This document shows positions 1-64,000 of a stretch of 64,000 nucleotides of DNA, in pieces (positions within the stretch are counted from its first letter, which is position 1; each line of letters opens with the position of its first letter). The notes under the pieces are model-generated. The model worked only from the letters and a program-made list of their open reading frames with translations, was not told the origin of the DNA and searched no databases. Position numbers and translations under genes: made by a program. Origin of the DNA: Schaalia sp. ZJ405 (GTDB lineage: Bacteria; Actinomycetota; Actinomycetes; Actinomycetales; Actinomycetaceae); contig NZ_CP064952.1 of assembly GCF_011038885.2 (NCBI RefSeq), positions 2,170,001 through 2,234,000 on the forward strand, written 5' to 3'.

Positions 1-370
1 GTCGTACGTGGTAACCACCGTAGCGCGGACAACGCAAACGGCACCTGGGCTCCAACAACGCTGCTGTTCAGGCCGTGGTGAATGAACTTCATCCATGTAG
101 TTTGTACCAAACCGTTGTGCAACAAGCTAACTAGGGGTACCGTGTACATAATAGACAGGATGCAATCGTGTCAAGCAGGAAGCGGGTGACGTACGGTGCT
201 TGCTGTAGGTTCTGTAGCTTTGCTACTCGTTCCAGGATATTTTGCCCCGACGCACGTAAAAGCGAGGAACGGGGTTGTGCTCAACCTCTGACCTGAGAAG
301 CTCGCAATGGAAGATATATCGAAAAAGTAAAGGCCTCAAGAAGCACGAATACTAGTCGAGGAAGATTAAG
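1..370. other. left-edge intergenic stretch
   Basis: A short open frame enters from the left edge and stops with TGA at 79-81. It could be the end of an upstream gene but is too short to identify. The rest, to the surface-protein start at 371, shows no gene. It is A/T-richer than the housekeeping regions and must hold the promoter of the surface-protein gene, but I cannot point to convincing -35 and -10 boxes. Confidence 0.4.
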
Positions 371-2632
371 GTGTTTCGTCAACTGATCGATGAAAAAGTA
401 TTAGCCTCGGTGATGACCTTCTTTCTCATTGGAACAGGTTTGTTGATGAACCCGATTTCGGTTCATGCAGCGGAAGATCCCGGCCCGGATTATGAATGGG
501 AGGTACAGGAGAACGTAGAAACTGGTCCCGATCTCGTCCGGCAGTTTCGGTTTGAGAAGAAGCTGGACATGACTAATGCCCCCAACAGAACGAGGGTGCC
601 TAAACTCTCCGTTCCCTTTGTTCTCAGTGAGATACCGCAGGGCAAGGAAGAAGAATACGGCATCGGAAAATCTATTGGTGCGGGACAGGGTTATTCTATC
701 CAAAAGGGTGAATTTAATTCAGGAAGCGAAGCGGAGTGGGAAGTCGTCAACTTCAATCCGGATGATGCTTATGATGAGAAGCTGACCGATTTGCTGGATA
801 ATGATCCAGATAACGGGGCCGACATATTGGAGCGCGGTATCAAGTATAACTGGGGTGGGCTGAGGTCCAGTGATCATATTCAGACCGCACAGGCAGGCTA
901 TAACTTCTACAAACCTGGAGACGAGGCTTATTATACTGATGACGAGCGGAACGGCTGGCCAAAGGACACTATGGCGTGGCGCTGCTTCTATGAAGGTGGA
1001 GAAAGAGCAGGGTCTTTCGATGACGGTTGTCAGTCTCTAATAGACTACTCTTTCGATAGTTTCCGCTATGATGAGGCCTATAATTTAAGGGCATATCCAC
1101 TCACCTATTATGCAAGCTCTGTACAAAGAACTTTGTTCACCCATAAGGATATTAATGCGGACGGAACTATCAATTCAGTATCCAAGTCTTTATGGCGCCC
1201 CAAACCCGCCAGGGGAGGAGATTTTGAGAATAATGCAACCGATATGGAAGCGGTAAGGGAGGCTTTCAAGAGAGATTTTCTTCAGGATGACATTCCGACA
1301 TTTACGGAACTTACCCCTAAATTGAAGGCTAACTATACTGCGCCTGATGGATCTGAAGTCGACTATGGAATTAGGAGATACATCCTCCGAGAAGGGAAGC
1401 CTACCGGGGAGGATGCTGACCTCATTGCCTCTAATCACGAGATCAAGATCGTTGATATAGTAGGTTTCAACGATGATTTCATGATCTTTAACTCCGTGGA
1501 AGAAGCGGATGCCTACTACGCAAAGATGGGGCCGAAGAATTTTGGCTTATATTCGGTGCCAAGGAGCGCTATCAAACCTGTCACCTTTGTCAACACGTAC
1601 AAGCCTGAGATTTCTGTCAGCAAGGTAGATGAGAACGGCAATCCTCTTGAAGGAGCGGAATTAGCCATCACTCCTGAGGGCTCTCAAGAGGTAGTTGCAA
1701 GCTGGACCAGTGACAAGAAGGTTAAGTCTCTCAGACTTGACGAAGGTGACTACGTTCTTCAAGAGACAAGAGCTCCTGAGAACTATCAGACTCTTGCCGA
1801 ATTCGGCTTCCACGTAGATAAGGATGGGAAGATTAAAGCGGCAAAGCATGCGAATGTCACTGTGGATGGTTCTCAACTCACAGTAAAGAACGTCCTAGCA
1901 GTGGCAGCGCCGCACGATGATCCATCAACCGGCGGGCCAGACAACCCCGAGACTCCATCAACCGGCGGACCAGATAACCCTGATACTCCATCTACCGGTG
2001 GGCCAGGCAACCCCGAGACTCCATCAACCGGCGGGCCAGGCAACCCCGAGACTCCATCAACCGGCGGGCCAGATAACCCTGACACACCATCAAGCGGTGA
2101 TCCGGACAAACCCGACACCCCATCAAACGGTGGACCGGACAAACCCGACACCCCATCAACCGGCGGGCCAGGCAACCCCGAGACTCCATCAACCGGCGGG
2201 CCAGATAACCCTGACACACCATCAAGCGGTGATCCGGACAAACCCGACACACCATCAAACGGTGGACCGGACAACCCCGATACTCCATCTACCGGTGGAC
2301 CAGACAGCCCCAGCACTCCGCCGACCGGTGGACCGGACAAACCTGACACCCCATCAAACGGTGATCCGAATAAACCCAGCACTCCGCCAACCGGCGACCC
2401 CAACAAGCCCAACACCCCGCCAACCGGCGACCCCAACAAGCCCAACACCCCGCCAACCGGCGGACCACATAAGCCGAATAGTCCATCAAATAATCGGCCT
2501 AACAAGCCGGGCAATCGAACATTACCAGCGACGGGAGCGAACGGAGTTAATCTAGCGCTGTATGCAGGATTGATGACATTAGCAGGTGCATTGTTATTGG
2601 GACTCAGAGCATTAAAGGGGCGCAAAGAATAA
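371..2632 (+). CDS. LPXTG cell-wall-anchored surface protein, Cna_B domain, Pro-rich repeat stalk
   Basis: A 753-residue secreted protein expected to be linked to peptidoglycan by a sortase. The GTG start gives a signal peptide (about residues 1-33, ending VHA-A). Residues about 34-410 are a large unrecognised N-terminal region, probably the exposed functional part. A Cna_B/collagen-adhesin-type domain lies at about 414-506 (VSKVDENGNPLEGAEL, ending VDGSQLTVKN). A stalk of 18 eleven-residue repeats of the type PSTGGPDNPDT covers 518-715. It ends with a sorting signal: LPATG at 718-722, a hydrophobic helix and the basic tail KGRKE. No sortase gene lies beside it, so it is not part of a classical pilus cluster. 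It is likely an adhesin, but the ligand cannot be inferred. Codon use is more A/T-rich than in neighbouring housekeeping genes, and with mobile-element debris directly downstream this suggests acquired DNA. Confidence 0.9.
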   Translation: MFRQLIDEKVLASVMTFFLIGTGLLMNPISVHAAEDPGPDYEWEVQENVETGPDLVRQFRFEKKLDMTNAPNRTRVPKLSVPFVLSEIPQGKEEEYGIGKSIGAGQGYSIQKGEFNSGSEAEWEVVNFNPDDAYDEKLTDLLDNDPDNGADILERGIKYNWGGLRSSDHIQTAQAGYNFYKPGDEAYYTDDERNGWPKDTMAWRCFYEGGERAGSFDDGCQSLIDYSFDSFRYDEAYNLRAYPLTYYASSVQRTLFTHKDINADGTINSVSKSLWRPKPARGGDFENNATDMEAVREAFKRDFLQDDIPTFTELTPKLKANYTAPDGSEVDYGIRRYILREGKPTGEDADLIASNHEIKIVDIVGFNDDFMIFNSVEEADAYYAKMGPKNFGLYSVPRSAIKPVTFVNTYKPEISVSKVDENGNPLEGAELAITPEGSQEVVASWTSDKKVKSLRLDEGDYVLQETRAPENYQTLAEFGFHVDKDGKIKAAKHANVTVDGSQLTVKNVLAVAAPHDDPSTGGPDNPETPSTGGPDNPDTPSTGGPGNPETPSTGGPGNPETPSTGGPDNPDTPSSGDPDKPDTPSNGGPDKPDTPSTGGPGNPETPSTGGPDNPDTPSSGDPDKPDTPSNGGPDNPDTPSTGGPDSPSTPPTGGPDKPDTPSNGDPNKPSTPPTGDPNKPNTPPTGDPNKPNTPPTGGPHKPNSPSNNRPNKPGNRTLPATGANGVNLALYAGLMTLAGALLLGLRALKGRKE
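1922..2515 (+). repeat. 18 x 33-bp in-frame tandem repeat in surface protein
   Basis: Eighteen consecutive 33-bp units encode PSTGGPDNPDT-type 11-mers. The early units are nearly identical and the last few have drifted (PPTGDPNKPNT, PSNNRPNKPGN). Units 4-7 and 8-11 form almost the same four-unit block, so the array has grown by block duplication. As 33 is a multiple of three, gain or loss of units changes stalk length without breaking the frame. Confidence 0.95.
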
Positions 2633-2639
2633 TGCGAGT

Positions 2640-2782
2640 TCGATCCATCGGGCCACAGCTGTAGGTGCCTCGTCGTGGTCGGTCCACTTTCTCCGGTCAT
2701 CAAACTCGGGTTTCAGGGTGGACCATGACGATTCAGACGTCGCATTATCGAAGCACCCTCCGGTACGCCCTACTGACTGGGT
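2640..2782 (-). pseudogene. IS3-family transposase C-terminal remnant
   Basis: The minus strand reads TQSVGRTGGCFDNATSESSW followed by STLKPEFDDRRKW, then AVARWIE. This is the end of an IS3-family integrase core (SxxRTGxCxDNAxxES with the catalytic Glu in the last part, then a Tyr/Trp-rich tail). Only about 48 codons remain. The upstream part is missing and is replaced, from about 2780, by an Abi-like sequence in another frame. It is non-functional debris. Confidence 0.7.
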
Positions 2783-2909
2783 AGGCGAAGCCTGACAGTC
2801 GGTAGTAACCGGTGCGTTCAATGAGGTCCCGGTAATCTGCGGCATCGGTCAGTCCACGCTGGACCAGGATGCTGACCTGTTCGTCCAGGCTTGTCCACGG
2901 CTTGACCAT
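2779..2909 (-). pseudogene. Abi_2 (AbiD/F-like) abortive-infection protein, N-terminal fragment
   Basis: From ATG at 2909 the minus strand encodes MVKPWTSLDEQVSILVQRGL, then an Asp/Ala-rich stretch and RTGYYRLSGFAYPVS. This matches the start of Abi_2 family proteins (K-P-x-T-S-x-x-E-Q-x-x-L-x-x-R-G-L, then GYYRLSGYxYPF). Similarity stops at about 2780, where the sequence turns into the IS3 transposase remnant. About 43 of an expected 300 or so residues survive. A purine-rich GAGGGTG lies upstream of the ATG. Intact Abi_2 proteins are linked to phage abortive infection; this copy cannot work. Confidence 0.65.
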
Positions 2910-2948
2910 CGACACACCCTCAGATACATGACGACCGGCTCTGACCAC

Positions 2949-3371
2949 ATCCGAAGATGCGGCGAGCCGGTACTGGTAAATTCAGGCTAGCACGAATGCT
3001 TCTTAGGGAGTCAAGAAGAACTCGAACCACCCCCAGTAGGTCCCTGACGCGCTCTGGGGTGTGGGGTCTGTTTGGTTGGGGGATTGCATTCTGGTGGAGA
3101 ATCTTTTTGTGCATACCGTGAAGTGTCCTCGGAATGGCATCCGAAGGGACACAAACTGTGAGGATACGGTTTACTGCCGCCCCATTGGGGCAGTACCCCG
3201 AAAGCATGTCTCCTGCGATCCACGGACCCGATGACACTCACCCTCGGAGAAAACGTGCTCATATCCCTTGACGCGGTTACCGAACATAGGTAGGAGTGAG
3301 ACTACTCCTCTATAGGAGCACCGGTTTTGTAGTACGAGCATATGCAGTCCACACCTACTGCGTGCTTTTCC
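2949..3371. other. non-coding stretch before the ISL3 element
   Basis: I see no convincing gene here. Short minus-strand open frames (for example about 3011-3262) have no recognisable family signature. It is probably decayed mobile-element DNA joining the Abi/IS3 chimera to the left end of the ISL3-type element. Confidence 0.4.
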
Positions 3372-4772
3372 GGCTCTTCGGATTTGGGTGGGGTCGAGGG
3401 CGTGAAAGGGGGGGGTGAAGGTGATTCATGCTTAGTGTGTGAATAGAAAGCCTGAATCGACCTTCACCGTGGCTGATCCTAGCGTGATTTTGCGTTGTGT
3501 GGTGAGTGTGAAAGATGTCCGGGTGCTGGGGTATTTCCGTGATGGCCCGGTCCAGGCCATTGTTATTGAACAATCATTGTCTGGGGTGGTGTGCCCGGCC
3601 TGTGGTGGACCAGCCCGGGTCAAAGACCGTCCCCGCGTGATGCTGGTTGATCTGCCGGTCTATGGCAGGCCGATGCGTCTTGTCTGGCGTAAACACCGTT
3701 TCACATGCCCGGACTTATCATGTGAACAGATGTCGTGGACAAGCACGGACAGGCGTATTGCTTCTTCTCGTTGCCGGATGACGACTCGGGCTGGGAAATG
3801 GGCGACTGAGCAGGTAGGCAAAGGTCGTACTGTCAGCGAGGTCGCACGTGAACTCGGCTGTGATTGGCACACGGTCAATGACACGGTCATGTTCTATGGT
3901 TCAGCCCTGTTGGAAGCTGACCGTAAGCGCGTGAACGTCACCGGGGCGGTCGGTCTTGATGAGACGAGTTTCGTGCGGCTGGCCCATCGCCGCACACAGT
4001 ACGTGACCACGGTCTGTGATGTGGAACATCACCAGATCATTGACATTGTCCCCTCGCGTACCTATGTTGATGTCGCCACATATCTGCACGCCCAACCACA
4101 AGCATGGAAAGACCATATCCGTTACGCAACTCTTGATATGAGCCCGACCTATCGGGCCGTCTATACCGTGGTCTTACCCAAAGCAACCCAAATCGCTGAC
4201 CACTTCCACGTGATCATGCTCGCGAACCGGGCTCTAGACGAGGTACGCCGACGAGTTCAACAAGAAACACTCTCACACCGCGGACGTAAACACGATCCCC
4301 TGTACCAAATCCGTAAAACCCTGACTCGAGCGCAAGAAACCCTCAACCAGGACACCAGTGAAAGACTGGCACACCTATTAGCCCTGGGAGACCCGAACGG
4401 GGAAGTCGCTATCGCCTACCGGATCAAGGAACAACTACGTGTTTTCTACCGTCTCAACAACAGCGACCAGGCTTACCGCGAACTCGACACACTGATCGAC
4501 ACCTGTCAAGCCAGACCCATGCCACCCGAAATCAAAAGACTTGGACGCACACTCAATCAGTGGAGATCCCAGATCATGGCCTACCACAAAGCACACCTGA
4601 CAAACTCGATCACCGAGACCATGAACAACCTCATCAAACGCACCAAACGAATCGGCTACGGCTTCACCAACTTCACCAACTACCGCATCCGCGTCCTGCT
4701 CTACGCCGGCAAACCCAACTGGAGAATCCTCAACACTATCTACCCCTAAACCCCACCCAAATCCGAAGAGCC
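3372..4772 (+). mobile_element. ISL3-family insertion sequence (about 1.4 kb)
   Basis: Perfect 22-bp terminal inverted repeats starting GGCTCTTCGGATTTGG lie at 3372-3393 and, inverted, at 4751-4772. Imperfect pairing continues a few bases outside. They enclose one intact transposase gene. GGCTCTTC-type ends and a single zinc-ribbon/DDE transposase are typical of ISL3. I found no clear 8-bp target duplication: the flanks GCTTTTCC and ACAAAAGA differ, so a rearrangement may have removed it. The element ends about 70 bp from the 3' end of tRNA-Gly. Confidence 0.88.
3439..4749 (+). CDS. ISL3-family transposase
   Basis: A 436-residue DDE transposase, full length for ISL3. An N-terminal zinc ribbon has the pattern C-P-x-C near residues 52-55 and a second cysteine set near 90-97 (FTCPDLSC). 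A helix-turn-helix follows (VSEVARELGCDWHTVND). The DDE core shows GLDETSF, then TLDMSPTYR, and ADHFHVIMLANRALD. The C-terminal helical end contains NSITETMNNLIKRTKRIGYG. The start is GTG at 3439, inside the left part of the element, with an 8-G run at 3408-3415 just upstream. The frame is intact, so the element may still be mobile. Confidence 0.93.
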   Translation: MNRKPESTFTVADPSVILRCVVSVKDVRVLGYFRDGPVQAIVIEQSLSGVVCPACGGPARVKDRPRVMLVDLPVYGRPMRLVWRKHRFTCPDLSCEQMSWTSTDRRIASSRCRMTTRAGKWATEQVGKGRTVSEVARELGCDWHTVNDTVMFYGSALLEADRKRVNVTGAVGLDETSFVRLAHRRTQYVTTVCDVEHHQIIDIVPSRTYVDVATYLHAQPQAWKDHIRYATLDMSPTYRAVYTVVLPKATQIADHFHVIMLANRALDEVRRRVQQETLSHRGRKHDPLYQIRKTLTRAQETLNQDTSERLAHLLALGDPNGEVAIAYRIKEQLRVFYRLNNSDQAYRELDTLIDTCQARPMPPEIKRLGRTLNQWRSQIMAYHKAHLTNSITETMNNLIKRTKRIGYGFTNFTNYRIRVLLYAGKPNWRILNTIYP

Positions 4773-4840
4773 ACAAAAGATGCAAATGTCTCGCGTCTGT
4801 CACACAACAACCCAGACGTGAAGATTGCAAGGGGTATGCC

Positions 4841-4914
4841 TGGAGCGGGCGACGGGAATCGAACCCGCCTCTGAAGCTTGGGAAGCTTCCATTCTACCGA
4901 TGAACTACGCCCGC
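4841..4914 (-). tRNA. tRNA-Gly (CCC)
   Basis: The minus strand folds as a complete cloverleaf. The acceptor is GCGGGCG with CGCCCGC, the D-arm is GTTC-ATCGGTA-GAAT, the anticodon stem is GAAGC/GCTTC with loop TTCCCAA (anticodon CCC), and the T-arm is CGGGTTCGATTCCCG. The discriminator is T and CCA is encoded. Its neighbour on the + strand side is the ISL3 element, consistent with tRNA-proximal integration of mobile DNA. Confidence 0.95.
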
Positions 4915-5079
4915 ATCGGTCGGAGTGCTCAAGCTTAACAACCCTGAGAGTTGCTCAATGCCTCAGCATCCGAGGACCATCCGATCATAACTGGCCAGCC
5001 AGCGATAGTCCAACGGCAGCCCCGACACAAGGACAAACACAAGCACAAATACAGGTGCAAACACGCTCATCCCCGACTT

Positions 5080-5115
5080 CCGGTTCGGGGGCGTCAAAAG
5101 ACGACCCCGAACCGG
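5080..5115. terminator. strong hairpin, possible terminator
   Basis: Two 16-nt arms (CCGGTTCGGGGGCGTC and GACGACCCCGAACCGG) pair with one mismatch around an AAAA loop. No U-run follows on either strand. It lies between the LAxTG fragment and tRNA-Gly, and may end minus-strand transcripts. Confidence 0.45.
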
Positions 5116-5141
5116 TCCGTCCAAAGCTCACCGTTTGGTAA

Positions 5142-5336
5142 TCAGCCTCGATGAGTCGAGCGATCCAGGATCCGCGCGAGCGAGCGGTTGAGCGAAAGCA
5201 TGCGCATTCCCCGGGCACCTAGCCCCAGCATTGCGCAGCCGGCGGCTGCGAGCATAACGGCAGTCGATTGAGCACCGGTGGATGCCAGCGGCCGTCGCAC
5301 GCAAACGATCCGCGTCCCACGCTTGCGCGGGGACAA
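5142..5336 (-). pseudogene. C-terminal sorting-signal fragment of a surface protein (LAxTG)
   Basis: A 64-codon minus-strand frame contains RPLASTGAQSTAVMLAAAG, a further hydrophobic stretch and basic residues (GARGMRM). This is the layout of a sortase sorting signal of the LAxTG type used by many actinobacteria. There is no signal peptide or ectodomain, so it looks like the surviving tail of a deleted wall-anchored protein. It could be a chance hydrophobic frame, but the motif order (LAxTG, helix, Arg) argues for a real remnant. Confidence 0.4.
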
Positions 5337-5396
5337 CTAGTGGGTATGAAAACCTCCGATAGCCATTGGCTAACGGGGTTTATGAAACGGGCAAGG

Positions 5397-5693
5397 TCAA
5401 GCGACGCTGGTGGCCTTGCGACGTAGCTTCTTCTGAGCCTTCTCCAAACGTCGGAACTGTGGAGCCCAATACGGATCCTCGGGAATTTCAGCACGCAACC
5501 GGTCCATGAGCTCATCAGGCAGAATCACATCACCGTCAATGAGCGGGTAGATCAGACCGACAAAGGCGTCGCCTGGGTCCATGTCATAACCCTGATCACT
5601 CATTACCACGTTGTCGTAGGGGTCGGGAACCTGGACAGCGTACACACGCAGATCGTTATAGAGCTTACGATATTCGACCATCTCATCTAGCAT
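5397..5693 (-). CDS. small conserved-looking protein of unknown function
   Basis: 98 residues starting MLDEMVEYRKLYNDLRVYAV. I choose ATG at 5693 because AGGAGG lies 8 nt upstream; a GTG 9 nt earlier overlaps that Shine-Dalgarno. The protein is acidic in the middle (GYDMDPGDAFVGLIYPLIDG) and basic at the end (LEKAQKKLRRKATSV). It has no membrane segment or signal peptide, and I do not recognise a domain. It stands alone, divergent from the Nudix gene, with about 250 bp between them. The good ribosome site and balanced composition make it likely to be a real gene. Confidence 0.6.
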   Translation of the reverse strand: MLDEMVEYRKLYNDLRVYAVQVPDPYDNVVMSDQGYDMDPGDAFVGLIYPLIDGDVILPDELMDRLRAEIPEDPYWAPQFRRLEKAQKKLRRKATSVA

Positions 5694-5937
5694 GACGTTC
5701 ACCTCCTACGGTAATCCCGGGTGTACGACTCCGACTTCTCGTGCTCCTGCGTCGTTGTGGCGAATTCGTACAGTCATTGACACACCGTCAATCGTAGCCG
5801 GGAAGGAGCCAACGGACTCCCCGTATGGCATTGGTGATGTCACGTTATGTCCACGACTCATGAAATTCGTTTCGTGACCTGGCGTCCGAATCATCCCCGC
5901 TCACGCGGGGTCAAGACTCACATCTCCAGCCCACACG

Positions 5938-5943
5938 TACACT
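5938..5943 (+). promoter_or_regulatory. candidate -10 box of a leaderless Nudix transcript
   Basis: TACACT ends 7 nt before the GTG start at 5951 and no Shine-Dalgarno is present. This spacing would place the transcript start on the start codon, the arrangement of leaderless actinobacterial genes. I see no clear -35. Confidence 0.4.
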
Positions 5944-5950
5944 ATCGAAC

Positions 5951-6526
5951 GTGACTCCCCGACCCGTCATCGCCGCAGCCATCGTTGACAGCCTCGCCGC
6001 ACCCACTCATCTTCTGTGTGCCGCCCGCGCATACCCCGAGGAACTCCGCGGAAAATACGAACTACCCGGCGGCAAGATTGAAGACGGCGAAACCCCCGAA
6101 AATGCGCTGCGTCGCGAAATCCGCGAAGAACTCTCTATTGACCTCACTCTCGGTGATGAGGTGCTCACCAACAGCGGCGAATGGTGGCCGCTCATGAATG
6201 GTCGCCTCATGGGTGTGCGACTTGCCGAGATCGCGTTCACCACATCGGCCCCTCATCCGCATCGCGATTCCGTCATCAAATCCCACGGTCCTCGTACAGC
6301 GCACGAGAAAACTCTCCCCACTCACCACGTTCACTCACCCTCTCCATCCGACCCACGATCCCCGTCACACGCCCTCGCCGGACACCAGGTTCCGCGCCTG
6401 GGTGACTCACACATTGAACTGCGCTGGGTTCCCCTCGAATCCGCCGATACTCTCAATTGGATCGATGCGGATTTCGATATTATTCGACAGATTCAGGAAA
6501 TCTGCCGCGCTCGTCCTCGTCAATAA
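5951..6526 (+). CDS. Nudix hydrolase (MutT-like)
   Basis: 191 residues with a complete Nudix box near residues 42-64: G-K-I-E-D-G-E, then seven residues, then REIREEL. This binds Mg2+ and the diphosphate of a nucleoside-diphosphate derivative. The preceding KYELPGG is typical of MutT and CTP-pyrophosphohydrolase relatives. The family cleans up oxidised or damaged nucleotides or trims NDP-linked compounds; the substrate cannot be read from sequence. Unusually, about 50 His/Pro/Ser-rich residues (near 100-150) interrupt the usual compact 130-150-residue domain before the last conserved helix (WIDADFDIIRQIQ). The last codons (RARPRQ-stop) lie inside a copy of the GACGAGGACGAG element on the opposite strand. 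The GTG start has no leader. Confidence 0.85.
   Translation: MTPRPVIAAAIVDSLAAPTHLLCAARAYPEELRGKYELPGGKIEDGETPENALRREIREELSIDLTLGDEVLTNSGEWWPLMNGRLMGVRLAEIAFTTSAPHPHRDSVIKSHGPRTAHEKTLPTHHVHSPSPSDPRSPSHALAGHQVPRLGDSHIELRWVPLESADTLNWIDADFDIIRQIQEICRARPRQ
6509..6524 (-). repeat. GACGAGGACGAG element, copy 1 (over the Nudix stop codon)
   Basis: Reads ATTGACGAGGACGAGC on the minus strand. It supplies the last residues and part of the stop codon of the Nudix gene. Confidence 0.8.
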
Positions 6527-6627
6527 AAAGATCTGTGAAGGCGATTTTTCGGCGGAATCTCAACCCATTGGTAAAAACCCACCCGTTCCTCACGCCCTCT
6601 TTTTCACGACATCGGAACCAGATCTGT

Positions 6628-6633
6628 CACAAT
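6628..6633 (+). promoter_or_regulatory. candidate -10 box of a leaderless tetR transcript
   Basis: CACAAT (in TCACAAT) ends 6 nt before the ATG at 6640. No Shine-Dalgarno lies between, matching a leaderless start. The call is weak, since no -35 is clear. Confidence 0.3.
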
Positions 6634-6639
6634 GACGCT

Positions 6640-7332
6640 ATGCCGAAAATCATTGGAGATAACCTCGCCGACCATCGACAGATGACGCGCCGACTACTTT
6701 TCGATGCGCTGGGTGACTTGCTCGCAACGACGCCGTTCGATGCCATCACCATGTCACAGATCGCGAACCTTGCCGGAGTTGGCCGCACCTCCGTGTATAA
6801 CCACTTCCCCGACAAAGAAATCCTCCTGCTGGCCTACATGCGCGAAGTCACCGCCGAATTCACCGAGATGCTCACCGAAGCACTCGACAATGAACCCGAC
6901 GCCCTCGAGCAGATGCGTCTCTACCTTCGTGCCTACCTGGAACTCACCGCGAAATACCACGTGACCTCGGGAATGAATCTCCACCGCGAGATCTCCGCCG
7001 AGAATGCCAGTCACCTCGCCGATCACGCATCAATCGTTGGGCGTGTCCTCCTGGACATCCTGACCAAACTCATCGTCAACGGCCTCATTCCCCGGCAAAA
7101 CCCACACACGCTGGTCACGCTCATTCACTCAACCCTGTCCGGCCAACGCCTCCCCATAGAGCCGCGGGCCCGAGATGAACATATCGCCAACGTCCAGGCG
7201 TTCATCCTCCGAGGCATCGGAGTCGCACCCGAACTCGTCACCCCTGCCTCCCCCGGTGACACAGACGAGCCGGTGGCCTCCGATGACACCGGTTCACCTT
7301 CGGCGTTCCTGCGCTGCCCAGTACACGCCTGA
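6640..7332 (+). CDS. TetR/AcrR-family transcriptional regulator
   Basis: 230 residues from ATG at 6640 (MPKIIGDNLADHRQ). The N-terminal DNA-binding domain is clear: LFDALGDLLATTPFDAITMS, then QIANLAGVGRTSVYNHFPDK, the TetR helix-turn-helix with its diagnostic Y-x-H/Y-F-x-x-K. The remaining helices form a ligand/dimer domain; the last 35 residues are Ser/Asp/Pro-rich and probably disordered. I reject an upstream in-frame start at 6457 because it would lie inside the Nudix gene and adds no family sequence. It may control itself or the Nudix gene; no palindromic operator is obvious. Its ligand is unknown. Confidence 0.88.
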   Translation: MPKIIGDNLADHRQMTRRLLFDALGDLLATTPFDAITMSQIANLAGVGRTSVYNHFPDKEILLLAYMREVTAEFTEMLTEALDNEPDALEQMRLYLRAYLELTAKYHVTSGMNLHREISAENASHLADHASIVGRVLLDILTKLIVNGLIPRQNPHTLVTLIHSTLSGQRLPIEPRARDEHIANVQAFILRGIGVAPELVTPASPGDTDEPVASDDTGSPSAFLRCPVHA

Positions 7333-7715
7333 GCTCGGCCTTTCGCTCTGGTGACACAGACTCGGCGGACAACACCCTGACAGAGAATCTGCGGCGGTAG
7401 TGTGCTGTCGACGCCGGACCCGTTTCGATGCGGAAGGGATGTCGACCACAAGCACGCCCACCCATCGCGTGTACCCATCGCGTGTAGCCAGCCACATTTC
7501 GGCGAACACGCATCATTGGCGGAATAGACGCTGATCCGGCATCGTTGAGGGGAGTAACACGGCGTCGCTGACCATATGACTCATATGGGAAGCGCGCCCA
7601 CGGTGGTGACGTCCACACCTCGCGGACATCACCATCACGAGCTGTCACCCTCAACGCGGGTGACGCACCCACACATGTTCACGCTGGAAATCCGGCCAAC
7701 TGAAAGAGAGACCCC
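7333..7715. other. intergenic region between tetR and trx
   Basis: About 380 bp with no credible gene. It must hold the thioredoxin promoter. A GAAAGAGAG ribosome site lies just before the ATG at 7716, and I see no strong terminator after tetR. Confidence 0.4.
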
Positions 7716-8087
7716 ATGTCAACGATCGAGCTGACAAAGGACAATTTCGAAAAGACCGTCGCAGACAACCCGATCGTCCTCGTTGACTTCTGGGCCTCAT
7801 GGTGCGGTCCATGCCGTCAATTCGGTCCAATTTTTGAGGAATCCTCAAACACTCACGACGACATCGTCTTCGGCAAGATCGACACCGACGCCGAACAGGA
7901 ACTCGCAATGGCTGCGCAGATCTCATCGATCCCGACTCTCATGGCTTTCCGTGACGGCATCGCTGTGTTCCGCCAGTCCGGAGCACTGCCATCAGCTGCC
8001 CTTGAGGATCTCATCGGTCAGATCAAGAACCTCGACATGGATGATGTACGCAAGCAGATCGCCGAGCACGACGCTGCGCAAAGCTGA
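7716..8087 (+). CDS. trxA: thioredoxin
   Basis: 123 residues, a classical cytoplasmic thioredoxin. The redox-active WCGPC is at residues 29-33 within VLVDFWASWCGPCRQF. The cis-proline loop is in SSIPTLMAFRDG, and the buried Asp precedes the active site (D24). Thioredoxin reduces protein disulfides using electrons from thioredoxin reductase, whose gene is not in this window. A GAAAGAGAG purine run precedes the ATG. The gene is monocistronic and ends in a strong terminator at 8106. The C-terminal extension (QIAEHDAAQS) is slightly longer than in E. coli TrxA. Confidence 0.95.
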   Translation: MSTIELTKDNFEKTVADNPIVLVDFWASWCGPCRQFGPIFEESSNTHDDIVFGKIDTDAEQELAMAAQISSIPTLMAFRDGIAVFRQSGALPSAALEDLIGQIKNLDMDDVRKQIAEHDAAQS

Positions 8088-8105
8088 GTTCTCATACCAC
8101 TTCGC

Positions 8106-8136
8106 GGGCCGCTGAGGTGCGATACCTCAGCGGCCC
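8106..8136 (+). terminator. intrinsic terminator of trx
   Basis: A perfect 13-bp stem (GGGCCGCTGAGGT with ACCTCAGCGGCCC) and 5-nt loop, 18 nt after the trx stop codon and followed by TTTG. Confidence 0.85.
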
Positions 8137-8179
8137 TTTGTCCTCTCTGAGATGTCCCGACATCTCCATAGGGATCTTT

Positions 8180-8281
8180 ACGTCACAGTGAAATCTTTCA
8201 GTGTGACGTTTTGGCGCAAAACGACGATATTTCGGCAGATTTTGGTCGTTAACGTCACAGCGAATTCTTTCAGTGTGACGT
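8180..8281. repeat. pair of 30-bp near-perfect palindromes
   Basis: Two copies of a 30-nt near-palindrome (ACGTCACAGTGAAA / TTTCAGTGTGACGT) lie at 8180-8209 and 8252-8281. Each is followed on the + strand by a T-run (TTTT, TTTTT). The copies differ at three positions near the centre, while the arms ACGTCACA/TGTGACGT are identical. They lie downstream of asd (minus strand) and of the trx terminator. They could be tandem terminators, a paired protein-binding site or a small repeat family. Confidence 0.7.
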
Positions 8282-8294
8282 TTTTGTCCGGGGA

Positions 8295-8360
8295 GGGGGG
8301 CTAGCGGTTCATGCGGGTGCGAGCGCATTCACCCCCGGGGGGCTAGCGATTCATGCGGGT
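8295..8360. repeat. two 24-bp direct repeats, 42 bp apart
   Basis: GGGGGGCTAGCG(G/A)TTCATGC, continuing GGGT, occurs at 8295-8318 and 8337-8360 with one difference. No coding role is visible. It lies just downstream of the palindrome pair and before the 3' end of asd. Confidence 0.65.
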
Positions 8361-8448
8361 ACCAGCACATCAGACACTCGCGAATCCCCGCACGCACTCG
8401 CCGGGCAGCGGGTTACCAAATGACCCGAGGTCGCCAAAACCTCACGAT

Positions 8449-9585
<1,137 letters not shown>

Positions 9586-9594
9586 TCAGGGGCG

Positions 9595-10116
9595 TTAGCG
9601 GCCAGTACCACCGTAAACAACGGCCTCAGATTCCGTGGAATCCAGACCAAAAGCGGTGTGAACGGCCTGAACAGCCCGATCAAGGTCGTCAAGTTTCGTC
9701 ACAACGGAAATCCTGATTTCCGAGGTCGAAATGAGATCAATGTTGATCCCCGCATCGGACAGAGCCGAGAAGAGCTTCGCCGACACACCGGGGTTCGTGC
9801 GCATTCCCGCCCCAACGAGGGAGAGTTTGCCGATGTTCGGGTTATAGCGCAGATCCTGAAAATTCAATTCGTCGCGCGCAGCCTCAAGGGCAGCAAGGGT
9901 CTTCTTCGCATCGCCCTCGGGAAGCGTGAAAGTGATATTTGCACGGGTCGGATCGGCGGTCGGGATGTTCTGAACAATCATGTCGATGTTCGCCCCGATC
10001 TCAGCGCAGATCGAGAACACGCGCGCAGCTTTACCGGGGGAGTTCGGAATGCCGGTGACCGTGATCTTGTCTTGTGAACGGTCGTGAGCGATACCGGAAA
10101 TAATCGGTTCTTCCAT
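9595..10116 (-). CDS. lysC: aspartate kinase beta subunit from an internal start
   Basis: Within lysC, codon 266 is an ATG (MEEPIISGIAHDRSQDKITV) preceded 4 nt upstream by AGGAGGA. This gives a 173-residue protein of just the two ACT domains. Overlapping alpha/beta aspartokinase genes are established in Corynebacterium and Bacillus, where the enzyme is alpha2beta2 and the small subunit supports feedback regulation. The in-frame, near-ideal ribosome site in the middle of a coding region is the direct evidence; expression of the subunit is inferred. Confidence 0.8.
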   Translation of the reverse strand: MEEPIISGIAHDRSQDKITVTGIPNSPGKAARVFSICAEIGANIDMIVQNIPTADPTRANITFTLPEGDAKKTLAALEAARDELNFQDLRYNPNIGKLSLVGAGMRTNPGVSAKLFSALSDAGINIDLISTSEIRISVVTKLDDLDRAVQAVHTAFGLDSTESEAVVYGGTGR

Positions 10117-10911
10117 AGTGTCCTCCTGGTTGTGGGCAAGTGCGGCGCTGGGAACCATTCCCTCAAGCTCCGGATGTGCAGGCGCGTCAGAAATCCATGT
10201 TCCATTGTTTTCCGAGAACGATGAACGCACATGCAGAGGAACGCCGTAACGACGAGCGAATTCAACGGCGCGCAAGTGCAGAATTTTTGCTCCATGCGCC
10301 GCCATTTCAAGGGTCTCCTCCTGCGTGATCGTCCGCAGCCTATGGGCCTTAGGAACGATCCGCGGATCCGCTGAGAAGAGCCCGTCAACATCCGTGTAGA
10401 TCTCGCACACATCCGCGTGGAGTGCCGCAGCCAGGGCAACGGCGGTTGTGTCTGATCCTCCACGTCCAAGCGTTGTCACGTCCTCGTCTTTCGAGACCCC
10501 CTGAAAGCCCGCAACGATCGCGACTTGACCTCCGCGGATCGACCGCGCAACGCGTTCGGGAACCATGCCAACAATTTGGGCACGCCCGAAGTGTGAATCT
10601 GTACGAATACCGGCCTGCGCACCGGTGTACGCCTGAGCGGGAACTCCGAGTTCATTCACAGCCATCGACAGCAGTGCCATCGAGATGCGCTCACCGGCCG
10701 ACAGGAGAATATCCATTTCACGTTCCGGAGCATTGCTCGTGATTTCAGCGGCTGTGTCCAGCAGGTCATCGGTGGTATCCCCCATCGCGGAAACCACAAC
10801 AACAACCTGATGTCCCGCGTCGTGGGTTTCGACGACGCGTTGGGCAACTCGCTTCATGGCCGCGGCATCGGCCACGGAGGAGCCACCATACTTCTGAACG
10901 ATGAGCGCCAC
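9595..10911 (-). CDS. lysC: aspartate kinase, alpha subunit
   Basis: 438 residues. It phosphorylates aspartate to aspartyl-4-phosphate, the committed step of the aspartate pathway. The kinase domain starts ALIVQKYGGSSVADAAAM (K-Y-G-G-S/T signature). FQGVSKDEDVTTLGRGGSDT is the substrate/ATP-binding region, and EIYTDVDGLFSADPRIV is conserved. The C-terminal third holds two ACT domains (ITVTGIPNSPGKAARVF and LSLVGAGMRTNPGVSAKLF), the site of lysine/threonine feedback inhibition in relatives. An internal start gives a separate beta subunit (see 10116). It is transcribed toward asd. Confidence 0.96.
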   Translation of the reverse strand: MALIVQKYGGSSVADAAAMKRVAQRVVETHDAGHQVVVVVSAMGDTTDDLLDTAAEITSNAPEREMDILLSAGERISMALLSMAVNELGVPAQAYTGAQAGIRTDSHFGRAQIVGMVPERVARSIRGGQVAIVAGFQGVSKDEDVTTLGRGGSDTTAVALAAALHADVCEIYTDVDGLFSADPRIVPKAHRLRTITQEETLEMAAHGAKILHLRAVEFARRYGVPLHVRSSFSENNGTWISDAPAHPELEGMVPSAALAHNQEDTMEEPIISGIAHDRSQDKITVTGIPNSPGKAARVFSICAEIGANIDMIVQNIPTADPTRANITFTLPEGDAKKTLAALEAARDELNFQDLRYNPNIGKLSLVGAGMRTNPGVSAKLFSALSDAGINIDLISTSEIRISVVTKLDDLDRAVQAVHTAFGLDSTESEAVVYGGTGR

Positions 10912-11256
10912 TTCGTTCCCTGCCTAACTTCGTTCCCTACTGTGTTCGTACATTCGATGAAGGTTGTACGAAACCGACATCCATCCTAGGTATGCCAGCA
11001 CGCCGGGTGGAATACGACCGCAATACGGAACACGGCGCGGGAAGGTGCGCACGCTTGTTCGCCCAGCTCATCCGAAGATGGAACGTTCACCACCCCTGTA
11101 GCAAAGGTGCGCAAGTATTCATAGAGTGGACGTAACGGAGAACACCCATCAGTGTTCCCCACGACCGGTGGGCCGCGTCAAGCGCCAGCGGTGTCGGACG
11201 TGTTGGCGTACGACACCCCATGCGTCAGACCGACAACGTGAGGCAAGGAGTTCACC
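10912..11256. other. divergent promoter region lysC / ptsI
   Basis: 345 bp between divergent genes, so it should carry both promoters. A short hairpin (GGAGAACAC...GTGTTCCCC, about 11130-11153) lies on the ptsI side, and AAGGAG precedes the ptsI ATG. I see no coding frame and no clear -35/-10 pairs. Confidence 0.4.
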
Positions 11257-12942
11257 ATGACAACCACGATTTATGGAACACCCGTTGTTCAGGGAGCGGC
11301 CTTCGCGCCTGCTCTGTGGGTGCGCCGCCCCGAACTTCCCGCCGAAACCGCACCCGCACTTGCACTGGAAGCCCGCGAACCCGAGGTCTCCCGATTCCTT
11401 GAATGTGCAAACACTGTCGCTGACAACCTGCTCAACCGTGCGTCACACACAAACGGCCAAGCCGCCGAAGTCCTGACGATGACCGCATCAATGGCAACGG
11501 ACCGCGCGTGGACAAAGGACGTCTCCACTCGCATTCGCAAAGGCATTCCCGCCGTTCAGGCCGTCATGGCCGCAACCGCCCGATTCGTTGTCATGTTCGA
11601 GACAGCCGGGGGCGTCATGGCCGAACGCACAACCGACCTCAAAGATGTGCGCGACCGCGTCATCGCTCACCTGCAAGGAACTCCCGAACCCGGAATTCCC
11701 AACGCCACAGAACCCTTCATCCTGTGTGCCGACGACCTCTCCCCCGCAGATACCGCCGAACTTGATCCCCACCTGTGTCAGGCAATCATCACGCAGCTTG
11801 GCGGACCAACATCACACACGTCAATCATTTCGCGTCAGCTGGGGATTCCCTGCATTGTTGCCGTGCGTCGTCTCGGTGAAATTGCCGAAGGCTCCTTCGT
11901 CCTCGTCGATGGGAAAGACGGCTCAATCACCGCCGATATCGACCACGACGCCGCCCGAGCTCGAGTAGCCGAAGACCGCGAGCGCGCCGAAAAGGTCGCA
12001 CGATGGACAGGACCGGCAACAACCTCAGATGGTGTGCGCGTCCAGCTTCTGGCGAACGTCCAGGACGCTCCAACCTCGATCAACGCCGCGCACAGTGGGC
12101 TCGCCGAAGGTGTCGGTTTGCTCCGCACCGAACTTGCTTTTCTCAACGCCGCGATTGAGCCGAGCGTCGATGAGCAGACGGTGAGTTACGCCAACGCCAT
12201 TGAACCGTGGAAAGGCTCCAAGGTTGTCTTCCGCACACTCGACGCAGGATCGGATAAGCCCGTGGCCTACGCGACCTTGCCCGAGGAACCGAATCCCGCT
12301 TTGGGTGTTCGGGGAATCCGCACGACCGGGCCCCACCCGAATGTTCTCCAGAATCAGCTTGACGCCATCAGTATTGCTGCGATGGCTCATCCTCAGACCG
12401 AGGTATGGATCATGGCGCCGATGGTGTCGACGATCCCCGAGGCTCGGTGGTTTGTCAGCCTGGTGCGTCAGCGCTGCGAAGAGTTCGGTGTCAATCTCAA
12501 AGCCGGAATCATGATCGAAGTTCCCGCAGCAGCTATCCTCATCGATCAGTTCGTGGACATCGTTGACTTTGTGTCGCTGGGAACGAATGACCTCACGCAG
12601 TACACGATGGCCTCGGATCGGCTTTCTCCAGATCTTGCCGAGTACGCCGATCCCTGGCAGCCGGCACCTTTGGCCCTCATTCGTCGAGTTGCCGAGGCCG
12701 GGGTTCGCCTGGGTAAGCCCGTTGGGGTATGTGGCGAGGCCGCCGCCGATCCGATGCTGGCGTGTGTGCTTGTCGGAATGGGTGTGACCTCGCTGTCGAT
12801 GGCGTCAGGGGCGATTGCCGGTGTGGGCGCACAGATTGCTGAGGTGTCTGCGGATCAGTGTCGTGCCGCTGCGGATGCGGTTGTTGGGGCGGTAGATCCG
12901 GGCGAAGCGCGTCATCGTGCGCGTCTTGCCCTGGGACTGTGA
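11257..12942 (+). CDS. ptsI: PTS enzyme I (phosphoenolpyruvate-protein phosphotransferase)
   Basis: 561 residues. It transfers phosphate from phosphoenolpyruvate to HPr, feeding sugar-specific PTS permeases. The phospho-accepting histidine is H187 in LGGPTSHTSIISRQLGIP. The PEP-binding barrel shows GVGLLRTELAFL, ALGVRGIR, MAPMVSTIPEARWF, the metal ligand in IMIEVPAAA, and SLGTNDLTQYTMASDR. The catalytic cysteine is in VGVCGEAAADP. An AAGGAG site lies 8 nt before the ATG. No HPr gene or PTS permease adjoins it in this window, so the gene may be monocistronic. Confidence 0.95.
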   Translation: MTTTIYGTPVVQGAAFAPALWVRRPELPAETAPALALEAREPEVSRFLECANTVADNLLNRASHTNGQAAEVLTMTASMATDRAWTKDVSTRIRKGIPAVQAVMAATARFVVMFETAGGVMAERTTDLKDVRDRVIAHLQGTPEPGIPNATEPFILCADDLSPADTAELDPHLCQAIITQLGGPTSHTSIISRQLGIPCIVAVRRLGEIAEGSFVLVDGKDGSITADIDHDAARARVAEDRERAEKVARWTGPATTSDGVRVQLLANVQDAPTSINAAHSGLAEGVGLLRTELAFLNAAIEPSVDEQTVSYANAIEPWKGSKVVFRTLDAGSDKPVAYATLPEEPNPALGVRGIRTTGPHPNVLQNQLDAISIAAMAHPQTEVWIMAPMVSTIPEARWFVSLVRQRCEEFGVNLKAGIMIEVPAAAILIDQFVDIVDFVSLGTNDLTQYTMASDRLSPDLAEYADPWQPAPLALIRRVAEAGVRLGKPVGVCGEAAADPMLACVLVGMGVTSLSMASGAIAGVGAQIAEVSADQCRAAADAVVGAVDPGEARHRARLALGL

Positions 12943-13134
12943 GTGGGACTGTGAGGGTTTGACGGCTACGGCAGCGCTGTTCTCGAGGACGACGCCCCCA
13001 CTCATCTGATCCGTCTCATAATGTGAGCGAAAAACGTCCATTTGATGTTCACGAAGTGGTCACCGTCTGTCCGCACACGATCGACCGGGCTAGCGTCACG
13101 GGAAGAAACAGACATCCATAGGTGGAGGACTCCC

Positions 13135-14148
13135 GTGAAACGCTTACCATTCATTGCGGCGATTGCTGCTGGCGTCGCATCGTCACTCATCCTTGCCGGC
13201 TGCTCAGGTTCAGGCTCGGCTTCCTCGCAAGCCGGAGAATCCGGGGCTTCCGCACACTCCAAGTCCGCCGAATACACCATCGGTATCAGCCAGATCACCA
13301 CGCATACCGCGCTTGACGCTGCCCGCGAAGGATTCAAGAAAGCCTTTGAGGAGGCCGGAATCTCCGTGAAGTTCACGGAAGAAAACGCCCAGGGCGACCA
13401 GGCAACCGCAACGTCGATCGCCTCGAAGTTTGCCGAGGACGACCTCGACCTCGTCCTCGCCATCGCCACTCCCACCGCGCAGGCCATGTCCCAGGCGATC
13501 TCCGATACCCCGATCCTCTTCACCGCCGTGACCGACCCCGTGTCCGCGCAACTCGTTGACTCACTCGACGCTCCCGGAGCCAATATCACGGGAACAACCG
13601 ACATGAACCCCGTTGCCGACCAGATCGAACTGGTGAAGAAGTTTGCCCCCGATGCCGCATCTGTCGGCATCATCTACTCCTCAGGCGAAGTCAACTCCGA
13701 AGTCCAAGTAGATCTCGCGAAGAAAGCTGCGAAGGAAAACGGCCTGACCGTCGTTGAAACAACGGTAACGAACTCCGCTGAAGTCCAGCAGGCCGCCGAG
13801 GACCTGGCGAAGAAGGTCGACGCGATCTACGTCCCCACCGACAACACCGTCGTTTCCGCCCTCGCCTCCGTTGTCCAAGCAACAGAAACCGCGAAGATCC
13901 CATTGATTTCAGGCGAAGCTGAGTCCGTGAAAGACGGAGCACTTGCCACCTACGGAATCGACTACTTCACCCTGGGTCGACAGACAGGGGAAATGGCGAT
14001 CAGGATCCTCACCAAGGGCGCCGATCCGGCCTCCACTCCCGTCGAGGCACAGGAAAAGACTGAATTGACGATCAACGAAACAACCGCGCAAGCCATCGGT
14101 CTGACAATCCCAGAGGATCTGAAGGCAGCGGCAACTCTCGTCCACTAA
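13135..14148 (+). CDS. ABC transporter substrate-binding lipoprotein (TrpX-like, ABC_sub_bind family)
   Basis: 337 residues from GTG at 13135, which follows GGTGGAGGA. The signal peptide MKRLPFIAAIAAGVASSLIL ends at lipobox LAGC, so it is lipid-anchored outside the membrane. The mature part reads YTIGISQITTHTALDAAREG and TATSIASKFAEDDLDLVLAI. TPTAQAMSQAISDTPILFTA, PVSAQLVDSL and the repeated VPTDNTVVSAL complete a two-lobe periplasmic-binding fold of the ABC_sub_bind family. Relatives in Firmicutes bind tryptophan or other amino acids, so an aromatic amino acid is a guess. It is the first gene of a three-gene importer with the permease and ATPase downstream. Confidence 0.85.
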   Translation: MKRLPFIAAIAAGVASSLILAGCSGSGSASSQAGESGASAHSKSAEYTIGISQITTHTALDAAREGFKKAFEEAGISVKFTEENAQGDQATATSIASKFAEDDLDLVLAIATPTAQAMSQAISDTPILFTAVTDPVSAQLVDSLDAPGANITGTTDMNPVADQIELVKKFAPDAASVGIIYSSGEVNSEVQVDLAKKAAKENGLTVVETTVTNSAEVQQAAEDLAKKVDAIYVPTDNTVVSALASVVQATETAKIPLISGEAESVKDGALATYGIDYFTLGRQTGEMAIRILTKGADPASTPVEAQEKTELTINETTAQAIGLTIPEDLKAAATLVH

Positions 14149-14214
14149 GGCAACTACCGCTTCGCTTCCTCTTAGGCCCAACCCCGGAATAACGCGAAGC
14201 GAACAGACTGAGGT

Positions 14215-14257
14215 GCGGCGTCGTCCTCGTCAATAGGAGCGACGAGGGCGACGCCGC
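14215..14257. terminator. hairpin built from two inverted GACGAGGACGAG-type elements
   Basis: 17-nt arms (GCGGCGTCGTCCTCGTC and GACGAGGGCGACGCCGC) pair with one G-U wobble around the loop AATAGGAGC. The left arm plus AAT is a copy of the dispersed element in inverted orientation; the right arm is its G-variant. It sits between the binding-protein and permease genes, where a partial terminator would make the binding protein more abundant than the membrane parts. Confidence 0.7.
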
Positions 14258-14340
14258 CAGAACATACGCCCAACTCACCCCACCTGACACCGAAGTACCC
14301 GACACCACGACATACTCACCTCACCGATAAAGGACTCACC

Positions 14341-15288
14341 GTGCTCACTGCTCTTGATCTTGGATTGATCTACGGCCTGATGGCGCTAGGGGTCTATCTG
14401 ACGTTCCGAGTGCTCGACATCGCCGACTTAACGGTCGATTCGTCGTTCACCACGGGCGCCGCAATCGCAGCCGTCATGATCACGGCTGGGCAGAACCCGT
14501 TCCTGGCAACATTCTGCGGATTCCTCGGCGGATGCATCGCAGGGACAATCACCGGGGTGCTTCACGTCAACGCGGGAATCCACCCGCTTCTGGCTGGGAT
14601 TCTCACGCAGATCGGCCTCTACTCCATCAACTTAAGAATCCTCGGCAAAGCAAACGTCCCTCTGCTGCGCGGAGTAGACACCACACTGTCGGGGCTTCGC
14701 GCCAATGGACTCCTGGGCTCGTGGGTGTCGATCCTCATTTTTTCCGTGCTCCTCGCGGTCGTCACAACATGCTTCAACTGGTTCCTCTCCACGCAGATCG
14801 GACTGGGAATGCGCGCCACCGGCGACAACGAAGGCATGGCTCGCGCCCAAGGCGTAGGAACCGGGACGATGAAAGTTTTCGGGCTCGCACTGTCCAACGG
14901 CCTCGTCGCACTGTCGGGAGCGCTCGTGGCCCAATATCAGGGATTCGCAGACATCTCGATGGGAATCGGACTCATCGTCGCGGGCCTGGCATCCGTCATC
15001 ATCGGAACAGCCCTCATCGGGTCTCGCGGAGTTTGGGTGACCTCGCTCTTCGTTGTCCTCGGTTCCATCATTTACCGAGTGATCATTCAGCTGGCTCTCG
15101 GCATCGAATTCCTTGAAGCCAACGACATGAAACTCATCAGCGCGATCATTGTGTTCCTCGCGCTCATGCTCCCTCGCTTCGGATTCCTCGCAAAGATCCG
15201 CGAGCGCCGCCGGGCACGCACTCTGCCTCCCGAGCCCGACATCACCCACACTCCCGAGGAACGCGACAACGACAAGGTGGTGCTGTGA
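14341..15288 (+). CDS. ABC transporter permease (BPD_transp_2 type)
   Basis: 315 residues with about eight hydrophobic segments, starting with GTG at 14341 (MLTALDLGLIYGLMALGVYL). The motif FRVLDIADLTVDSSFTTGAA, ATGDNEGMARAQGV and the later LIVAGLASVIIGTALIGSRG are typical of the branched-chain-amino-acid/ribose-like permease superfamily used with ABC_sub_bind proteins. The cytoplasmic tail is rich in charged residues. Its stop codon overlaps the start of the ATPase gene, so the two are translationally coupled. It probably works as a homodimer. Confidence 0.85.
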   Translation: MLTALDLGLIYGLMALGVYLTFRVLDIADLTVDSSFTTGAAIAAVMITAGQNPFLATFCGFLGGCIAGTITGVLHVNAGIHPLLAGILTQIGLYSINLRILGKANVPLLRGVDTTLSGLRANGLLGSWVSILIFSVLLAVVTTCFNWFLSTQIGLGMRATGDNEGMARAQGVGTGTMKVFGLALSNGLVALSGALVAQYQGFADISMGIGLIVAGLASVIIGTALIGSRGVWVTSLFVVLGSIIYRVIIQLALGIEFLEANDMKLISAIIVFLALMLPRFGFLAKIRERRRARTLPPEPDITHTPEERDNDKVVL

Positions 15289-16088
15289 TGCTCGACATCG
15301 AAGCGGTAACTAAGACCTTCTTCCAAGGCACCGTCAACGAACGCGTCGCATTGGCGAACGTGTCGCTTCACCTAGACCCCGGTGACTTCGTGACAATCAT
15401 CGGGTCCAATGGTGCCGGCAAGTCCACTCTGCTTAACGTTGTGTCTGGTCGTTACGAGGCAAACCTCGGGCGCATCACCATCGACGGAGTTGACACGACG
15501 CACATGCCTGACTACACAACGGCACGCTACGTGTCCCGAGTGTTCCAAGATCCGATGGCTGGAACTGCTCCGCACCTGACAATCGAAGAAAATCTTGCTC
15601 TGGCATGGTCACGAGGACGACGCCGCTCCCTTGGGTTCGCGCTCACTCACAAGCGGCGTGAACATTTTCGCAAGGTCCTCGCCCCGCTTGAACAGGGGTT
15701 GGAGAATCGACTGACAGCGAAGGTCGGACTGCTTTCAGGTGGTCAGCGTCAGGCATTATCCCTGACGATGGCAACGTTCTCCGACCCGAAGGTTCTTCTG
15801 CTGGATGAACACACCGCTGCGCTTGACCCCGCACGTGCTGCACTTATTACCCGGCTCACTGAGCAGGCCGTGGAACGCCAACATCTGACGACCCTCATGG
15901 TCACGCACAACATGGAACAGGCACTGAGCATGGGCAATCGCCTGATCATGATGCACGAAGGCCGCATCATGTTTGAGCTGGCCGGCGAGGATAAGAAGAA
16001 CGCGACCGTTGACTCACTGCTCGCCGAGTTCGACCACCTGCGCGGTAAATCCACAGCGGGGCTGTCCGACCGAGTGTTACTGGGGTAA
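15288..16088 (+). CDS. ABC transporter ATP-binding protein
   Basis: 266 residues from ATG at 15288; a GTG one codon upstream is equally possible. It has Walker A GSNGAGKST, a Q-loop region with RVFQDPMAGTAPHLTIEENL, signature LSGGQRQALS, Walker B VLLLDEHTAALD and the switch histidine in VTHNMEQALSMGNRL. It powers the importer formed with the two preceding genes. EHTAALDP instead of the commoner EPTAALDP is typical of this subgroup (tryptophan/YtrB-like ATPases). It ends the operon; no strong terminator is visible in the next 160 bp. Confidence 0.88.
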   Translation: MLDIEAVTKTFFQGTVNERVALANVSLHLDPGDFVTIIGSNGAGKSTLLNVVSGRYEANLGRITIDGVDTTHMPDYTTARYVSRVFQDPMAGTAPHLTIEENLALAWSRGRRRSLGFALTHKRREHFRKVLAPLEQGLENRLTAKVGLLSGGQRQALSLTMATFSDPKVLLLDEHTAALDPARAALITRLTEQAVERQHLTTLMVTHNMEQALSMGNRLIMMHEGRIMFELAGEDKKNATVDSLLAEFDHLRGKSTAGLSDRVLLG

Positions 16089-16250
16089 AGCCGAGGTATT
16101 TGCAGGGGTCTTGCGGGGTTCGGGAGTCTTGCTGGGTTCTGGACTCTGTCGGCGCCTGCGTTTGGGGGAGCCCAGTATCAGGTTGAGCCGGACAAGAACC
16201 CGGACTCTTGCCCACGCCTAGGTCTGGGCGCATTCGAGGGCCGCGCCGAA

Positions 16251-16844
16251 CTACAGCGACCTACGCCCCTCAAGCGCACGTCCAAGCGTCACCGAGTCCG
16301 CATACTCCAGGTCTCCACCCATCGGTAGCCCCATCGCAAGCCGAGACGTTGCAACCCCGATCGTCTGAAGCGTTCGCGCAAGGTAGGCGGCTGTTGCTTC
16401 TCCTTCAACATTCGGGTTCGTTGCGAGAATCACCTCGGTGACGTCTCCATCGTGGAGGCGACCAAGGAGCTGCCCAATGCGGAGCTGTTCGGGACCGATC
16501 CCATGAATGGGATCGATAACACCTCCGAGCACGTGATAGCGTCCCCGGAACACGCGTGCTGCCTCAATCGCCTGAATGTCCTTGGGTTCCTGGACAACAC
16601 AGATCACCGATGGATCACGCCGCACATCCCGGCAAATTGAGCACTGATCTTCCTCGGTGAGGTTCCCACAGATTTCACAGTGGTGAACACGGGATCGCAC
16701 GGCTCCGATAGCCTCGACCAAGCGGGAGACATCCTCAGGATCTGAATCAAGCACAAATAGTGCCATGCGTTGCGCTGATTTCGGGCCGATCCCAGGCAAC
16801 CGACCGAACTCATCAATGAGGTTTTGGAGTGCACCCTCGTACAT
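16251..16844 (-). CDS. recR: recombination mediator RecR
   Basis: 197 residues. RecR works with RecO (and RecF) to load RecA on SSB-coated single-stranded DNA at gaps. The helix-hairpin-helix [20 protein letters not shown] is at the N-terminus. A four-cysteine zinc motif C-x2-C-x8-C-x2-C ([16 protein letters not shown]) follows, and then a TOPRIM domain ([31 protein letters not shown]). It lies 3 bp downstream of dnaX on the same strand, the widely conserved dnaX-recR pair. Confidence 0.96.
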
Positions 16845-16847
16845 GCC

Positions 16848-19800
16848 TTAATTCTTTCCCTCGTCGTACACTTCCTCGACCACTTTGCCTCCGAGGATAT
16901 CGAGCACCGCCGACAATCCGAAATTCGTTGACGTTTCCAGGTCTTCGTCGTCAAATGATGCGGTGTCGTCGTCAATGACCTGTGTTTCTTGTGTTTCTTG
17001 CGGTGCGTGCTGCGTCCTCTCGCGCATCTGCGCCTGAACTTCCGCGATGACGGCACGCCGGTCGGGAGTGGGTTGTTCCTCAGGGGCGCCCTGTTGTTCC
17101 GGCGCGGATTGGTGCTCTGACGTCAGCTGGTGTTCCGGAGCAGGCGGTTGTTCGGATTCTGCGCGCCCGTGAGGAGACGTGTGCTGGTTCGACACCGCGG
17201 GAGAGTCTGCTTCGTCGAAAACAACCCGCCCCTCGCCGCCGGGGATCGCAACCGCTTCCTCCCAGCTGCTCATCGCCTGTCTGGCCACGTCAGGTTCCGG
17301 TGCATATCTCATTGACGAGGACGAGGCCGGCTTCTTTTCACCCCGCGTATCCCTGGGCGTTTCGCCGGGTTCGGGGTAGTGGAAGGGTTCCGATGGGTCC
17401 TGCGAAGACTCAGCGGCTTGAGGCTCAGCGGGTAGAGATTCAACCGTGGTCGATGCAGCGGACACATCCTGAACTGGCGAAGAATACGACGCGTCGTCCT
17501 CGTCCCCCGAAGACTCCTTCGATGTGGCAGAGGGGATCGAAGTGGCAGACGCGCTCACGGAATCGGTTGCCACATGATCCGCTGCCACCTGATCTGTGTT
17601 GGCAGGCAGTTCATCTCGGGCCGAAACCTGGGCTGTATCGTGGGCCGTCAATTCCTCGGATACATCAGCATTCGCCCGCTGGAACTGTTCGTGCGGCTCG
17701 GATTCCTCAGAGTGTGCCTCCGCTGAGGCTTTCTCAAAAGGGGGCGGCTCCGAGACCCATCCCTGGTCGTCGGTGCGCGGGCCGGTGTGGAACTCGTGGC
17801 GAGGACCCGTCTTAGTCTGATCACGGGATGCGTCCGCTGTGGGAGCCGAAACCGCGGGGCCACCCGCAGCCTGTCCAACCTGGGCCGTCACCGACACGTT
17901 CAGGCCAAGGACATCCTGAATTGCGCGTTCAACGTCTTGGAAGCGACCTCGGCTCATGAACTGAGCAACAAAACCCTGACTGGGGAAGAGGATCACAACG
18001 GTTGATCCGTCAACTGCTCCGAGCTGTCCGTTACCGCTGACCTGCGTCCATGTCACACGGTTCATTGAACTCAGGCGTTCAACGACTTCGCCCCAACGAT
18101 TGCGCAGCATGTCGGCGTCGCGGCCCGTGCCAGGCGTATGCCCGGCCTCGGTCTGAGAGTCTGGGGGTATTGGCCGACCTTGGCCAGTATTGGCTTCCCG
18201 CTGACTGTCCGGATGAGTGGACTGAGTGCCCGGCTGCTCCGGCTGCGGGCGCGCCGGAGTATTCTCTGCTGCCACCGACTGCGGACTCGACGCGGACGAA
18301 TTCTGGATCCGCCCAGATGCGGGCTGGCTGGGTTGAGCATCGTCATGCCCATCCTGGGACCCGGGGGTTCGCGGTTGCACATCAGCCCACGCATTCGCCT
18401 CAGCAGGGGCGGACTGAACGGGCTGACGCGGCTGTTCACGTCGATTATCGGAGGGTGCCTCACCCTGGTGTGACGCGGAATTCTCACGATTGCGCAAAGC
18501 TGAATCAGCAGGTTCGGGCCCACGTGTCGGCGTGGACGCGGGTGTAAAATTCTGCGGCTGAGCGGGTGCAGGTGCCGGCGTTGACATTCCTTCCGCTACG
18601 GGCGCGCTTGACACCGTCTGAGCAGGTGCGACCTCGGATACTGCCGATTGCGGACTCGACGCAGGCCGATTCTGCCCCTGGGACTGCTGATATGCCGCAA
18701 GCGCTTCGAGACCTCGCGGACCGCGGCCCCCACTCTGGCCTCCCCCGGCGAAACGAGCCTGATCACGCTCGTTGGGGGCACCGCCACCGTGAATACCAAC
18801 ACCACCGGGCACACCACCCTGAGCAACACCCTGGGCATTCACGTGACCGACCTGCGCCCCGCCAAGGGGAACAAGGATTCGACCGATGAGTAGTTCAAGT
18901 TGCAGCCTGGGCGAGGTTGCTCCGGCCATTGTCCGCAGAGCCTCGTCCGTCAAGTCCGCGGCCCTCGACAGCGCACGACTTCCCCAATTCTTCGCCTGAC
19001 GCTGCATACGCTCGAACTGATCAACGGGAACACCGCTGAGCACGTCTGCTGCACCGTCACCTGCAACGGAGACGATGAGTAGGTCACGTAAGCGCTGAAG
19101 GAAGTCCTCCGCAAAACGTCGGGGTTCGTGACCGGAATCCACCATGCGTTCAACGACGCGGAAGGCAGCGGCTCCGTCTCCGCCGGCGAGGGCGTCAACC
19201 GTTTCATCCAGTAGCTCGGTGTCCGTGTATCCAAGCAGTGCGATCGCTGTGTGGTAAGTCAGGTGTCCGTCGGATACGCCTGCCATCAGCTGGTCGAGGA
19301 CGGACAACGTGTCACGTACTGAACCTCCGCCCGCACGCATCACCAGGTTAATCACACCCTGATCAACGGCAATCTGCTCTTTTTCGCACAGCTCCTGGAG
19401 GTAGGGAGCCAAAACGTCCGGCGGAACCAAACGGAACGGATAGTGGTGTGTCCGCGAGCGAATGGTTCCGATGACCCGGTCAGGTTCCGTTGTTGCGAAG
19501 ACGAATTTCACGTGCTCTGGCGGTTCCTCAACGATTTTCAGCAGAGCATTGAAGCCCTGGTTCGTCACCATGTGCGCTTCGTCGATGATGAAAATTTTGT
19601 AGCGGTCACGAATCGGAGCGAAGGCCGCGCGCTCACGTAATTCGCGGGCATCGTCAACACCGCCGTGCGAGGCCGCGTCGATCTCGACAACATCCAGGGA
19701 TCCAGGACCCCCGTTCGCCAACTCAACGCACGACTCGCACGTGCCGCACGGAGTATCCGTTGGTCCTTGAGCGCAGTTGAGACAACGGGCAAGGATGCGC

Positions 19801-19961
19801 GCCGACGTTGTCTTTCCACAACCACGCGGCCCTGAAAATAGGTACGCGTGAGTTACCCGGTTCGCGCTCAAGGCCGCGCGTAACGGTTGGGTGACGTGGT
19901 CTTGCCCGATCACCTGGTCGAAGGTGTCGGGGCGGTATCTGCGGTACAGGGCTGTGCTCAC
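16848..19961 (-). CDS. dnaX: DNA polymerase III subunits gamma/tau, with long acidic linker
   Basis: 1037 residues, longer than the usual 600-850. It is the clamp-loader ATPase that opens the beta clamp and couples the polymerase to the helicase. The N-terminal AAA+ module has SGPRGCGKTTSARILARCL (Walker A at about 44-51), a four-cysteine zinc site (LNCAQGPTDTPCGTCESC) and IFIIDEAHMV. The lid and collar follow to about residue 370. Residues about 375-620 and 710-960 are low-complexity Pro/Gln/Ser/Glu-rich linker, with a folded domain between (about 625-705, TWTQVSGNGQLGAVDGSTVV). The C-terminus ends FGLSAVLDILGGKVVEEVYD. Two copies of the dispersed element lie in the linker. I see no slippery sequence for programmed frameshifting, and in actinobacteria a full-length tau-like product is usual. 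Confidence 0.94.
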   Translation of the reverse strand: MSTALYRRYRPDTFDQVIGQDHVTQPLRAALSANRVTHAYLFSGPRGCGKTTSARILARCLNCAQGPTDTPCGTCESCVELANGGPGSLDVVEIDAASHGGVDDARELRERAAFAPIRDRYKIFIIDEAHMVTNQGFNALLKIVEEPPEHVKFVFATTEPDRVIGTIRSRTHHYPFRLVPPDVLAPYLQELCEKEQIAVDQGVINLVMRAGGGSVRDTLSVLDQLMAGVSDGHLTYHTAIALLGYTDTELLDETVDALAGGDGAAAFRVVERMVDSGHEPRRFAEDFLQRLRDLLIVSVAGDGAADVLSGVPVDQFERMQRQAKNWGSRALSRAADLTDEALRTMAGATSPRLQLELLIGRILVPLGGAQVGHVNAQGVAQGGVPGGVGIHGGGAPNERDQARFAGGGQSGGRGPRGLEALAAYQQSQGQNRPASSPQSAVSEVAPAQTVSSAPVAEGMSTPAPAPAQPQNFTPASTPTRGPEPADSALRNRENSASHQGEAPSDNRREQPRQPVQSAPAEANAWADVQPRTPGSQDGHDDAQPSQPASGRIQNSSASSPQSVAAENTPARPQPEQPGTQSTHPDSQREANTGQGRPIPPDSQTEAGHTPGTGRDADMLRNRWGEVVERLSSMNRVTWTQVSGNGQLGAVDGSTVVILFPSQGFVAQFMSRGRFQDVERAIQDVLGLNVSVTAQVGQAAGGPAVSAPTADASRDQTKTGPRHEFHTGPRTDDQGWVSEPPPFEKASAEAHSEESEPHEQFQRANADVSEELTAHDTAQVSARDELPANTDQVAADHVATDSVSASATSIPSATSKESSGDEDDASYSSPVQDVSAASTTVESLPAEPQAAESSQDPSEPFHYPEPGETPRDTRGEKKPASSSSMRYAPEPDVARQAMSSWEEAVAIPGGEGRVVFDEADSPAVSNQHTSPHGRAESEQPPAPEHQLTSEHQSAPEQQGAPEEQPTPDRRAVIAEVQAQMRERTQHAPQETQETQVIDDDTASFDDEDLETSTNFGLSAVLDILGGKVVEEVYDEGKN
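17311..17334 (+). repeat. GACGAGGACGAG element, copy 3 (inside dnaX linker)
   Basis: ATTGACGAGGACGAGGCC followed by GGCTTC. All 24 bases are identical to the intergenic copy at 38952-38975. On the coding (minus) strand it is read as KPASSSSM in the disordered DnaX linker. A weaker copy (GTCGTCCTCGTCCCCC) lies at 17493-17508 in the same linker. Confidence 0.85.
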
Positions 19962-20116
19962 GATCCAACCCTACGTGCCTCCACTGGCATTTGTGGCACC
20001 GATCCGGAACTCTGTGGGTCTTTCGACTGGAGATTCCAGGCAAAGAGAGGTGAGTGGACGTCCTCATCGACAAAAACATATATCCTGACGTGTTACCCAC
20101 CGCTTGAAGGAACGCC

Positions 20117-23100
20117 ATGCCGAAGCCGCTTACCCAGCATCCACATCTTGTTCTTGGTGCCCGCATCCAGGGAATCCTCCCGAACGAAATCGCGGAAATC
20201 CTCGCTGTCAATTCCTTGGCGGAAGATGTTGTTGAGGTGACACTCAAGGACTCCACAGGGACCCCCACAACGCGAATTTTCAACCGAGACGACATCGATA
20301 ACTTCAGCCTGGCACCACCGACTATAGACCACCCAGAGTTCGATGCCGATGCCGATGATTTCCGTCTCGCCGCGGAAGCTCTACGGATCAAATACGCAGC
20401 GCTATACGATCCAATGATCGCGATCAATAGCTCCCACATTGATCCCCTTCCGCATCAGATCCGTGCGGTCTATGAGGAGCTTCTTCCGCGGGTACCACTC
20501 CGTTTTCTTTTGGCAGATGATCCGGGTGCAGGTAAGACCGTGATGGCCGGTCTCTACATTAAAGAACTCATTCTTCGGGGCGATTGCGAGCGGGTGATTA
20601 TTGTCGCCCCCGGAGGGCTCGTTGAACAGTGGCGCGAAGAATTGTTGGAGAAGTTCGATCTGCGTTTCGAGGTTTTTGGCCGCGAAATGCTCTCGGATTC
20701 ACTGGACATGAACCCTTTCGAGCAACATCCCCGCCTAATCATCCGGATGGACCAGGTTGCCCGAAATTTTGACCTCATGGAACTTCTCGGTGCCGTTGAA
20801 TGGGATGTCGCGGTCATCGACGAGGCTCACCGAATGACCGCTCATCATTCAACTCTTTTCTCTGGCATCCAGGAGACGAAGCGTTTCACTCTAGGGCGGC
20901 TGTTATCCGAATCCGCACGAAATTTCCTTCTCATGACGGCAACACCTCATTCGGGTAAGGAGGAGGATTTTCAGGTCTTCATGTCGTTACTTGATCACGA
21001 CCGCTTTGAAGGCCAGTACCGCGAGCTTGATCACTCACGCAACACAAACGGTCTGATACGCCGGATGGTCAAGGAAGATCTGCTGACGTTTGAGGGTAAA
21101 CCCTTGTTCCCCATGCGTAAGGCGTACACGATGCACTTTACCTTGAGTGACAACGAGCGTGACCTGTATGAACAAGTAACGAATTATGTCCGTAAAGAAA
21201 TGGGACGCGCCGATCGAATCTCCCGCAATGGCGACAAGAAACGCGGGAATACTGTCGGTTTCGCGTTGACGGTTCTCCAGCGTCGTCTTGCCTCAAGCCC
21301 CGAAGCAATCCTGCGATCCTTGGAGCGTCGCCGCGATCGTCTCAGCCGTCGACTGTCCGAATTCCACACCATAGCTTCCGACATGGTGACATTGTCCGGC
21401 GATCCCTTCAGTAAACCTCATCGTTTTTCTTCGGGGGACGAGGACGAACCCGGCAATTGGGATCATCTCTTTGACCTGGTTGATTTTGACGAGCTGACAG
21501 ATGAGGAACGTTCATCTCACGAAGAACGTATTGAAGATGTCGTTGATTCGGCAACGGCAGCTCAGACAATTCCAGAGTTGCAGGCGGAAATTTCCATCTT
21601 AGATGACCTCATTGACAACGCCCGCAGAGTTCGTTCTAGCGGAGAAGACACGAAGTGGGTGCAGCTTCGCGAGATTTTCGACCAGCGCATTCTCAGTCAG
21701 CGTGACGGCGAGCCCCGTAAGATCATCGTGTTCACTGAGCATCGCGACACGCTGGAATACCTCCGCGAGAAGATCTCAACATGGTTAGGCCACCCGGAGG
21801 CCGTGTTGACGATCCACGGAGGCACAAGCCGCACGGAACGCAAAGCTGTCCGTGAGGCGTTCACTCATGATCCGCGCACGGTCGTTCTTTTGGCAACGGA
21901 TGCTGCGGGCGAAGGACTGAACCTTCAGCGCGCACACCTCATGGTCAATTACGACCTGCCGTGGAATCCCAACAGGATTGAGCAGCGTTTTGGACGGATC
22001 CACCGCATCGGTCAACGCGAGGTCTGTCATCTCTGGAATCTGCTTGCGGACGACACTCGCGAGAGCGATGTGTTTGGTCGACTCTTGACGAAGATCGACA
22101 CTCAAGAAAAGGCGTTTCGAGGAAAGTTATTCAATGTCTTGGGCGAGCAAGGAGCGTTTCGTGATCACTCGCTTCGGGATTTGCTGGTGGAAGCGATCCG
22201 TTTTGGTGATGATCCACAGGTGAGGGACCGCTTATTTGAGGTCATTGATTCCAGCGTGAGCGAGGGATTGGACGAGCTAGTTTCTCAGCGTGCTCTACAC
22301 CCGGAGCTTTTCAGTTCGTTGAATCTTGAGCAGGTTCGTGCCCGCATGGAGCGCGCCCGCGAACGCCGTCTACAACCAGGCTATATCGAGGCTTTCTTCC
22401 GCCAGGCCTTCGCACGTTTAGGTGGGCAGATTCGTTCTCGCGAGAGCGGCCGTTTTGAGCTGACTCGTGTTCCGCGTCGCCTTATACAGGCAGGTTTCCG
22501 TCTCAATCGCTTGTCGCCAATTCCGGAACGCTACGAGCGGGTGACTTTTGTTCCACATCGCGTACGCGTTGACGGCCTACCCGATGCCTCACTCATTGCT
22601 CCAGGGCATCCGTTGTTGTCTGCGCTGATTGATGTCACGATTGAGGATCTGGGGAAGACACTGCGGCGAGGCACGGTCCTGGTGGATCGTCGGCCAGCTC
22701 CCATTGATTCACCAGCATTGCTCTTTGCATTGGAGCAGTCCATTATGACGTCACAGGGTCTGACAGCGTCACGTCACTTCGACTTTGCATTTCTCTCCCA
22801 TTCGGGGAACATTTCTGTGTCGCATGTTCCCCCCTATCTTGAGTTTGATCGTATTGACGAGGACGAGGCTCACCTTCTTCCTCGAGTAGTTGATTCAGAA
22901 TGGCTGAGCAAAGACCATGAGAAAGACCTTCGCGGATGGGCGTATTCCGTCGGAGCACTCCCTCGTAAGCGTGAGCTGGAAGAGACACGTTCGGCAGAGT
23001 TGGATCGCACGAAGGCGGAGGTTCGTCGTCGTTTGGAAGCAGAGATCAACTTTTGGAGCTTGGAGAGCCTGCGTCTGACTGACGCGGTTCATCAGGGGAA

Positions 23101-23767
23101 AGTGGATCCTCACGAGGTCAAGCGTGCGAACGACCGAGCGAAGTGTTTGGAGAAGCGTTTGGAGCATCGCATGCTACAGCTGGATGCGGACCGGACGTTG
23201 TCTATCCTTCCTGCGGTCATCCGAGGCGTGGCATTGGTCATTCCAGCATCGATGCTCACCAATTCTGCCAATGGTTCCCCCAACCACAGCCCGCTGTTTG
23301 GAGTGTCTGCTGAAGCTCGTCGCCAGGTTGAACGGAGGGCGGTCGACGCAGTTCTTGCAACGGAACGCACGCTGGGCCGTGTACCAGAAGAAATGCCTGC
23401 GAATAATCCGGGGTTCGATGTTCGCTCAGTCGACTCTCAGGGTCGGGTGTTCTTCATTGAAGTTAAGGGACGGATCGAGGGGGCACCGACGTTTACAGTG
23501 ACGGCAAATGAGGTGCTATTTGCTCAGACTCAGGGGATTCGTCACCGTTTGGCTCTCGTTGAGGTTTCACGATCAGGCTCCGATTCGGATCGGGTGCACT
23601 ACGTGGCAGACGCTTTTGCTCGCGTCGATGTTTCGCAGTCAACGCGCTCCTTCAATGAACTGTGGGACGACTACTGGAACCGGGGTGCAGATCCACGCGA
23701 ACATTCTTCAATACAGAAGATGAGAGATAGGTTCATGAGAGAGGAGATGCGCAGAATCGACCGTTGA
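20117..23767 (+). CDS. SNF2-type helicase with DUF3883-like C-terminus (defence system)
   Basis: 1216 residues. The SF2 helicase core has LLADDPGAGKTVMAGLYIKE (Walker A, about 130-145), VIDEAHRMTAHH (about 233) and LLMTATPHSG. The second RecA lobe has KIIVFTEHRDTL, LLATDAAGEGLNLQRA and RFGRIHRIGQREVCHLWNL (motif VI, about 622). A long coiled/charged region follows (about 700-1060). The last 120 residues (FDVRSVDSQGRVFFIEVKGR) resemble the nuclease-like DUF3883 module. Such proteins translocate on DNA in phage-defence systems. It is cotranscribed with the small gene at 23848 and followed by a methylase and a DUF499-type ATPase. ATG follows GAAGGAA, with a TATATCCT -10-like box about 35 nt upstream. 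It resembles DrmD of DISARM, but drmA/B/C are absent. Confidence 0.85.
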   Translation: MPKPLTQHPHLVLGARIQGILPNEIAEILAVNSLAEDVVEVTLKDSTGTPTTRIFNRDDIDNFSLAPPTIDHPEFDADADDFRLAAEALRIKYAALYDPMIAINSSHIDPLPHQIRAVYEELLPRVPLRFLLADDPGAGKTVMAGLYIKELILRGDCERVIIVAPGGLVEQWREELLEKFDLRFEVFGREMLSDSLDMNPFEQHPRLIIRMDQVARNFDLMELLGAVEWDVAVIDEAHRMTAHHSTLFSGIQETKRFTLGRLLSESARNFLLMTATPHSGKEEDFQVFMSLLDHDRFEGQYRELDHSRNTNGLIRRMVKEDLLTFEGKPLFPMRKAYTMHFTLSDNERDLYEQVTNYVRKEMGRADRISRNGDKKRGNTVGFALTVLQRRLASSPEAILRSLERRRDRLSRRLSEFHTIASDMVTLSGDPFSKPHRFSSGDEDEPGNWDHLFDLVDFDELTDEERSSHEERIEDVVDSATAAQTIPELQAEISILDDLIDNARRVRSSGEDTKWVQLREIFDQRILSQRDGEPRKIIVFTEHRDTLEYLREKISTWLGHPEAVLTIHGGTSRTERKAVREAFTHDPRTVVLLATDAAGEGLNLQRAHLMVNYDLPWNPNRIEQRFGRIHRIGQREVCHLWNLLADDTRESDVFGRLLTKIDTQEKAFRGKLFNVLGEQGAFRDHSLRDLLVEAIRFGDDPQVRDRLFEVIDSSVSEGLDELVSQRALHPELFSSLNLEQVRARMERARERRLQPGYIEAFFRQAFARLGGQIRSRESGRFELTRVPRRLIQAGFRLNRLSPIPERYERVTFVPHRVRVDGLPDASLIAPGHPLLSALIDVTIEDLGKTLRRGTVLVDRRPAPIDSPALLFALEQSIMTSQGLTASRHFDFAFLSHSGNISVSHVPPYLEFDRIDEDEAHLLPRVVDSEWLSKDHEKDLRGWAYSVGALPRKRELEETRSAELDRTKAEVRRRLEAEINFWSLESLRLTDAVHQGKVDPHEVKRANDRAKCLEKRLEHRMLQLDADRTLSILPAVIRGVALVIPASMLTNSANGSPNHSPLFGVSAEARRQVERRAVDAVLATERTLGRVPEEMPANNPGFDVRSVDSQGRVFFIEVKGRIEGAPTFTVTANEVLFAQTQGIRHRLALVEVSRSGSDSDRVHYVADAFARVDVSQSTRSFNELWDDYWNRGADPREHSSIQKMRDRFMREEMRRIDR
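22853..22869 (+). repeat. GACGAGGACGAG element, copy 4 (in helicase gene)
   Basis: ATTGACGAGGACGAGGC in frame, read as R-IDEDEA-HLLP in the linker between the helicase core and the DUF3883-like end. A weaker GGGGGACGAGGACGAAC lies at 21433-21449, read S-GDEDEP-G. Confidence 0.8.
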
Positions 23768-23847
23768 ACACCTGCCTGCCTGCGGACGGCGGGTAGGGTG
23801 AGTCAAAACTTTTTTCACCCATGTTTCCATGAAGGGGGACACCAACA

Positions 23848-24147
23848 ATGCCAAGTGTAGACCTGAAGAAGTTCGACGCAATGCTGATCGAAACAGACAA
23901 CTTGTTACACAAGTTCGGGAAGCTCATCGACCCGAAGCGCGATGTATCCGTCAGTCTTCAACGCAGCGGCGACGACGACGAAGACCTGCTATCCGTGGAA
24001 GTTCCACGCCTGACAGAAGACGGCGAAACATTAGAGTTCGTGTACGAGCTGACGCTTTCTGACTGGCGGGACATGACACCAGAACAGATCGACGACATCG
24101 GACGTCAAGTTGTCTACGAAGCGTCCAAGAAACTCCTCAACGTCTAA
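23848..24147 (+). CDS. small acidic protein of the defence operon, unknown function
   Basis: 99 residues, start ATG at 23848 with GAAGGGGGA upstream. It begins MPSVDLKKFDAMLIETDNLL and has an acidic stretch (SGDDDEDLLSVEVPRLTEDG) and a helical end (MTPEQIDDIGRQVVYEASKK). There is no membrane segment, signal peptide or family I recognise. It follows the helicase gene by 80 bp and is closed by a terminator at 24169, so the pair forms one transcript. The acidic, DNA-mimic-like charge suggests a regulatory or bridging subunit for the helicase; that is a guess. Its constant company with the large genes is what should be tested. Confidence 0.7.
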   Translation: MPSVDLKKFDAMLIETDNLLHKFGKLIDPKRDVSVSLQRSGDDDEDLLSVEVPRLTEDGETLEFVYELTLSDWRDMTPEQIDDIGRQVVYEASKKLLNV

Positions 24148-24168
24148 CCGGTTTTAGACGCTCCGCGT

Positions 24169-24215
24169 GGCCCTGCGCCTACCCCTGTGCGGGTGGTCGT
24201 CGGGCCTCTCTTTTT
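24169..24215 (+). terminator. terminator after the helicase/small-protein pair
   Basis: GGCCC...GGGCC closes a larger GC-rich imperfect stem (24169-24206) and is followed by TCTCTTTTT. It separates the first two defence genes from the methylase. Confidence 0.6.
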
Positions 24216-24488
24216 ATGCCCTCAGGTATAACGTAAAAAGTAACGTTTTGGGTGCCAATGTATGCTTTTCGGTGCGTCTGTGTGCGTCCCCATGCGTATT
24301 GGCTGTCAGCGTGTTTTCGTTGGAATAACGCCGTTTTTGGCGTGTTCATTAGGCTCTAGGGTTGTGCGTGAAAAGTGGGAATATCATATTCGTTTTATCT
24401 AATCGCCATACGGCACAGACATTCACTACGTCTCTCCTTCCCGCGGACAGTTTTGCGGGAACAACCTGTGATGGAGGAGACTTTACCC
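24216..24488 (+). promoter_or_regulatory. AT-rich leader of the methylase gene
   Basis: About 270 bp without a gene, clearly richer in A/T than its surroundings. It includes TAACGTAAAAAGTAACGTTT (an AACGT repeat, about 24229-24248). A GGAGGAG ribosome site lies 9 nt before the ATG at 24489. It probably gives the methylase and ATPase genes their own promoter, separate from the helicase transcript, so that methylation could precede restriction. Exact boxes are uncertain. Confidence 0.4.
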
Positions 24489-27254
24489 ATGACAACCGCC
24501 TCGAAGAAGAAGCTCATCGAAGTCTCGATCCCTCTTGATGCCATTAATGAGGCGTCAGCGCGTGAGAAGTCGATTCGCCACGGACATCCATCGACACTCC
24601 ACCTGTACTGGTCCCGTAAACCGTTGTCGACTTCCCGAGCCGTGCTCTTTGCTCAGCTTGTTGACGACCCATCGTCGCGTCCCGAGGAGTTTCCAACGAC
24701 TGAAGATCAGGACCGGGAACGCGCCCGCCTGCACGACCTGATGAAGCGGATGGTCATCTGGGAAAACAGTAACGATCCCGTAATTCTCGCTGAGGCTCGC
24801 CGTGAGATCCTCAAGTCAACGGGCGAGACCGTACCGTCCGTCCTCGATCCCTTTACCGGAGGTGGGTCAATTCCGCTGGAAGCCCAACGTCTTGGCTTGC
24901 ACGCCGAAGGCAGTGATCTCAACCCCCTCGCGGTCCTTATTTCCAAGGCATTGATAGAGCTCCCCCCCCCCCTCGCAGGTAATGCACCAGTATTCCCTGA
25001 GTCAAAACTTCAGGGTGCCAACTGGCCGAAGGCAAGCGGCCTAGCCGAAGACATCCGTCGCTATGGCCGGTGGATGCGCGATGAGGCATACCGTCGCATC
25101 GGTCATCTCTACCCTACGGTCACAGACTCCAGCGGAACTGAACGCACAGTTATCGCGTGGAAATGGGCGCGTACAGTTATCAACCCAAACCCTGCGAACC
25201 CCATCGAAGTTCCTCTGGTCAGCTCGTGGTGGCTGAGCAAGAAGAAAGGCAAAGAAGCCTGGGTTGAAGCACAGGTCGTTAACGGCCAGATCCAATACAC
25301 CGTTCGCAACAACGCTGAAGGCCCCACAGGTGACGCAGAGGGCACAATCAATCGACGTGGAGCCGTCTCCATCGCCGATGGAACACCAATCCCTTTTACT
25401 TACATACGAAGTGAGGGAAAAGCTGGGCGTATGGGGGCTCACCTCATTGCGATCGTTGCTGAGGGAACTAGAGGCCGAGTGTACATTTCACCGAATAGTA
25501 CTCATTTCAACACCGCAGAGATTCTCCGTCCAACAGAAATTCCAGATAGCTCGCTGGCAAGAAATCCGCGCGATTTTAAGACCCCCAACTACGGACTCAC
25601 AACATTCGCTGATCTGTTCACTGATCGGCAGCTTGTTGCGTTGACAACGCTCAGTGATCTTGTGAGCGAAACCCGCGAGAAGATCTTCCATGATGCGCTA
25701 GCTGCGGGAATGTCCGCGGGTGAGCGTTTAGAGGACGGCGGTATCGGTGCTCACGCCTACGCCGACACCGTGGCCACTTACCTCGCCCTGGCGGTCAGTC
25801 GAACAACCGATTACTCATCTAACCTTTGTAGTTGGCACGCTGGCCGAGACACATTGAGAAATGTTTTTGGGCGACAGGCGATCCCTATGGTGTGGGACTT
25901 TGCCGAGACCAATCTCTTCTCCAGATCCTCTGGAAACTTCTACGGTCAGATCACATGGGTTGCAAAGGTCGTCGATAACCTCCCGGCCTCTCCTCGTGGC
26001 CTGGTCACCCAGGCGGATGCTGCAACCCGCGACTACAGCGACGTCGTTATCTCGACGGATCCGCCGTACTACGACAATATCGGATACTCGGATCTCTCCG
26101 ACTTCTTCTACGTCTGGCTACGCCGCTCTTTGCGAAATATCCTGCCGTCAACGGTCTCAACAATGCTCACACCTAAGGCTGAAGAACTGGTGGCCAACCC
26201 TTATCGTCACGACGGGAAGGACGGTGCCGCCGAATTCTTCATCGACGGCTTTAACTCCGTGTTCGCCCGCATCCGCGGCCAGGCGAACCGGGAGATTCCG
26301 ATGACGGTGTACTACGCATATAAGCAACAGGACACGCGAGACTCCGGTACAGCCTCAACGGGCTGGCATACCCTGCTTGATGGCCTCATCGCCGCGGGCT
26401 GGGAGGTTACCGCAACGTGGCCAATGCGTTCAGAATTGACAAACCGCATGCTTGCACGCGGAACAAACGCACTCGCCTCCTCAATCGTCCTAGCCTGCCG
26501 ACCCAGAAGTCAGGACGCGCGCATCATCTCGAAGAGTCAGTTCGTCTCCCAACTCAAATCTGAACTGCCTGAAGCACTACGTACAATGCTTCAGGGCAAT
26601 GTCCAGCCCGTCGACCTGGCTCAAGCAGCCATCGGTCCAGGAATCTCCGTGTTCTCACGATATTCACGGGTCCGTGACGCAGCTGGAAACACCATGAGCG
26701 TCAAAGATGCCCTGATGCTCATCAACCACACTCTCGACGAAGTCTTGGGCGAACAGGAAAGTGACTTTGACCCAGAGACTCGATTCGCCATCAAGTGGTA
26801 TCGGCAAAACGGCTGGTCCTCCGACAATTCCGGGCTAGCCGACCAGCTGGCGCGTTCGAGTGACACTAGCCTGGGCGCATTGGAACGCGGTGGCATCCTC
26901 GAGGCCGCCGCCGGGAAAACCCGTCTGCTGTCCCCCACAGAACTTAATGGCATGTGGCAGATCGAACGCGACGAACACGTGAGCATCTGGGAGGCCGTCA
27001 TCCGCCTCGCCGCCCTCCTCAAACATCACGGCACTGAAACTGTCGCTGAATTACTCCCCCGCGTCCGCCAGCGAGTCAGCGTAGACGCTGTGAAGGAACT
27101 GGGGTTCCTCCTGTTCCACGAAGCAGAAAAGAAGGGTGACGGAGAAGACGCCCTGCTGTTCAACTCGCTCATCAGCTCGTGGGGAGACCTCCAACGACAA
27201 TCCCACAGTTACTCGGCTGAATTCCCAGAAACCCAAAGCTCCCTAGAAATCTAA
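24489..27254 (+). CDS. DUF1156-type adenine-specific DNA methylase (defence system), phase-variable candidate
   Basis: 921 residues from ATG at 24489; the frame is open further up, but GGAGGAG and the family start MTTASKKKLIEVSIPLDAIN fix this start. Family features are REKSIRHGHPSTLHLYWSRK near the start, the SAM-binding motif VLDPFTGGGSIPLEAQRLG (about residues 117-135) and the catalytic motif TDPPYYDNIGYSDLSDFFYV (about 522). This D-P-P-Y type is typical of N6-adenine methylases of the DUF1156/COG1743 group. It should mark host DNA so the helicase/ATPase partners attack only foreign DNA. An 11-C run at 24962-24972 falls in codons about 158-162 (ELPPPLAG). Slippage by one base would truncate the protein early, and as read here the gene is ON. 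The DUF499-type gene follows after 140 bp. Confidence 0.85.
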   Translation: MTTASKKKLIEVSIPLDAINEASAREKSIRHGHPSTLHLYWSRKPLSTSRAVLFAQLVDDPSSRPEEFPTTEDQDRERARLHDLMKRMVIWENSNDPVILAEARREILKSTGETVPSVLDPFTGGGSIPLEAQRLGLHAEGSDLNPLAVLISKALIELPPPLAGNAPVFPESKLQGANWPKASGLAEDIRRYGRWMRDEAYRRIGHLYPTVTDSSGTERTVIAWKWARTVINPNPANPIEVPLVSSWWLSKKKGKEAWVEAQVVNGQIQYTVRNNAEGPTGDAEGTINRRGAVSIADGTPIPFTYIRSEGKAGRMGAHLIAIVAEGTRGRVYISPNSTHFNTAEILRPTEIPDSSLARNPRDFKTPNYGLTTFADLFTDRQLVALTTLSDLVSETREKIFHDALAAGMSAGERLEDGGIGAHAYADTVATYLALAVSRTTDYSSNLCSWHAGRDTLRNVFGRQAIPMVWDFAETNLFSRSSGNFYGQITWVAKVVDNLPASPRGLVTQADAATRDYSDVVISTDPPYYDNIGYSDLSDFFYVWLRRSLRNILPSTVSTMLTPKAEELVANPYRHDGKDGAAEFFIDGFNSVFARIRGQANREIPMTVYYAYKQQDTRDSGTASTGWHTLLDGLIAAGWEVTATWPMRSELTNRMLARGTNALASSIVLACRPRSQDARIISKSQFVSQLKSELPEALRTMLQGNVQPVDLAQAAIGPGISVFSRYSRVRDAAGNTMSVKDALMLINHTLDEVLGEQESDFDPETRFAIKWYRQNGWSSDNSGLADQLARSSDTSLGALERGGILEAAAGKTRLLSPTELNGMWQIERDEHVSIWEAVIRLAALLKHHGTETVAELLPRVRQRVSVDAVKELGFLLFHEAEKKGDGEDALLFNSLISSWGDLQRQSHSYSAEFPETQSSLEI
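24962..24972 (+). repeat. poly-C tract (11 C) inside the methylase gene
   Basis: Eleven consecutive cytosines within the coding sequence, about one sixth of the way into the gene. It is the longest homopolymer I found in the window. Such tracts are the classical basis of slipped-strand phase variation. Confidence 0.9.
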
Positions 27255-27320
27255 ACCTGCGGTCCCCCACCCCCAAGGTAGTGACGCCACCACGGGAACT
27301 GTCACCCGGGGAAAAGCGGA

Positions 27321-27335
27321 GTCGTCCTCGTTAAT
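27321..27335 (-). repeat. GACGAGGACGAG element, copy 5 (variant, methylase-ATPase gap)
   Basis: Minus strand ATTAACGAGGACGAC: one change (G to A) in the usual ATTGACGAGGACGA. It lies in the 140-bp gap before the DUF499-type gene. Confidence 0.5.
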
Positions 27336-27396
27336 CATCCACCGTCATCCAGAAAAGCTCACACAACAGCAAAGACCTGCACGTAAGGACAACATC

Positions 27397-30300
27397 GTGG
27401 CACTGAACAATCGCGAACGTATCGGCAAAGCGATCGATCTGTTAGCTGAGGGACTCTATGACCTCGTTGATGAGGTCATGACCGGATACAAAGGTGAGAA
27501 TTGGAACGAGGTGTGGGCGCAAGAGGATGCCTACCGCTACGGCATTGTGAAGAGCCATTCGAAGGACGATCCCCAGACCCTGCTCAAAGCCATACAGATC
27601 TTCGGAAAACAATTCAAGGACCACCTCAACCGGGTCCAGCAAGGATTTGCCACTGAACTGGTTGACGTGCGCAACAAGTGGGCGCACGGGGAACGGTTCA
27701 GCTCCGACGAAACACGCCGTGCACTGGACACCGCGAAACTCCTGCTACAGGCCGTCAATGCCACCGAGTCCGCCGAGACGGTACACAAAATGATCGAAGA
27801 CCTGCAACGAACGGTCTACGAAAAGCAAACCCAGGATCAGAAGAAGCAGGCGCGATTCTCATCGGATGTAACAACTGGACTGCCCGCGTGGCGTACCCTC
27901 ATCCGACCGCACGACGACGTTGCACGCGGAAACTTCACCGCCGCCGAGTTCGCCGCGAACCTCCACTCTGTCCACACCGGGGAATCTCTCTCAGCCGAGT
28001 ATTCCGACCCTGTTGAATTCTTCAACCGCACCTACCTGACCGAAGGACTCAGGGACCTACTTTCGCGTGCACTCCAACGACTCAATGGATCGATGAACGC
28101 CAGTCCCGTCATCAACCTACAAACAAACTTTGGCGGCGGTAAAACTCATTCGATGCTCGCGCTCTACCACCTCTTTAGTGGGATCCCTGCCGACGATCTC
28201 CCTGAAGAGATTGGAGAACTTGTCAGTGAAAATGGAAGTCCTGACCTCTCAACGCTTGGCGTACGCCGGGTGGCGCTAGTTGGCACATACCTCAAAGCCG
28301 GTGCACCCTCAATCAAAGAGGATGGAACAGCGGTCAATACGATCTGGGGAGAACTCGCGTGGCAGCTGGGCGGACGCGAAGCCTACGACATTATTGCTTC
28401 TTCCGATAAAAGCCGCATGAGCCCCGGCGAGGACCTCAAGACACTTCTCAAGAGATACGCCCCCGCACTGATCCTCATTGACGAATGGGTTGCGTACGCG
28501 CGAGACCTTGTTGGGAACGACGACGCGTGCGGAGGCACTTTCGACACCCAGTTCACGTTCGCGCAGCTGCTGACTGAGACCGTTGCCGAAATCCCCGGAG
28601 CGATGGTTGTCATCTCAATTCCTGCTTCCGACAGCGACGGCTCCGGAGGAAGCAACGATTTAGAAGTCGGCGGAAACAACGGTCGAAAGGCTTTGGAACG
28701 ATTACAGAACGTGACTCGACGCGTCGCCAATCAATGGCGCCCATCGTCCAAGGACGAATCCTTCGAGATCGTTCGGCGTCGTCTCTTCCAAACGCCAGAT
28801 GCCGACGCCATGCGCACCATATCGACTATTGCACGCACCTTCGTCGACCTCTACCGCAATAACACCAGCCTCTTCCCTTCCAGCGCCGCGACCCCGAACT
28901 CGGACTATGAGGCCCGAATCAAAGCCTCGTACCCACTCCACCCCGAATTGCTTGATCGGTTCTACGAGGATTGGTCAACGTTGGAACGGTTCCAACGGAC
29001 ACGCGGTGTTCTCAAACTTATGTCCGCAATCGTCCATGAGCTATGGGCATCCAACGACCAGTCACCGCTGATCATGCCGGCGACTGTGCCGTTGGCCGCA
29101 ACTTCAGTGAGTACCGACCTGACGCAGTACCTGGAAGACTCGTGGAAGGCCATCATCGACTCCGACGTTGACGGCCCCACGTCTACCCCATACTCCCTTG
29201 ACGCAACCCGACCGCACCTAGGGCACAGATCCATTGCCAAGCGCATCGCCCGGACAATCTTCATTGGTTCAGCGCCGAGAAGCGGGTCCGCACGTAAAGG
29301 CCTAGATAAGCAGTACGTATGGTTAGGGACGGCACTTCCCGGCGACACCCTTGCCGACTTTGGTGGCGCCCTGGAATTGCTCGCCCAGAACTCCACCTAT
29401 TTCTATGCCGATCAAGGCATGTACTGGTTCGACACCAAGCCATCACTCATGAAGACTGCTCGCGAACACGCTGATCGTCTCCGCGAAGACCCTGGCGTAG
29501 TGTGGAACGAAATCACTCAGCGGTTACAGAACGCTGAACGCCCGAACTCCGTTTTCGGACGTGTCCATATCGCGCCCCAAAGCTCCGCCGATGTCCCAGA
29601 TACCGACGAAGTTCGTCTGGTCATTGTTCCTCCCAAATTCGGCACGTCGAAGAAGGCCGGATCCCAATCAGGTGCACAAGAATGGGTTCGTGACTTCGTC
29701 GAAAACAAAGGCAGCGCCCCGCGCACACACCGTAACTCCCTGATCTTTGTGGCATCTGGAACTAGCGAATTAGAGACCCTTGAGGGTGCAACGCGGAACT
29801 ATCTTGCATGGAAGATGATTATCGAACGCGAGAAGTCCCTGAATCTGACGTCCCAGCAGCTGGAGGACGCGAAGAGTCAGCTGAAGCAGTACGGCCAGAG
29901 CATCACTGATAACATCCGCAACACCTTCATCTGGGCTCTCTATCCCACTCAACCGGATCCTCAAGATGCTTTCATCATCGACCAGATGCGGATCCCCGAC
30001 TCCGGCGGACACACCATCACGGACCGTGTGAGCACAGCGATGTGCAATCAAGAAGAAATCATCACAATCCTTGGTCCCGAAATGCTGGGACAAATCCTTC
30101 ATGAGCAGTTGGGTGCACTGTGGACCACTCAAGAGGAAATCAGCGTCAAATCCCTGTGGGATATCTTCACAAAGTATCCCTACATGCCCAGGTTGTCTAC
30201 GAGACAGGTCCTTGATCAGGCAATTCTTGGCGCCGCAGACAGGGTATTGATGTCCGGTGAGCAGTTTGCCATCGCGGGCGGTAAAAGCCCGGACACCAAG

Positions 30301-30828
30301 CGATACACCTCTCTGATCATCCCACCAGACGCGAACGCACAGATTCAAGTCAGCGACAACACACTACTGGTTGACTACGTCCGCGCCCAGCAACAGCATC
30401 TCGAAGATGAAAAGCGCCTCCAGGAACAGGGCTCCCAGCAGAGCACCGTGGAAATCAGTGGTCACGCTCAATCCAGCGGAAATGAACTTACTGGGTTCTC
30501 TGCGGATGATGACTATCTCGGGCGCGCTTCGACAACACTTGGGACAGCCTCCGGCCCTATCGGTATCACCCCCATGCCTATACCGGTGGAACAGCCGAAG
30601 ACACGTTTCTTTGGTACCGCATCAATCGACGGTACCCGGTTCGCGCGAAGCGCAGTTAGCATCTCTCAAGAAATCATTGACATACTGATTCGATTCGGTG
30701 ACTCTGTCACCGTCAAAATTGACATCGACGCGACAAAATCCGACGGTTTTAGCCAACACGAAATGCGAACGATCAAAGAAAATGCCACGACGTTGAAGTT
30801 CGAATTCTCTGAGTTCGAGGAGGAGTGA
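27397..30828 (+). CDS. Swt1-type HEPN plus DUF499-type ATPase (defence system)
   Basis: 1143 residues, GTG start (MALNNRERIGKAIDLLAEGL). Residues about 1-125 look like a Swt1-type HEPN domain (ending VDVRNKWAHGERFSSDETRR with the R-N-x-W/H core), often an RNase or adaptor in defence systems. Then comes a large DUF499/COG1483-type ATPase with P-loop NLQTNFGGGKTHSMLALYHL (about 243-251) and Walker B LILIDEWVAYARDL (about 357-370). NVTRRVANQWRPSSKDESFE and LQRTRGVL-like helices follow. The C-terminal 350 residues include a linker and a compact end (FFGTASIDGTRFARSAVSIS). The family is found with DUF1156 methylases and helicases in restriction-like anti-phage loci, as here. It probably senses or handles DNA-end or stalled-phage substrates; the exact activity is unknown. 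Confidence 0.82.
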   Translation: MALNNRERIGKAIDLLAEGLYDLVDEVMTGYKGENWNEVWAQEDAYRYGIVKSHSKDDPQTLLKAIQIFGKQFKDHLNRVQQGFATELVDVRNKWAHGERFSSDETRRALDTAKLLLQAVNATESAETVHKMIEDLQRTVYEKQTQDQKKQARFSSDVTTGLPAWRTLIRPHDDVARGNFTAAEFAANLHSVHTGESLSAEYSDPVEFFNRTYLTEGLRDLLSRALQRLNGSMNASPVINLQTNFGGGKTHSMLALYHLFSGIPADDLPEEIGELVSENGSPDLSTLGVRRVALVGTYLKAGAPSIKEDGTAVNTIWGELAWQLGGREAYDIIASSDKSRMSPGEDLKTLLKRYAPALILIDEWVAYARDLVGNDDACGGTFDTQFTFAQLLTETVAEIPGAMVVISIPASDSDGSGGSNDLEVGGNNGRKALERLQNVTRRVANQWRPSSKDESFEIVRRRLFQTPDADAMRTISTIARTFVDLYRNNTSLFPSSAATPNSDYEARIKASYPLHPELLDRFYEDWSTLERFQRTRGVLKLMSAIVHELWASNDQSPLIMPATVPLAATSVSTDLTQYLEDSWKAIIDSDVDGPTSTPYSLDATRPHLGHRSIAKRIARTIFIGSAPRSGSARKGLDKQYVWLGTALPGDTLADFGGALELLAQNSTYFYADQGMYWFDTKPSLMKTAREHADRLREDPGVVWNEITQRLQNAERPNSVFGRVHIAPQSSADVPDTDEVRLVIVPPKFGTSKKAGSQSGAQEWVRDFVENKGSAPRTHRNSLIFVASGTSELETLEGATRNYLAWKMIIEREKSLNLTSQQLEDAKSQLKQYGQSITDNIRNTFIWALYPTQPDPQDAFIIDQMRIPDSGGHTITDRVSTAMCNQEEIITILGPEMLGQILHEQLGALWTTQEEISVKSLWDIFTKYPYMPRLSTRQVLDQAILGAADRVLMSGEQFAIAGGKSPDTKRYTSLIIPPDANAQIQVSDNTLLVDYVRAQQQHLEDEKRLQEQGSQQSTVEISGHAQSSGNELTGFSADDDYLGRASTTLGTASGPIGITPMPIPVEQPKTRFFGTASIDGTRFARSAVSISQEIIDILIRFGDSVTVKIDIDATKSDGFSQHEMRTIKENATTLKFEFSEFEEE

Positions 30829-30914
30829 GGGGATGTGACCGCCGCCTGGTTGGTGGCGGCACACATTGGCAACGTGAATTGCAGGCCGACCGGGACCCCA
30901 GGATCCTTCTGACG

Positions 30915-31709
30915 CTATTCGAGAATCCCATCCAAATCACTCAACTCATCCTCAGCGCCCAAATCACTCAACTCATCTTCAACGCCCAAATCACTCAACT
31001 CATCTTCAACGCCGTTGATCTGATTATTTATATGCAACGGATCACCGAGGTTTCGCGGTTCGGGTCTTACGCAGACTCGTATGCCATCAATATGTTCATT
31101 CAAGCTATCACTGATCGTTGCCCACATCGGATCGAGCACGAAGTCAATCCCCTCACGACGTGCATGTTTTGCGGCAGGAACAAAATCACTATCACCTGAA
31201 ATCATGACAATCTGATTGACGATCCGATTCTTCGCGAGCGAAGCGATATCCAATCCAATACGCATATCAACCCCTTTTTGAGTGATATCCAGCGTAAAAT
31301 CACTCTCAGTAAGATCATCAACTCCAATAGTCTTACTGCAAAGCTTCTTCAAGGCAGAGGAAGATAATTGATATCCCTGCTGAGTTTCCAGTTCCTCACC
31401 TCGCCTAAGCGCAACCTTCCTCTTCTTTGTTAAAGCCCTTAAAAATTCAGTCATCCAGCTAAATTCGGGAGTCTTTGCCAGATTTATTTGCTTTTGCAGG
31501 AGAGGATGAAAGATAACTTTCTGAGAGGGTTCACAGTCGTAATAGAAGATTCGATACAAGCGTGAACTCGATCTCTTAATGTGCCTCCTACAATATTCCA
31601 GAAGTTCATCTGCGCGATCATGAGGAGATTTTTTACCAAACAATCGCTTCGCTCGACGACGATAAAAACCACCGTCAACAATAATTGCAGTTACCGTATC
31701 GTGCATCAT
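30915..31709 (-). CDS. NYN-domain (LabA/PIN-like) putative ribonuclease
   Basis: 264 residues from ATG at 31709, which has AAGGA upstream (an outer start at 31745 lacks one). The NYN fold is shown by VTAIIVDGGFYRRRAKRLFG (first Asp), the middle GVDMRIGLDIASLAKNRIVN (acidic residues) and VMISGDSDFVPAAKHARREG (last Asp pair). This is the acidic metal site of PIN-type RNases. The C-terminus has three 9-residue repeats VEDELSDLG. Composition is markedly A/T-rich, unlike the neighbours, suggesting separate acquisition. It converges on the DUF499-type gene (86 bp apart), so it is a neighbour of the defence operon, not part of its transcript. It may add RNA cleavage or tRNA targeting during infection; this is inference. 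Confidence 0.8.
   Translation of the reverse strand: MMHDTVTAIIVDGGFYRRRAKRLFGKKSPHDRADELLEYCRRHIKRSSSRLYRIFYYDCEPSQKVIFHPLLQKQINLAKTPEFSWMTEFLRALTKKRKVALRRGEELETQQGYQLSSSALKKLCSKTIGVDDLTESDFTLDITQKGVDMRIGLDIASLAKNRIVNQIVMISGDSDFVPAAKHARREGIDFVLDPMWATISDSLNEHIDGIRVCVRPEPRNLGDPLHINNQINGVEDELSDLGVEDELSDLGAEDELSDLDGILE
30930..31010 (-). repeat. 3 x 27-bp in-frame tandem repeat in the NYN gene
   Basis: Three almost identical 27-bp units encode V/A-EDELSDLG at the C-terminus. Unit number can change without frameshift. The repeat is acidic and probably a flexible tail or docking peptide. Confidence 0.9.
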
Positions 31710-31806
31710 TGCATTCCTTGAGAAGAACGCCCCTGTCATCGGCACTCTCCTGATCAGCGGAGGGTCAACGGCAGGGGCTGTTTACCTCATATTATCGAGG
31801 GAAACG

Positions 31807-32478
31807 ATGAGAGTCAACCGATACGCAGACAGAGTTTCCAGCCGATTCGGCACGTGTAAACCACAGCACCAGGTCACGGTGAAGATTCCCGCACTCGCTC
31901 AGGGCAAGAGCACGACAGTTTCCCTGGCTGGACTGACCTCAGCTCATGAGGGGACTTTCCCTCTCGGCGATCTCAAGCTGACCTATGACACCGCTACCGC
32001 CAACAATGGTGGATACGTCAATGGCAGCGACTCTGGCAACATCGTTCAGACGTACGAGGCCGCGCTTGCATTTGTTGAAAGCCCACGCTGGGACGACTCG
32101 TCCTCGACACCAGATAAATCCGTCACCATCCCGAACACAGGTGGGACTGTCAAAGACGGCACAACCATCGAGGTCGAAGGCCCAGGCACAGCCACGCTCA
32201 ACGAGGACGGCTCCATCACCGTCACACCAAAGGACAACGCCAAACCCGGCGACACGATTGTCGTGACAGTGAAAGACGGAAATGGCGAGGTGCTTGACAC
32301 CTTGACTGTGACCGTCGACCAGCCTGAGAAAGTTTCCGCTGGAAAACCTGAGAAGTCTTCCTCTGGAAAGAAGGGCAAGCTCGCAAAGACTGGTGCTGCT
32401 GTGGGAGGCATAGCTGTCATCGCTATGGCTTCGATGGCGGCAGGAACAGCGATCATGCGTCGTCGTCATGACGCCTGA
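31807..32478 (+). pseudogene. C-terminal fragment of an LPXTG-like surface protein
   Basis: 223 codons without a signal peptide. An Ig-like region (VTVKIPALAQGKSTTVSLAG and VTIPNTGGTVKDGTTIEVEG) leads to a Lys/Ser-rich wall-spanning stretch. The sorting signal is LAKTG, then GAAVGGIAVIAMASMAAGTA and RRRHDA. Without a secretion signal it cannot reach the wall, so it is the tail of a larger adhesin gene. A GAGGGA precedes the ATG at 31807, so a product could still be translated. The reading frame is open a little further upstream. Its last 93 bp and terminator are duplicated at 34249. Confidence 0.65.
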
Positions 32479-32575
32479 CATGGGCGCATGACTCGGTAGG
32501 CGCATCTACGGCGTTCGGTGGCACCCCGAATGGGTGTCCCCGAACGCCATCTTGTTTAACCCGATGATCCTGAAA
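32386..32575 (+). repeat. 190-bp direct repeat, left copy, abutting the IS1634-like element
   Basis: Runs from AAGACTGGTGC (surface-protein sorting signal) through the terminator to ATCCTGAAA and stops exactly where the left inverted repeat of the IS begins. The right copy is 34249-34438: same length, no gaps, four substitutions by my reading. Confidence 0.9.
32510..32548 (+). terminator. terminator of the surface-protein fragment
   Basis: The stem GGCGTTCGG...CCGAACGCC extends inward with GCACCC/GGGTGT pairing and is followed by ATCTTGTTT. The same hairpin recurs at 34373-34411 and 35733-35771 inside the repeats. Confidence 0.75.
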
Positions 32576-34248
32576 CCCGACTTACGACATGGGTGTGTGA
32601 TCGGGTTAACTTTTGATGTGTTGGTCTGGGGTTTTGGGTTTTGGGTGGTGGGTTTTTCCGCACTAAGGGGGGGTGGGTTGTAGTGTGATGTTTGTGAGTC
32701 CGTATATCCGTACTGTTACTACCGCTTCGGGTGCTACTGCTGTGCAGGTGGTGTTGGAGGAACACGCGGGTAGAAAGACGATGAAGCATATTGGTTCTGC
32801 TCATGACGATAGTGAGTTGGCACTGCTTAAAGCTCAGGCTCAGCGTTTTATTGATGGCGATCAGCTTGTGCTCGATTTAGGTCTGGGTGGAGAGTGGGAA
32901 GCTTCAGGTATTGGCTCGAAAGGATCATCCGCTGCCGGTGAGTTCGCAGAAGGCTGGGGTACTGCTGGAGTGTATTGATACCTGCTACCAGCGACTGGGT
33001 TTGGATGTTGTTACTGGAGGTGACCGGGTCTTTGCGGATTTGGTGCGTGCTCGTATCATTGCGCCGGGCTCGAAGTTGGACTCGATTGAAACGCTGGCTG
33101 AGGTTGGTGTGTCCTGTGTAAGTTATCGCACTATCCAGCGTCACTTGCCTCACTTTGCTACCGAGGCTTTTCGTGAGGTGTTAAGCCAGGCGTTGGCTTC
33201 TCATGCCAGCATTGGTGCGGGTAGTTTCATTTTGTACGACGTTACTACACTGTACTTTGAGACTGATACGCCCGATGAGTTGCGTAAGTCAGGGTTTTCT
33301 AAAGAACGTCGGGTTGAACCCCAAATCCTTGTTGGTCTGCTCACCGATGCCACTGGTTTTCCGCTGCATATTGGGGCTTACGAAGGAAATCAAGCTGAAA
33401 CGCGTACGATGCTGCCGATGATCCGGGCTTTTCAGGCTGCCTACAACATCGATCAGATCACTGTTGTTGCTGACGCGGGAATGTTTTCGGCTGAGAATAA
33501 AACTGCACTCGTTGAGGCTGGGTTGGACTACATACTCTCAACGAAGGTCTCCCGCATGCCTGAGGTTATTGCACAGTGGAAACGTGATCACCCCGGTACC
33601 GACTATCCCCACGGGCAAATATGGTCACAGTCTGCTATATTGACGGGCGTCAAGCCCTATCAGGTAAGCCGAACTCCATTATCCACTTTCACTACTCCTA
33701 CGACCGGGCCCGGCGAACGTTGCGCGGTATCGATGAGCAACTCGCCAAGGCTGCCCGTGCGGTAGAAGGCAAAGTAGCGATCAAACGTAATCGCTACGTC
33801 GATCTGAAAGCCCCAAGCAAGAAGATCAACTACGAATTGGCCGCTAAACATAGGGCTTTAGCTGGGATTAAAGGTTACGAAACAACACTGACATCGATGC
33901 CAGCACCGCAAGTGCTCGCTGCCTACCGGCATCTGCTCAACATTGAAAAGTCGTTCAGAATGTCCAAATCTGATCTTAAAGCCCGCCCGATCTACGCCCG
34001 CACCCAAGATTCAATCAACGCTCACCTCAACATCGTCATGGCCGCCCTAGCAATCAGCCAGATGATAGAAACAGCCACAGGTAAAAGCATTAAACGCGTC
34101 GTACGAACCCTCAAAAAGTACCGAACCTTCGAACTAACACTCAACACCACCACCATCCACGCCGCCACACCACTACCCCCAGACGTCCAACAACTCGTCA
34201 ACACCATCACCAACCCCAAAATTCCGCACTAAAATGTCGTAACTCGGG
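32576..34248 (+). mobile_element. IS1634-like (IS4-superfamily) element, decayed
   Basis: 1673 bp bounded by 15-bp inverted repeats CCCGA(C/G)TTACGACAT (32576-32590 and, inverted, 34234-34248; one mismatch). Inside is a transposase split by two frameshifts. The flanks are 190-bp direct repeats instead of the usual short duplications. IS1634 of Mycoplasma mycoides is known to make very long, variable target duplications, so the structure fits an insertion of that type followed by decay. Confidence 0.8.
32688..34232 (+). pseudogene. IS1634-family transposase, two frameshifts
   Basis: Three overlapping pieces read as one transposase. MFVSPYIRTVTTASGATAVQ with KHIGSAHDDSELALLKAQAQ (to about 32885) is the first. 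After a +1 shift comes RLGLDVVTGGDRVFADLVRA, FILYDVTTLYFETDTPDELR (first catalytic Asp) and ITVVADAGMFSAENKTALVE (second Asp). After a second shift near 33650, back to the original frame, come FHYSYDRARRTLRGIDEQLA and YRHLLNIEKSFRMSKSDLKA (catalytic Glu), ending RTFELTLNTTTI. All DDE residues survive but the frame is broken, so it is probably inactive. Sequencing error is a lesser possibility. Confidence 0.8.
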
Positions 34249-34438
34249 AAGACTGGTGCTGCTGTGGGAGGCATAGCTGTCATCGCTATGGCTTCGATGG
34301 CGGCAGGAACAGCGATCATGCGTCGTCGTCATGATGCCTGACATGGGCGCGTGACCCGGTAGTCGCATCTACGGCGTTCGGTGGCACCCCGAATGGGTGT
34401 CCCCGAACGCCATCTTGTTTAACCCGATGATCCTGAAA
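34249..34438 (+). repeat. 190-bp direct repeat, right copy
   Basis: Begins at the first base after the right inverted repeat of the IS1634-like element. Collinear with 32386-32575, differing by about four substitutions (for example GATGCC for GACGCC). It holds a second copy of the sorting-signal tail and its terminator (34373-34411). Confidence 0.9.
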
Positions 34439-34483
34439 CTCAACCGCCCCGTCTCCCTGACATTCACGTGCAGGGAGACGGGG
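34329..34483 (+). repeat. 155-bp repeat, partner of 35689-35842
   Basis: From TCATGATGCCTGACATGGG through both hairpins. The partner at 35689-35842 has 154 bp and a handful of differences. Between them lie the DUF3800 gene and a broken frame. Confidence 0.8.
34447..34483 (+). terminator. second hairpin after the surface-protein tail
   Basis: A perfect 13-bp stem (CCCCGTCTCCCTG with CAGGGAGACGGGG) and 11-nt loop, 36 nt after the first hairpin. A slightly altered copy is at about 35807-35842. No long U-run follows, so it may be a backup terminator. Confidence 0.55.
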
Positions 34484-34698
34484 TGGGCAACATCGACATT
34501 ATCGTCGGATGATCAAGCAGCACGGGCTCTAGACTCCGCATACTTGAAGCATGAATCATTGCTGCGAACTCAACACATAGTCTTCAACGCATGGCGAGCA
34601 TCACTTGCTTGGGCGGGCGCTCATCGCTAGACTTAGGGGACGAGGTAGCCCGAACAGTTTCCGTATGGTGGCGTTCCATGACAAGCTCATGGATAGGG
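34484..34698. other. non-coding gap before the DUF3800 gene
   Basis: No credible gene. The sequence is A/T-rich compared with the flanks and does not show inverted repeats of an IS. Confidence 0.35.
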
Positions 34699-35349
34699 CT
34701 ACCTCCTGTTATCAAACTTCCACCAGGTCCCAGTCGGCCGACGTGCACGATTTCTTACCTGTGCAGCCCTATTACTCGAGTGAATACTTATTTTTCCTTG
34801 GAAGCACGACATTACGGTGCCAGCCACCATGTCAGCCAGCTGAAGGCCGATGTCGACTTTTGAATCCCGACACACAATTTCTTTGGCAACATTCTCTCCG
34901 TTGCGATTCACACGTTCCATCAGATATTTCGTCGTCCTGATTCCGTGGAAAGCCCGTAAATCAGCCCCATCAATAACAATGGTTGCATCCTTTATAGTGC
35001 CCCAGGTATGTGTCAAAAGTTGTTTAATAAAGTAAGCCTTCATGGTTGACCCATTGGACTTCAGGAAGTCACTTGTCAAAATGCGCTTGTCAACGATGAT
35101 GACGCGGACGGAAAATTTATTCTCTGAGACGAGTCTGAAGAACTCTTCGCGGTGTGCTTCTTTCATTTTTGAGTGCTTGAACTCACCATTTTTTCTTTTC
35201 AGGTAGTCTGGAGCATTCTCAAGCACCCCTTTAAGCGCCAAATAATCAGCTTCTGTAGGAAAGATGCACGAAGCCAGGACGAGGTATTCTGAGGACCCGC
35301 GGTTAAATTTGACCCCAGCATCACCTGAGTCGTCAATAAATACGAGCAC
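34699..35349 (-). CDS. DUF3800 domain protein
   Basis: 216 residues from GTG at 35349. The N-terminus MLVFIDDSGDAGVKFNRGSS has the D-D-S-G-D signature of DUF3800, a family with an RNase H-like fold. Further conserved acids appear in TIVIDGADLRAFHGIRTTKY and in the final VCRDSKVDIGLQLADMVAGT (the D-S-K...Q-L-A-D-x-x-A motif). The family is frequent in mobile and defence islands, but its activity is not established. The gene is A/T-rich and lies between two copies of a 155-bp repeat, consistent with a cargo gene. The last 20 or so residues (RRPTGTWWKFDNRR) look atypical and may be junction sequence. Confidence 0.85.
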   Translation of the reverse strand: MLVFIDDSGDAGVKFNRGSSEYLVLASCIFPTEADYLALKGVLENAPDYLKRKNGEFKHSKMKEAHREEFFRLVSENKFSVRVIIVDKRILTSDFLKSNGSTMKAYFIKQLLTHTWGTIKDATIVIDGADLRAFHGIRTTKYLMERVNRNGENVAKEIVCRDSKVDIGLQLADMVAGTVMSCFQGKISIHSSNRAAQVRNRARRPTGTWWKFDNRR

Positions 35350-35400
35350 TAATTTCCACTTCTTTCACCAAACCAAATTTCTATTCACTTCTTCTACTAG

Positions 35401-35685
35401 ACGACTACTCATCCCATTCTTCAGGGAGAATTTGGGGTTCCTCACCCCACCGTTATCGTAGCCGAGGGCACGACCGACACGGCCCGCTTGAGTAGCTTAG
35501 TCGGTAACGTTGGAAAGTTCATGTCAATAGCGTTCGACAGTGACTCTGACCACCTGACGAGATTACGCGGAAAATTCGGTTCTCAACCGTTTGGACCTAT
35601 GTCGGCCCTCATTCGCGCCATCCCAAGCAACACGCGCCTCATTCACGCGGACACGCTCGACCCGTACCGATATTTTGACCTATAA
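35401..35685 (+). pseudogene. truncated open frame of unknown origin
   Basis: An open frame without a proper start reads PHPTVIVAEGTTDTARLSSL, then AFDSDSDHLTRLRGKFGSQP, and ends DTLDPYRYFDL. V-I-V-A-E-G-x-x-D-x-A-R is faintly TOPRIM-like, but I do not claim the family. No ribosome site is seen. It stops 4 bp before the repeat at 35689, so it is probably the 3' end of a gene cut by the rearrangement that created the repeat. Confidence 0.35.
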
Positions 35686-35688
35686 CCC

Positions 35689-35842
35689 TCATGACGCCTG
35701 ACATGGGCGCGTGACTCGGTAATCGCATCTATGGCGTTCGGTGGCACCCCGAATGGGTGTCCCCGAACGCCGTCTTGTTTAACCCGATGATCCTAAAACT
35801 CAACCGCCCCGCTCCCTGACATTCACGTGCAGGGAGACGGGG
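35689..35842 (+). repeat. third copy of the surface-protein 3' end and terminators
   Basis: Matches 34329-34483 (TCATGACGCCTGACATGGG to the second hairpin) with scattered substitutions and a one-base deletion in the second stem. It marks the right side of the DUF3800 module. Confidence 0.85.
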
Positions 35843-35868
35843 CGGTTAAAAGTATCGAAATCCAGCTC

Positions 35869-36276
35869 CTAGACAGTCACATCTTCTTTCAGCTTCGCGA
35901 TCGTCGGACGATGCTGAGGACCTGCGAGCATGAGCAAGGTGCCTTCTGGATGCTGATCTAGATAGTCAAGAAACATGTCCACTGTGGAATCAGCGTCGTA
36001 CGGCATAGACAACTCAGTCTCCCCGCCTCGAGAAAATGCACCCTCTTGACGAGTGAATGGGAGGAGAACCGTCTTACCTCTGGTGAGAACGAAAACGTTG
36101 GCATACCCGCCGGCCGCTTTCACTCGGTCAAAAAGTACCTTCATGGGTTCTTCACCGAGCGCCGTCACGACGAACTGCCTACCCAGATCATTCACGACGG
36201 GAAAATTTCTCGGATGCTCTGCCAACGATTTGAGGATGGTCTTAGTGAATTCTTTCCGACGGTCATCAACTGTCAT
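35869..36276 (-). CDS. hypothetical protein, unknown function
   Basis: 135 residues from ATG at 36276 (MTVDDRRKEFTKTILKSLAE). It has an alpha/beta look (RQFVVTALGEEPMKVLFDRV, VFVLTRGKTVLLPF) and ends LLMLAGPQHRPTIAKLKEDV. There is no membrane segment or signal peptide, and I do not recognise the family. It starts 5 bp after the end of the broken gene at 36282-36745, so the two form an operon. A two-gene small-protein operon in a defence island raises the possibility of a toxin-antitoxin or immunity pair, but no specific motif supports it. Confidence 0.6.
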   Translation of the reverse strand: MTVDDRRKEFTKTILKSLAEHPRNFPVVNDLGRQFVVTALGEEPMKVLFDRVKAAGGYANVFVLTRGKTVLLPFTRQEGAFSRGGETELSMPYDADSTVDMFLDYLDQHPEGTLLMLAGPQHRPTIAKLKEDVTV

Positions 36277-36281
36277 CGCCG

Positions 36282-36745
36282 TTACCCTTCCTCTCTTCGC
36301 ATCAGACTATCAGCATAGTCAATAAGCGCATCAATGGATCGATCGTAGTTGCGGCTCACGTCTTCTATCTGTCGTAGCGGCTGAAAGGGCTCGAATTGCC
36401 CATGCTTCGGATACCGAATCTCATCATGCAAGTGGATGCACCCATGATTGAGGCAGTCAGCGGAAGCTATCTTCTTGATCCGACGTCCCTGGTCCCAATC
36501 TTCTTGATCCGACGTCCCTGGTCCCAATCTTCCTGACGAATTTCCATGTAGAAATCTGCAAGTTGACCACCCAGGTACCACCTACGGATCTCCAAGATCA
36601 CTGTCGGATCGCAATCAATCGGCTGGAGAAAGACCGGCTCAGCTTTAACAAGTGAGGACCGCGGAGGCGGAGTCCAGGCAAGTTGCGCTTCCGCCTCGGC
36701 GCGACTTCGCTTTGCCTCACGTCGGAGCCGATGTTTCTCCTGCAT
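36282..36745 (-). pseudogene. hypothetical gene broken by a 29-bp tandem duplication
   Basis: The first half starts MQEKHRLRREAKRSRAEAEA at 36745 and reads LEIRRWYLGGQLADFYMEIR and QEDWDQGRRIKKI. The second half continues in another frame as ASADCLNHGCIHLHDEIRYP and QIEDVSRNYDRSIDALIDYA. Between them a 29-bp unit is present twice (36469-36526). Removing one copy joins the halves in one frame of about 145 codons, so the duplication is the lesion. The restored protein has a basic coiled N-terminus and no family I recognise. It is upstream partner of the gene at 35869-36276. If copy number can revert, this is a reversible switch. Confidence 0.75.
36469..36526. repeat. 29-bp perfect tandem duplication
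   Basis: Two perfect head-to-tail copies of ATCTTCTTGATCCGACGTCC followed by CTGGTCCCA. As 29 is not a multiple of three, gain of the second copy shifts the frame. Confidence 0.95.
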
Positions 36746-36785
36746 TCATCCCTCACCAGATTCGGGCTTATACGACCAAACAGAA

Positions 36786-36814
36786 AACCCCGCGATCTCA
36801 ACGATCACGGGGTT
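36786..36814 (-). terminator. terminator of tRNA-Ser(GCT)
   Basis: On the minus strand a 12-bp stem (AACCCCGTGATC with GATCGCGGGGTT, one G-U pair) and 5-nt loop is followed by TTCTG, 8 nt after the tRNA. Confidence 0.8.
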
Positions 36815-36821
36815 CCGCACG

Positions 36822-36909
36822 CGGAGACGAGGGGATTCGAACCCCTGAATCGCGCAACGCGATTAACTCCTTAGCAGGGAGCCCCCTTCGGCCACTCGGG
36901 CACGTCTCC
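36822..36909 (-). tRNA. tRNA-Ser (GCT)
   Basis: A long-variable-arm tRNA: acceptor GGAGACG/CGTCTCC, D-arm TGCCCGAGTGGCCGAAGGGG, anticodon loop with GCT between CTCCC and GGAGT, variable arm TCGCGTTGCGCGA and T-arm AGGGGTTCGAATCCCCT. The 3' CCA is not encoded. It marks the right boundary of the defence island. Confidence 0.93.
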
Positions 36910-36969
36910 TCAACCGGCGACGAAGTCGCAGCTCAGACATTCCGTTTTCCGCGAAATTCAGCCAGTTGG

Positions 36970-37056
36970 CGGAGGGCGAGGGATTCGAACCCCCGGTGCC
37001 ATCGCTGACACAACGGTTTTCAAGACCGTCACCTTCGGCCGCTCGGTCAGCCCTCC
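36970..37056 (-). tRNA. tRNA-Ser (TGA)
   Basis: Acceptor GGAGGGC/GCCCTCC, D-arm TGACCGAGCGGCCGAAGG, anticodon stem ACGGT/ACCGT with loop CTTGAAA (anticodon TGA), long variable arm GTCAGCGATGGC and T-arm GGGGGTTCGAATCCCTC. It is 60 bp upstream of tRNA-Ser(GCT) on the same strand and probably cotranscribed. Confidence 0.93.
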
Positions 37057-37373
37057 GGACTACCTGATCGTACCCGAAAGTCTGGCGTTTCGTTGAATTC
37101 ATTGACGAGGACGACCACCCAAGTTCATCACACATCTGCTCTTCACCGCGGGAAAACCGCGGAAACGGAAGCCGGGTGGCGAGGTCGCCAGCCTCGCGTT
37201 GACCGACAACCTCAAGCCCTTCCTAGCAAGCCCTTCCCAGACAGCAGAGGCAGGACAAGGAAACTCTCCGACAGGAAAACCCTCGGAGCCCAGTTCACCC
37301 CCCCCCGCGAAAACAGCCAAAGAGCCCTAAAGCAGCCAAAGAGACGACTCCCCGACAGTAAGCCAGAGTCCGC
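37057..37373. other. gap between tRNA-Ser and epimerase, with one dispersed element
   Basis: 317 bp without a gene. It contains the GACGAGGACGA element copy at 37101-37115, a small hairpin (CCGCGG, AAAA, CCGCGG at about 37148-37163) and a 9-C run at 37298-37306. An open frame here overlaps the tRNA flank and has no gene-like features. Confidence 0.45.
37101..37115 (+). repeat. GACGAGGACGAG element, copy 6
   Basis: ATTGACGAGGACGAC, intergenic, about 45 bp upstream of tRNA-Ser(TGA). Confidence 0.7.
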
Positions 37374-38714
37374 TCAGGCCCGACTACCGAAGAAGTTCCA
37401 GGATTTCTTGTCTTTGGGTGCTTCCTCCGGTTTATCCAGCAGACCACGCGAAAGTGCGGGCGCGATCGGCGGCCACAGCGGCACGCGAACAGCAAGGGTT
37501 GCTTGAACGGCGTGGTAGACATCCCATCGCGAGGCTTTCGCCCGGTCGAGCGGCTGGTTGTGAGCATCGAGACGTCGTGCCCATCGCCCGGGTTGGGTAA
37601 TGAGGTAGTCATTAATGAAGTCAAGAAATGAGCGGTAGCAGTGCTCGTAGTGTTCGACCTCGCCAGCGGAGGCGCCGTCGTCAAGCATTGCTCGCCGCAC
37701 GGCCGCCGCGGCGTACACGCCTTCGCAGACAACCCACTGTTGGTGTTCGTCCTCGCCGTCGAGGGGTTCACCATCGGCATCGATTCCGGTGGCAAATCCG
37801 GGGTTACCGTCGGTACGACGCCAGCCGTCAACGCGGGTGCGCTCGAAGAGTTCCTGTGCCATTTCCATGAGGTACGCGGGCTGGGAACGTCCCAGGGATC
37901 GCAGGCCGGCGCGGATCTGCAAAGCGATGTGAACCCATTGGAGTGCGTGTCCGGTGACCGTGCCGTGGTAAATGCGACGCTGGTCAATCATCCCGGTCGG
38001 CGGCTCGCTCAGCGGCTCCCAGGTTTCGTCGTAGTACTCGGGCAGACGCCAGTTGCGTTCCGAACCGATCTGATACGCATAGGACGCCATGATTTCAGCG
38101 CGTTCAAGCCACACGGGGTCAGTTGTTGCTTCGGCCGCCGCCAAGTAAGCCTCGGCGGTGTGCAGGAGCGTCCCCAGGCTGCGCACGGGCAGTGCCTCAG
38201 TGAAGGCTTCGTCGTATTGGTCGCGCACGAGGCCGGTTCCTTCGAGCCAGTGGCGTTCCTGGTCGTGCAGGACAGCAGCGAGAAGTTCATAGGCTCCGGG
38301 GCGGTCGGCAACGACAGCAGCAGCCAGGCCGAGGATGACGTAGGCGTTGTGGTACTGGGATTTACCGCGCCCATCTTGATCCCACGGTTGACCGTGTCCA
38401 TCATCGGTGGGTTCGGGTGTAATGGAAGTCCACATGCCACCGTTGACGGGATCGGTGAAGTAGTTGCGCAGCGCTTTGACGGCGTGGTCGGCATAGCGAC
38501 GTGACCCGGGCAGTCCCATGAGGACACCCAGTGAGAAGACGTAGAGCATACGCGCGGTGACAGCCAGGTCAATGCTGCGCGCAGGATCCGGCTCACCCTG
38601 GTCGTTGAGATGCGCGAAACCCGTAGGAACAATTGCGCCTTCGGCCTCTCTGATCAGGGCCTGCATCTGTGCAGACAGCCAGCGATTGTGCTCAACGGAG
38701 TCAAACCAGCCCAC
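37374..38714 (-). CDS. AGE-family epimerase/isomerase (N-acylglucosamine 2-epimerase-like)
   Basis: 446 residues of an (alpha/alpha)6-barrel sugar epimerase/isomerase. It starts MGWFDSVEHNRWLSAQMQAL with AGGAGAAC upstream. Family features include SIDLAVTARMLYVFSLGVLM, the Arg/His active-site motifs GRGKSQYHNAYVILGLAAAV and RIYHGTVTGHALQWVHIALQ, and the late DEHQQWVVCEGVYAAAAVRR. Relatives interconvert N-acetylglucosamine/N-acetylmannosamine, glucose/mannose or sulfoquinovose; the YihS-like length and GHALQW motif favour a simple aldose-ketose isomerase. It diverges from phosphoglucomutase, so both may feed sugars into the glucose-phosphate pool. The C-terminal 40 residues are Lys/Pro-rich and extra. 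Confidence 0.85.
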   Translation of the reverse strand: MGWFDSVEHNRWLSAQMQALIREAEGAIVPTGFAHLNDQGEPDPARSIDLAVTARMLYVFSLGVLMGLPGSRRYADHAVKALRNYFTDPVNGGMWTSITPEPTDDGHGQPWDQDGRGKSQYHNAYVILGLAAAVVADRPGAYELLAAVLHDQERHWLEGTGLVRDQYDEAFTEALPVRSLGTLLHTAEAYLAAAEATTDPVWLERAEIMASYAYQIGSERNWRLPEYYDETWEPLSEPPTGMIDQRRIYHGTVTGHALQWVHIALQIRAGLRSLGRSQPAYLMEMAQELFERTRVDGWRRTDGNPGFATGIDADGEPLDGEDEHQQWVVCEGVYAAAAVRRAMLDDGASAGEVEHYEHCYRSFLDFINDYLITQPGRWARRLDAHNQPLDRAKASRWDVYHAVQATLAVRVPLWPPIAPALSRGLLDKPEEAPKDKKSWNFFGSRA

Positions 38715-39081
38715 GAAAGTTCTCCTGACAATGAGTGATGAATACTTGACTGCACGATCGACGGTGATCAGCAGTGATCTATGCTACATAGCGTAGCTGG
38801 TCTCAGCGCATTTGTGGGAGTCGGTGGTCCCACAACACGGACGTCCCCATCCACGATCACCTTCCTCGCATATGCGCACGTCATCTTGCCTTCCAAGGGA
38901 TCCCGCATCCACGCCCTTCCTCGTACATGTTGCCGCGTTCCGGTGGTTCTCATTGACGAGGACGAGGCCGGCTTCCCATCACTCGCCACATCACGCGCAC
39001 CCGCGATCACCAGTACAGATGTTCCCGTCCAACGGTCGGGAACACCCCAAGAAGTGTGCACATACGTGCGACACTGGATAC
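38715..39081. other. divergent promoter region epimerase / pgm, with one dispersed element
   Basis: 367 bp. It carries the second 24-bp copy of the dispersed element (38952-38975). An open frame continuous with pgm crosses it, but the pgm family start is at 39082. TATGCTACATAGCGTAGC near 38779-38796 is an imperfect palindrome that could be an operator. Confidence 0.45.
38952..38975 (+). repeat. GACGAGGACGAG element, copy 7 (intergenic)
   Basis: ATTGACGAGGACGAGGCC followed by GGCTTC. Identical over 24 bases to the copy inside dnaX at 17311-17334, although the flanking sequences are unrelated. Confidence 0.85.
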
Positions 39082-40752
39082 ATGCATGAAAGAGCTGGCA
39101 CCGTTGCCTTACCTGAAGACCTCATTGACATTGACGACGTTATTTCGGCCTATTACGACGTAGAACCGGATCCAACAAACGTGGACCAACGCGTCGCTTT
39201 CGGTACCTCCGGTCACCGCGGCTCATCGTTAGATGGAAAATTCAACGAAGCCCACATTGTTGCGATCACCGCGGCAATCATTGAGTACCGTAAGAGCCAG
39301 GGCATTGACGGCCCGTTGTTCATCGGTCGCGACACGCACGCTCTGTCAGAACCCGCGTGGCGGACAGCACTCGAAGTATTAGCTGCCGCCGGGGTTGATA
39401 CGCGCATCGATTCGCGTGGCTCCTACACTCCGACGCCCGCGGTGTCCGTGGCGATTCTTGGGGCGAACGGCGCTCCCGGTGCGCTTCGCACACAAGGCCC
39501 CGGACTGGCAGACGGCATCGTGGTCACGCCCTCGCATAATCCTCCCCGCGATGGCGGTTTCAAGTACAACCCTCCTCACGGCGGCCCCGCTGATTCTGAT
39601 GCAACCGGGTGGATTGCTGCGCGAGCAAATGAAATCCTTGAGGAAGGCTGGCATCGTGTCCCACGAATCATCGGGTCCTCACTGCTGGACAGCCCAAGCA
39701 TCCAAGAATTCAACTACCTGAAGTATTACGTTGATCAGTTGGACACCGTCATCGACATGGAAGCGATCCGCAACGCCGGTGTCCGCATTGGCGCCGACCC
39801 CCTGGGGGGCGCGTCCGTTGACTACTGGGCGGCGATTGCCGAACGCTACGGCTTGGATTTGACGGTCGTCAACCCGGTTGTGGACCCGGCATGGCCGTTC
39901 ATGACGCTGGACTGGGATGGGAAGATCCGCATGGATTGCTCCTCGCCGTATGCGATGGCGTCGCTGCGTGAGGCGATGACTCCGGACGCGGACGGCAACA
40001 CCCCGTATGACATTGCCACGGGCAACGACGCGGATTCGGATCGCCACGGCATCGTCACGCCGGATGGGTTGATGAATCCGAATCATTTCCTCGCCGTTGC
40101 CATTGAATATCTGTTCACGCATCGCCCCCAGTGGAGCGACCAGGCAGCGGTCGGTAAGACGCTGGTGTCGTCTGCCCTCATCGACCGGGTTGTCGGGGCG
40201 ATGGGCCGCACCCTTGTTGAGGTGCCTGTCGGCTTTAAGTTCTTCGTTCCGGGTCTCCTCGACGGCAGTGTCGGTTTCGGTGGCGAGGAATCCGCGGGAG
40301 CGTCTTTCCTGCGTAAAGACGGGACCGTGTGGTCAACCGACAAGGACGGCATCATTCTTGCGTTGCTCGCTTCGGAAATCCTCGCGGTCACTGGGAAAAC
40401 CCCCTCGCAGCTCCACAGGGAGCAGGTTGACCGTTTCGGAGCGTCCGCATATGCCCGTATTGACGCGCCGGCGAATCGCGAGCAGAAGGCGAAGCTCGCG
40501 GCCCTGTCCCCTGAGGATGTGTCTGCCACTGAGCTCGCTGGAGATCCGATTATTGCCAAGCTCGTCCGCGCTCCGGGTAATGATGCGCCGATCGGCGGTC
40601 TGAAGGTGACCACGGAGTTCGCGTGGTTCGCTGCCCGCCCGTCGGGCACCGAGGACGTGTACAAGATTTACGGCGAGTCCTTTAAGGGCGGCGATCATCT
40701 CGCAGAAGTCCAGGAGGCAGCAAAGGCTTTGGTGTCCGACGCTCTGAGCTAG
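39082..40752 (+). CDS. pgm: phosphoglucomutase (alpha-D-glucose-phosphate-specific)
   Basis: 556 residues, interconverting glucose-1-phosphate and glucose-6-phosphate. The start at ATG 39082 (MHERAGTVALPEDLIDIDDV) matches the family. VAFGTSGHRGSSLDGKFNEA is conserved. The phospho-serine loop VVTPSHNPPRDGGFKYN has S151. The Mg2+ loop GNDADSDRHGIVTP and the sugar-binding GFGGEESAGASFLRKDG follow, and a phosphate-binding ARPSGTEDVYKIYGESFKG ends it. No Shine-Dalgarno is visible, and GACACT ends 6 nt before the ATG, so it may be leaderless. A terminator made from two dispersed elements follows at 40780. The product feeds glycogen, trehalose and wall-sugar synthesis. Confidence 0.95.
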   Translation: MHERAGTVALPEDLIDIDDVISAYYDVEPDPTNVDQRVAFGTSGHRGSSLDGKFNEAHIVAITAAIIEYRKSQGIDGPLFIGRDTHALSEPAWRTALEVLAAAGVDTRIDSRGSYTPTPAVSVAILGANGAPGALRTQGPGLADGIVVTPSHNPPRDGGFKYNPPHGGPADSDATGWIAARANEILEEGWHRVPRIIGSSLLDSPSIQEFNYLKYYVDQLDTVIDMEAIRNAGVRIGADPLGGASVDYWAAIAERYGLDLTVVNPVVDPAWPFMTLDWDGKIRMDCSSPYAMASLREAMTPDADGNTPYDIATGNDADSDRHGIVTPDGLMNPNHFLAVAIEYLFTHRPQWSDQAAVGKTLVSSALIDRVVGAMGRTLVEVPVGFKFFVPGLLDGSVGFGGEESAGASFLRKDGTVWSTDKDGIILALLASEILAVTGKTPSQLHREQVDRFGASAYARIDAPANREQKAKLAALSPEDVSATELAGDPIIAKLVRAPGNDAPIGGLKVTTEFAWFAARPSGTEDVYKIYGESFKGGDHLAEVQEAAKALVSDALS

Positions 40753-40779
40753 TCGGCCCCACCGCACGTCTCACAGTTC

Positions 40780-40822
40780 GCGCTCGTCCTCGTTCATTAT
40801 TTTTATTGACGAGGGCGAGCGC
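40780..40822. terminator. pgm terminator formed by an inverted pair of GACGAGG elements
   Basis: Arms GCGCTCGTCCTCGTTCA (40780-40796) and TTGACGAGGGCGAGCGC (40806-40822) pair with G-U wobbles around TTATTTTTA. The left arm is the inverted dispersed element and the right arm its GGGC variant, the same pairing of forms seen at 14215. It lies 28 bp after pgm and 138 bp before the next gene. Confidence 0.75.
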
Positions 40823-40959
40823 GGCCTCGTCTTCACGCACGTTCTCCCGCGCCAGAACCGGAAGGCTCACATTTTCTCGCAAAGTCTTGGATTTTCCTCA
40901 GTCACCGACTAGCTTAATTCGCGTCCTGCTGCCACCTGCGTGAAAGGGAAATCCGACCG

Positions 40960-42306
40960 ATGCCGGGCCCCGCCGACCGATCCGTGAACGCTCCACAGTT
41001 GCCAGGTGGACAACCCCACGGCCCATCCTCTTCACATCGAACCGGCGCGACCCCTCGTTTACCGCTGGGGCGTCTCCTTTTACTCCTCTTCGCAGGTATT
41101 TCGCTTCTTGCTGGCCTGGACGCGGCGCTCGTCCGACTCGGCGGTGTGGCCCCCGTTTCTTCCGTGACATTGGGTTCGGTTCACGGGATCCTCATGATCT
41201 ACGGATTCCTTGGCACGGCGATCTGTCTGGAACGCGCTGTCGCGATTGGACGGGACGCTGGTACCGGAGCTTCGCGCAATTCTCAGCACCAGTTAGGACG
41301 GGGTCGGCTGTGGGCGTATGCGGCTCCGCTGCTCAGCGGGCTTGCCGGTGCTGTCACGATCGTCCTCGCTTCCTTCCCCGCAGTTGAGCGCGTCCTCGTT
41401 CAGCTTCCGATCCCTCGCTACCTGACTGCTCACCTCGGTGGTTTTCAGGCAGCACGCTTGCTCCCCGGTCTGCTGTGGACCGGCGCGTTGGCGATGCTCG
41501 TTGCGATCTACGTTCACGTGTGGAGGAAACGTCAGAAATCCTCTGCCGTCCTCATCCAAGGTCTGGGTGCCGTCATCGGACTTGTTGGGGTTCTCCTGTG
41601 GGGTAGGGGCCTGGAGATTCCGGCGATTATGCCGTGGTGGCTGATGTTTCTCGTGGTGACGATCATCGGGGAGAGACTGGAACTGGCTCGTCTCGGCTTT
41701 CTTTCGGGCTCCACAGAGCAACGCATCACCACGGAAGTATGCCTCCTCATTTTTGCGCTCATCCTCTCGCTGGTTGTTCCCATCTATGGATATCCCATGC
41801 TCGGCATCACTTTGGGTGTCCTCGCGGCTGATGTCGCCTGGCACGATGTCGCTCGCAAAACGATCCGCATCCCAGGGGTTCCACGTTTCGCCGCAGCAGC
41901 AATGCTCATGGGCTACGCATGGGCGATGGTTCCAACGATTCTCTGGGTGATCCATCCCCCGATTTTCGATGGGTACGCTTACGACGCGATCGTCCACGCG
42001 GTGACAATCGGTTTCATCCTGTCAATGGTCATGGCTCATGCCCCGGTGATTATTCCCGCGGTGGCTCGCCGCGACGTTCCCTACCACCCGATGATGTGGA
42101 TTCCCCTGGTATTCCTCGAGGTCGGTCTCCTGCTGCGTCTTCTTGCCGGAGCACGCGAAGCAGATGGACTGTGGCGCCTGGGTGGGAGCCTCTCGGTTGT
42201 TGCCGTCCTCGTCTTTGTTGCCTCAACGCTGACTCTGACGATTCTCGGCGCGCGCCGCAACAAGGCTGAGAAGACGCGAAGCGCGACAACTGGGGTGACT
42301 CCGTGA
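40960..42306 (+). CDS. polytopic membrane protein of the nitrite-reductase cluster
   Basis: 448 residues with about 12 hydrophobic segments, starting ATG 40960 after AAAGGGAAA. Scattered membrane histidines (SVHGILMIYGFLGTA, HVWRKRQ, AWHDVARK, IVHAVTIGFILSMVMAHAPV) could bind haem or metal, recalling NnrS and haem-copper oxidase-like proteins, though I cannot assign a family firmly. The loop near residue 100 is short and the N-terminus is a 35-residue Pro/Ser tail. It overlaps the next gene by 4 bp and leads to nirK, so it probably serves electron transfer to, or maturation of, the copper nitrite reductase. Confidence 0.7.
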   Translation: MPGPADRSVNAPQLPGGQPHGPSSSHRTGATPRLPLGRLLLLLFAGISLLAGLDAALVRLGGVAPVSSVTLGSVHGILMIYGFLGTAICLERAVAIGRDAGTGASRNSQHQLGRGRLWAYAAPLLSGLAGAVTIVLASFPAVERVLVQLPIPRYLTAHLGGFQAARLLPGLLWTGALAMLVAIYVHVWRKRQKSSAVLIQGLGAVIGLVGVLLWGRGLEIPAIMPWWLMFLVVTIIGERLELARLGFLSGSTEQRITTEVCLLIFALILSLVVPIYGYPMLGITLGVLAADVAWHDVARKTIRIPGVPRFAAAAMLMGYAWAMVPTILWVIHPPIFDGYAYDAIVHAVTIGFILSMVMAHAPVIIPAVARRDVPYHPMMWIPLVFLEVGLLLRLLAGAREADGLWRLGGSLSVVAVLVFVASTLTLTILGARRNKAEKTRSATTGVTP

Positions 42307-43814
42307 ACATGCGCGCCCCTGAAATGCGCACCCCGCAGCGCGGGGGCGGGCGCACCCGTCTTCCGCGCACCGACCGGCTCACTAGCGTGTGGCTGTGCGG
42401 GGCTCTCCTCGCCGCGGTTGTCACCATCATCGGTAAAGGACTCCTCCCTCAGCCCCTGTGGACAACAATTCATCTGGTGACCCTCGGTGTGCTGACGAAC
42501 GGAATTTTCCAATGGTCCTGGTACTTCACGCGGACCCTTCTGCATCTGCCCCCGGGCGAGCGTCATTCGGGTCGCGACAACACTGTTCGGATCGTGTCCT
42601 TCAACGTCGCATTAGTCGCGTTGATCGCGTGCATGTGGGTGGGTTTCTGGCCGGGAGTTGTCGCGGGAGCCACCGTGGTTGCGTTGGTTGCCAGTTGGCA
42701 TGGTTTGGCTCTCATCCTCAGTGGACGAGGACGACTTCGCTCACGTTTCGCCGTCATCTTGCGGTTCTACATCGCCGCGAGTGCTTTCCTTGTGTGCGCG
42801 GCCTGCCTTGCGGGTTTCGTTGCCGTTGCGATGCTTGACCCGAATGCGCCCGATTGGTTGGTCGGAGTTAGAGATTCCCTCACGGTCGCTCACGCCCTCT
42901 CCGGTGTTGTTGGCTGGGTGGGTCTGACGATCGGGGGCACGTTGGTCACTTTGGGCCCCACGGCTTTGCGGACCCGTATTGATTCCCAGGCAGTTCCTTT
43001 GTCCACGCAGGCACTGCCCGCGTGGGTCGCGGGGCTGCTCATCGCAATCGTCGGAGCTCTCCTAGGCCAGACGGCGGTCATTGGCTGGGGCCTTGTCATT
43101 GTTGCACTGGCTGCCGGTGTTGGCGTGGCTTTCCCGCTGGCTCGCAGCGCCGCGCGCAAAGGTCCGTCAGAATATGCGTCTCACGCGATATGTGCCGGTG
43201 TTATGTGGCTGCTGGTAGGGCTGATTGCGGTTGCCGTTGGCGCCCTGGTTCATCCCGATACCACAGCGCTGCGGACCTTGACGATCACATGGCTTCCCCT
43301 CATCGGTGCCGGCGGCGCAGGCCAGGTATTCATCGGAGCTCTGAGCTATCTCATGCCCGTCGTGATCGGGGGTGGACCCAGCGTGGTCCGAACGGGGATT
43401 GCGTGCATCGAGGTCCTTTCTCCGTGGCGTTTGGCCACGCGTCAAAGCGCCCTCGCGCTTCTGGCTTTCGTTGCGGCCCTCCCCCAGACACCAGCAGTGA
43501 CGACAGCCCAGGGGCATCCGGGCTCGGTGATCACCGGGTGGGGATTTTCGGCGCTCGTCCTCGTCATGTGGCTGGTGGTCCTTGGAGCCTATCTGGCAGA
43601 TGTCGTTCTTCTTGCGCGTGCCGGTATTGCTCAGATACGAGCAAAAGCATCGTTGGTGACTCCGGCTTTCCCCGCACCTCCACCGGAAATTCACCGCACG
43701 TCACACGCCCTCACCCTGTCCCCATCGGACCCGCAATCCCCTCCAGGCACGACTCGTGACACCGCGACATCTGACACGACATCGTCCCAGGACCGAAAGG
43801 AACGCACGCCATGA
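42303..43814 (+). CDS. second polytopic membrane protein of the nitrite-reductase cluster
   Basis: 503 residues, about 12 membrane helices. The start codon (GTG 42303; ATG 42309 also possible) overlaps the previous stop. Conserved-looking histidines in WTTIHLVTLGVLTNGIFQW, ASWHGLALILSGRG and TVAHALSGVVGWVGLTIGG recall haem-binding quinol or cytochrome oxidase-type subunits. The C-terminal 70 residues are Pro/Thr/Ser-rich and probably cytoplasmic or disordered. Its stop overlaps nirK by 4 bp (ATGA), so the three genes are translationally coupled. It is probably a membrane redox partner of NirK. Paralogy with the preceding gene is possible (same topology), but the sequences are not obviously alike. 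Confidence 0.7.
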   Translation: MNMRAPEMRTPQRGGGRTRLPRTDRLTSVWLCGALLAAVVTIIGKGLLPQPLWTTIHLVTLGVLTNGIFQWSWYFTRTLLHLPPGERHSGRDNTVRIVSFNVALVALIACMWVGFWPGVVAGATVVALVASWHGLALILSGRGRLRSRFAVILRFYIAASAFLVCAACLAGFVAVAMLDPNAPDWLVGVRDSLTVAHALSGVVGWVGLTIGGTLVTLGPTALRTRIDSQAVPLSTQALPAWVAGLLIAIVGALLGQTAVIGWGLVIVALAAGVGVAFPLARSAARKGPSEYASHAICAGVMWLLVGLIAVAVGALVHPDTTALRTLTITWLPLIGAGGAGQVFIGALSYLMPVVIGGGPSVVRTGIACIEVLSPWRLATRQSALALLAFVAALPQTPAVTTAQGHPGSVITGWGFSALVLVMWLVVLGAYLADVVLLARAGIAQIRAKASLVTPAFPAPPPEIHRTSHALTLSPSDPQSPPGTTRDTATSDTTSSQDRKERTP

Positions 43815-45244
43815 AGTCCCCCGCTTCCGATACGCACTCACCGCTGTCCCGGACCGCCGTCGCCGTCATGGGACTGGTCACCGTCCTCGCGTTAGTTGTC
43901 GCCGTGATCCTCTCAAACCCGGGAGCACCGGGGGCGGCCTCGTCCTCGTCAATGAATCAGACCCACGAGGCGACTGCTTCCGCACACGTGACTCCGACGG
44001 GAGAAACCACGAGAGTCACGGTCGGTGTCGACGGCATGTCCTTCACTCCTTCACGCATTGAGGTTCCTGCGGGGAACTCCCTGATCATCACCTTCACGAA
44101 CACGGGGGATCAACGTCACGACCTGGTCTTGGAAAACGCCGTGGAATCGGGGTCGCTGGCACCGGGGGAATCAACAACGCTTGACGTCGGCATTGTGTCC
44201 TCACATATTGAGGGCTGGTGTTCTCTGCCCGGGCACCGACAGATGGGGATGGTTCTGAACATCATCGCAACCGGCATCGAGGGCGACAACGCAAATGGCG
44301 AAGCGAAAACCTCGGATTCTGCCGGGCACACCGGTCATTTGGGGCACGCGGCCTCGTCCTCGTCAGTCAACACTCACGACCTACTCACCCACGCGAAGAC
44401 CCGTGAGCCGCGCGACCCGACGCTTTCTCCCATCCCCAATGGTGACGTCCATAAATACACCTTCACCATCACTGAGCACACAGACAAGATCACGGACACG
44501 CTGACGCAGGAGACATGGACGTTTAACGAAACAAGTCCTGGCCCTACGCTTCACGGGAAAATCGGTGACACATTCCGTATCACCCTGGTGAATAAGGGAA
44601 CGATGAGTCACTCCATCGACTTCCACGCCGGACTTGTCTCCCCCGACGCCAATATGCGCTCCATTGAACCCGGTGAAACCCTGACCTATGAATTCGTTGC
44701 ACACAACGCCGGGATCTGGCTGTATCACTGTGGCACTCCCCCGATGTCCATGCACATTGCGAACGGAATGTACGGCGCCGTTGTTATTGACCCCTCCGAC
44801 TTGGACCCCGTTGACCACGAATACGTGATGATCGCGGCTGAAACATATCTCGGGGCCAACGGAGAAACGGCGGACGCTAACAAACTCGCCGCGATGATCC
44901 CCGACGCGACGGCATTTAATGGCATCCCCTTCCAGTACTCCGCGCATCCCATCAACGTGAAAGTCGGCGACAGGATCCGCGTGTGGGTGCTTGACGCCGG
45001 ACCGAATCTGCCGATCTCCTTCCACGTTGTTGGGACCCAGTTCGACACTGTGTGGCGCGAAGGTGACTACCTGATCCAGGAACGTGGACGAGGAGGCGGC
45101 GCGGCGCAGGTCCTCTCACTCCAAGCCGCTGAGGGTGGTTTCGTTGAATTCACCCCGCTGGAAGCTGGGCACTACCCGTTTGTTAACCATGCGATGAGCC
45201 TGGCTGAGAAAGGGCTGCGCGGGGTCTTTAACGTCACCGAATAG
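43811..45244 (+). CDS. nirK: copper-containing nitrite reductase with extra N-terminal cupredoxin domain
   Basis: 477 residues; reduces nitrite to nitric oxide outside the membrane. A signal anchor (SRTAVAVMGLVTVLALVVAV) leads to a cupredoxin domain (about 75-160). It keeps type-1 copper ligands: His in TGDQRHDLVLE, then Cys, His and Met in GWCSLPGHRQMGM. The NirK body (about 205-477) has HSIDFHAGLVSPDANMRSIE (type-1 and type-2 His), IWLYHCGTPPMSMHIANGMY (His-Cys pair, His, Met) and SFHVVGTQFDTVW (type-2 His). The fused cupredoxin probably passes electrons to the catalytic copper. Two dispersed elements lie in frame in the linkers, read as AASSSSMN and AASSSSVN. The two upstream membrane proteins complete the operon. 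Confidence 0.92.
   Translation: MKSPASDTHSPLSRTAVAVMGLVTVLALVVAVILSNPGAPGAASSSSMNQTHEATASAHVTPTGETTRVTVGVDGMSFTPSRIEVPAGNSLIITFTNTGDQRHDLVLENAVESGSLAPGESTTLDVGIVSSHIEGWCSLPGHRQMGMVLNIIATGIEGDNANGEAKTSDSAGHTGHLGHAASSSSVNTHDLLTHAKTREPRDPTLSPIPNGDVHKYTFTITEHTDKITDTLTQETWTFNETSPGPTLHGKIGDTFRITLVNKGTMSHSIDFHAGLVSPDANMRSIEPGETLTYEFVAHNAGIWLYHCGTPPMSMHIANGMYGAVVIDPSDLDPVDHEYVMIAAETYLGANGETADANKLAAMIPDATAFNGIPFQYSAHPINVKVGDRIRVWVLDAGPNLPISFHVVGTQFDTVWREGDYLIQERGRGGGAAQVLSLQAAEGGFVEFTPLEAGHYPFVNHAMSLAEKGLRGVFNVTE
43935..43953 (-). repeat. GACGAGGACGAG element, copy 9 (in nirK, before cupredoxin)
   Basis: Minus strand ATTGACGAGGACGAGGCCG. Read on the coding strand as A-A-S-S-S-S-M in the linker after the membrane anchor. 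Confidence 0.85.
44349..44367 (-). repeat. GACGAGGACGAG element, copy 10 (in nirK, between domains)
   Basis: Minus strand ACTGACGAGGACGAGGCCG. Read as A-A-S-S-S-S-V in the linker between the cupredoxin and NirK domains. It lies about 410 bp from copy 9 in the same gene and orientation. Confidence 0.85.
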
Positions 45245-45400
45245 GATGCCTGCGCTGAGTCGATTTGTCCTCGCCTTCCACCCGTGCGCGAATGTGTCTT
45301 CGGACCCTGCGCGGCGGCGCTGTCTGGCCAACTACCCGCCCAGAAGAGAAAGCGACCGGGATCTCCTCCCCACCTCGTGCTTCCTCAGGCCCGCAATTGA

Positions 45401-45406
45401 TACGAT
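45401..45406 (+). promoter_or_regulatory. candidate -10 of a leaderless MFS transcript
   Basis: TACGAT (in TTGATACGAT) ends 6 nt before the GTG at 45413, and no Shine-Dalgarno is visible. Same arrangement as at the Nudix and tetR starts. Confidence 0.4.
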
Positions 45407-45412
45407 TCCCGG

Positions 45413-46627
45413 GTGCTGTCGACCTACGCTGAGATTCTCCGCTTGAAAAGGGCCTGGCGGTTTTCTCTGGCCGGCCTCATCCTTCGACTCCCCATGTCAA
45501 TGATGGGGATTTCGATCATTCTTCTCGTGCGCGTGGAATACGGGAACTACACCCTGGCAGGCGCCGTCTCAGCCGTCAACATTATCGCTCTCGCGTGCGT
45601 TGCCCCCACCCTGGCGAGGCTTGTTGATCGACACGGCCAGCTCAAAGTCATGGGACCGGCGTTAACGATCTCGACGCTTTCAACAGCCGGGTTGCTTACG
45701 TGCGCGGTTCTTCATGCTCCCGAATGGATGCTTTTCGTCCTCGCCGCCCTTGCCGGGGCAACCTGGGGGTCACCCGGAGCGCTCGTGCGATCACGCTGGG
45801 CCACAGTCGTTGACGAACCCAAGCAGTTGACAACCGCCTATGCCTTCGAGGCGGCAATGGATGAACTCGTCTACATCCTGGGTCCCGTCCTGTCGACGGT
45901 ACTGGGAACAACGATCCACCCGGGAACAGGTATCGCCCTGTCTATTGCTTTCTTAACTATCGGGAGCATCGGGTTCTTTGCACAGCGCAGTTCCGAACCC
46001 ACGCCCGTTCCTCACGATCCCGACGTGGCCCACGCGTCCGTTATTCGCCGACCTGCGGTGATTGTCCTCGCACTGACGTACATCGGTGCGGGCACAATGT
46101 TCGGAGCCAATGACGTCTCCGCAGTTGCCTTCGCCGAGCAGCTGGGGGCTCCCGCGATGTCCGGTGTTCTTCTGGCGGTCTTTTCCATTGGGTCGCTGAC
46201 GTCCGCCCTCATTTATGGTGCCCGGACATGGGTTCAGCCACTGTGGAAGCTCTTCGGCTTCGGTGTTTTCGCTATGGCCGTTGGTGTCACCACGTATCTT
46301 CTGGCCCACAGCATCCTCGCTATGGCGATCGCTATGGTCGTCACCGGTATTGCCTGTGCCCCCACGATGACGAACGTCAACATGATTATCGCGAAGGTCG
46401 TGCCTGCATCTCAGCTGACCGAGGGTCTCACGTGGATGTCAACGTCCCTCAATCTGGGGATTTCCGTGGGCTCCGCTTTGGCCGGTCCCGCCATCGATGC
46501 CACCGACGCTCACGGCGGCTACGTTGTCATGGTTGGAGCCGCGTGGGTCATGGTGCTTCTCATGCTTATTGGCCTGCGCACACTCAAGCGATCCACGGAG
46601 GAAGCACCCCTGCCTTCCCTCGACTAA
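45413..46627 (+). CDS. MFS transporter
   Basis: 404 residues with 12 predicted membrane helices in two halves, from GTG at 45413 (MLSTYAEILRLKRAWRFSLA). The loop between helices 2 and 3 has LARLVDRHGQLKVMGPALTI (the G-x-x-x-D-R-x-G-R-R-like MFS signature). The central loop is short (RSSEPTPVPHDPDVAHASVI). It belongs to the group of uncharacterised sugar-efflux/multidrug-like MFS proteins; the substrate is unknown. It is alone on the + strand and converges on a LacI gene, 5 bp from stop to stop, so there is little room for a terminator between them. Confidence 0.85.
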   Translation: MLSTYAEILRLKRAWRFSLAGLILRLPMSMMGISIILLVRVEYGNYTLAGAVSAVNIIALACVAPTLARLVDRHGQLKVMGPALTISTLSTAGLLTCAVLHAPEWMLFVLAALAGATWGSPGALVRSRWATVVDEPKQLTTAYAFEAAMDELVYILGPVLSTVLGTTIHPGTGIALSIAFLTIGSIGFFAQRSSEPTPVPHDPDVAHASVIRRPAVIVLALTYIGAGTMFGANDVSAVAFAEQLGAPAMSGVLLAVFSIGSLTSALIYGARTWVQPLWKLFGFGVFAMAVGVTTYLLAHSILAMAIAMVVTGIACAPTMTNVNMIIAKVVPASQLTEGLTWMSTSLNLGISVGSALAGPAIDATDAHGGYVVMVGAAWVMVLLMLIGLRTLKRSTEEAPLPSLD

Positions 46628-46632
46628 CTCTG

Positions 46633-47637
46633 CTACGCGGTGCGCCGAACAACGAGCTGCGTCGGCAAAACAACCGAGGTACTGGATTCGCCGTGAATCA
46701 GGTCGATGAGCAGCCGCACAGCCTCGCGACCGAGTTCTGCAAAAGGTTGACGAACCGTGGTGATCGGCGGATTGTAATGATCAACCCCTGGAACATCATC
46801 GAAACCACAGATCGCGATGTCCTCTGGAATGCGTAAACCGCGGCTGACGCACGCCCAAATCGCACCCATTGCCATGTAGTCATTGCACGCAAAAACCGAG
46901 TCGACACCCTCGTCGAGGAGAGAGAGCATTGCGTCGAATCCCGAGCGGGAACTCCAGTCGCCCGCACGTAGCAGTCGCGTATTTGGCAGCGGAGCATTTT
47001 CCTTCCACACCTGGAGACGGGAATCTGAATCCACCCAACCTGATGGTCCGGTGATCATCGCCATGCGTTGACCGTAACGACGGAGGTGATCAATAACATC
47101 TGCTGCACCTTGACGCTGGTTTGCCGACACCGTCGAGATCCCTGTGACGGCGGGTTCATCGTTGGCCACGAGGACCGTTGGGATCGTTGCAGAAACACGC
47201 AGTGCCTCACGCACGTGAAGGGTTGTGTTACATAGAACAATGAGCCCTTCGATCATTTCATCTCGAAGCAGCTGAAATGCCGCAGTGAAATCCGGGATCG
47301 TGCCTTCGCCCGTGACAACTACTCGGGGAGAAAGATCGGCCGATCGAGCTGCACTTTCAATTGATGACACAAGAAGAAGCTGACCGAGCACCTCGGATCC
47401 CGTATCAATGACGCCGATAGCACCGGAACGATTCGTTGCGAGCATTCGCGCAGCCTGGCTCGGCCTGTAGCCCAGTGTTTCAATGCTTCGCTGTACGGCA
47501 TCCGCGGTTGATTTCTTCACCATTTCCGGGTTGTTCAACACCCGTGAAACAGTTTGCGGCGACACCTGTGCAAGCCGCGCGACATCACGAATTGTTGGAG
47601 CGCCCAGTTTTCGGCCCACACCCACGTCTTTCCCCAC
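46633..47637 (-). CDS. LacI-family transcriptional regulator (ribose-type operon)
   Basis: 334 residues. The helix-turn-helix APTIRDVARLAQVSPQTVSR with VLNNPEMVKKST and the hinge helix GYRPSQAARMLATNRS are complete. The periplasmic-binding-like effector domain follows (GAIGVIDTGSEVLGQLLLVS, VFACNDYMAMGAIWACVSRG, ICGFDDVPGVDHYNPPITTV). The GTG start at 47637 is assumed; V5 or V7 (GTG) are alternatives. It lies just after the terminator closing the ribose-type ABC operon, on the same strand, and is the natural candidate regulator of that operon through the TGTTACCGGTCTCA sites near 54330 and 54450. AACAGGTACCGTT at 47702-47714 could be its own operator. Confidence 0.88.
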   Translation of the reverse strand: MGKDVGVGRKLGAPTIRDVARLAQVSPQTVSRVLNNPEMVKKSTADAVQRSIETLGYRPSQAARMLATNRSGAIGVIDTGSEVLGQLLLVSSIESAARSADLSPRVVVTGEGTIPDFTAAFQLLRDEMIEGLIVLCNTTLHVREALRVSATIPTVLVANDEPAVTGISTVSANQRQGAADVIDHLRRYGQRMAMITGPSGWVDSDSRLQVWKENAPLPNTRLLRAGDWSSRSGFDAMLSLLDEGVDSVFACNDYMAMGAIWACVSRGLRIPEDIAICGFDDVPGVDHYNPPITTVRQPFAELGREAVRLLIDLIHGESSTSVVLPTQLVVRRTA

Positions 47638-47750
47638 GTTTCTCTATTCAGAATGCCCATCACAAGTTTCCATCAAACTCCATAATCGCTGATGAGCATG
47701 AAACAGGTACCGTTCTCTTGCATTGTAATGTTTCTACCCCGACAAAAGGG

Positions 47751-47785
47751 CGTTGGGGTGTCTGGTAGACCGGGACACCCCAACG
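47751..47785. terminator. terminator of the ribose-type ABC operon
   Basis: A perfect 12-bp stem CGTTGGGGTGTC / GACACCCCAACG with 11-nt loop, followed on the minus strand by CCCTTTTG. The core CGTTGGGGTG/CACCCCAACG is shared with the intercistronic hairpin at 57582. Confidence 0.85.
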
Positions 47786-47899
47786 CTTCCTTCTATTGAT
47801 CCAGCAAAATTCCCCCAGCGGCAGATGCGTGGCGCGCCGGTGAGAAAATTGCTGGGCCTGACGTGTTTCTCCTCGATGTTTTCCTACGTGGATGTTTTC

Positions 47900-48838
47900 C
47901 TACGCGAGGAGGGCCTCCTCCCTGTGACGGAAGTATTCAATCGAATCACACACCAGTGCGTCCAAGATCACCGGATCGGTTTTTCCATTGCGAGCGGCAT
48001 ACGGACTGGAACCTGCACCCAAAGGCTCAGGTGTGACGTATCGTCCTGGAGCATTGTGTCCAATGAGATACAAGGCCATGATGATGGCATCAATGTCCAT
48101 TGATCCCGAACCCAACGCCAGTCGATTCGAGTCAGCCATGTGGATATTCACCAAACGATCACCTGCGCTCAGGATCGCTTCAGCAATGTTCCATTCGCTT
48201 GATTGCATGTGGTAGACATCGCCGTTGATGTGCTGAACACCTGGGCTTCCGACAGCCTCGATGTAGCGTTCGGCATCCTTGACCGTATGTACAAGAGTTG
48301 TCTCATCGGCGCGAATCGGCTCAATCGCTCCTTTGACTCCATGAGGCTCAAACTCATCTGCAACGCTTCTAAGCGCCGCAACTGATCTCTCAAACTCGTA
48401 GGCGTCATACTCCGTGGCCCTACCGACAGCTGCGGGAACAATGAGCAAATACGAGCCGCCCATTGCCTGACAAAATTCAAGTTCCCGACGAATGTAGTCA
48501 AGCGCCCGCTGTTGAGCGATCGGGGCATTTGATGCCAGGTCGTTGTCCTCTGAGAACATTCCGCAGACTCCGGCGGTCGTTAAGCCGTGGTCAGCAAGAA
48601 TCTTCTGAGTTTCTGCAACGTCATACCCCAAGGAGTCACCGTAGTGGTTCCCATGAAGTTCGATGAAGGACAATCCAGCTTTCTGAAGTCGTGACGCTGT
48701 TTGCTCAAGTGTCTCTAAACCAAATCCCCAGTTGGACCACGACAGATTCAGACGATTCTTAAACTTCTCTGGCGTTTCTCGCTTAGCTGTTTCGAAGCGT
48801 TCAACGAGCCGTGCCCGGCTTTCTTCGTAGTTTTGCAT
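47900..48838 (-). CDS. TIM-barrel sugar (phosphate) isomerase/epimerase
   Basis: 312 residues from ATG at 48838 (MQNYEESRARLVERFETAKR), chosen for GAGGAGAAAG upstream. The AP-endonuclease-2/xylose-isomerase-like barrel has LSFIELHGNHYGDSLGYDVA and the metal ligands Glu in VKGAIEPIRADETT, Asp/His in HINGDVYHMQ, His in VNIHMADSNR and Glu in YVTPEPLGAG. This matches D-tagatose/D-allulose 3-epimerase-type enzymes. It is the last gene of an operon of mutarotase, cupin isomerase, ABC importer and this enzyme, so it should epimerise the imported monosaccharide or its product. The sugar is not determinable from sequence alone. Confidence 0.82.
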   Translation of the reverse strand: MQNYEESRARLVERFETAKRETPEKFKNRLNLSWSNWGFGLETLEQTASRLQKAGLSFIELHGNHYGDSLGYDVAETQKILADHGLTTAGVCGMFSEDNDLASNAPIAQQRALDYIRRELEFCQAMGGSYLLIVPAAVGRATEYDAYEFERSVAALRSVADEFEPHGVKGAIEPIRADETTLVHTVKDAERYIEAVGSPGVQHINGDVYHMQSSEWNIAEAILSAGDRLVNIHMADSNRLALGSGSMDIDAIIMALYLIGHNAPGRYVTPEPLGAGSSPYAARNGKTDPVILDALVCDSIEYFRHREEALLA

Positions 48839-48865
48839 GTTCTTTCTCCTCGTCTTCACTCGGTC

Positions 48866-49834
48866 TCAGAGGTAGTCTTTACAGTTCGACGAATCGATGA
48901 CGACAACATCGACGGGCTGAAGTTTCTCAATTTTCTCGCCTTTTGCGACCTTGACTGCCTGCTCAATGGACTGTGAGCCCATGACCTTCGACTGCTGAGC
49001 AACCGTGGCAACAAGCGAACCGTCACACACTGCCTTCACGGCATCAGCTCCACCATCGATACCGATGGTCTTGACCTTTCCTGCCTTACCTGCTGCGTTA
49101 ATCGCTTCAACAGCCCCCAGTGCCATTTCATCGTTCATCGAGAGGAAGCCAACAAGGTCAGGATTTGCTTGAAGGATGTTCTGGGCAACAGTCAGTCCCT
49201 CCGAACGCTGATAATTTGCTGTCTGTTTCGCGACGATACTGATATCGGGGAAATCAGCGAGGACGTTGTCGAAACCTGTTCCACGATCGATTGCCGATGA
49301 CGCACCGGGAACTCCTTCAAGAATTGCGACCTTGCCTTTTCCTCCAAGCGCCTCAAAAAAGGCTTTCGCCGTTACTTCACCGGCGGTGACGTTATCAGTT
49401 CCGATATGAGCAACAATCTCGCCGCCCTCGGACGTTCGGTCGACTGTGATCACGGGAATTCCTGCCTTGTTCAGCGCCTCAACTGAAGATGCAATAGCCT
49501 CCCCATCCGTCGCGTTCAGCACGGCAACATCAACGCCTTCGGTGATGAAGTTCAGAACGTCATTTGACTGAGTGTTCGCATCGTCCGAAGCATCAGCAAA
49601 CTTCAGATTGATCCCCAGTTTTTTCGCCGCTTCGTCAACGCCTTCCTTCATTGAGACAAAGAACGGATTCTGTAGGGTGGATATGGCGAAGCCGATCGTG
49701 ATCTCCTTGGAGTCGTGATCTCCGTCTGATCCTGAGTCACTGCCGCCCGTGATCGGCTCTCCCGATCCACATCCGGCAAGTACGAGAGCTGCTACTCCAG
49801 CCAATGCAACGAGTGCATGTTTCAACGATTTCAT
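48866..49834 (-). CDS. sugar ABC transporter substrate-binding lipoprotein (RbsB-like)
   Basis: 322 residues. Signal MKSLKHALVALAGVAALVLA ends in lipobox LAGC, so it is lipid-anchored. The mature part follows the ribose-binding pattern: ITIGFAISTLQNPFFVSMKE, VDVAVLNATDGEAIASSVEA, AGIPVITVDRTSEGGEIVAH, GTDNVTAGEVTAKAF, NDEMALGAVEAINAAGKAGK and TIGIDGGADAVKAVCDGSLV. It binds a pentose or hexose monosaccharide, by family. It is coded after the permease and ATPase and before the epimerase. Confidence 0.9.
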   Translation of the reverse strand: MKSLKHALVALAGVAALVLAGCGSGEPITGGSDSGSDGDHDSKEITIGFAISTLQNPFFVSMKEGVDEAAKKLGINLKFADASDDANTQSNDVLNFITEGVDVAVLNATDGEAIASSVEALNKAGIPVITVDRTSEGGEIVAHIGTDNVTAGEVTAKAFFEALGGKGKVAILEGVPGASSAIDRGTGFDNVLADFPDISIVAKQTANYQRSEGLTVAQNILQANPDLVGFLSMNDEMALGAVEAINAAGKAGKVKTIGIDGGADAVKAVCDGSLVATVAQQSKVMGSQSIEQAVKVAKGEKIEKLQPVDVVVIDSSNCKDYL

Positions 49835-49923
49835 GATGATCCTCCTTGATCATGATGTAAAGAGTTGGGTTTTCTGTGATGAACGTTCGAGATTTCGTAT
49901 GGACGACACCTCGCGCTGCGCGT

Positions 49924-50943
49924 TTACGACTTCGTTCGCGCTTTTGCTTCCTGGCTTTGACGTGCGTTTTCCACGAGAACAGCGAGCGCAATGACCGCGC
50001 CAATGACAACCTGCTGCCAGAAGGACGACACATTAAGTAGGTTGAGCCCGTTACGTAGGACACCGATGATCAAGACGCCAACCGCGGTTCCGGCGATGGA
50101 CCCATAACCGCCTGTGAGGCTCGCACCTCCGATGACGACGGCAGCAATCACATCGAGTTCAATCCCGGTTCCTGCTGTGGGCTGGGCAGATCCCAACCTC
50201 GATGTCATCATGATTCCCCCGATGGCTGCAAGAACTCCCGCACATGCGTAGACCGCAACGGTGAGTCGTTTGACGGGAACGCCTGACAATCGTGAGACCT
50301 CGTAGCCTGCACCTACAGCAAATAACGACCGTCCTGAAGGCATGAATGCGAAATACAAACCTCCGAGGATCATCAAGACAACAGCGATGATGACCGATGT
50401 TGGTAGCCACCCACCGATGTAGAAGGTTGTGAGGTTCCTGAATCCTTTGGGATACCCAGAGAGCGGGCGTCCTTCAAGAACGACGAGCGCAAGGCCTCTG
50501 GCCACGGACATCATGGCAAGAGTGGCGATGAATGGGGGGAGTTTCCCCCAGACAATCAGTCCCCCGTTGACCACGCCGCAGAGAAGTCCAACGACAATGG
50601 CGCTCAGAGCCGCAACCCAGACACTGATCCCCATGTTGATGTGGAGAACCCCAACAAAAGCCCCGGACAAGGCAAGAACAGACCCCACGGAGAGGTCGAT
50701 CCCTCCGAGGATAATTACCGCTGTTCCACCGATTGCAAGAACACCGAGGATTGCGACTTGTTGACCAATGTTGAAAATGTTGCTGATCGTCAAGAAATTC
50801 GGTGATAAGAACGAAAGAAAGACCATCAGGAGGACGAGGGCGACGAGCGGTCCAAAAAATGTCGGTAGTGATCGTTTGACTCGGGGTTTCTTTACTGAGT
50901 CGTGCTCCGCTGCGAGGCTCAGCTCATTGCGGGTTTCCATCAC
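49924..50943 (-). CDS. sugar ABC transporter permease (RbsC-like)
   Basis: 339 residues, about 9-10 membrane helices. Conserved regions are FNIGQQVAILGVLAIGGTAV, GGIDLSVGSVLALSGAFVGV and KLPPFIATLAMMSVARGLAL, with the EAA-like loop at SRLSGVPVKRLTVAVYACAG and GSAQPTAGTGIELDVIAAVV. The N-terminal 30 residues are charged and cytoplasmic. It works as a homodimer with the two-domain ATPase coded just upstream (34 bp gap). Confidence 0.9.
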   Translation of the reverse strand: MMETRNELSLAAEHDSVKKPRVKRSLPTFFGPLVALVLLMVFLSFLSPNFLTISNIFNIGQQVAILGVLAIGGTAVIILGGIDLSVGSVLALSGAFVGVLHINMGISVWVAALSAIVVGLLCGVVNGGLIVWGKLPPFIATLAMMSVARGLALVVLEGRPLSGYPKGFRNLTTFYIGGWLPTSVIIAVVLMILGGLYFAFMPSGRSLFAVGAGYEVSRLSGVPVKRLTVAVYACAGVLAAIGGIMMTSRLGSAQPTAGTGIELDVIAAVVIGGASLTGGYGSIAGTAVGVLIIGVLRNGLNLLNVSSFWQQVVIGAVIALAVLVENARQSQEAKARTKS

Positions 50944-50977
50944 CTGTTACCCCTTTCTGACTGTGAAGTAGTGGTGT

Positions 50978-52588
50978 TCATGGCTGCGCCTCCAAAATTT
51001 GTTCACTCACGGCAAGGCGCATGATTGCTTGCTCAGAGAACTCATCACGCTGAAGCTCACCTGCGAATTTCCCATTCGACAACACGATGACGCGATGAGA
51101 AATCCCCATGATTTCAGGGAGTTCAGAGCTCACGACAACGACTCCAGCCCCTTGCTCAGCGAGCTGGTGGATGAGTGTGTATATCGCGGAACGTGCTCCA
51201 ACATCAATTCCCCGAGTTGGTTCATCAAAGAGAAATACTCGTGGTGCAAGGGGAAGCCACTTGCCGATGACTCCTTTTTGTTGATTCCCTCCCGAGAGGG
51301 TTTCCGCAAGCTGATTGAGTTGACCTCGAAGATCAACGTCATCTTTCACGTTCTTCGCTGTTGTGCGGAGCTTTCCTACAGGTGTGATTCCTCTGAGGAA
51401 TGCACGCGTCGGCAACGTGATGTTGTCTTCGATTGTCAGTCTTTGAGCAAGTCCCTGCCCCTTACGGTCTTCAGGGACGAGGACGATCTTGCGTCTAATG
51501 GCATCACGGGGTGATCGAAGGTCGAGAGTTTGCCCATCAAGGATGATGTCCCCACTCTCGGCTTTGCGTGCACCCGCAATCGTTTCGAGTAACTCAGTTC
51601 TACCCGCTCCAACAAGACCTGCGATTCCAAGAATTTCGCCTTGGTGTAGTTCGAGAGAGATGTTGTCAAACTCTCCCGAGCGACTCAGTTGACGAATTTC
51701 GAGGAGCACCTCCGATTTCGGTGTGACCGGTTCGGGGTAGATATGTGTTAAATCGCGACCAACCATTGATGCGACCATGCTCTCCAGGTCGACTTTTCCC
51801 GTGTCCCACGATTTCACACGCGAGCCATCTCTTAACGTCACCACTGTGTCGGCAACAGAGTGCGTCTCGATGAGTCGATGCGTAATCCACACGATTCCCA
51901 CACCGTCACGTTTCAAGTCTTCAACGATGGTGTAGAGCACATCGACTTCGTCTTGCCCAAGCGATGCAGAGGGCTCATCGAAAACGATGATCTTCGGATT
52001 CTGAGAGAGCGCTTTGGCGATTTCGACGAGCTGCTGCACCGCAACGGAGCATCTGCCCGTGAGAGTTGTTGGCGCGAGCTCTGCCAATCCAACTCTCGCC
52101 AATAGTGCAGCTGCGTCCGAGTTCATCTTGTCGCGATGAACAAGTCCTGCGCGCTGAGGAAAACGTCCGAGGAAGATGTTTTCTGCAACTGTGAGGTTGG
52201 GAAGCAGCGAAAGTTCCTGGTGAACAAGTACCACTCCGCAGGCCGTCGCATGTGCGGGACCGCTGGGTGCGTATGGCTGTCCATCAAGGAACATTTCTCC
52301 CGCATTGGGCGAATGCACTCCGGAGAGTACTTTCATCAGCGTGGATTTCCCAGCACCGTTTTCCCCAATAAGTGCGACAGCTTCACCGTAATGGACATCG
52401 AAGTCCACCTCGTTGAGTGCCTTAACTCCGGGAAACGCTTTGACGATTCCACGCAGAGAAAGGCCGTCGTTGATCGGCGGTTCGTTCCACTTTCCCGAAG
52501 CGATACTCGGCGTACCTACTCTTTGTGTGGGGGCACTAGCCTGAGCCTCCCCCAGCATCCCATTCTTTTCAGAGTCCAAGTTCGACAT
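50978..52588 (-). CDS. sugar ABC transporter ATPase, two domains (RbsA-like)
   Basis: 536 residues from ATG at 52588 (MSNLDSEKNG), which overlaps the cupin gene by 20 bp. Two nucleotide-binding domains are fused. The first has Walker A GENGAGKST, VHQELSLLPNLTVAENIFLG and Walker B IIVFDEPSASL. Its signature is degenerate (CSVAVQQLVEIAKALS in place of LSxGxxQ), as often in RbsA/MglA proteins. The second has an altered Walker A (GLVGAGRTELLETI), PEDRKGQGLAQRLTIEDNIT, signature LSGGNQQKGVIGKWL and VFLFDEPTRGIDVGARSAIY. It energises the RbsC-like permease. The 55-residue N-terminal extension is unusual. Confidence 0.92.
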   Translation of the reverse strand: MSNLDSEKNGMLGEAQASAPTQRVGTPSIASGKWNEPPINDGLSLRGIVKAFPGVKALNEVDFDVHYGEAVALIGENGAGKSTLMKVLSGVHSPNAGEMFLDGQPYAPSGPAHATACGVVLVHQELSLLPNLTVAENIFLGRFPQRAGLVHRDKMNSDAAALLARVGLAELAPTTLTGRCSVAVQQLVEIAKALSQNPKIIVFDEPSASLGQDEVDVLYTIVEDLKRDGVGIVWITHRLIETHSVADTVVTLRDGSRVKSWDTGKVDLESMVASMVGRDLTHIYPEPVTPKSEVLLEIRQLSRSGEFDNISLELHQGEILGIAGLVGAGRTELLETIAGARKAESGDIILDGQTLDLRSPRDAIRRKIVLVPEDRKGQGLAQRLTIEDNITLPTRAFLRGITPVGKLRTTAKNVKDDVDLRGQLNQLAETLSGGNQQKGVIGKWLPLAPRVFLFDEPTRGIDVGARSAIYTLIHQLAEQGAGVVVVSSELPEIMGISHRVIVLSNGKFAGELQRDEFSEQAIMRLAVSEQILEAQP

Positions 52589-53810
52589 TTCCAGGTCCGT
52601 AGTGCTTGAGCATGACCAGCGGTTCAGAATCAGATTCATTCGTGATGACGACGCCTCGTCGCGCTGCCGCCGATGTCACGAAGTATTCGTCTCGTGTGAG
52701 TTCGTTGATACGCACCATCGTGATCGCCGAGAGTTCGTGACCGTCGATGGTTCCGTGGCCCTGCACGGCGATCAGACCGTAGGCGTCCTCTTCTTCAATG
52801 AGTGCGCTCTGTCCGGGGAACACCGTGAGTTCTTTGGCGCTAAAGGCCGTTGACTTGTAGACAATCCACTTCTCAACAAAGCGTCCTCGTCCGTGTTCTT
52901 TCGAGAATTCAGTTTCGTAGGGGGTTGTTGCGCGGTTAAGGTGGAATTGCGGATCGACGTTCGCCTCCCAGTCCAGCATGTCAACGAGCTTTGAGTAGTC
53001 GCCCCAATGCTCCTGTGGAACGTCTTTCCACAGCAGCTCAGCTGAAACTTCCATGTTGTTCGACCATGACTCAAACATCGAGAGCACATCCGATGCTCGC
53101 TGGGGTTCGTAGGTGCAGATCGATGCGGGTGCATGGAGGATTCCTGCCGGAACATCCCAGCCTTTGCCGAGCTGTGGACGATATCCCTGAGACAGGTCGG
53201 TGATTCGGTTGTCTCCGCCACGTTCATGACGACGCAGATGGTCCTCAAGTTGTTCGCGCGTGGTTTCCGGGTGAAGGCCGATGTACATGATCGACTGCTC
53301 ACCGAGGTAGTTATTCATTTGAGGCGAGAAGTAGTAGGCTTCCGGCTTGCCTCGCTTCCCAATTGGCAGCATGTCGCGGTCCATTGGATGCATGTGGAAG
53401 GGAAGCGGGAGCAGGTTGTCGTAGAACTTTGAGTAGGCATCCCAACGCCCATATTCGTTCCAGCTGCGTGCGCCAATCGCATCTGCCGTAAACGAGTCAA
53501 TGATGTCATCAAGCGGAACGAGGACGCCGTTCGCTGACACAGCAAGACTCAGCCCCTCGTAAGGCCCGGTTCCTGGGCCGTTGTCAGCCCGCGTTGTCGA
53601 TCCAAGCCATCGCTCATCGATTCCACCTCTTCCCTTCTCAAAGGGGAAGTAGTCATCGGGGTGGAGCCGGAGTCGACGTCCCGGAGTGCAGAAAGCACGG
53701 GGCACCCATGCCGGCGCAAGCCGCAGAACACCTTGCCCTTCGTTGAAGACAGAATCAACTGCTGATGCAGTGGCATCGACAGGAAGATCGAAGGTTGTTT
53801 CTTTTGCCAT
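52569..53810 (-). CDS. cupin-type sugar isomerase (mannose-6-phosphate-isomerase-like)
   Basis: 413 residues from ATG at 53810, preceded by GGAGGACCACA (a longer frame to 53957 would overlap the mutarotase gene). The double cupin is related to class I mannose-6-phosphate isomerases: the metal histidines are in LPLPFHMHPMDRDMLPIGKR, and GKPEAYYFSPQMNNYLGEQS (Glu) and the Asp/Pro-Ala-Gly loop WDVPAGILHAPASICTYEPQ (His) follow. The second cupin ends VQGHGTIDGHELSAITMVRI. It probably isomerises an aldose or its phosphate in the pathway served by the neighbouring importer and epimerase. The substrate is unknown. It lies 34 bp after the mutarotase gene. Confidence 0.8.
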   Translation of the reverse strand: MAKETTFDLPVDATASAVDSVFNEGQGVLRLAPAWVPRAFCTPGRRLRLHPDDYFPFEKGRGGIDERWLGSTTRADNGPGTGPYEGLSLAVSANGVLVPLDDIIDSFTADAIGARSWNEYGRWDAYSKFYDNLLPLPFHMHPMDRDMLPIGKRGKPEAYYFSPQMNNYLGEQSIMYIGLHPETTREQLEDHLRRHERGGDNRITDLSQGYRPQLGKGWDVPAGILHAPASICTYEPQRASDVLSMFESWSNNMEVSAELLWKDVPQEHWGDYSKLVDMLDWEANVDPQFHLNRATTPYETEFSKEHGRGRFVEKWIVYKSTAFSAKELTVFPGQSALIEEEDAYGLIAVQGHGTIDGHELSAITMVRINELTRDEYFVTSAAARRGVVITNESDSEPLVMLKHYGPGNVELGL

Positions 53811-53844
53811 TGTGGTCCTCCTTGACCGGTATTTGTCGTGCGCT

Positions 53845-54249
53845 CTACGGCTGCACGAGGCCCTTTGACAGAATGACGTTCGCCCACGTACGGGTTTCTC
53901 CCGTCGCGATAACGACAGATGCTTGCGATACCAGGGGGTAGTAGTCCCAGCGACCAACCATCACGTGGGGCGCTTCTCCGAGTGTCTGAAGAATGTCCTT
54001 TTCAGCGGGAGGGAGCGATTCTTCTGCCGAATCCATGAGAATCGGCGGATGGTCCTCATCGAGGGGCAAGACTGAGAGCACTGCCTTAAGCACCGGGATG
54101 ACCCCGATACCGGGAATGCGAATCACCTTCGAGTTCGTACGCTCGGCCGGAAAGTTGCCATCAACGATCGCAACCGTGTCGGAATGCCCCATCTCGTCAA
54201 GCGATTTGAGGATGTCACCCGTAAGTAGCGGATCAATGCCTGTGAGCAT
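53845..54249 (-). CDS. RbsD/FucU-family sugar mutarotase
   Basis: 134 residues from ATG at 54249, with AGAAGG 8 nt upstream (GTG 9 nt earlier is possible). Family features: MLTGIDPLLTGDILKSLDEM, then MGHSDTVAIVDGNFPAE (the catalytic His of the G-H-x-D motif) and the C-terminal VMVGRWDYYPLVSQASVVIA. These proteins speed interconversion of alpha/beta (pyranose/furanose) sugar forms after import. The FucU-like length and VGRWDYYPL ending suggest the fucose-mutarotase branch, but the operon context is ribose-type. It is the first gene of the operon, downstream of two operator-like repeats. Confidence 0.88.
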   Translation of the reverse strand: MLTGIDPLLTGDILKSLDEMGHSDTVAIVDGNFPAERTNSKVIRIPGIGVIPVLKAVLSVLPLDEDHPPILMDSAEESLPPAEKDILQTLGEAPHVMVGRWDYYPLVSQASVVIATGETRTWANVILSKGLVQP

Positions 54250-54323
54250 GTTGTTCACCTTCTGTGCTGAACACTTCTGTGTCGCAGGAGCATCGTTACT
54301 CTCACGACTGTCTTAGACCCAGA

Positions 54324-54339
54324 TGTTACCGGTCTCATT
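54324..54339. promoter_or_regulatory. candidate LacI-family operator O1 of the ribose-type operon
   Basis: TGTTACCGGTCTCATT: palindromic core ACCGGT with TG/CA at the ends, the LacI-family pattern. An identical 16-mer lies at 54446. It sits 75 bp upstream of the mutarotase start. On the minus strand GACAAT, about 7 nt upstream, could be a -10 box, so a repressor here would block transcription. Confidence 0.65.
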
Positions 54340-54445
54340 GTAAATTGTCTAGCGATTCATTGATGTTACAAAGTTGTTATATATGCCCTGATTTACTGCT
54401 AAAACGGCATCACTAGCGGTATTCAGCATGAGAGTTTCGGTGTAG

Positions 54446-54461
54446 TGTTACCGGTCTCATT
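54446..54461. promoter_or_regulatory. candidate LacI-family operator O2
   Basis: The same 16 bases as at 54324-54339, 122 bp away in the same orientation. Two spaced sites would allow looping by a LacI-type tetramer. Confidence 0.65.
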
Positions 54462-54607
54462 AGTCGATCTGTACTCGGTGATCATCCAGCCAGTATGAGC
54501 GTTCACTGACATTGACCATTCACGGCTCACGCCATCACCCGCGCGCTTTCAGACTTGGAGTAGATGATTCGTTCGCGCCAACAGCGAAGGAGATTCACTC
54601 GACCCAA

Positions 54608-54626
54608 GGGACGAGGACGAGGCCGG
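54608..54626 (+). repeat. GACGAGGACGAG element, copy 11 (intergenic)
   Basis: GGGACGAGGACGAGGCCGG. The ATT of the usual form is replaced by GG, as in the copy at 63795. Confidence 0.8.
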
Positions 54627-54704
54627 TTTTCAGGGCACGCTGGTATGCCCCAACTCTGATGGGGCACGTATCAATACGGACTCGAAACGAGAGCCTCAAT
54701 GCCC

Positions 54705-55736
54705 TTAGCTGCGTACAGTCGATCCCCGGATAACAAGTTGAGGAGTCAGCACAACCTTCTGATGGACGTGAGGGACGGCCGTATCTAGCTCATCAATGAG
54801 CAGCCTGACCGCAGCCTCTCCCATCTCATGTCCCTGCATGGTGACACTCGTCAGTGGAACGCGACAGTCAGCAACCGAAGAGTTTCGATCACATCCCATC
54901 ACCGCGATGTCTTCGGGGATCGAAATACCCGCATCGCAGAGGCCTTCAATAAGTCCCGCAGCAAGTGAATCTGACACGCAGATAATTCCATCAGGGCGCG
55001 ATTCGGGGCTTCGTCCCACGATCCTCGCTGCACTCTCGTGGCCATCGATTTCTTTGACCCCCGAAACGATGATCTCCTCAAATCTCGCGCGTCCGGCACA
55101 CTCTTTCATTCCCCGACGCACGCCTCGTCGCCGGAGTCGAACAGGCTGGTATTCCTCATCTGCTCCGGCGATGAAAGCGATTCTCTTGCACCCGATGTCC
55201 AGCATGTGTTGAACCGCGAGGTAGCCAACTTGTTCATTGTCGACGCCGACTGTGCACAGGTCATGATCTTCCTGGTCGTAGTTGATCAGCACGACAGGAA
55301 CATCGCGCGCTTTCAGACGCCTCACGTGAGCGGATGAGTCCCGCACTGGAGCCAGGAGAAGCCCGGACACTCGGGCTTCGTTGAAGGAGTCAACGTTGTC
55401 GCTTTGCGCATCGAAGTCATCTGAGCTGTCCGCCAGCAGAAGGTTATGTCCCGCCTTTCGAGCAGCCTCCTGAGCGCCCCGAGCAACGTCAACGAACATG
55501 GAATTTGCCAGGCTGATGACAACAAGCCCGATGTAGCTCGAACGTCCAGATGCTAGTGAACTAGCATTGGCGTTGCGAACGAATCCCAGCTCGTCAATCG
55601 CAGCCTTTACTCGATCGATCGTTGATTGAGAGACTCGTTCCGGATGGTTCAGCACGTTAGAGGCGGTACCCAGAGACACTCCAGCTCGGTCAGCGACATC
55701 CCGCAAACGCGGCGACCCACTTGCGTGCGTGAGCAC
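54705..55736 (-). CDS. LacI-family regulator of the oligosaccharide/rhamnose genes
   Basis: 343 residues from GTG at 55736, preceded by AAGGAGA. The helix-turn-helix is RLRDVADRAGVSLGTASNVL with the hinge region NASSLASGRSSYIGLVVISL. The effector domain has LLLADSSDDFDAQSDNVDSF, VVLINYDQEDHDLCTVGVDN and DGIICVSDSLAAGLIEGLCD. It lies 36 bp after the second permease of the oligosaccharide ABC operon, on the same strand, so it is probably its last gene. This makes it the likely reader of the TTGAAACGATTCA-type sites before that operon, the rhamnosidase and the aldolase gene, although this has not been shown. Confidence 0.88.
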   Translation of the reverse strand: MLTHASGSPRLRDVADRAGVSLGTASNVLNHPERVSQSTIDRVKAAIDELGFVRNANASSLASGRSSYIGLVVISLANSMFVDVARGAQEAARKAGHNLLLADSSDDFDAQSDNVDSFNEARVSGLLLAPVRDSSAHVRRLKARDVPVVLINYDQEDHDLCTVGVDNEQVGYLAVQHMLDIGCKRIAFIAGADEEYQPVRLRRRGVRRGMKECAGRARFEEIIVSGVKEIDGHESAARIVGRSPESRPDGIICVSDSLAAGLIEGLCDAGISIPEDIAVMGCDRNSSVADCRVPLTSVTMQGHEMGEAAVRLLIDELDTAVPHVHQKVVLTPQLVIRGSTVRS

Positions 55737-55772
55737 CTTCGCGTCTCCTTTTCGATTCCGGTTCCAACACCG

Positions 55773-56630
55773 TCAGCCTTTGACCGCTCCTGCCGTCATT
55801 CCTTCCTGAATCTTACCGTTAAAGAAGACGAACATGATCAGCGGTGGGATTGTTATCAGGAGAACGTCCATAAAGAGCAAGTTCCATTGATTCAGCCCTT
55901 GTGATTGGTAGTTGTAGAGCGTCAGCTGAACGGTTTCGTTACCTTGGCCAGGCAGGAAGTAGAGCGCGTAGGTGAAGTCGTTGAACACAGTGACGGCCTG
56001 CACAACAATCACCGTGACAATTGTTGAACGGAGCAACGGAAAAATCACCCTGAAGAAGAGCTTCAATGGACCTGCGCCATCGATAATTGCGGCCTCGTCA
56101 AGCTCACGTGGGATTGTTTCGACAAACGCTCTGAAGAGCAAGATACAGAACGACAGGCCGAAGGCCACGTGAATAGCGATGAGTCCCGCGAGAGTCTTGT
56201 AGAGTCCGATCCCTTCAAGCACCCAGATGGTGGGAACAACAGCGGGAGGAATGATCAACCCCATCATGACGAAGATGTTGATGATGCCGTTCCACTTCGA
56301 CTGACGTCGCTGAAGGACGTATCCGACCATCGCACCTAGAACGACCTGGATCGCAACGGCGATCACTGTGACGATGAATGAATTGATAAAGGCACGGATG
56401 AGGACGTAGTCCTGCGTTGCGATGACAGTCTTAAAGTTCTCAATAAAATGCCATTCAGTCGGGAGAGAAAACTCCAGGAGTGAGGCTTCCTTTTGCGGCT
56501 TCGAGGCAGTCAGCAGGATGAAGACAAACGGAACGATGAAGATGACGATGCTGAAAAGGATGGCGATGATCCCCGGAATAACGCCCCTGCGAGACCTGTT
56601 ATTCATACGGGCGGTCAGGGAGGTACTCAT
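55773..56630 (-). CDS. ABC transporter permease, MalG-type
   Basis: 285 residues, six membrane helices. Start ATG 56630 (MSTSLTARMNNRSRRGVIPG) overlaps the stop of the upstream permease (ATGA). The EAA loop is FRAFVETIPRELDEAAIIDGAG, trimmed here to its core ELDEAAIIDGAG, followed by FFRVIFPLLRSTIVTVIV. It is the second membrane half of a CUT1-type oligosaccharide importer with the MalF-type permease and the binding lipoprotein. The matching ATPase is not in the window; a shared MsiK-type ATPase elsewhere is usual in actinobacteria. Confidence 0.9.
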   Translation of the reverse strand: MSTSLTARMNNRSRRGVIPGIIAILFSIVIFIVPFVFILLTASKPQKEASLLEFSLPTEWHFIENFKTVIATQDYVLIRAFINSFIVTVIAVAIQVVLGAMVGYVLQRRQSKWNGIINIFVMMGLIIPPAVVPTIWVLEGIGLYKTLAGLIAIHVAFGLSFCILLFRAFVETIPRELDEAAIIDGAGPLKLFFRVIFPLLRSTIVTVIVVQAVTVFNDFTYALYFLPGQGNETVQLTLYNYQSQGLNQWNLLFMDVLLITIPPLIMFVFFNGKIQEGMTAGAVKG

Positions 56631-57565
56631 GATCGCTGACCTTTTCTGTTGAGCCACATGTTCAGCGGGATAACGATCAACGCGATGACGAGGAACAGCA
56701 CAACGTTCCCTGCGGTTGAGAGTCCGTAGAACCCTGCTTGATACTGCTTGTAGATGACGGAAGCGATGACGTCTGACGAGAATCCAGGGCCTCCGCGAGT
56801 CATTGCCCAAATGAGGTCGAAGGAACGCAGGCCGCCAATGAGAGACAAGATGATGACGGTGACCGTTGCGGGACGACACAGCGGAAGCGTGATGTTTCTA
56901 AAAATTTCCCACGAACCCGCGCCGTCCATCTTGGCTGCCTCAACGTATTCACTTGGGATTGCAACGATCCCGGAGATGTAGATGACCGTCGCCAGACCGA
57001 CACCTTTCCACACGTCAACGCCGGCAACTGAAAAGAGAGCGAGGTGGGGATCAGTTAACCACCCCGGTCCACGGATACCAACAACCTCAAGCGCTCGGTT
57101 GACGAGACCGTCCTGAGGATCCAGAAGAACTTTCCATGTGACGCCAACTCCGATCGTCGACACAAGGACGGGGAAAAACACGACAGAACGAAGGTAGTTT
57201 CGTCCCAACACCTGCGAGGTGAGCAGCACTGCGAGAGCCAGCCCAAGAATCACCTTTGTTCCAGAGGTGACGAAGGCGTAGATGAAGGTATTGACGAAGC
57301 CTGTGATGAGCGCGGGTTCCTTGAAAAATTGGACAAAGTTGTCTAGGCCGATGAACTCCATGTCGAACAGGGTCCAGCGCGTCAACGAGAAGTAGAACGA
57401 GGCGACTGTGGGTATCAAGAAAAGGACAACGAAGAATACGCCAGCCGGGATATGGAAGTAGAGGGGGTAGTAGCGATCGAGTCCCCGTTTTTTCTTTTTC
57501 ACGGACCCAGCGGTCACGTCGAGCTGCCCTGTTGTCTGCGCACTCTGTGTTGCAGTAGCCATCAT
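56627..57565 (-). CDS. ABC transporter permease, MalF-type
   Basis: 312 residues. I choose ATG at 57565 (MMATATQSAQTTGQLD) with GGGAGAAAG upstream; a longer frame to 57613 would run into the hairpin. Six helices follow a basic cytoplasmic tail (SVKKKKRGLDRYYPLYFHIP). The EAA motif is YVEAAKMDGAGSWEIFRNIT with LPLCRPATVTVIILSLIGGL. FDLIWAMTRGGPGFSSDVIA is typical of the family. It partners the downstream MalG-type permease. Confidence 0.9.
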   Translation of the reverse strand: MMATATQSAQTTGQLDVTAGSVKKKKRGLDRYYPLYFHIPAGVFFVVLFLIPTVASFYFSLTRWTLFDMEFIGLDNFVQFFKEPALITGFVNTFIYAFVTSGTKVILGLALAVLLTSQVLGRNYLRSVVFFPVLVSTIGVGVTWKVLLDPQDGLVNRALEVVGIRGPGWLTDPHLALFSVAGVDVWKGVGLATVIYISGIVAIPSEYVEAAKMDGAGSWEIFRNITLPLCRPATVTVIILSLIGGLRSFDLIWAMTRGGPGFSSDVIASVIYKQYQAGFYGLSTAGNVVLFLVIALIVIPLNMWLNRKGQRS

Positions 57566-57581
57566 TGCTTTCTCCCGTTTC

Positions 57582-57622
57582 ATCGTTGGGGTGACTTCCT
57601 CATGGAGAGCCACCCCAACGAT
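57582..57622 (-). terminator. intercistronic hairpin between binding protein and permeases
   Basis: A perfect 12-bp stem ATCGTTGGGGTG / CACCCCAACGAT with 17-nt loop, 15 bp after the binding-protein stop, without a strong U-run. Such hairpins usually protect or partly terminate so that binding protein is made in excess. Confidence 0.7.
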
Positions 57623-57636
57623 GACGTCACATCATG

Positions 57637-58962
57637 TCACCAGCCCTTGAGCCCAAGCTGTTGAGCTTGCTTCTCAACGTCTTGGTCGTAAAGAGCTGCT
57701 CCTTCGGCCGCACTGGAAATGCCAGATCCCACCTGAACCGTGATCTGTTCAAGAGATGGGCCTTTGATGGGGGACAGGAACTCAAGGGCAAGACCGGTCT
57801 TTCCCTCATCGAAGTACGGAGTCATGTCTGAAATGAGCGAGGCCGCACCTTCAGGCACATCGCAGCCGTCGATGACAAATGGCCCGCCAACGGGGATTGC
57901 GCTCCCTATTGCCTCACACGCTTGGGGAGTTGCCAGCCAATTCAGCACTTCGATGGCAGCTTTGAGCTTGTCACCTTTCGTTGACTTGGGGATAGACATT
58001 CCTTTTGGAGTACCAATAGTCAGACCATTGATTTCAGGGCTGTCTGAGGGAATCGGAAACACACCGATCTTTGAGTCAGCATCCGGATAGTTTTGGCCAA
58101 TCGCCGCGGCAGCGTTCGACGTCAGCATCGGGTAGTGAGCTCCTGTGCCTTCGGCAAGCATTTTCATGCCATCGTTGTAGGTGGCCGAGGCGAAGTCATC
58201 GTTCATGTATCCCCGATCAAAGACATCCTGCATATGCTGGAATCCTTGGATTGCGGGTTCGTCGACATATTTCGCCTTGTTCGCGGTGTACTTATCGGCC
58301 CAATCGGGATCAGCGGCCATCACGTTGTAGGCATCGCCAAGCACGGGAATCTGAGAAGACCAGGTGTCGGAGTAGGTCTGAACGACAGGAGTGATTCCAG
58401 CGGCCTTGATTTTTTCGTTGTTGGCCATGAACTCATCCCAGGATCGGGGAATTTTTAGGCCGAGGTTCTTGTAGATGTCCTTGTTGTAGATCATCCCGAA
58501 AGCGAACGAAGTTCCAACCGGCAGTTCATACAGACCAGAGTCCGTTGACACTGCTTGCTTCCAGTTGTCGTTCACCTTGTCTGTCCACTCCTGATCCGAC
58601 AGATCCACCAATGTCTCATCGGGACGAAGCGCCTTGAGAAGTGAGCCCGAGTTGTACCATAAGAGGTCATTCATATCACCCGTCGCAAGACGTGTCTTGA
58701 CCAAGTTATCTCCCTCCGAACCTCCTGGGTGAGTTTCGTAGGAGATCTGAATCTTGTCGTGAGACGAGTTGAATTTCTCGACCAACGAGTCCCACAGCGC
58801 AATGGATGTTAAGGGGTCGGAGTCGATATAGATGGAGAGTGTGATGACGCCGTCGGCAGATGCTCCGCTTTCCGACGAGCCACCGGTGCCGCACGCGGAA
58901 AGCCCCAGCGCGCTCACGAGCGCAACTGCGGTGACCGTGGCAATGGACTGACGAGTTCTCAT
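57637..58962 (-). CDS. extracellular solute-binding lipoprotein (CUT1 type)
   Basis: 441 residues from ATG at 58962 (MRTRQSIATVTAVALVSALG), with GGAGGACAACAGC upstream. Lipobox LSAC. The mature protein is a family-1 solute-binding protein: ITLSIYIDSDPLTSIALWDS, FNSSHDKIQISYETHPGGSE, LPVGTSFAFGMIYNKDIYKN and LNWLATPQACEAIGSAIPVG. It captures an oligosaccharide or glycoside. The neighbouring cytoplasmic rhamnosidase and shared operators point to a rhamnose-containing substrate. It is first in its operon. Confidence 0.9.
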   Translation of the reverse strand: MRTRQSIATVTAVALVSALGLSACGTGGSSESGASADGVITLSIYIDSDPLTSIALWDSLVEKFNSSHDKIQISYETHPGGSEGDNLVKTRLATGDMNDLLWYNSGSLLKALRPDETLVDLSDQEWTDKVNDNWKQAVSTDSGLYELPVGTSFAFGMIYNKDIYKNLGLKIPRSWDEFMANNEKIKAAGITPVVQTYSDTWSSQIPVLGDAYNVMAADPDWADKYTANKAKYVDEPAIQGFQHMQDVFDRGYMNDDFASATYNDGMKMLAEGTGAHYPMLTSNAAAAIGQNYPDADSKIGVFPIPSDSPEINGLTIGTPKGMSIPKSTKGDKLKAAIEVLNWLATPQACEAIGSAIPVGGPFVIDGCDVPEGAASLISDMTPYFDEGKTGLALEFLSPIKGPSLEQITVQVGSGISSAAEGAALYDQDVEKQAQQLGLKGW

Positions 58963-59031
58963 GCTGTTGTCCTCCGTGAGGTGATAGCCCAATCACTCCC
59001 CCATTGGAGTGACTCAAGGCATGAAATTGAG

Positions 59032-59045
59032 TTGAATCGTTTCAA
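59032..59045. promoter_or_regulatory. candidate operator R1 (binding-protein operon side)
   Basis: TTGAATCGTTTCAA (complement TTGAAACGATTCAA), 70 bp upstream of the binding-protein start. LacI-type semi-palindrome centred on CG. Confidence 0.65.
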
Positions 59046-59222
59046 CACTGGGTATACTACGAACTATCAATGAGGCCGTCAACCCATTCGGGGGTAACAG
59101 TTTGGATACGATCCGCATAATTCCAGTATTTATGAGGATTTAGTCCATGAAACCTCTCTGCTTCATCTGATCTCTCCTCGAAAGTTTCACGGTCACTGTC
59201 CACTCACCTTGCAACTTTTGGA

Positions 59223-59236
59223 GTGAAACGATTTAA
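59223..59236. promoter_or_regulatory. candidate operator R2 (rhamnosidase side)
   Basis: GTGAAACGATTTAA: shares the TGAAACGATT core of R1 and R3. It is about 80 bp upstream of the rhamnosidase start used here. Confidence 0.55.
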
Positions 59237-59314
59237 TAAGAGTGTTTGACCCCTCAGCCTCTCGCGCTGGTCACTGTCGGTGCAATGAAGCACAAGATCA
59301 GATTAGGTGCCCTG

Positions 59315-62011
59315 ATGTTTACCCTTCCCAACGAAAACACCCCCGATCCCATGACAACCGTCTCCTCCCTACGTACACGCTTCAATCCCTCTCTCCTTGG
59401 AGTACCGCTTGAACAGCCACGACTCCAGTGGACGCTTAAGTCAGAAGAGGCCACTTCACGCCAGGTCGGCTACCAGATCCGTTATCGACGTGCTCATCGT
59501 GCCGAGTGGACGATTGCTCAGCCCATAGCATCCACAGTTTCCATCGCTATCGAGGCTCCCGGCGGCCAGCTGAAAGCACGAGAAGTCCGTGAATATGCTG
59601 TCCGCATTGCCACCGACGCGGGCTGGACACCCTGGTCGGAACCGTTCATCGTCGAGGGGGGACTTGATCCAGACTCCCTCACCGCACAAGTCATCGGTAT
59701 TCCTACCGAGGTTGAGGGGCCCGCGGCCTCGCTTCGCCGTGAATTTTCCCTGGACTTCGAGCCAATGAGGGCACGACTCTACGTGTCCGCGCTCGGCCTC
59801 GTACACCCGAGGCTCAACGGCCACGCTGCTTCCGACACGTACCTCACCCCCGGATGGACGGAGTACCGCGAGCGCGTACTCGTCGATACCTACGATGTGA
59901 CGAAGCTGCTGAAAAGAGGAGAGAACGCGATCAGCCTTCTCGTAGGCGACGGCTGGTATCGAGGTCGCATGGGCTTTGCGGGGCGAACTGAAATCTATGG
60001 GAGCCAATCGGGGGCAATCGCTCAGCTCGAGATCGAAGGTGCCAATGGTGAGGCACTGACACTCATCACGGACCAGACGTGGCACGGTGGTTTTGGTGCG
60101 ATCCAAAGCGCATCTATCTACGACGGCACGATGATCGATTTACGCAAAGACACCGGCGACCCGTCACTTCCAGGTTTCAACGAAACCGAGTGGGCCCCCG
60201 TTTGTGTCATCGACTGTGATCGAAGGATCTTCGAACCGCGTCCTGTGCCCGGCGTGCACGAGATCGCGACATTCCCCATGAGCATTGTGTCCGGAGATGT
60301 ATCCGACGCAACTCTTCCGGTGATCCTCGATGCGCAGCAGAATGTTTCCGGTTGGGTGCGTCTGAAAGTCAGCGGGCAGCCCGGGGCGCGGATCACGGTG
60401 CGTCACGCAGAGATTCTGGAAGCTGACGGCTCACTCCACACAGCATCTTTACGAACAGCGAAAGCAACAGATACGTACATTCTTGGCGAATCGGGCACAG
60501 TTGAACTTGAACCGATATTGACTTTCCACGGATTCCGTTACGCAGAAGTCACCGGCCCCGTCTCTATCGCAGAGGCCACGGCTGTCGCAATTTCCACGCA
60601 TCTCCAACGACGCGGCACACTGACCACCTCTCATCAAACTCTCAATCGTTTCCATGAAAACGTTGTGTGGTCCCAGGTCGACAACTTCGTGTCGGTGCCA
60701 ACAGATTGCCCTCAGCGCGATGAGCGCCTGGGGTGGACAGGGGACGCTCAGGCCTTCGCGGCAACGGCAAATACTCTGTTCCACACGGAAGCGTTCTGGA
60801 TGTCGTGGCTGCGCGACCTCGAACTGGATCAGCCCGAAGACGGATCGGTTGCCTCTGTTGTTCCGAACATCATCTCGGGTGACGCCTCAATGGGAAACAA
60901 CGAGATTAACGATATGGGCAGAGCCGGCTGGGCCGATGCCGCAACAATCGTTCCCTGGGCAACATATATCTCAACGGGGTCGCCCCTTGTCCTGATATCC
61001 CAGCTCGACTCGATGCGCCGATGGGTGGATCATCTTCGCACTCGCGCGGATGCTCACACACTTCTTCCGGAGGAACCCTTCCAGTACGGTGATTGGCTCG
61101 ATCCGGATGCTCCCGCTGCCCAGCCGTGGAACGCGAAGACTGATCCGCTGTTCGTCGCGAATTCTTTCTATGTTCATTCCGCGCGGATTCTGGCTGAAAC
61201 AGAGGCACTCGTTGGAGATCAACGCAAAGCACAAGAGTACGCGGACCTCGCAGATCGGGTGGCGTTTGAGACGTGGAAACGCTGGAGACATGAGGCGCAC
61301 GAAACCCAGACGGGTGCCGCAATGTGCCTGGAGTTCCGCATTGTCCCAGACGATGAGCGAGCCGAACTCGCCGATTCGCTTGCCACCAATGTTCGCGCCG
61401 AACACGGCAGGATCGCCACCGGATTCCTTGGAACACCCTTAATTCTTTTTGCACTGAGCCACGCCAACAAGTGGGAGGAGGCATACATGATGCTCCTGAG
61501 GCGTGACCCTCCCTCGTGGCTCTATCAGGTCGATCGCGGCGCAACAACGGTGTGGGAACGCTGGGATGCCATTAAAGCGGATGGGTCGATTCATGCCGGC
61601 GACATGGAGGGCGACGGCAACGGGATGATTTCCTTCAACCACTATGCCTACGGCGCGATGATCGATTGGGTGTATCGCAACGTCGCCGGTATGGAACCGA
61701 TCGAGGCCGGCTACGCGCGCACACGAATCGGACCTCGCCCTTCCTCAGCTGTGACACGTGCGTCGGCCTCGATCGAGACCCACTTCGGTATGTTGTCGAT
61801 CAATTGGCATCTGGTTGACGATTCCCTTGAGGTTTCCCTCGACGTTCCCTTTGGTGTGACCGCGCAGCTTGATCTGCCTCTAACGGAGGATTCTCAGTTG
61901 ACGATTAACGGCGCAGCCGCGTCAACATCGTCAACAACACTCAGGCACGGGCACTATACGATCACCGCTTCACGGGTATCAGTGATCCACGTTGATGCAG
62001 CCGCATCATGA
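59315..62011 (+). CDS. alpha-L-rhamnosidase, GH78 family
   Basis: 898 residues from ATG at 59315; TTG 59246 and ATG 59351 are alternatives, and the family sequence begins at MTTVSSLRTRFNPSLLGVPL. No signal peptide, so it acts inside the cell on imported substrate. Order of domains: an N-terminal beta domain (QPRLQWTLKSEEATSRQVGY), the rhamnose-binding jelly roll (ARLYVSALGLVHPRLNGHAA with NAISLLVGDGWYRGRMGFAG), then the (alpha/alpha)6 catalytic barrel. The barrel carries the GH78 signature DCPQRDERLGWTGDAQAFAA (catalytic Glu/Asp region) and GDWLDPDAPAAQPWNAKTDP, then TTVWERWDAIKADGS and FNHYAYGAMIDWVYRNVAGM. It releases rhamnose from oligosaccharides or plant glycosides. It overlaps the next gene by 4 bp. 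Confidence 0.93.
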   Translation: MFTLPNENTPDPMTTVSSLRTRFNPSLLGVPLEQPRLQWTLKSEEATSRQVGYQIRYRRAHRAEWTIAQPIASTVSIAIEAPGGQLKAREVREYAVRIATDAGWTPWSEPFIVEGGLDPDSLTAQVIGIPTEVEGPAASLRREFSLDFEPMRARLYVSALGLVHPRLNGHAASDTYLTPGWTEYRERVLVDTYDVTKLLKRGENAISLLVGDGWYRGRMGFAGRTEIYGSQSGAIAQLEIEGANGEALTLITDQTWHGGFGAIQSASIYDGTMIDLRKDTGDPSLPGFNETEWAPVCVIDCDRRIFEPRPVPGVHEIATFPMSIVSGDVSDATLPVILDAQQNVSGWVRLKVSGQPGARITVRHAEILEADGSLHTASLRTAKATDTYILGESGTVELEPILTFHGFRYAEVTGPVSIAEATAVAISTHLQRRGTLTTSHQTLNRFHENVVWSQVDNFVSVPTDCPQRDERLGWTGDAQAFAATANTLFHTEAFWMSWLRDLELDQPEDGSVASVVPNIISGDASMGNNEINDMGRAGWADAATIVPWATYISTGSPLVLISQLDSMRRWVDHLRTRADAHTLLPEEPFQYGDWLDPDAPAAQPWNAKTDPLFVANSFYVHSARILAETEALVGDQRKAQEYADLADRVAFETWKRWRHEAHETQTGAAMCLEFRIVPDDERAELADSLATNVRAEHGRIATGFLGTPLILFALSHANKWEEAYMMLLRRDPPSWLYQVDRGATTVWERWDAIKADGSIHAGDMEGDGNGMISFNHYAYGAMIDWVYRNVAGMEPIEAGYARTRIGPRPSSAVTRASASIETHFGMLSINWHLVDDSLEVSLDVPFGVTAQLDLPLTEDSQLTINGAAASTSSTTLRHGHYTITASRVSVIHVDAAAS

Positions 62012-62865
62012 CTCATTCACTTCCACCAGATTGCACACCGGATTCAATTCGATCATTGAGCCCCCTCCCCCTATTCGAGTTAACGCGGGGAGTCCGAGCT
62101 CAATCCCGAACGCCTGATGATGACCAACGGATCCGTTGGTTCTACCCACACGGACAGTTCGCTCGCGGCGCCTACCGCGCGCTGTTGGCGCGAAGCCAGC
62201 AGACAGTTCGTCACGTGTCGTATCCGGATAACGCGATGTTCCCTGTATCCAGCGCGCTTTTCCGTTTTCGGGGTACCGGCACGGTTTCGCTCGTCGCCTC
62301 GTGCGGTCAGGTACTTGACGAGGACGAGGCAGCATCCTTTCGTCATGAGTCCGTCACCACTCCCACGTTGTCCCTAGGGGAAAGGGTCCGTCTTCCCTGT
62401 ACGCTGAGGGTTGTTTCCGACCGTGGTGAGCCACCCGCGCTCCGTTCGCTCATCGAACGGGGCGACGCGCGTGATGCTTTGCAGATTCTGCGTAAATTGT
62501 GGGGAGGGATGCTTGAGGCAGGGGCTCAGACGTTCTGGGAGGAATTCCCTGTCGAGGGCGAGCCTCACGAACAGATGTATGGACGTCCTTTCGGTAAGAG
62601 TCTCTGCCACGGTTGGGCGTCAGGTCCGGCCGAGCTTCTCCCGTTAACCCTTCTGGGAACACGACCGCTTGTGCCCGGGTGGGCAGAATTCACCGTGAGT
62701 CCTGACCTTGGGGACCTGGACTGGGCTGCGGCTGTCATTCCCGCACCGGCGGGCGACATCGCGGTTGTGGCTGAAAAGACGGTGACGACGGTTGCCGTTC
62801 CTCGGGGAACGACTCTCGTGGTTCAGGAGAAACGAATCAACGGCCCAGCTCTCCATCGTTGGTGA
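62008..62865 (+). CDS. truncated rhamnosidase-like protein (GH78 ends only)
   Basis: 285 residues, start overlapping the rhamnosidase stop (ATGA). The N-terminal 105 residues resemble a GH78 accessory domain (RIRWFYPHGQFARGAYRALL). The last 135 match the end of the GH78 barrel and C-terminal domain (MLEAGAQTFWEEFPVEGEPH, SLCHGWASGPAELLPLTLLG, VPGWAEFTVSPDLGDLDWAA). The catalytic signature and most of the barrel are missing. A copy of the dispersed element lies at the N/C boundary (VLDEDEAA, residues about 103-110). It may be a deletion derivative of a second rhamnosidase, or a true accessory subunit, since the frame is intact and translation is coupled. Catalysis on its own is unlikely. Confidence 0.75.
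   Translation: MTHSLPPDCTPDSIRSLSPLPLFELTRGVRAQSRTPDDDQRIRWFYPHGQFARGAYRALLARSQQTVRHVSYPDNAMFPVSSALFRFRGTGTVSLVASCGQVLDEDEAASFRHESVTTPTLSLGERVRLPCTLRVVSDRGEPPALRSLIERGDARDALQILRKLWGGMLEAGAQTFWEEFPVEGEPHEQMYGRPFGKSLCHGWASGPAELLPLTLLGTRPLVPGWAEFTVSPDLGDLDWAAAVIPAPAGDIAVVAEKTVTTVAVPRGTTLVVQEKRINGPALHRW
62314..62330 (+). repeat. GACGAGGACGAG element, copy 12 (in truncated rhamnosidase gene)
   Basis: CTTGACGAGGACGAGGC in frame, read V-LDEDEA-A, at the junction between the N- and C-terminal GH78-like parts. Confidence 0.85.
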
Positions 62866-62913
62866 TGGACAGATCGGACATTGACACCGAATGCGACTTC
62901 TCATAACCTCATA

Positions 62914-62926
62914 TTGAAACGATTCA
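62914..62926. promoter_or_regulatory. candidate operator R3 (before the aldolase gene)
   Basis: TTGAAACGATTCA, identical to the complement of R1 over 13 bases, 29 bp upstream of the aldolase ATG. It links this gene to the rhamnose regulon. Confidence 0.65.
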
Positions 62927-62954
62927 CCGACTTCGACGACGAAGGAAAGTATCC

Positions 62955-64000
62955 ATGTCCGACCTCACCCAACAGCTCATTCGTCTGGCCAATGACATCG
63001 GCGGGGACACCGAGTTTTCACGTGCCGGCGGCGGCAACGCCTCCGTGAAGCGCGACGGCATCCTCCATATCAAACCCAGCGGTGTTCCTCTGGCAACGCT
63101 TCGCCAGGAGGAGCTGGTTCCCCTACGTATTGACGTTCTTTTGGATGCTCTGCATTCCGACGACGAAGTTGACGGCGACCCCGTGCGCGTTGCCGCGCAG
63201 AAAGCGCAGGTCGGAGATGCCGGTGGCCGACGCCCCTCCGTTGAAATTCTTTTCCACGCGCTGATTGATGATCCGCTTGTTCTTCACCTCCATCCGCTCA
63301 CCGCCAATGCCGTGACCTGCAACGAGCGCGGCGAGGAGCTGGCCCGTGAGATCCTCGGCGACGATGCCGTGTGGGTGGATTACACGGATCCGGGTGTCCC
63401 GTTGGCTCGCGCCGTTGAGGATGCTCGCAACGCCCACGCCGCGCGCACCGGTAAGCCTGTTCCCGGCGTTGTTCTGCTGGGCAACCACGGAATCATTGTT
63501 TCTGGTGCCTCGTACGACGACGTCGCCCAGCGAGTCCATTCCCTCACCGATCGGATTCAACGGGCGATCGACCAAGCGCCTCAACCCGAGGAGATTGCTC
63601 ATCCTCAGCTGAGTGCCACACAAAAAAAGGCCATTGTTGAATCGTTCCACCTCGTGACGGGCGCGTCGGCCAGCGCGTCCTCGGACTCAGGTTTAGCGCG
63701 TGATTACACCGGACCCCTAGCTGGCCCCGTTTCCGAGGGTCCCCTCATTCCCGACCAGATCGTCTACGCCGGTTCACTTCCCCTCGTTCTTCAAGGGGAC
63801 GAGGACGAGGCCGCACTTTCCCACAAGGTCGAGCAGTTCCAGGCGACTCACGAACGTCTGCCGATCATCGCAGTCGTTCCCGGTGCCCTCGTCGTTGCGA
63901 TCGGAGATTCACCCTCGGGCGCGGATAATGCCCTCGCAACGTACCTCGATGCTGTGCGAGTAGCAGCCGATGCAGACCGCATCGGAAAGGTCCGGGTGAT
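62955..64000 (+). CDS. class II aldolase / rhamnulose-1-phosphate aldolase-like enzyme, 5' part (runs off window)
   Basis: 349 codons are present, starting ATG 62955 after GAAGGAAAG; the end is outside the window. MSDLTQQLIRLANDIGGDTE, FSRAGGGNASVKRDGILHIK and SGVPLATLRQEELVPLRIDV match the start of bifunctional rhamnulose-phosphate aldolase/short-chain dehydrogenases (usually near 680 residues). The zinc histidines are in DPLVLHLHPLTANAVTC and LGNHGIIVSG. VDYTDPGVPLARAVEDA is also typical. It would cleave rhamnulose-1-phosphate to dihydroxyacetone phosphate and lactaldehyde; the dehydrogenase half would lie past 64000. A dispersed element is in frame (LQGDEDEAAL). An R3 operator precedes it. 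Confidence 0.82.
   Translation, partial: MSDLTQQLIRLANDIGGDTEFSRAGGGNASVKRDGILHIKPSGVPLATLRQEELVPLRIDVLLDALHSDDEVDGDPVRVAAQKAQVGDAGGRRPSVEILFHALIDDPLVLHLHPLTANAVTCNERGEELAREILGDDAVWVDYTDPGVPLARAVEDARNAHAARTGKPVPGVVLLGNHGIIVSGASYDDVAQRVHSLTDRIQRAIDQAPQPEEIAHPQLSATQKKAIVESFHLVTGASASASSDSGLARDYTGPLAGPVSEGPLIPDQIVYAGSLPLVLQGDEDEAALSHKVEQFQATHERLPIIAVVPGALVVAIGDSPSGADNALATYLDAVRVAADADRIGKVRV
63795..63813 (+). repeat. GACGAGGACGAG element, copy 13 (in aldolase gene)
   Basis: GGGGACGAGGACGAGGCCG in frame, read Q-GDEDEA-A. It lies between the aldolase part and the following domain. Confidence 0.8.

Follow-up and report, generated by a model that had tools for sequence, protein, structure and literature searches.

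What is the short word that recurs, in genes and between them, through the 64-kb stretch of Schaalia sp. ZJ405 DNA analysed here (the window)? An earlier note had claimed at least ten exact copies of a 12-mer and several near copies in both orientations, at 14 places. Ten of these places indeed carry the exact sequence GACGAGGACGAG, three differ from it by one mismatch (14220, 37104 and 40783) and one by two (27321), the coordinates of the earlier note being off by 0 to 4 bases. That such a number is not expected by chance is also borne out: with up to one mismatch allowed there are 23 matches to GACGAGGACGAG in the window (10 exact and 13 with one mismatch) against 0.72 expected, and the largest count in 100 shuffles of the window was 3.

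The exact copies start at 6510, 43554, 43939 and 44353 on the minus strand and at 17314, 22856, 38955, 54610, 62317 and 63798 on the plus strand. An ATT-type 5' flank accompanies those at 6510..6521 (core 6512-6519), 22856..22867 and 43939..43950, a GGG-type flank the copy at 54610..54621 and a GGGG-type flank the one at 63798..63809; the remaining ones are at 43554..43565, 44353..44364 and 62317..62328, and two lie in the full 24-base form ATTGACGAGGACGAGGCCGGCTTC, at 17311..17334 and 38952..38975. The claimed agreement of the latter two over 24 bases is present and is at least that long. Copies with one mismatch were found on the minus strand at 10477..10488 (intact core 10479-10486), 11896..11907 (intact core 11898-11905), 13444..13455 (GACGAGGTCGAG, a variant in core position 6, which overlaps the next copy), 13450..13461 (core 13452-13459), 14220..14231 (core 14222-14229, ATT-type flank), 17493..17504 (core 17495-17502, GGGG-type flank) and 32097..32108 (core 32099-32106), and on the plus strand at 21437..21448 (GGGG-type flank), 37104..37115 (ATT-type flank), 42724..42735 and 51476..51487. 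Two more form an inverted pair at 40783..40819, with a one-mismatch 12-mer on the minus strand (40783) and the position-6 variant GACGAGGGCGAG on the plus strand (40808). The copy with two mismatches at 27321..27335 (minus strand) has an intact core at 27323-27330 and an ATTA-type flank.

The element is thus real, but its true unit is not the 12-mer. It is the 8-base core CGAGG[A]CG, CGAGGACG, which is embedded in a less strict frame, [ATT or GGG]GACGAGGACGAGgCCG, also given as [ATT or GGG]GACGAGGACGAG. Further cores in the window are located on the plus strand at 12984..12991, 13434..13441, 15612..15619, 19295..19302, 32202..32209, 40650..40657, 49258..49265 and 53519..53526, and on the minus strand at 7775..7782, 24839..24846, 37748..37755, 41361..41368, 41391..41398, 42204..42211, 43882..43889, 45736..45743, 52882..52889 and 63676..63683. 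In the 2.35-Mb genome, CGAGGACG occurs 1,837 times, approximately once per 1.3 kb, while the reversed word occurs 155 times; for the exact 12-mer the corresponding numbers are 249 and 2. Since such words follow codon use, reversed words are poor controls in high-GC genomes, and we relied on codon nulls where sequence was available. With the same poor control, the counts in 198 genomes of the order allow a rough reading only; the highest, 664, was that of the own genome. The core is present at 5.4 times expectation. At seven of its eight positions the single-base neighbours reach at most 1.7 times expectation, while at position 6 they reach 2 to 3 times, and thus seven bases are strict and one is permissive. 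The preferred flanks, with ATT or GGG directly 5', carry the signal beyond the eight core bases. A 12-mer family around CCCCTGATAGACTT, which outranked the motif, turned out to be a CRISPR repeat, present in the array of locus L002 in 15 copies spaced 64 bases apart.

Could the excess simply reflect acidic Asp-Glu runs written in preferred codons? Among the 102 exact 12-mers in an 864-kb sample of the own genome, 23 are read in the sense frame GAC GAG GAC GAG (Asp-Glu-Asp-Glu), as such an artefact would require. However, 46 of the 102 lie between genes, in a sample of which 82% is taken up by called genes. Two synonymous-codon nulls, applied to the 710-711 called genes of this sample, gave 110-135 cores in genes where 538 are present, an approximately 4-fold excess; the 10-mer was counted 155 times against 19-21, and the 12-mer 56 times against 4.0, while the single-base neighbours show no comparable excess. 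The effect is even stronger in intergenic DNA, with 149 cores against 9.3 expected (16-fold), 89 copies of the 10-mer against 0.53 and 43 of the 12-mer against 0.04. On the basis of the nulls and the intergenic counts we rejected the codon explanation, to which we assign a negligible probability. Neither a frequency at or below codon-shuffled controls nor a restriction of the copies to one protein family, the outcomes that the earlier note had set against itself, was found.

With 538 of 687 cores in genes and 149 in gaps, the presence in both kinds of DNA agrees with what had been noticed in the window. The higher density in intergenic DNA, together with inverted pairs such as that at 40783/40808, could point to a regulatory site, that is a promoter operator or the half-stem of an intrinsic terminator, or else to a small mobile repeat. 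Against this, most cores lie inside genes, and for the 124 intergenic cores located between two called genes the convergent gaps are the least dense (17 in 28.9 kb). Moreover, only 12 inverted GACGAGGNCG pairs with a distance of up to 60 bases exist in the 864 kb. Terminator positions, which had been proposed from the window, are therefore no general feature, and a terminator role was rejected. The information in the flanks is almost zero beyond about -8 and +14, and therefore no longer unit is copied, which speaks against a mobile repeat. Altogether, a regulatory site, terminator or mobile repeat is very improbable.

Orientation is informative for another class of words. Chi and KOPS words are oriented along replication (Chi so in the best-known cases), and the word described here resembles them in being short, non-palindromic, abundant and species-specific. 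A Chi-like recombination hotspot, read by an enzyme of the RecBCD, AddAB or AdnAB type, would also be compatible with the chance level in prophage DNA. Unlike Chi and KOPS, however, the word is strand-symmetric: 188 of 375 sampled cores are on the leading strand (p = 1), and genome-wide the cores are split into 901 and 936 between the strands. The strand check against the origin that the earlier note had proposed thus gave no bias, and oriented words were rejected. In addition, the greater enrichment in intergenic DNA than in genes and the extension of the signal into the flanks do not fit a Chi site, which we consider improbable.

If the word marks DNA as self, recently arrived DNA should be poor in it. 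A prophage of 38 kb, for which terminase, portal, major head protein and integrase were confirmed by PHROGs, contains 3 cores where 30.5 are expected (p = 3e-10), while the approximately 7.6 kb preceding it and the approximately 9 kb following it contain 11 cores each. This is in line with the suspected depletion in mobile DNA. The avoidance of the parts of the window labelled transposon-rich in the earlier note was seen in one of them, as positions 1-5000 contain no CGAGGACG, but not strictly in the other, since two cores lie in 28,000-36,000, where 5 are expected from 40 per 64 kb. A long core-free gap at a CRISPR-Cas9 locus points in the direction of depletion, but another such gap is a ribosomal RNA operon, and some of these gaps thus have ordinary causes. 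Codon-atypical genes are not depleted in cores: the ratio of observed to expected is 5.6 in the most atypical quartile and 3.7 in the most typical one. Taken as a proxy for foreign DNA, these genes behave opposite to a depletion in acquired DNA.

The word is not private to this strain. A survey of 13 sampled relatives revealed a pattern CGAGG[N]CG, in which N and the flanks are species-specific, in part of them; strong dialects are present in the own genome and in the genomes G150, G042, G207 and G027. A CGAGGCCG dialect occurs in three relatives and CGAGG[A/G]CG in another genus. For example, G150 contains CGAGGCCG 171 times against 30 and CGAGGACG 12 times against 20, while G027 has 100 against 6 for both CGAGGACG and CGAGGGCG, and 2 against 4 for CGAGGCCG. 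Intergenic ACGAGGCC was counted 51 times against 3.5 in G042, and the count for A. bouchesdurhonensis is 25 against 1.6. The signal for CGAGGNCG is diffuse in G167 and weak or mixed in G165, G200, G159, G088, G127 and the 21-kb ph3 sample; two of the 13 relatives, G139 and G201, are without a clear excess of it, and one relative of the same genus has no detectable word. What looked like a dialect in G139, TGAGGCAAAG, was mostly due to a single tandem repeat, which accounts for 8 of the 11 GAGGCAAA matches. When 36 named loci from outside the family were tested for CGAGGNCG, four of them reached z values of 3.1-4.2, and thus a mild excess also occurs elsewhere. Base composition was rejected as the cause of the dialects, since G150, the own genome and G027 are similar in GC (0.557, 0.579 and 0.548) and differ in dialect. 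Site positions are conserved little if at all: 21 of 143 aligned own sites are kept in relatives, where 13.2 are expected.

These data also bear on the idea that a DNA-binding protein folds or marks the chromosome via about 1,800 sites. Such a protein would suit the strict recognition of seven bases, the coverage of both replichores, the near-Poisson spacing of the cores (CV 1.12) and the depletion in the prophage. However, the sampled stretches show no clustering of cores at origin or terminus, and a change of dialect together with a loss of site positions within one genus is unusual for such sites. We know of no chromosome-organising protein of this kind in Actinomycetaceae and regard this explanation as unlikely.

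We therefore return to DNA uptake, which the earlier note had put forward as a hypothesis. Most of the sequence-level tests proposed there favour an element of the uptake-sequence type; the codon-atypical genes, which are not depleted, went the other way. The search for com and pilus genes revealed comEA-comEC-holA, dprA and two tad loci in the genome. Of 200 family genomes, 196 encode ComEC, the motif-free G139 among them; its presence therefore says little, being necessary and not specific, and as a correlate of the word it is uninformative. PilM-type pili were found in 0 of the 200 genomes. The second tad ATPase is absent from G150 despite its strong dialect, and that locus is therefore not required for the dialect.

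Judged from the sequence data, CGAGGACG probably serves throughout the genome as a self-recognition word, akin to DNA uptake sequences but in a Gram-positive family, and its anatomy, as far as the analogy goes, matches that of the uptake sequences with dialects of Neisseria and Pasteurellaceae. In this model the recogniser would be an uptake receptor of competent cells: their competence machinery would include a DNA receptor, either a Tad/Flp pilus subunit or ComEA, that prefers fragments with the word, and transformation followed by recombination would favour alleles carrying it. The word would then build up on both strands, within genes and between them, to about one per 1.3 kb, while recent arrivals such as prophages would remain near chance level. 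Drift in receptor specificity could change which base is tolerated at position 6, and the flanks with it, and so give rise to species dialects. We consider it somewhat better than an even chance that the monoderm Actinomycetaceae possess a self-DNA word with dialects, read by Tad/Flp pili or ComEA, that their selective uptake arose independently of that in Neisseriaceae and Pasteurellaceae, and that it sets species barriers to gene exchange within the family.

To our knowledge, only two Gram-negative families are established as selecting the DNA that they take up by means of a dispersed word, and why other competent bacteria lack such selectivity is a long-standing question. A literature search by title and opening of the abstract, covering few subscription papers and preprints, returned no uptake sequence in Actinomycetota. 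If the uptake reading is true, selective uptake has had an independent origin in a Gram-positive family, via a dialect-forming word; a new receptor would be expected within a Tad/Flp or ComEA system, and gene flow among actinobacteria would become easier to study. If it is not, about 1,800 strictly recognised sites need another, fast-evolving explanation.

The uptake signal sequence (USS) of Pasteurellaceae carries long AT-rich flanks. The word described here shares with this USS, which has a nine-base core, the genome-wide excess of a short core; it is unlike it in sequence and lineage, and instead of long AT-rich flanks only ATT or GGG directly 5' is seen. Two USS versions are known, AAGTGCGGT and ACAAGCGGT, according to an excerpt of PMC3630211. 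For Haemophilus, uptake has been mapped by sequencing the donor DNA that competent cells had taken in (PMC7811141). In Micrococcus luteus, natural transformation depends on Flp pili, and comEA, comEC, dprA and two tad clusters are present; the own genome has the same com/tad set, and no other type IV pilus genes were noted in M. luteus (excerpt of PMC4322843, the main text of which does not use the terms 'uptake sequence' and 'sequence-specific'). In the excerpted part of a review, DUS are named for Neisseria only, with ComP as the receptor (PMC6370729). For Neisseriaceae, eight DUS dialects are described, with 2,245 to 5,918 copies per genome in the examples given, along with five members without an obvious dialect (PMC3630211, in part). 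The Actinomycetaceae word differs from DUS in its sequence, in its Gram-positive host family and in the Tad/Flp pili present there in place of PilM-type ones, and its copy number is about 1,800 in the own genome, while DUS occur in thousands. Like DUS, however, it is a word of about 10 bases with a strict core and variable positions, which is found in dialects in several related genera.

The earlier note had claimed at least ten exact and several near copies of the 12-mer GACGAGGACGAG in the window, and 10 exact and 13 one-mismatch copies were indeed found there; 100 dinucleotide shuffles of the window gave a mean of 0.72 12-mer matches and a maximum of 3. The window corresponds to C1:2170001-2234000, and the genome is a single contig of 2,345,961 bases, in which exact GACGAGGACGAG is present in both orientations, as had been claimed for the window (115 + 134 on the two strands), and its reverse-read control in 1 + 1 copies. 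The 8-base core CGAGGACG occurs 1,837 times (901 + 936), which corresponds to one per 1.28 kb, and the reversed word 155 times. In a chromosome sample of 864 kb in total (40 spread stretches of 20 kb and the window), CGAGGACG was the top 8-mer against an order-4 Markov model (687 vs. 190). At the 5' flank of the core ATTGA or GGGGA is preferred, and at the 3' flank, more weakly, AGGCCG; beyond about -8 to +14 around the core the flank information is approximately zero. Aspartokinase places the organism within Actinomycetaceae, close to Schaalia and Pauljensenia, with a match of 85% for Schaalia sp. Marseille-Q2122 and of 84% for P. hongkongensis.

For codon-preserving controls, genes were taken from our own simple codon-likelihood caller, used without curated annotation (710 genes, 711 in a second run; 82% of the sample). 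They contain 538 cores, and synonymous shuffling within genes gives 110-120; the corresponding values are 155 vs. 18.7 for the 10-mer ACGAGGACGA and 56 vs. 4.0 for the 12-mer. Under a stricter null, in which the codon is conditioned on the neighbouring bases, 135 cores, 20.8 10-mers and 4.0 12-mers are expected. Between genes, 149 cores (vs. 9.3-9.4), 89 10-mers (vs. 0.53) and 43 12-mers (vs. 0.04) were found in the same sample. A codon effect as the cause of the word was rejected, since the excess exists over both synonymous nulls and also between genes.

The core itself reaches 5.4 times the null. Its single-base neighbours at positions 1, 2, 3, 4, 5, 7 and 8 lie at 0.4 to 1.7 times, those at position 6 at 2 to 3 times, and 12-mers with an in-core change other than at position 6 are present in 0-4 copies vs. 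102. Such neighbour counts are the mark of a strict recogniser tolerating one base. The base tolerated inside this genome is the one that varies between the dialects of its relatives.

These dialects emerged when the codon-null and intergenic test was repeated de novo on 13 family relatives (21 to 280 kb each). The signal was strong in four of them. In G150, of the same genus (GC 0.557), the top word is CGAGGCCG (171 vs. 30), and CGAGGACG does not exceed chance (12 vs. 20). In 100 kb of G027, of another genus (GC 0.548), CGAGGACG and CGAGGGCG were counted 100 times each vs. 6, CGAGGTCG 25 times vs. 4 and CGAGGCCG twice vs. 4. The relative G042 uses ACGAGGCC with a GG extension (146 vs. 65 in genes, 51 vs. 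3.5 intergenic), and the same word is found in Actinomyces bouchesdurhonensis (46 vs. 14 and 25 vs. 1.6, respectively). The signal was weak or mixed in G165, G200, G159, G088, G127 and a 21-kb sample of Actinomyces sp. ph3, and diffuse in G167. By this test CGAGGNCG was without clear excess in G201 (P. hongkongensis) and in G139, of the same genus; G201 has a related word, ACGAGGCG (77 vs. 33 and 11 vs. 2.4). In a survey of 36 of 80 named loci, each up to about 21 kb, CGAGGNCG was highest in Schaalia sp. Q2122 (z 6.0), near zero in Mobiluncus, a Trueperella MAG and three Actinotignum loci (z -0.7 to 0.2), and at z 3.1 to 4.2 in four out-of-family loci (Isoptericola, Oerskovia, Janibacter and a Micrococcales bacterium). 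Whole-genome counts agree with the dialect differences from the sampled stretches: seven same-genus genomes have about 1,000 copies of ACGAGGCCG each, G150 has 297, the own genome 285 and G139 22. For ACGAGGACGA the own genome has 664 copies, and the other 34 same-genus genomes searched range from 9 to 326 (G150 9, G139 17). A nucleoid-type site would explain most of the pattern described here, but it leaves the dialect change unexplained, and we regard it as unlikely.

Other repeated words were met in these relatives. G042 (sampled stretches L139-L145 and L184-L190) harbours a second, almost purely intergenic family in strong excess, ATCCGGAT (50 vs. 1.0 between genes), ACCTATCC, ATAGGTTA and also AATTGCAT; three words of this element outrank ACGAGGCC, and it may represent a promoter, a terminator or a small repeat. 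G201 (L164-L170, L042) shows an intergenic excess of CATTGGGG (22 vs. 0.9), TTGGGGTA and CACACAAG, and G139 contains a 30-base tandem repeat (L221:12858-13100; 8 units found) which includes TGAGGCAAAG.

Conservation of sites was analyzed against seven relatives, over 178 best-hit gene pairs. CGAGGNCG was at the same place in 21 of the 143 alignable own coding sites, and 13.2 were expected from codon-shuffled relatives; thus, most sites are specific to the lineage, not retained at inherited positions.

In the sampled stretches, GC skew indicates an origin close to coordinate 1 of the chromosome and a terminus at about 1.15 Mb. Core spacing is near Poisson (CV 1.12). The suggested check for strand bias revealed none: the leading strand carries 188 of the 375 nine-mers CGAGGACGA. 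A Chi-like site, which should be oriented, is therefore very improbable. The proposed depletion in mobile islands held for a prophage of ~38.4 kb (C1:2042600-2081030 of the own genome; stretches L129, L036 and L130), but not for codon-atypical genes. The prophage, with PHROGs matches to terminase large subunit, portal, major head protein and integrase (the integrase gene at its end, 2079798-2081027), contains 3 cores vs. 30.5 at the genome rate (Poisson p = 3e-10), and the null rate alone predicts about 6 over this length; its part L036 lacks any 10-mer, and its two sides carry 11 cores in ~7.6 kb and 11 in ~9 kb. In genes of at least 450 bases, observed/expected cores by quartile of codon use were 5.6 (most atypical), 4.1, 4.6 and 3.7 (most typical), and this lack of depletion speaks against a simple foreign-DNA story. 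Further long core-free gaps correspond to a Cas9/CRISPR locus, a run of ABC-transporter and lower-GC genes, an rRNA operon and a patch that holds an integrase-core fragment as well as a HicA toxin gene; a gap of 7.7 kb lies inside the window. The CRISPR array (15 repeats at 64-base spacing) and the nearby Cas9 gene (1,101 aa) are located in L002 (C1:58001-78000) at 1593-2540 and 3791-7096, within one of the longest of these gaps. Three consecutive genes at window 20117-30828 match HmaA (helicase; E 0), HmaB (adenine methylase; E 0) and HmaC (ATPase; E 2e-261) and are predicted to form an Hma anti-phage defence system; the HmaC-matching protein also bears an N-terminal HEPN_Swt1 domain.

A search for com/pil genes, as recommended in the earlier note, detected comEA-like, comEC and dprA genes and two tad loci in the own genome. 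The comEA-like gene (SLBB and helix-hairpin-helix) adjoins comEC and a holA-like gene, and the tad loci include a secretion ATPase and T2SSF proteins, with TadE above the Pfam cut-off in one and a Tad match just below it in the other. PilM was found in 0 of 200 family genomes searched and in 9 of 14 control genomes. A like set of genes (comEA, comEC, dprA and two tad clusters) is reported for Micrococcus luteus, which is naturally transformable by way of its Flp pili (PMC4322843). Neither ComEC nor the second tad ATPase tracks the word, because the former is near-universal (196 of the 200 family genomes) and the latter is missing from G150. The product of window 371-2632 (753 aa) combines a SpaA-like prealbumin-fold domain with an LPXTG-type cell-wall anchor and is probably a surface or pilus protein.

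In the literature searched, we came across no description of an uptake sequence from Actinomycetota. Taken together, the strictness of the core, the permissive dialect base, the strand symmetry, the presence in genes and gaps, the prophage depletion and the turnover of sites suggest a word that is in large part uptake-sequence-like. The likeness is to the uptake sequences of Neisseriaceae, and it concerns the combination of features of the own word, for which a role in uptake is probable. Some of these features are general background on the Neisseriaceae uptake sequences, and others are described for them in PMC3630211.
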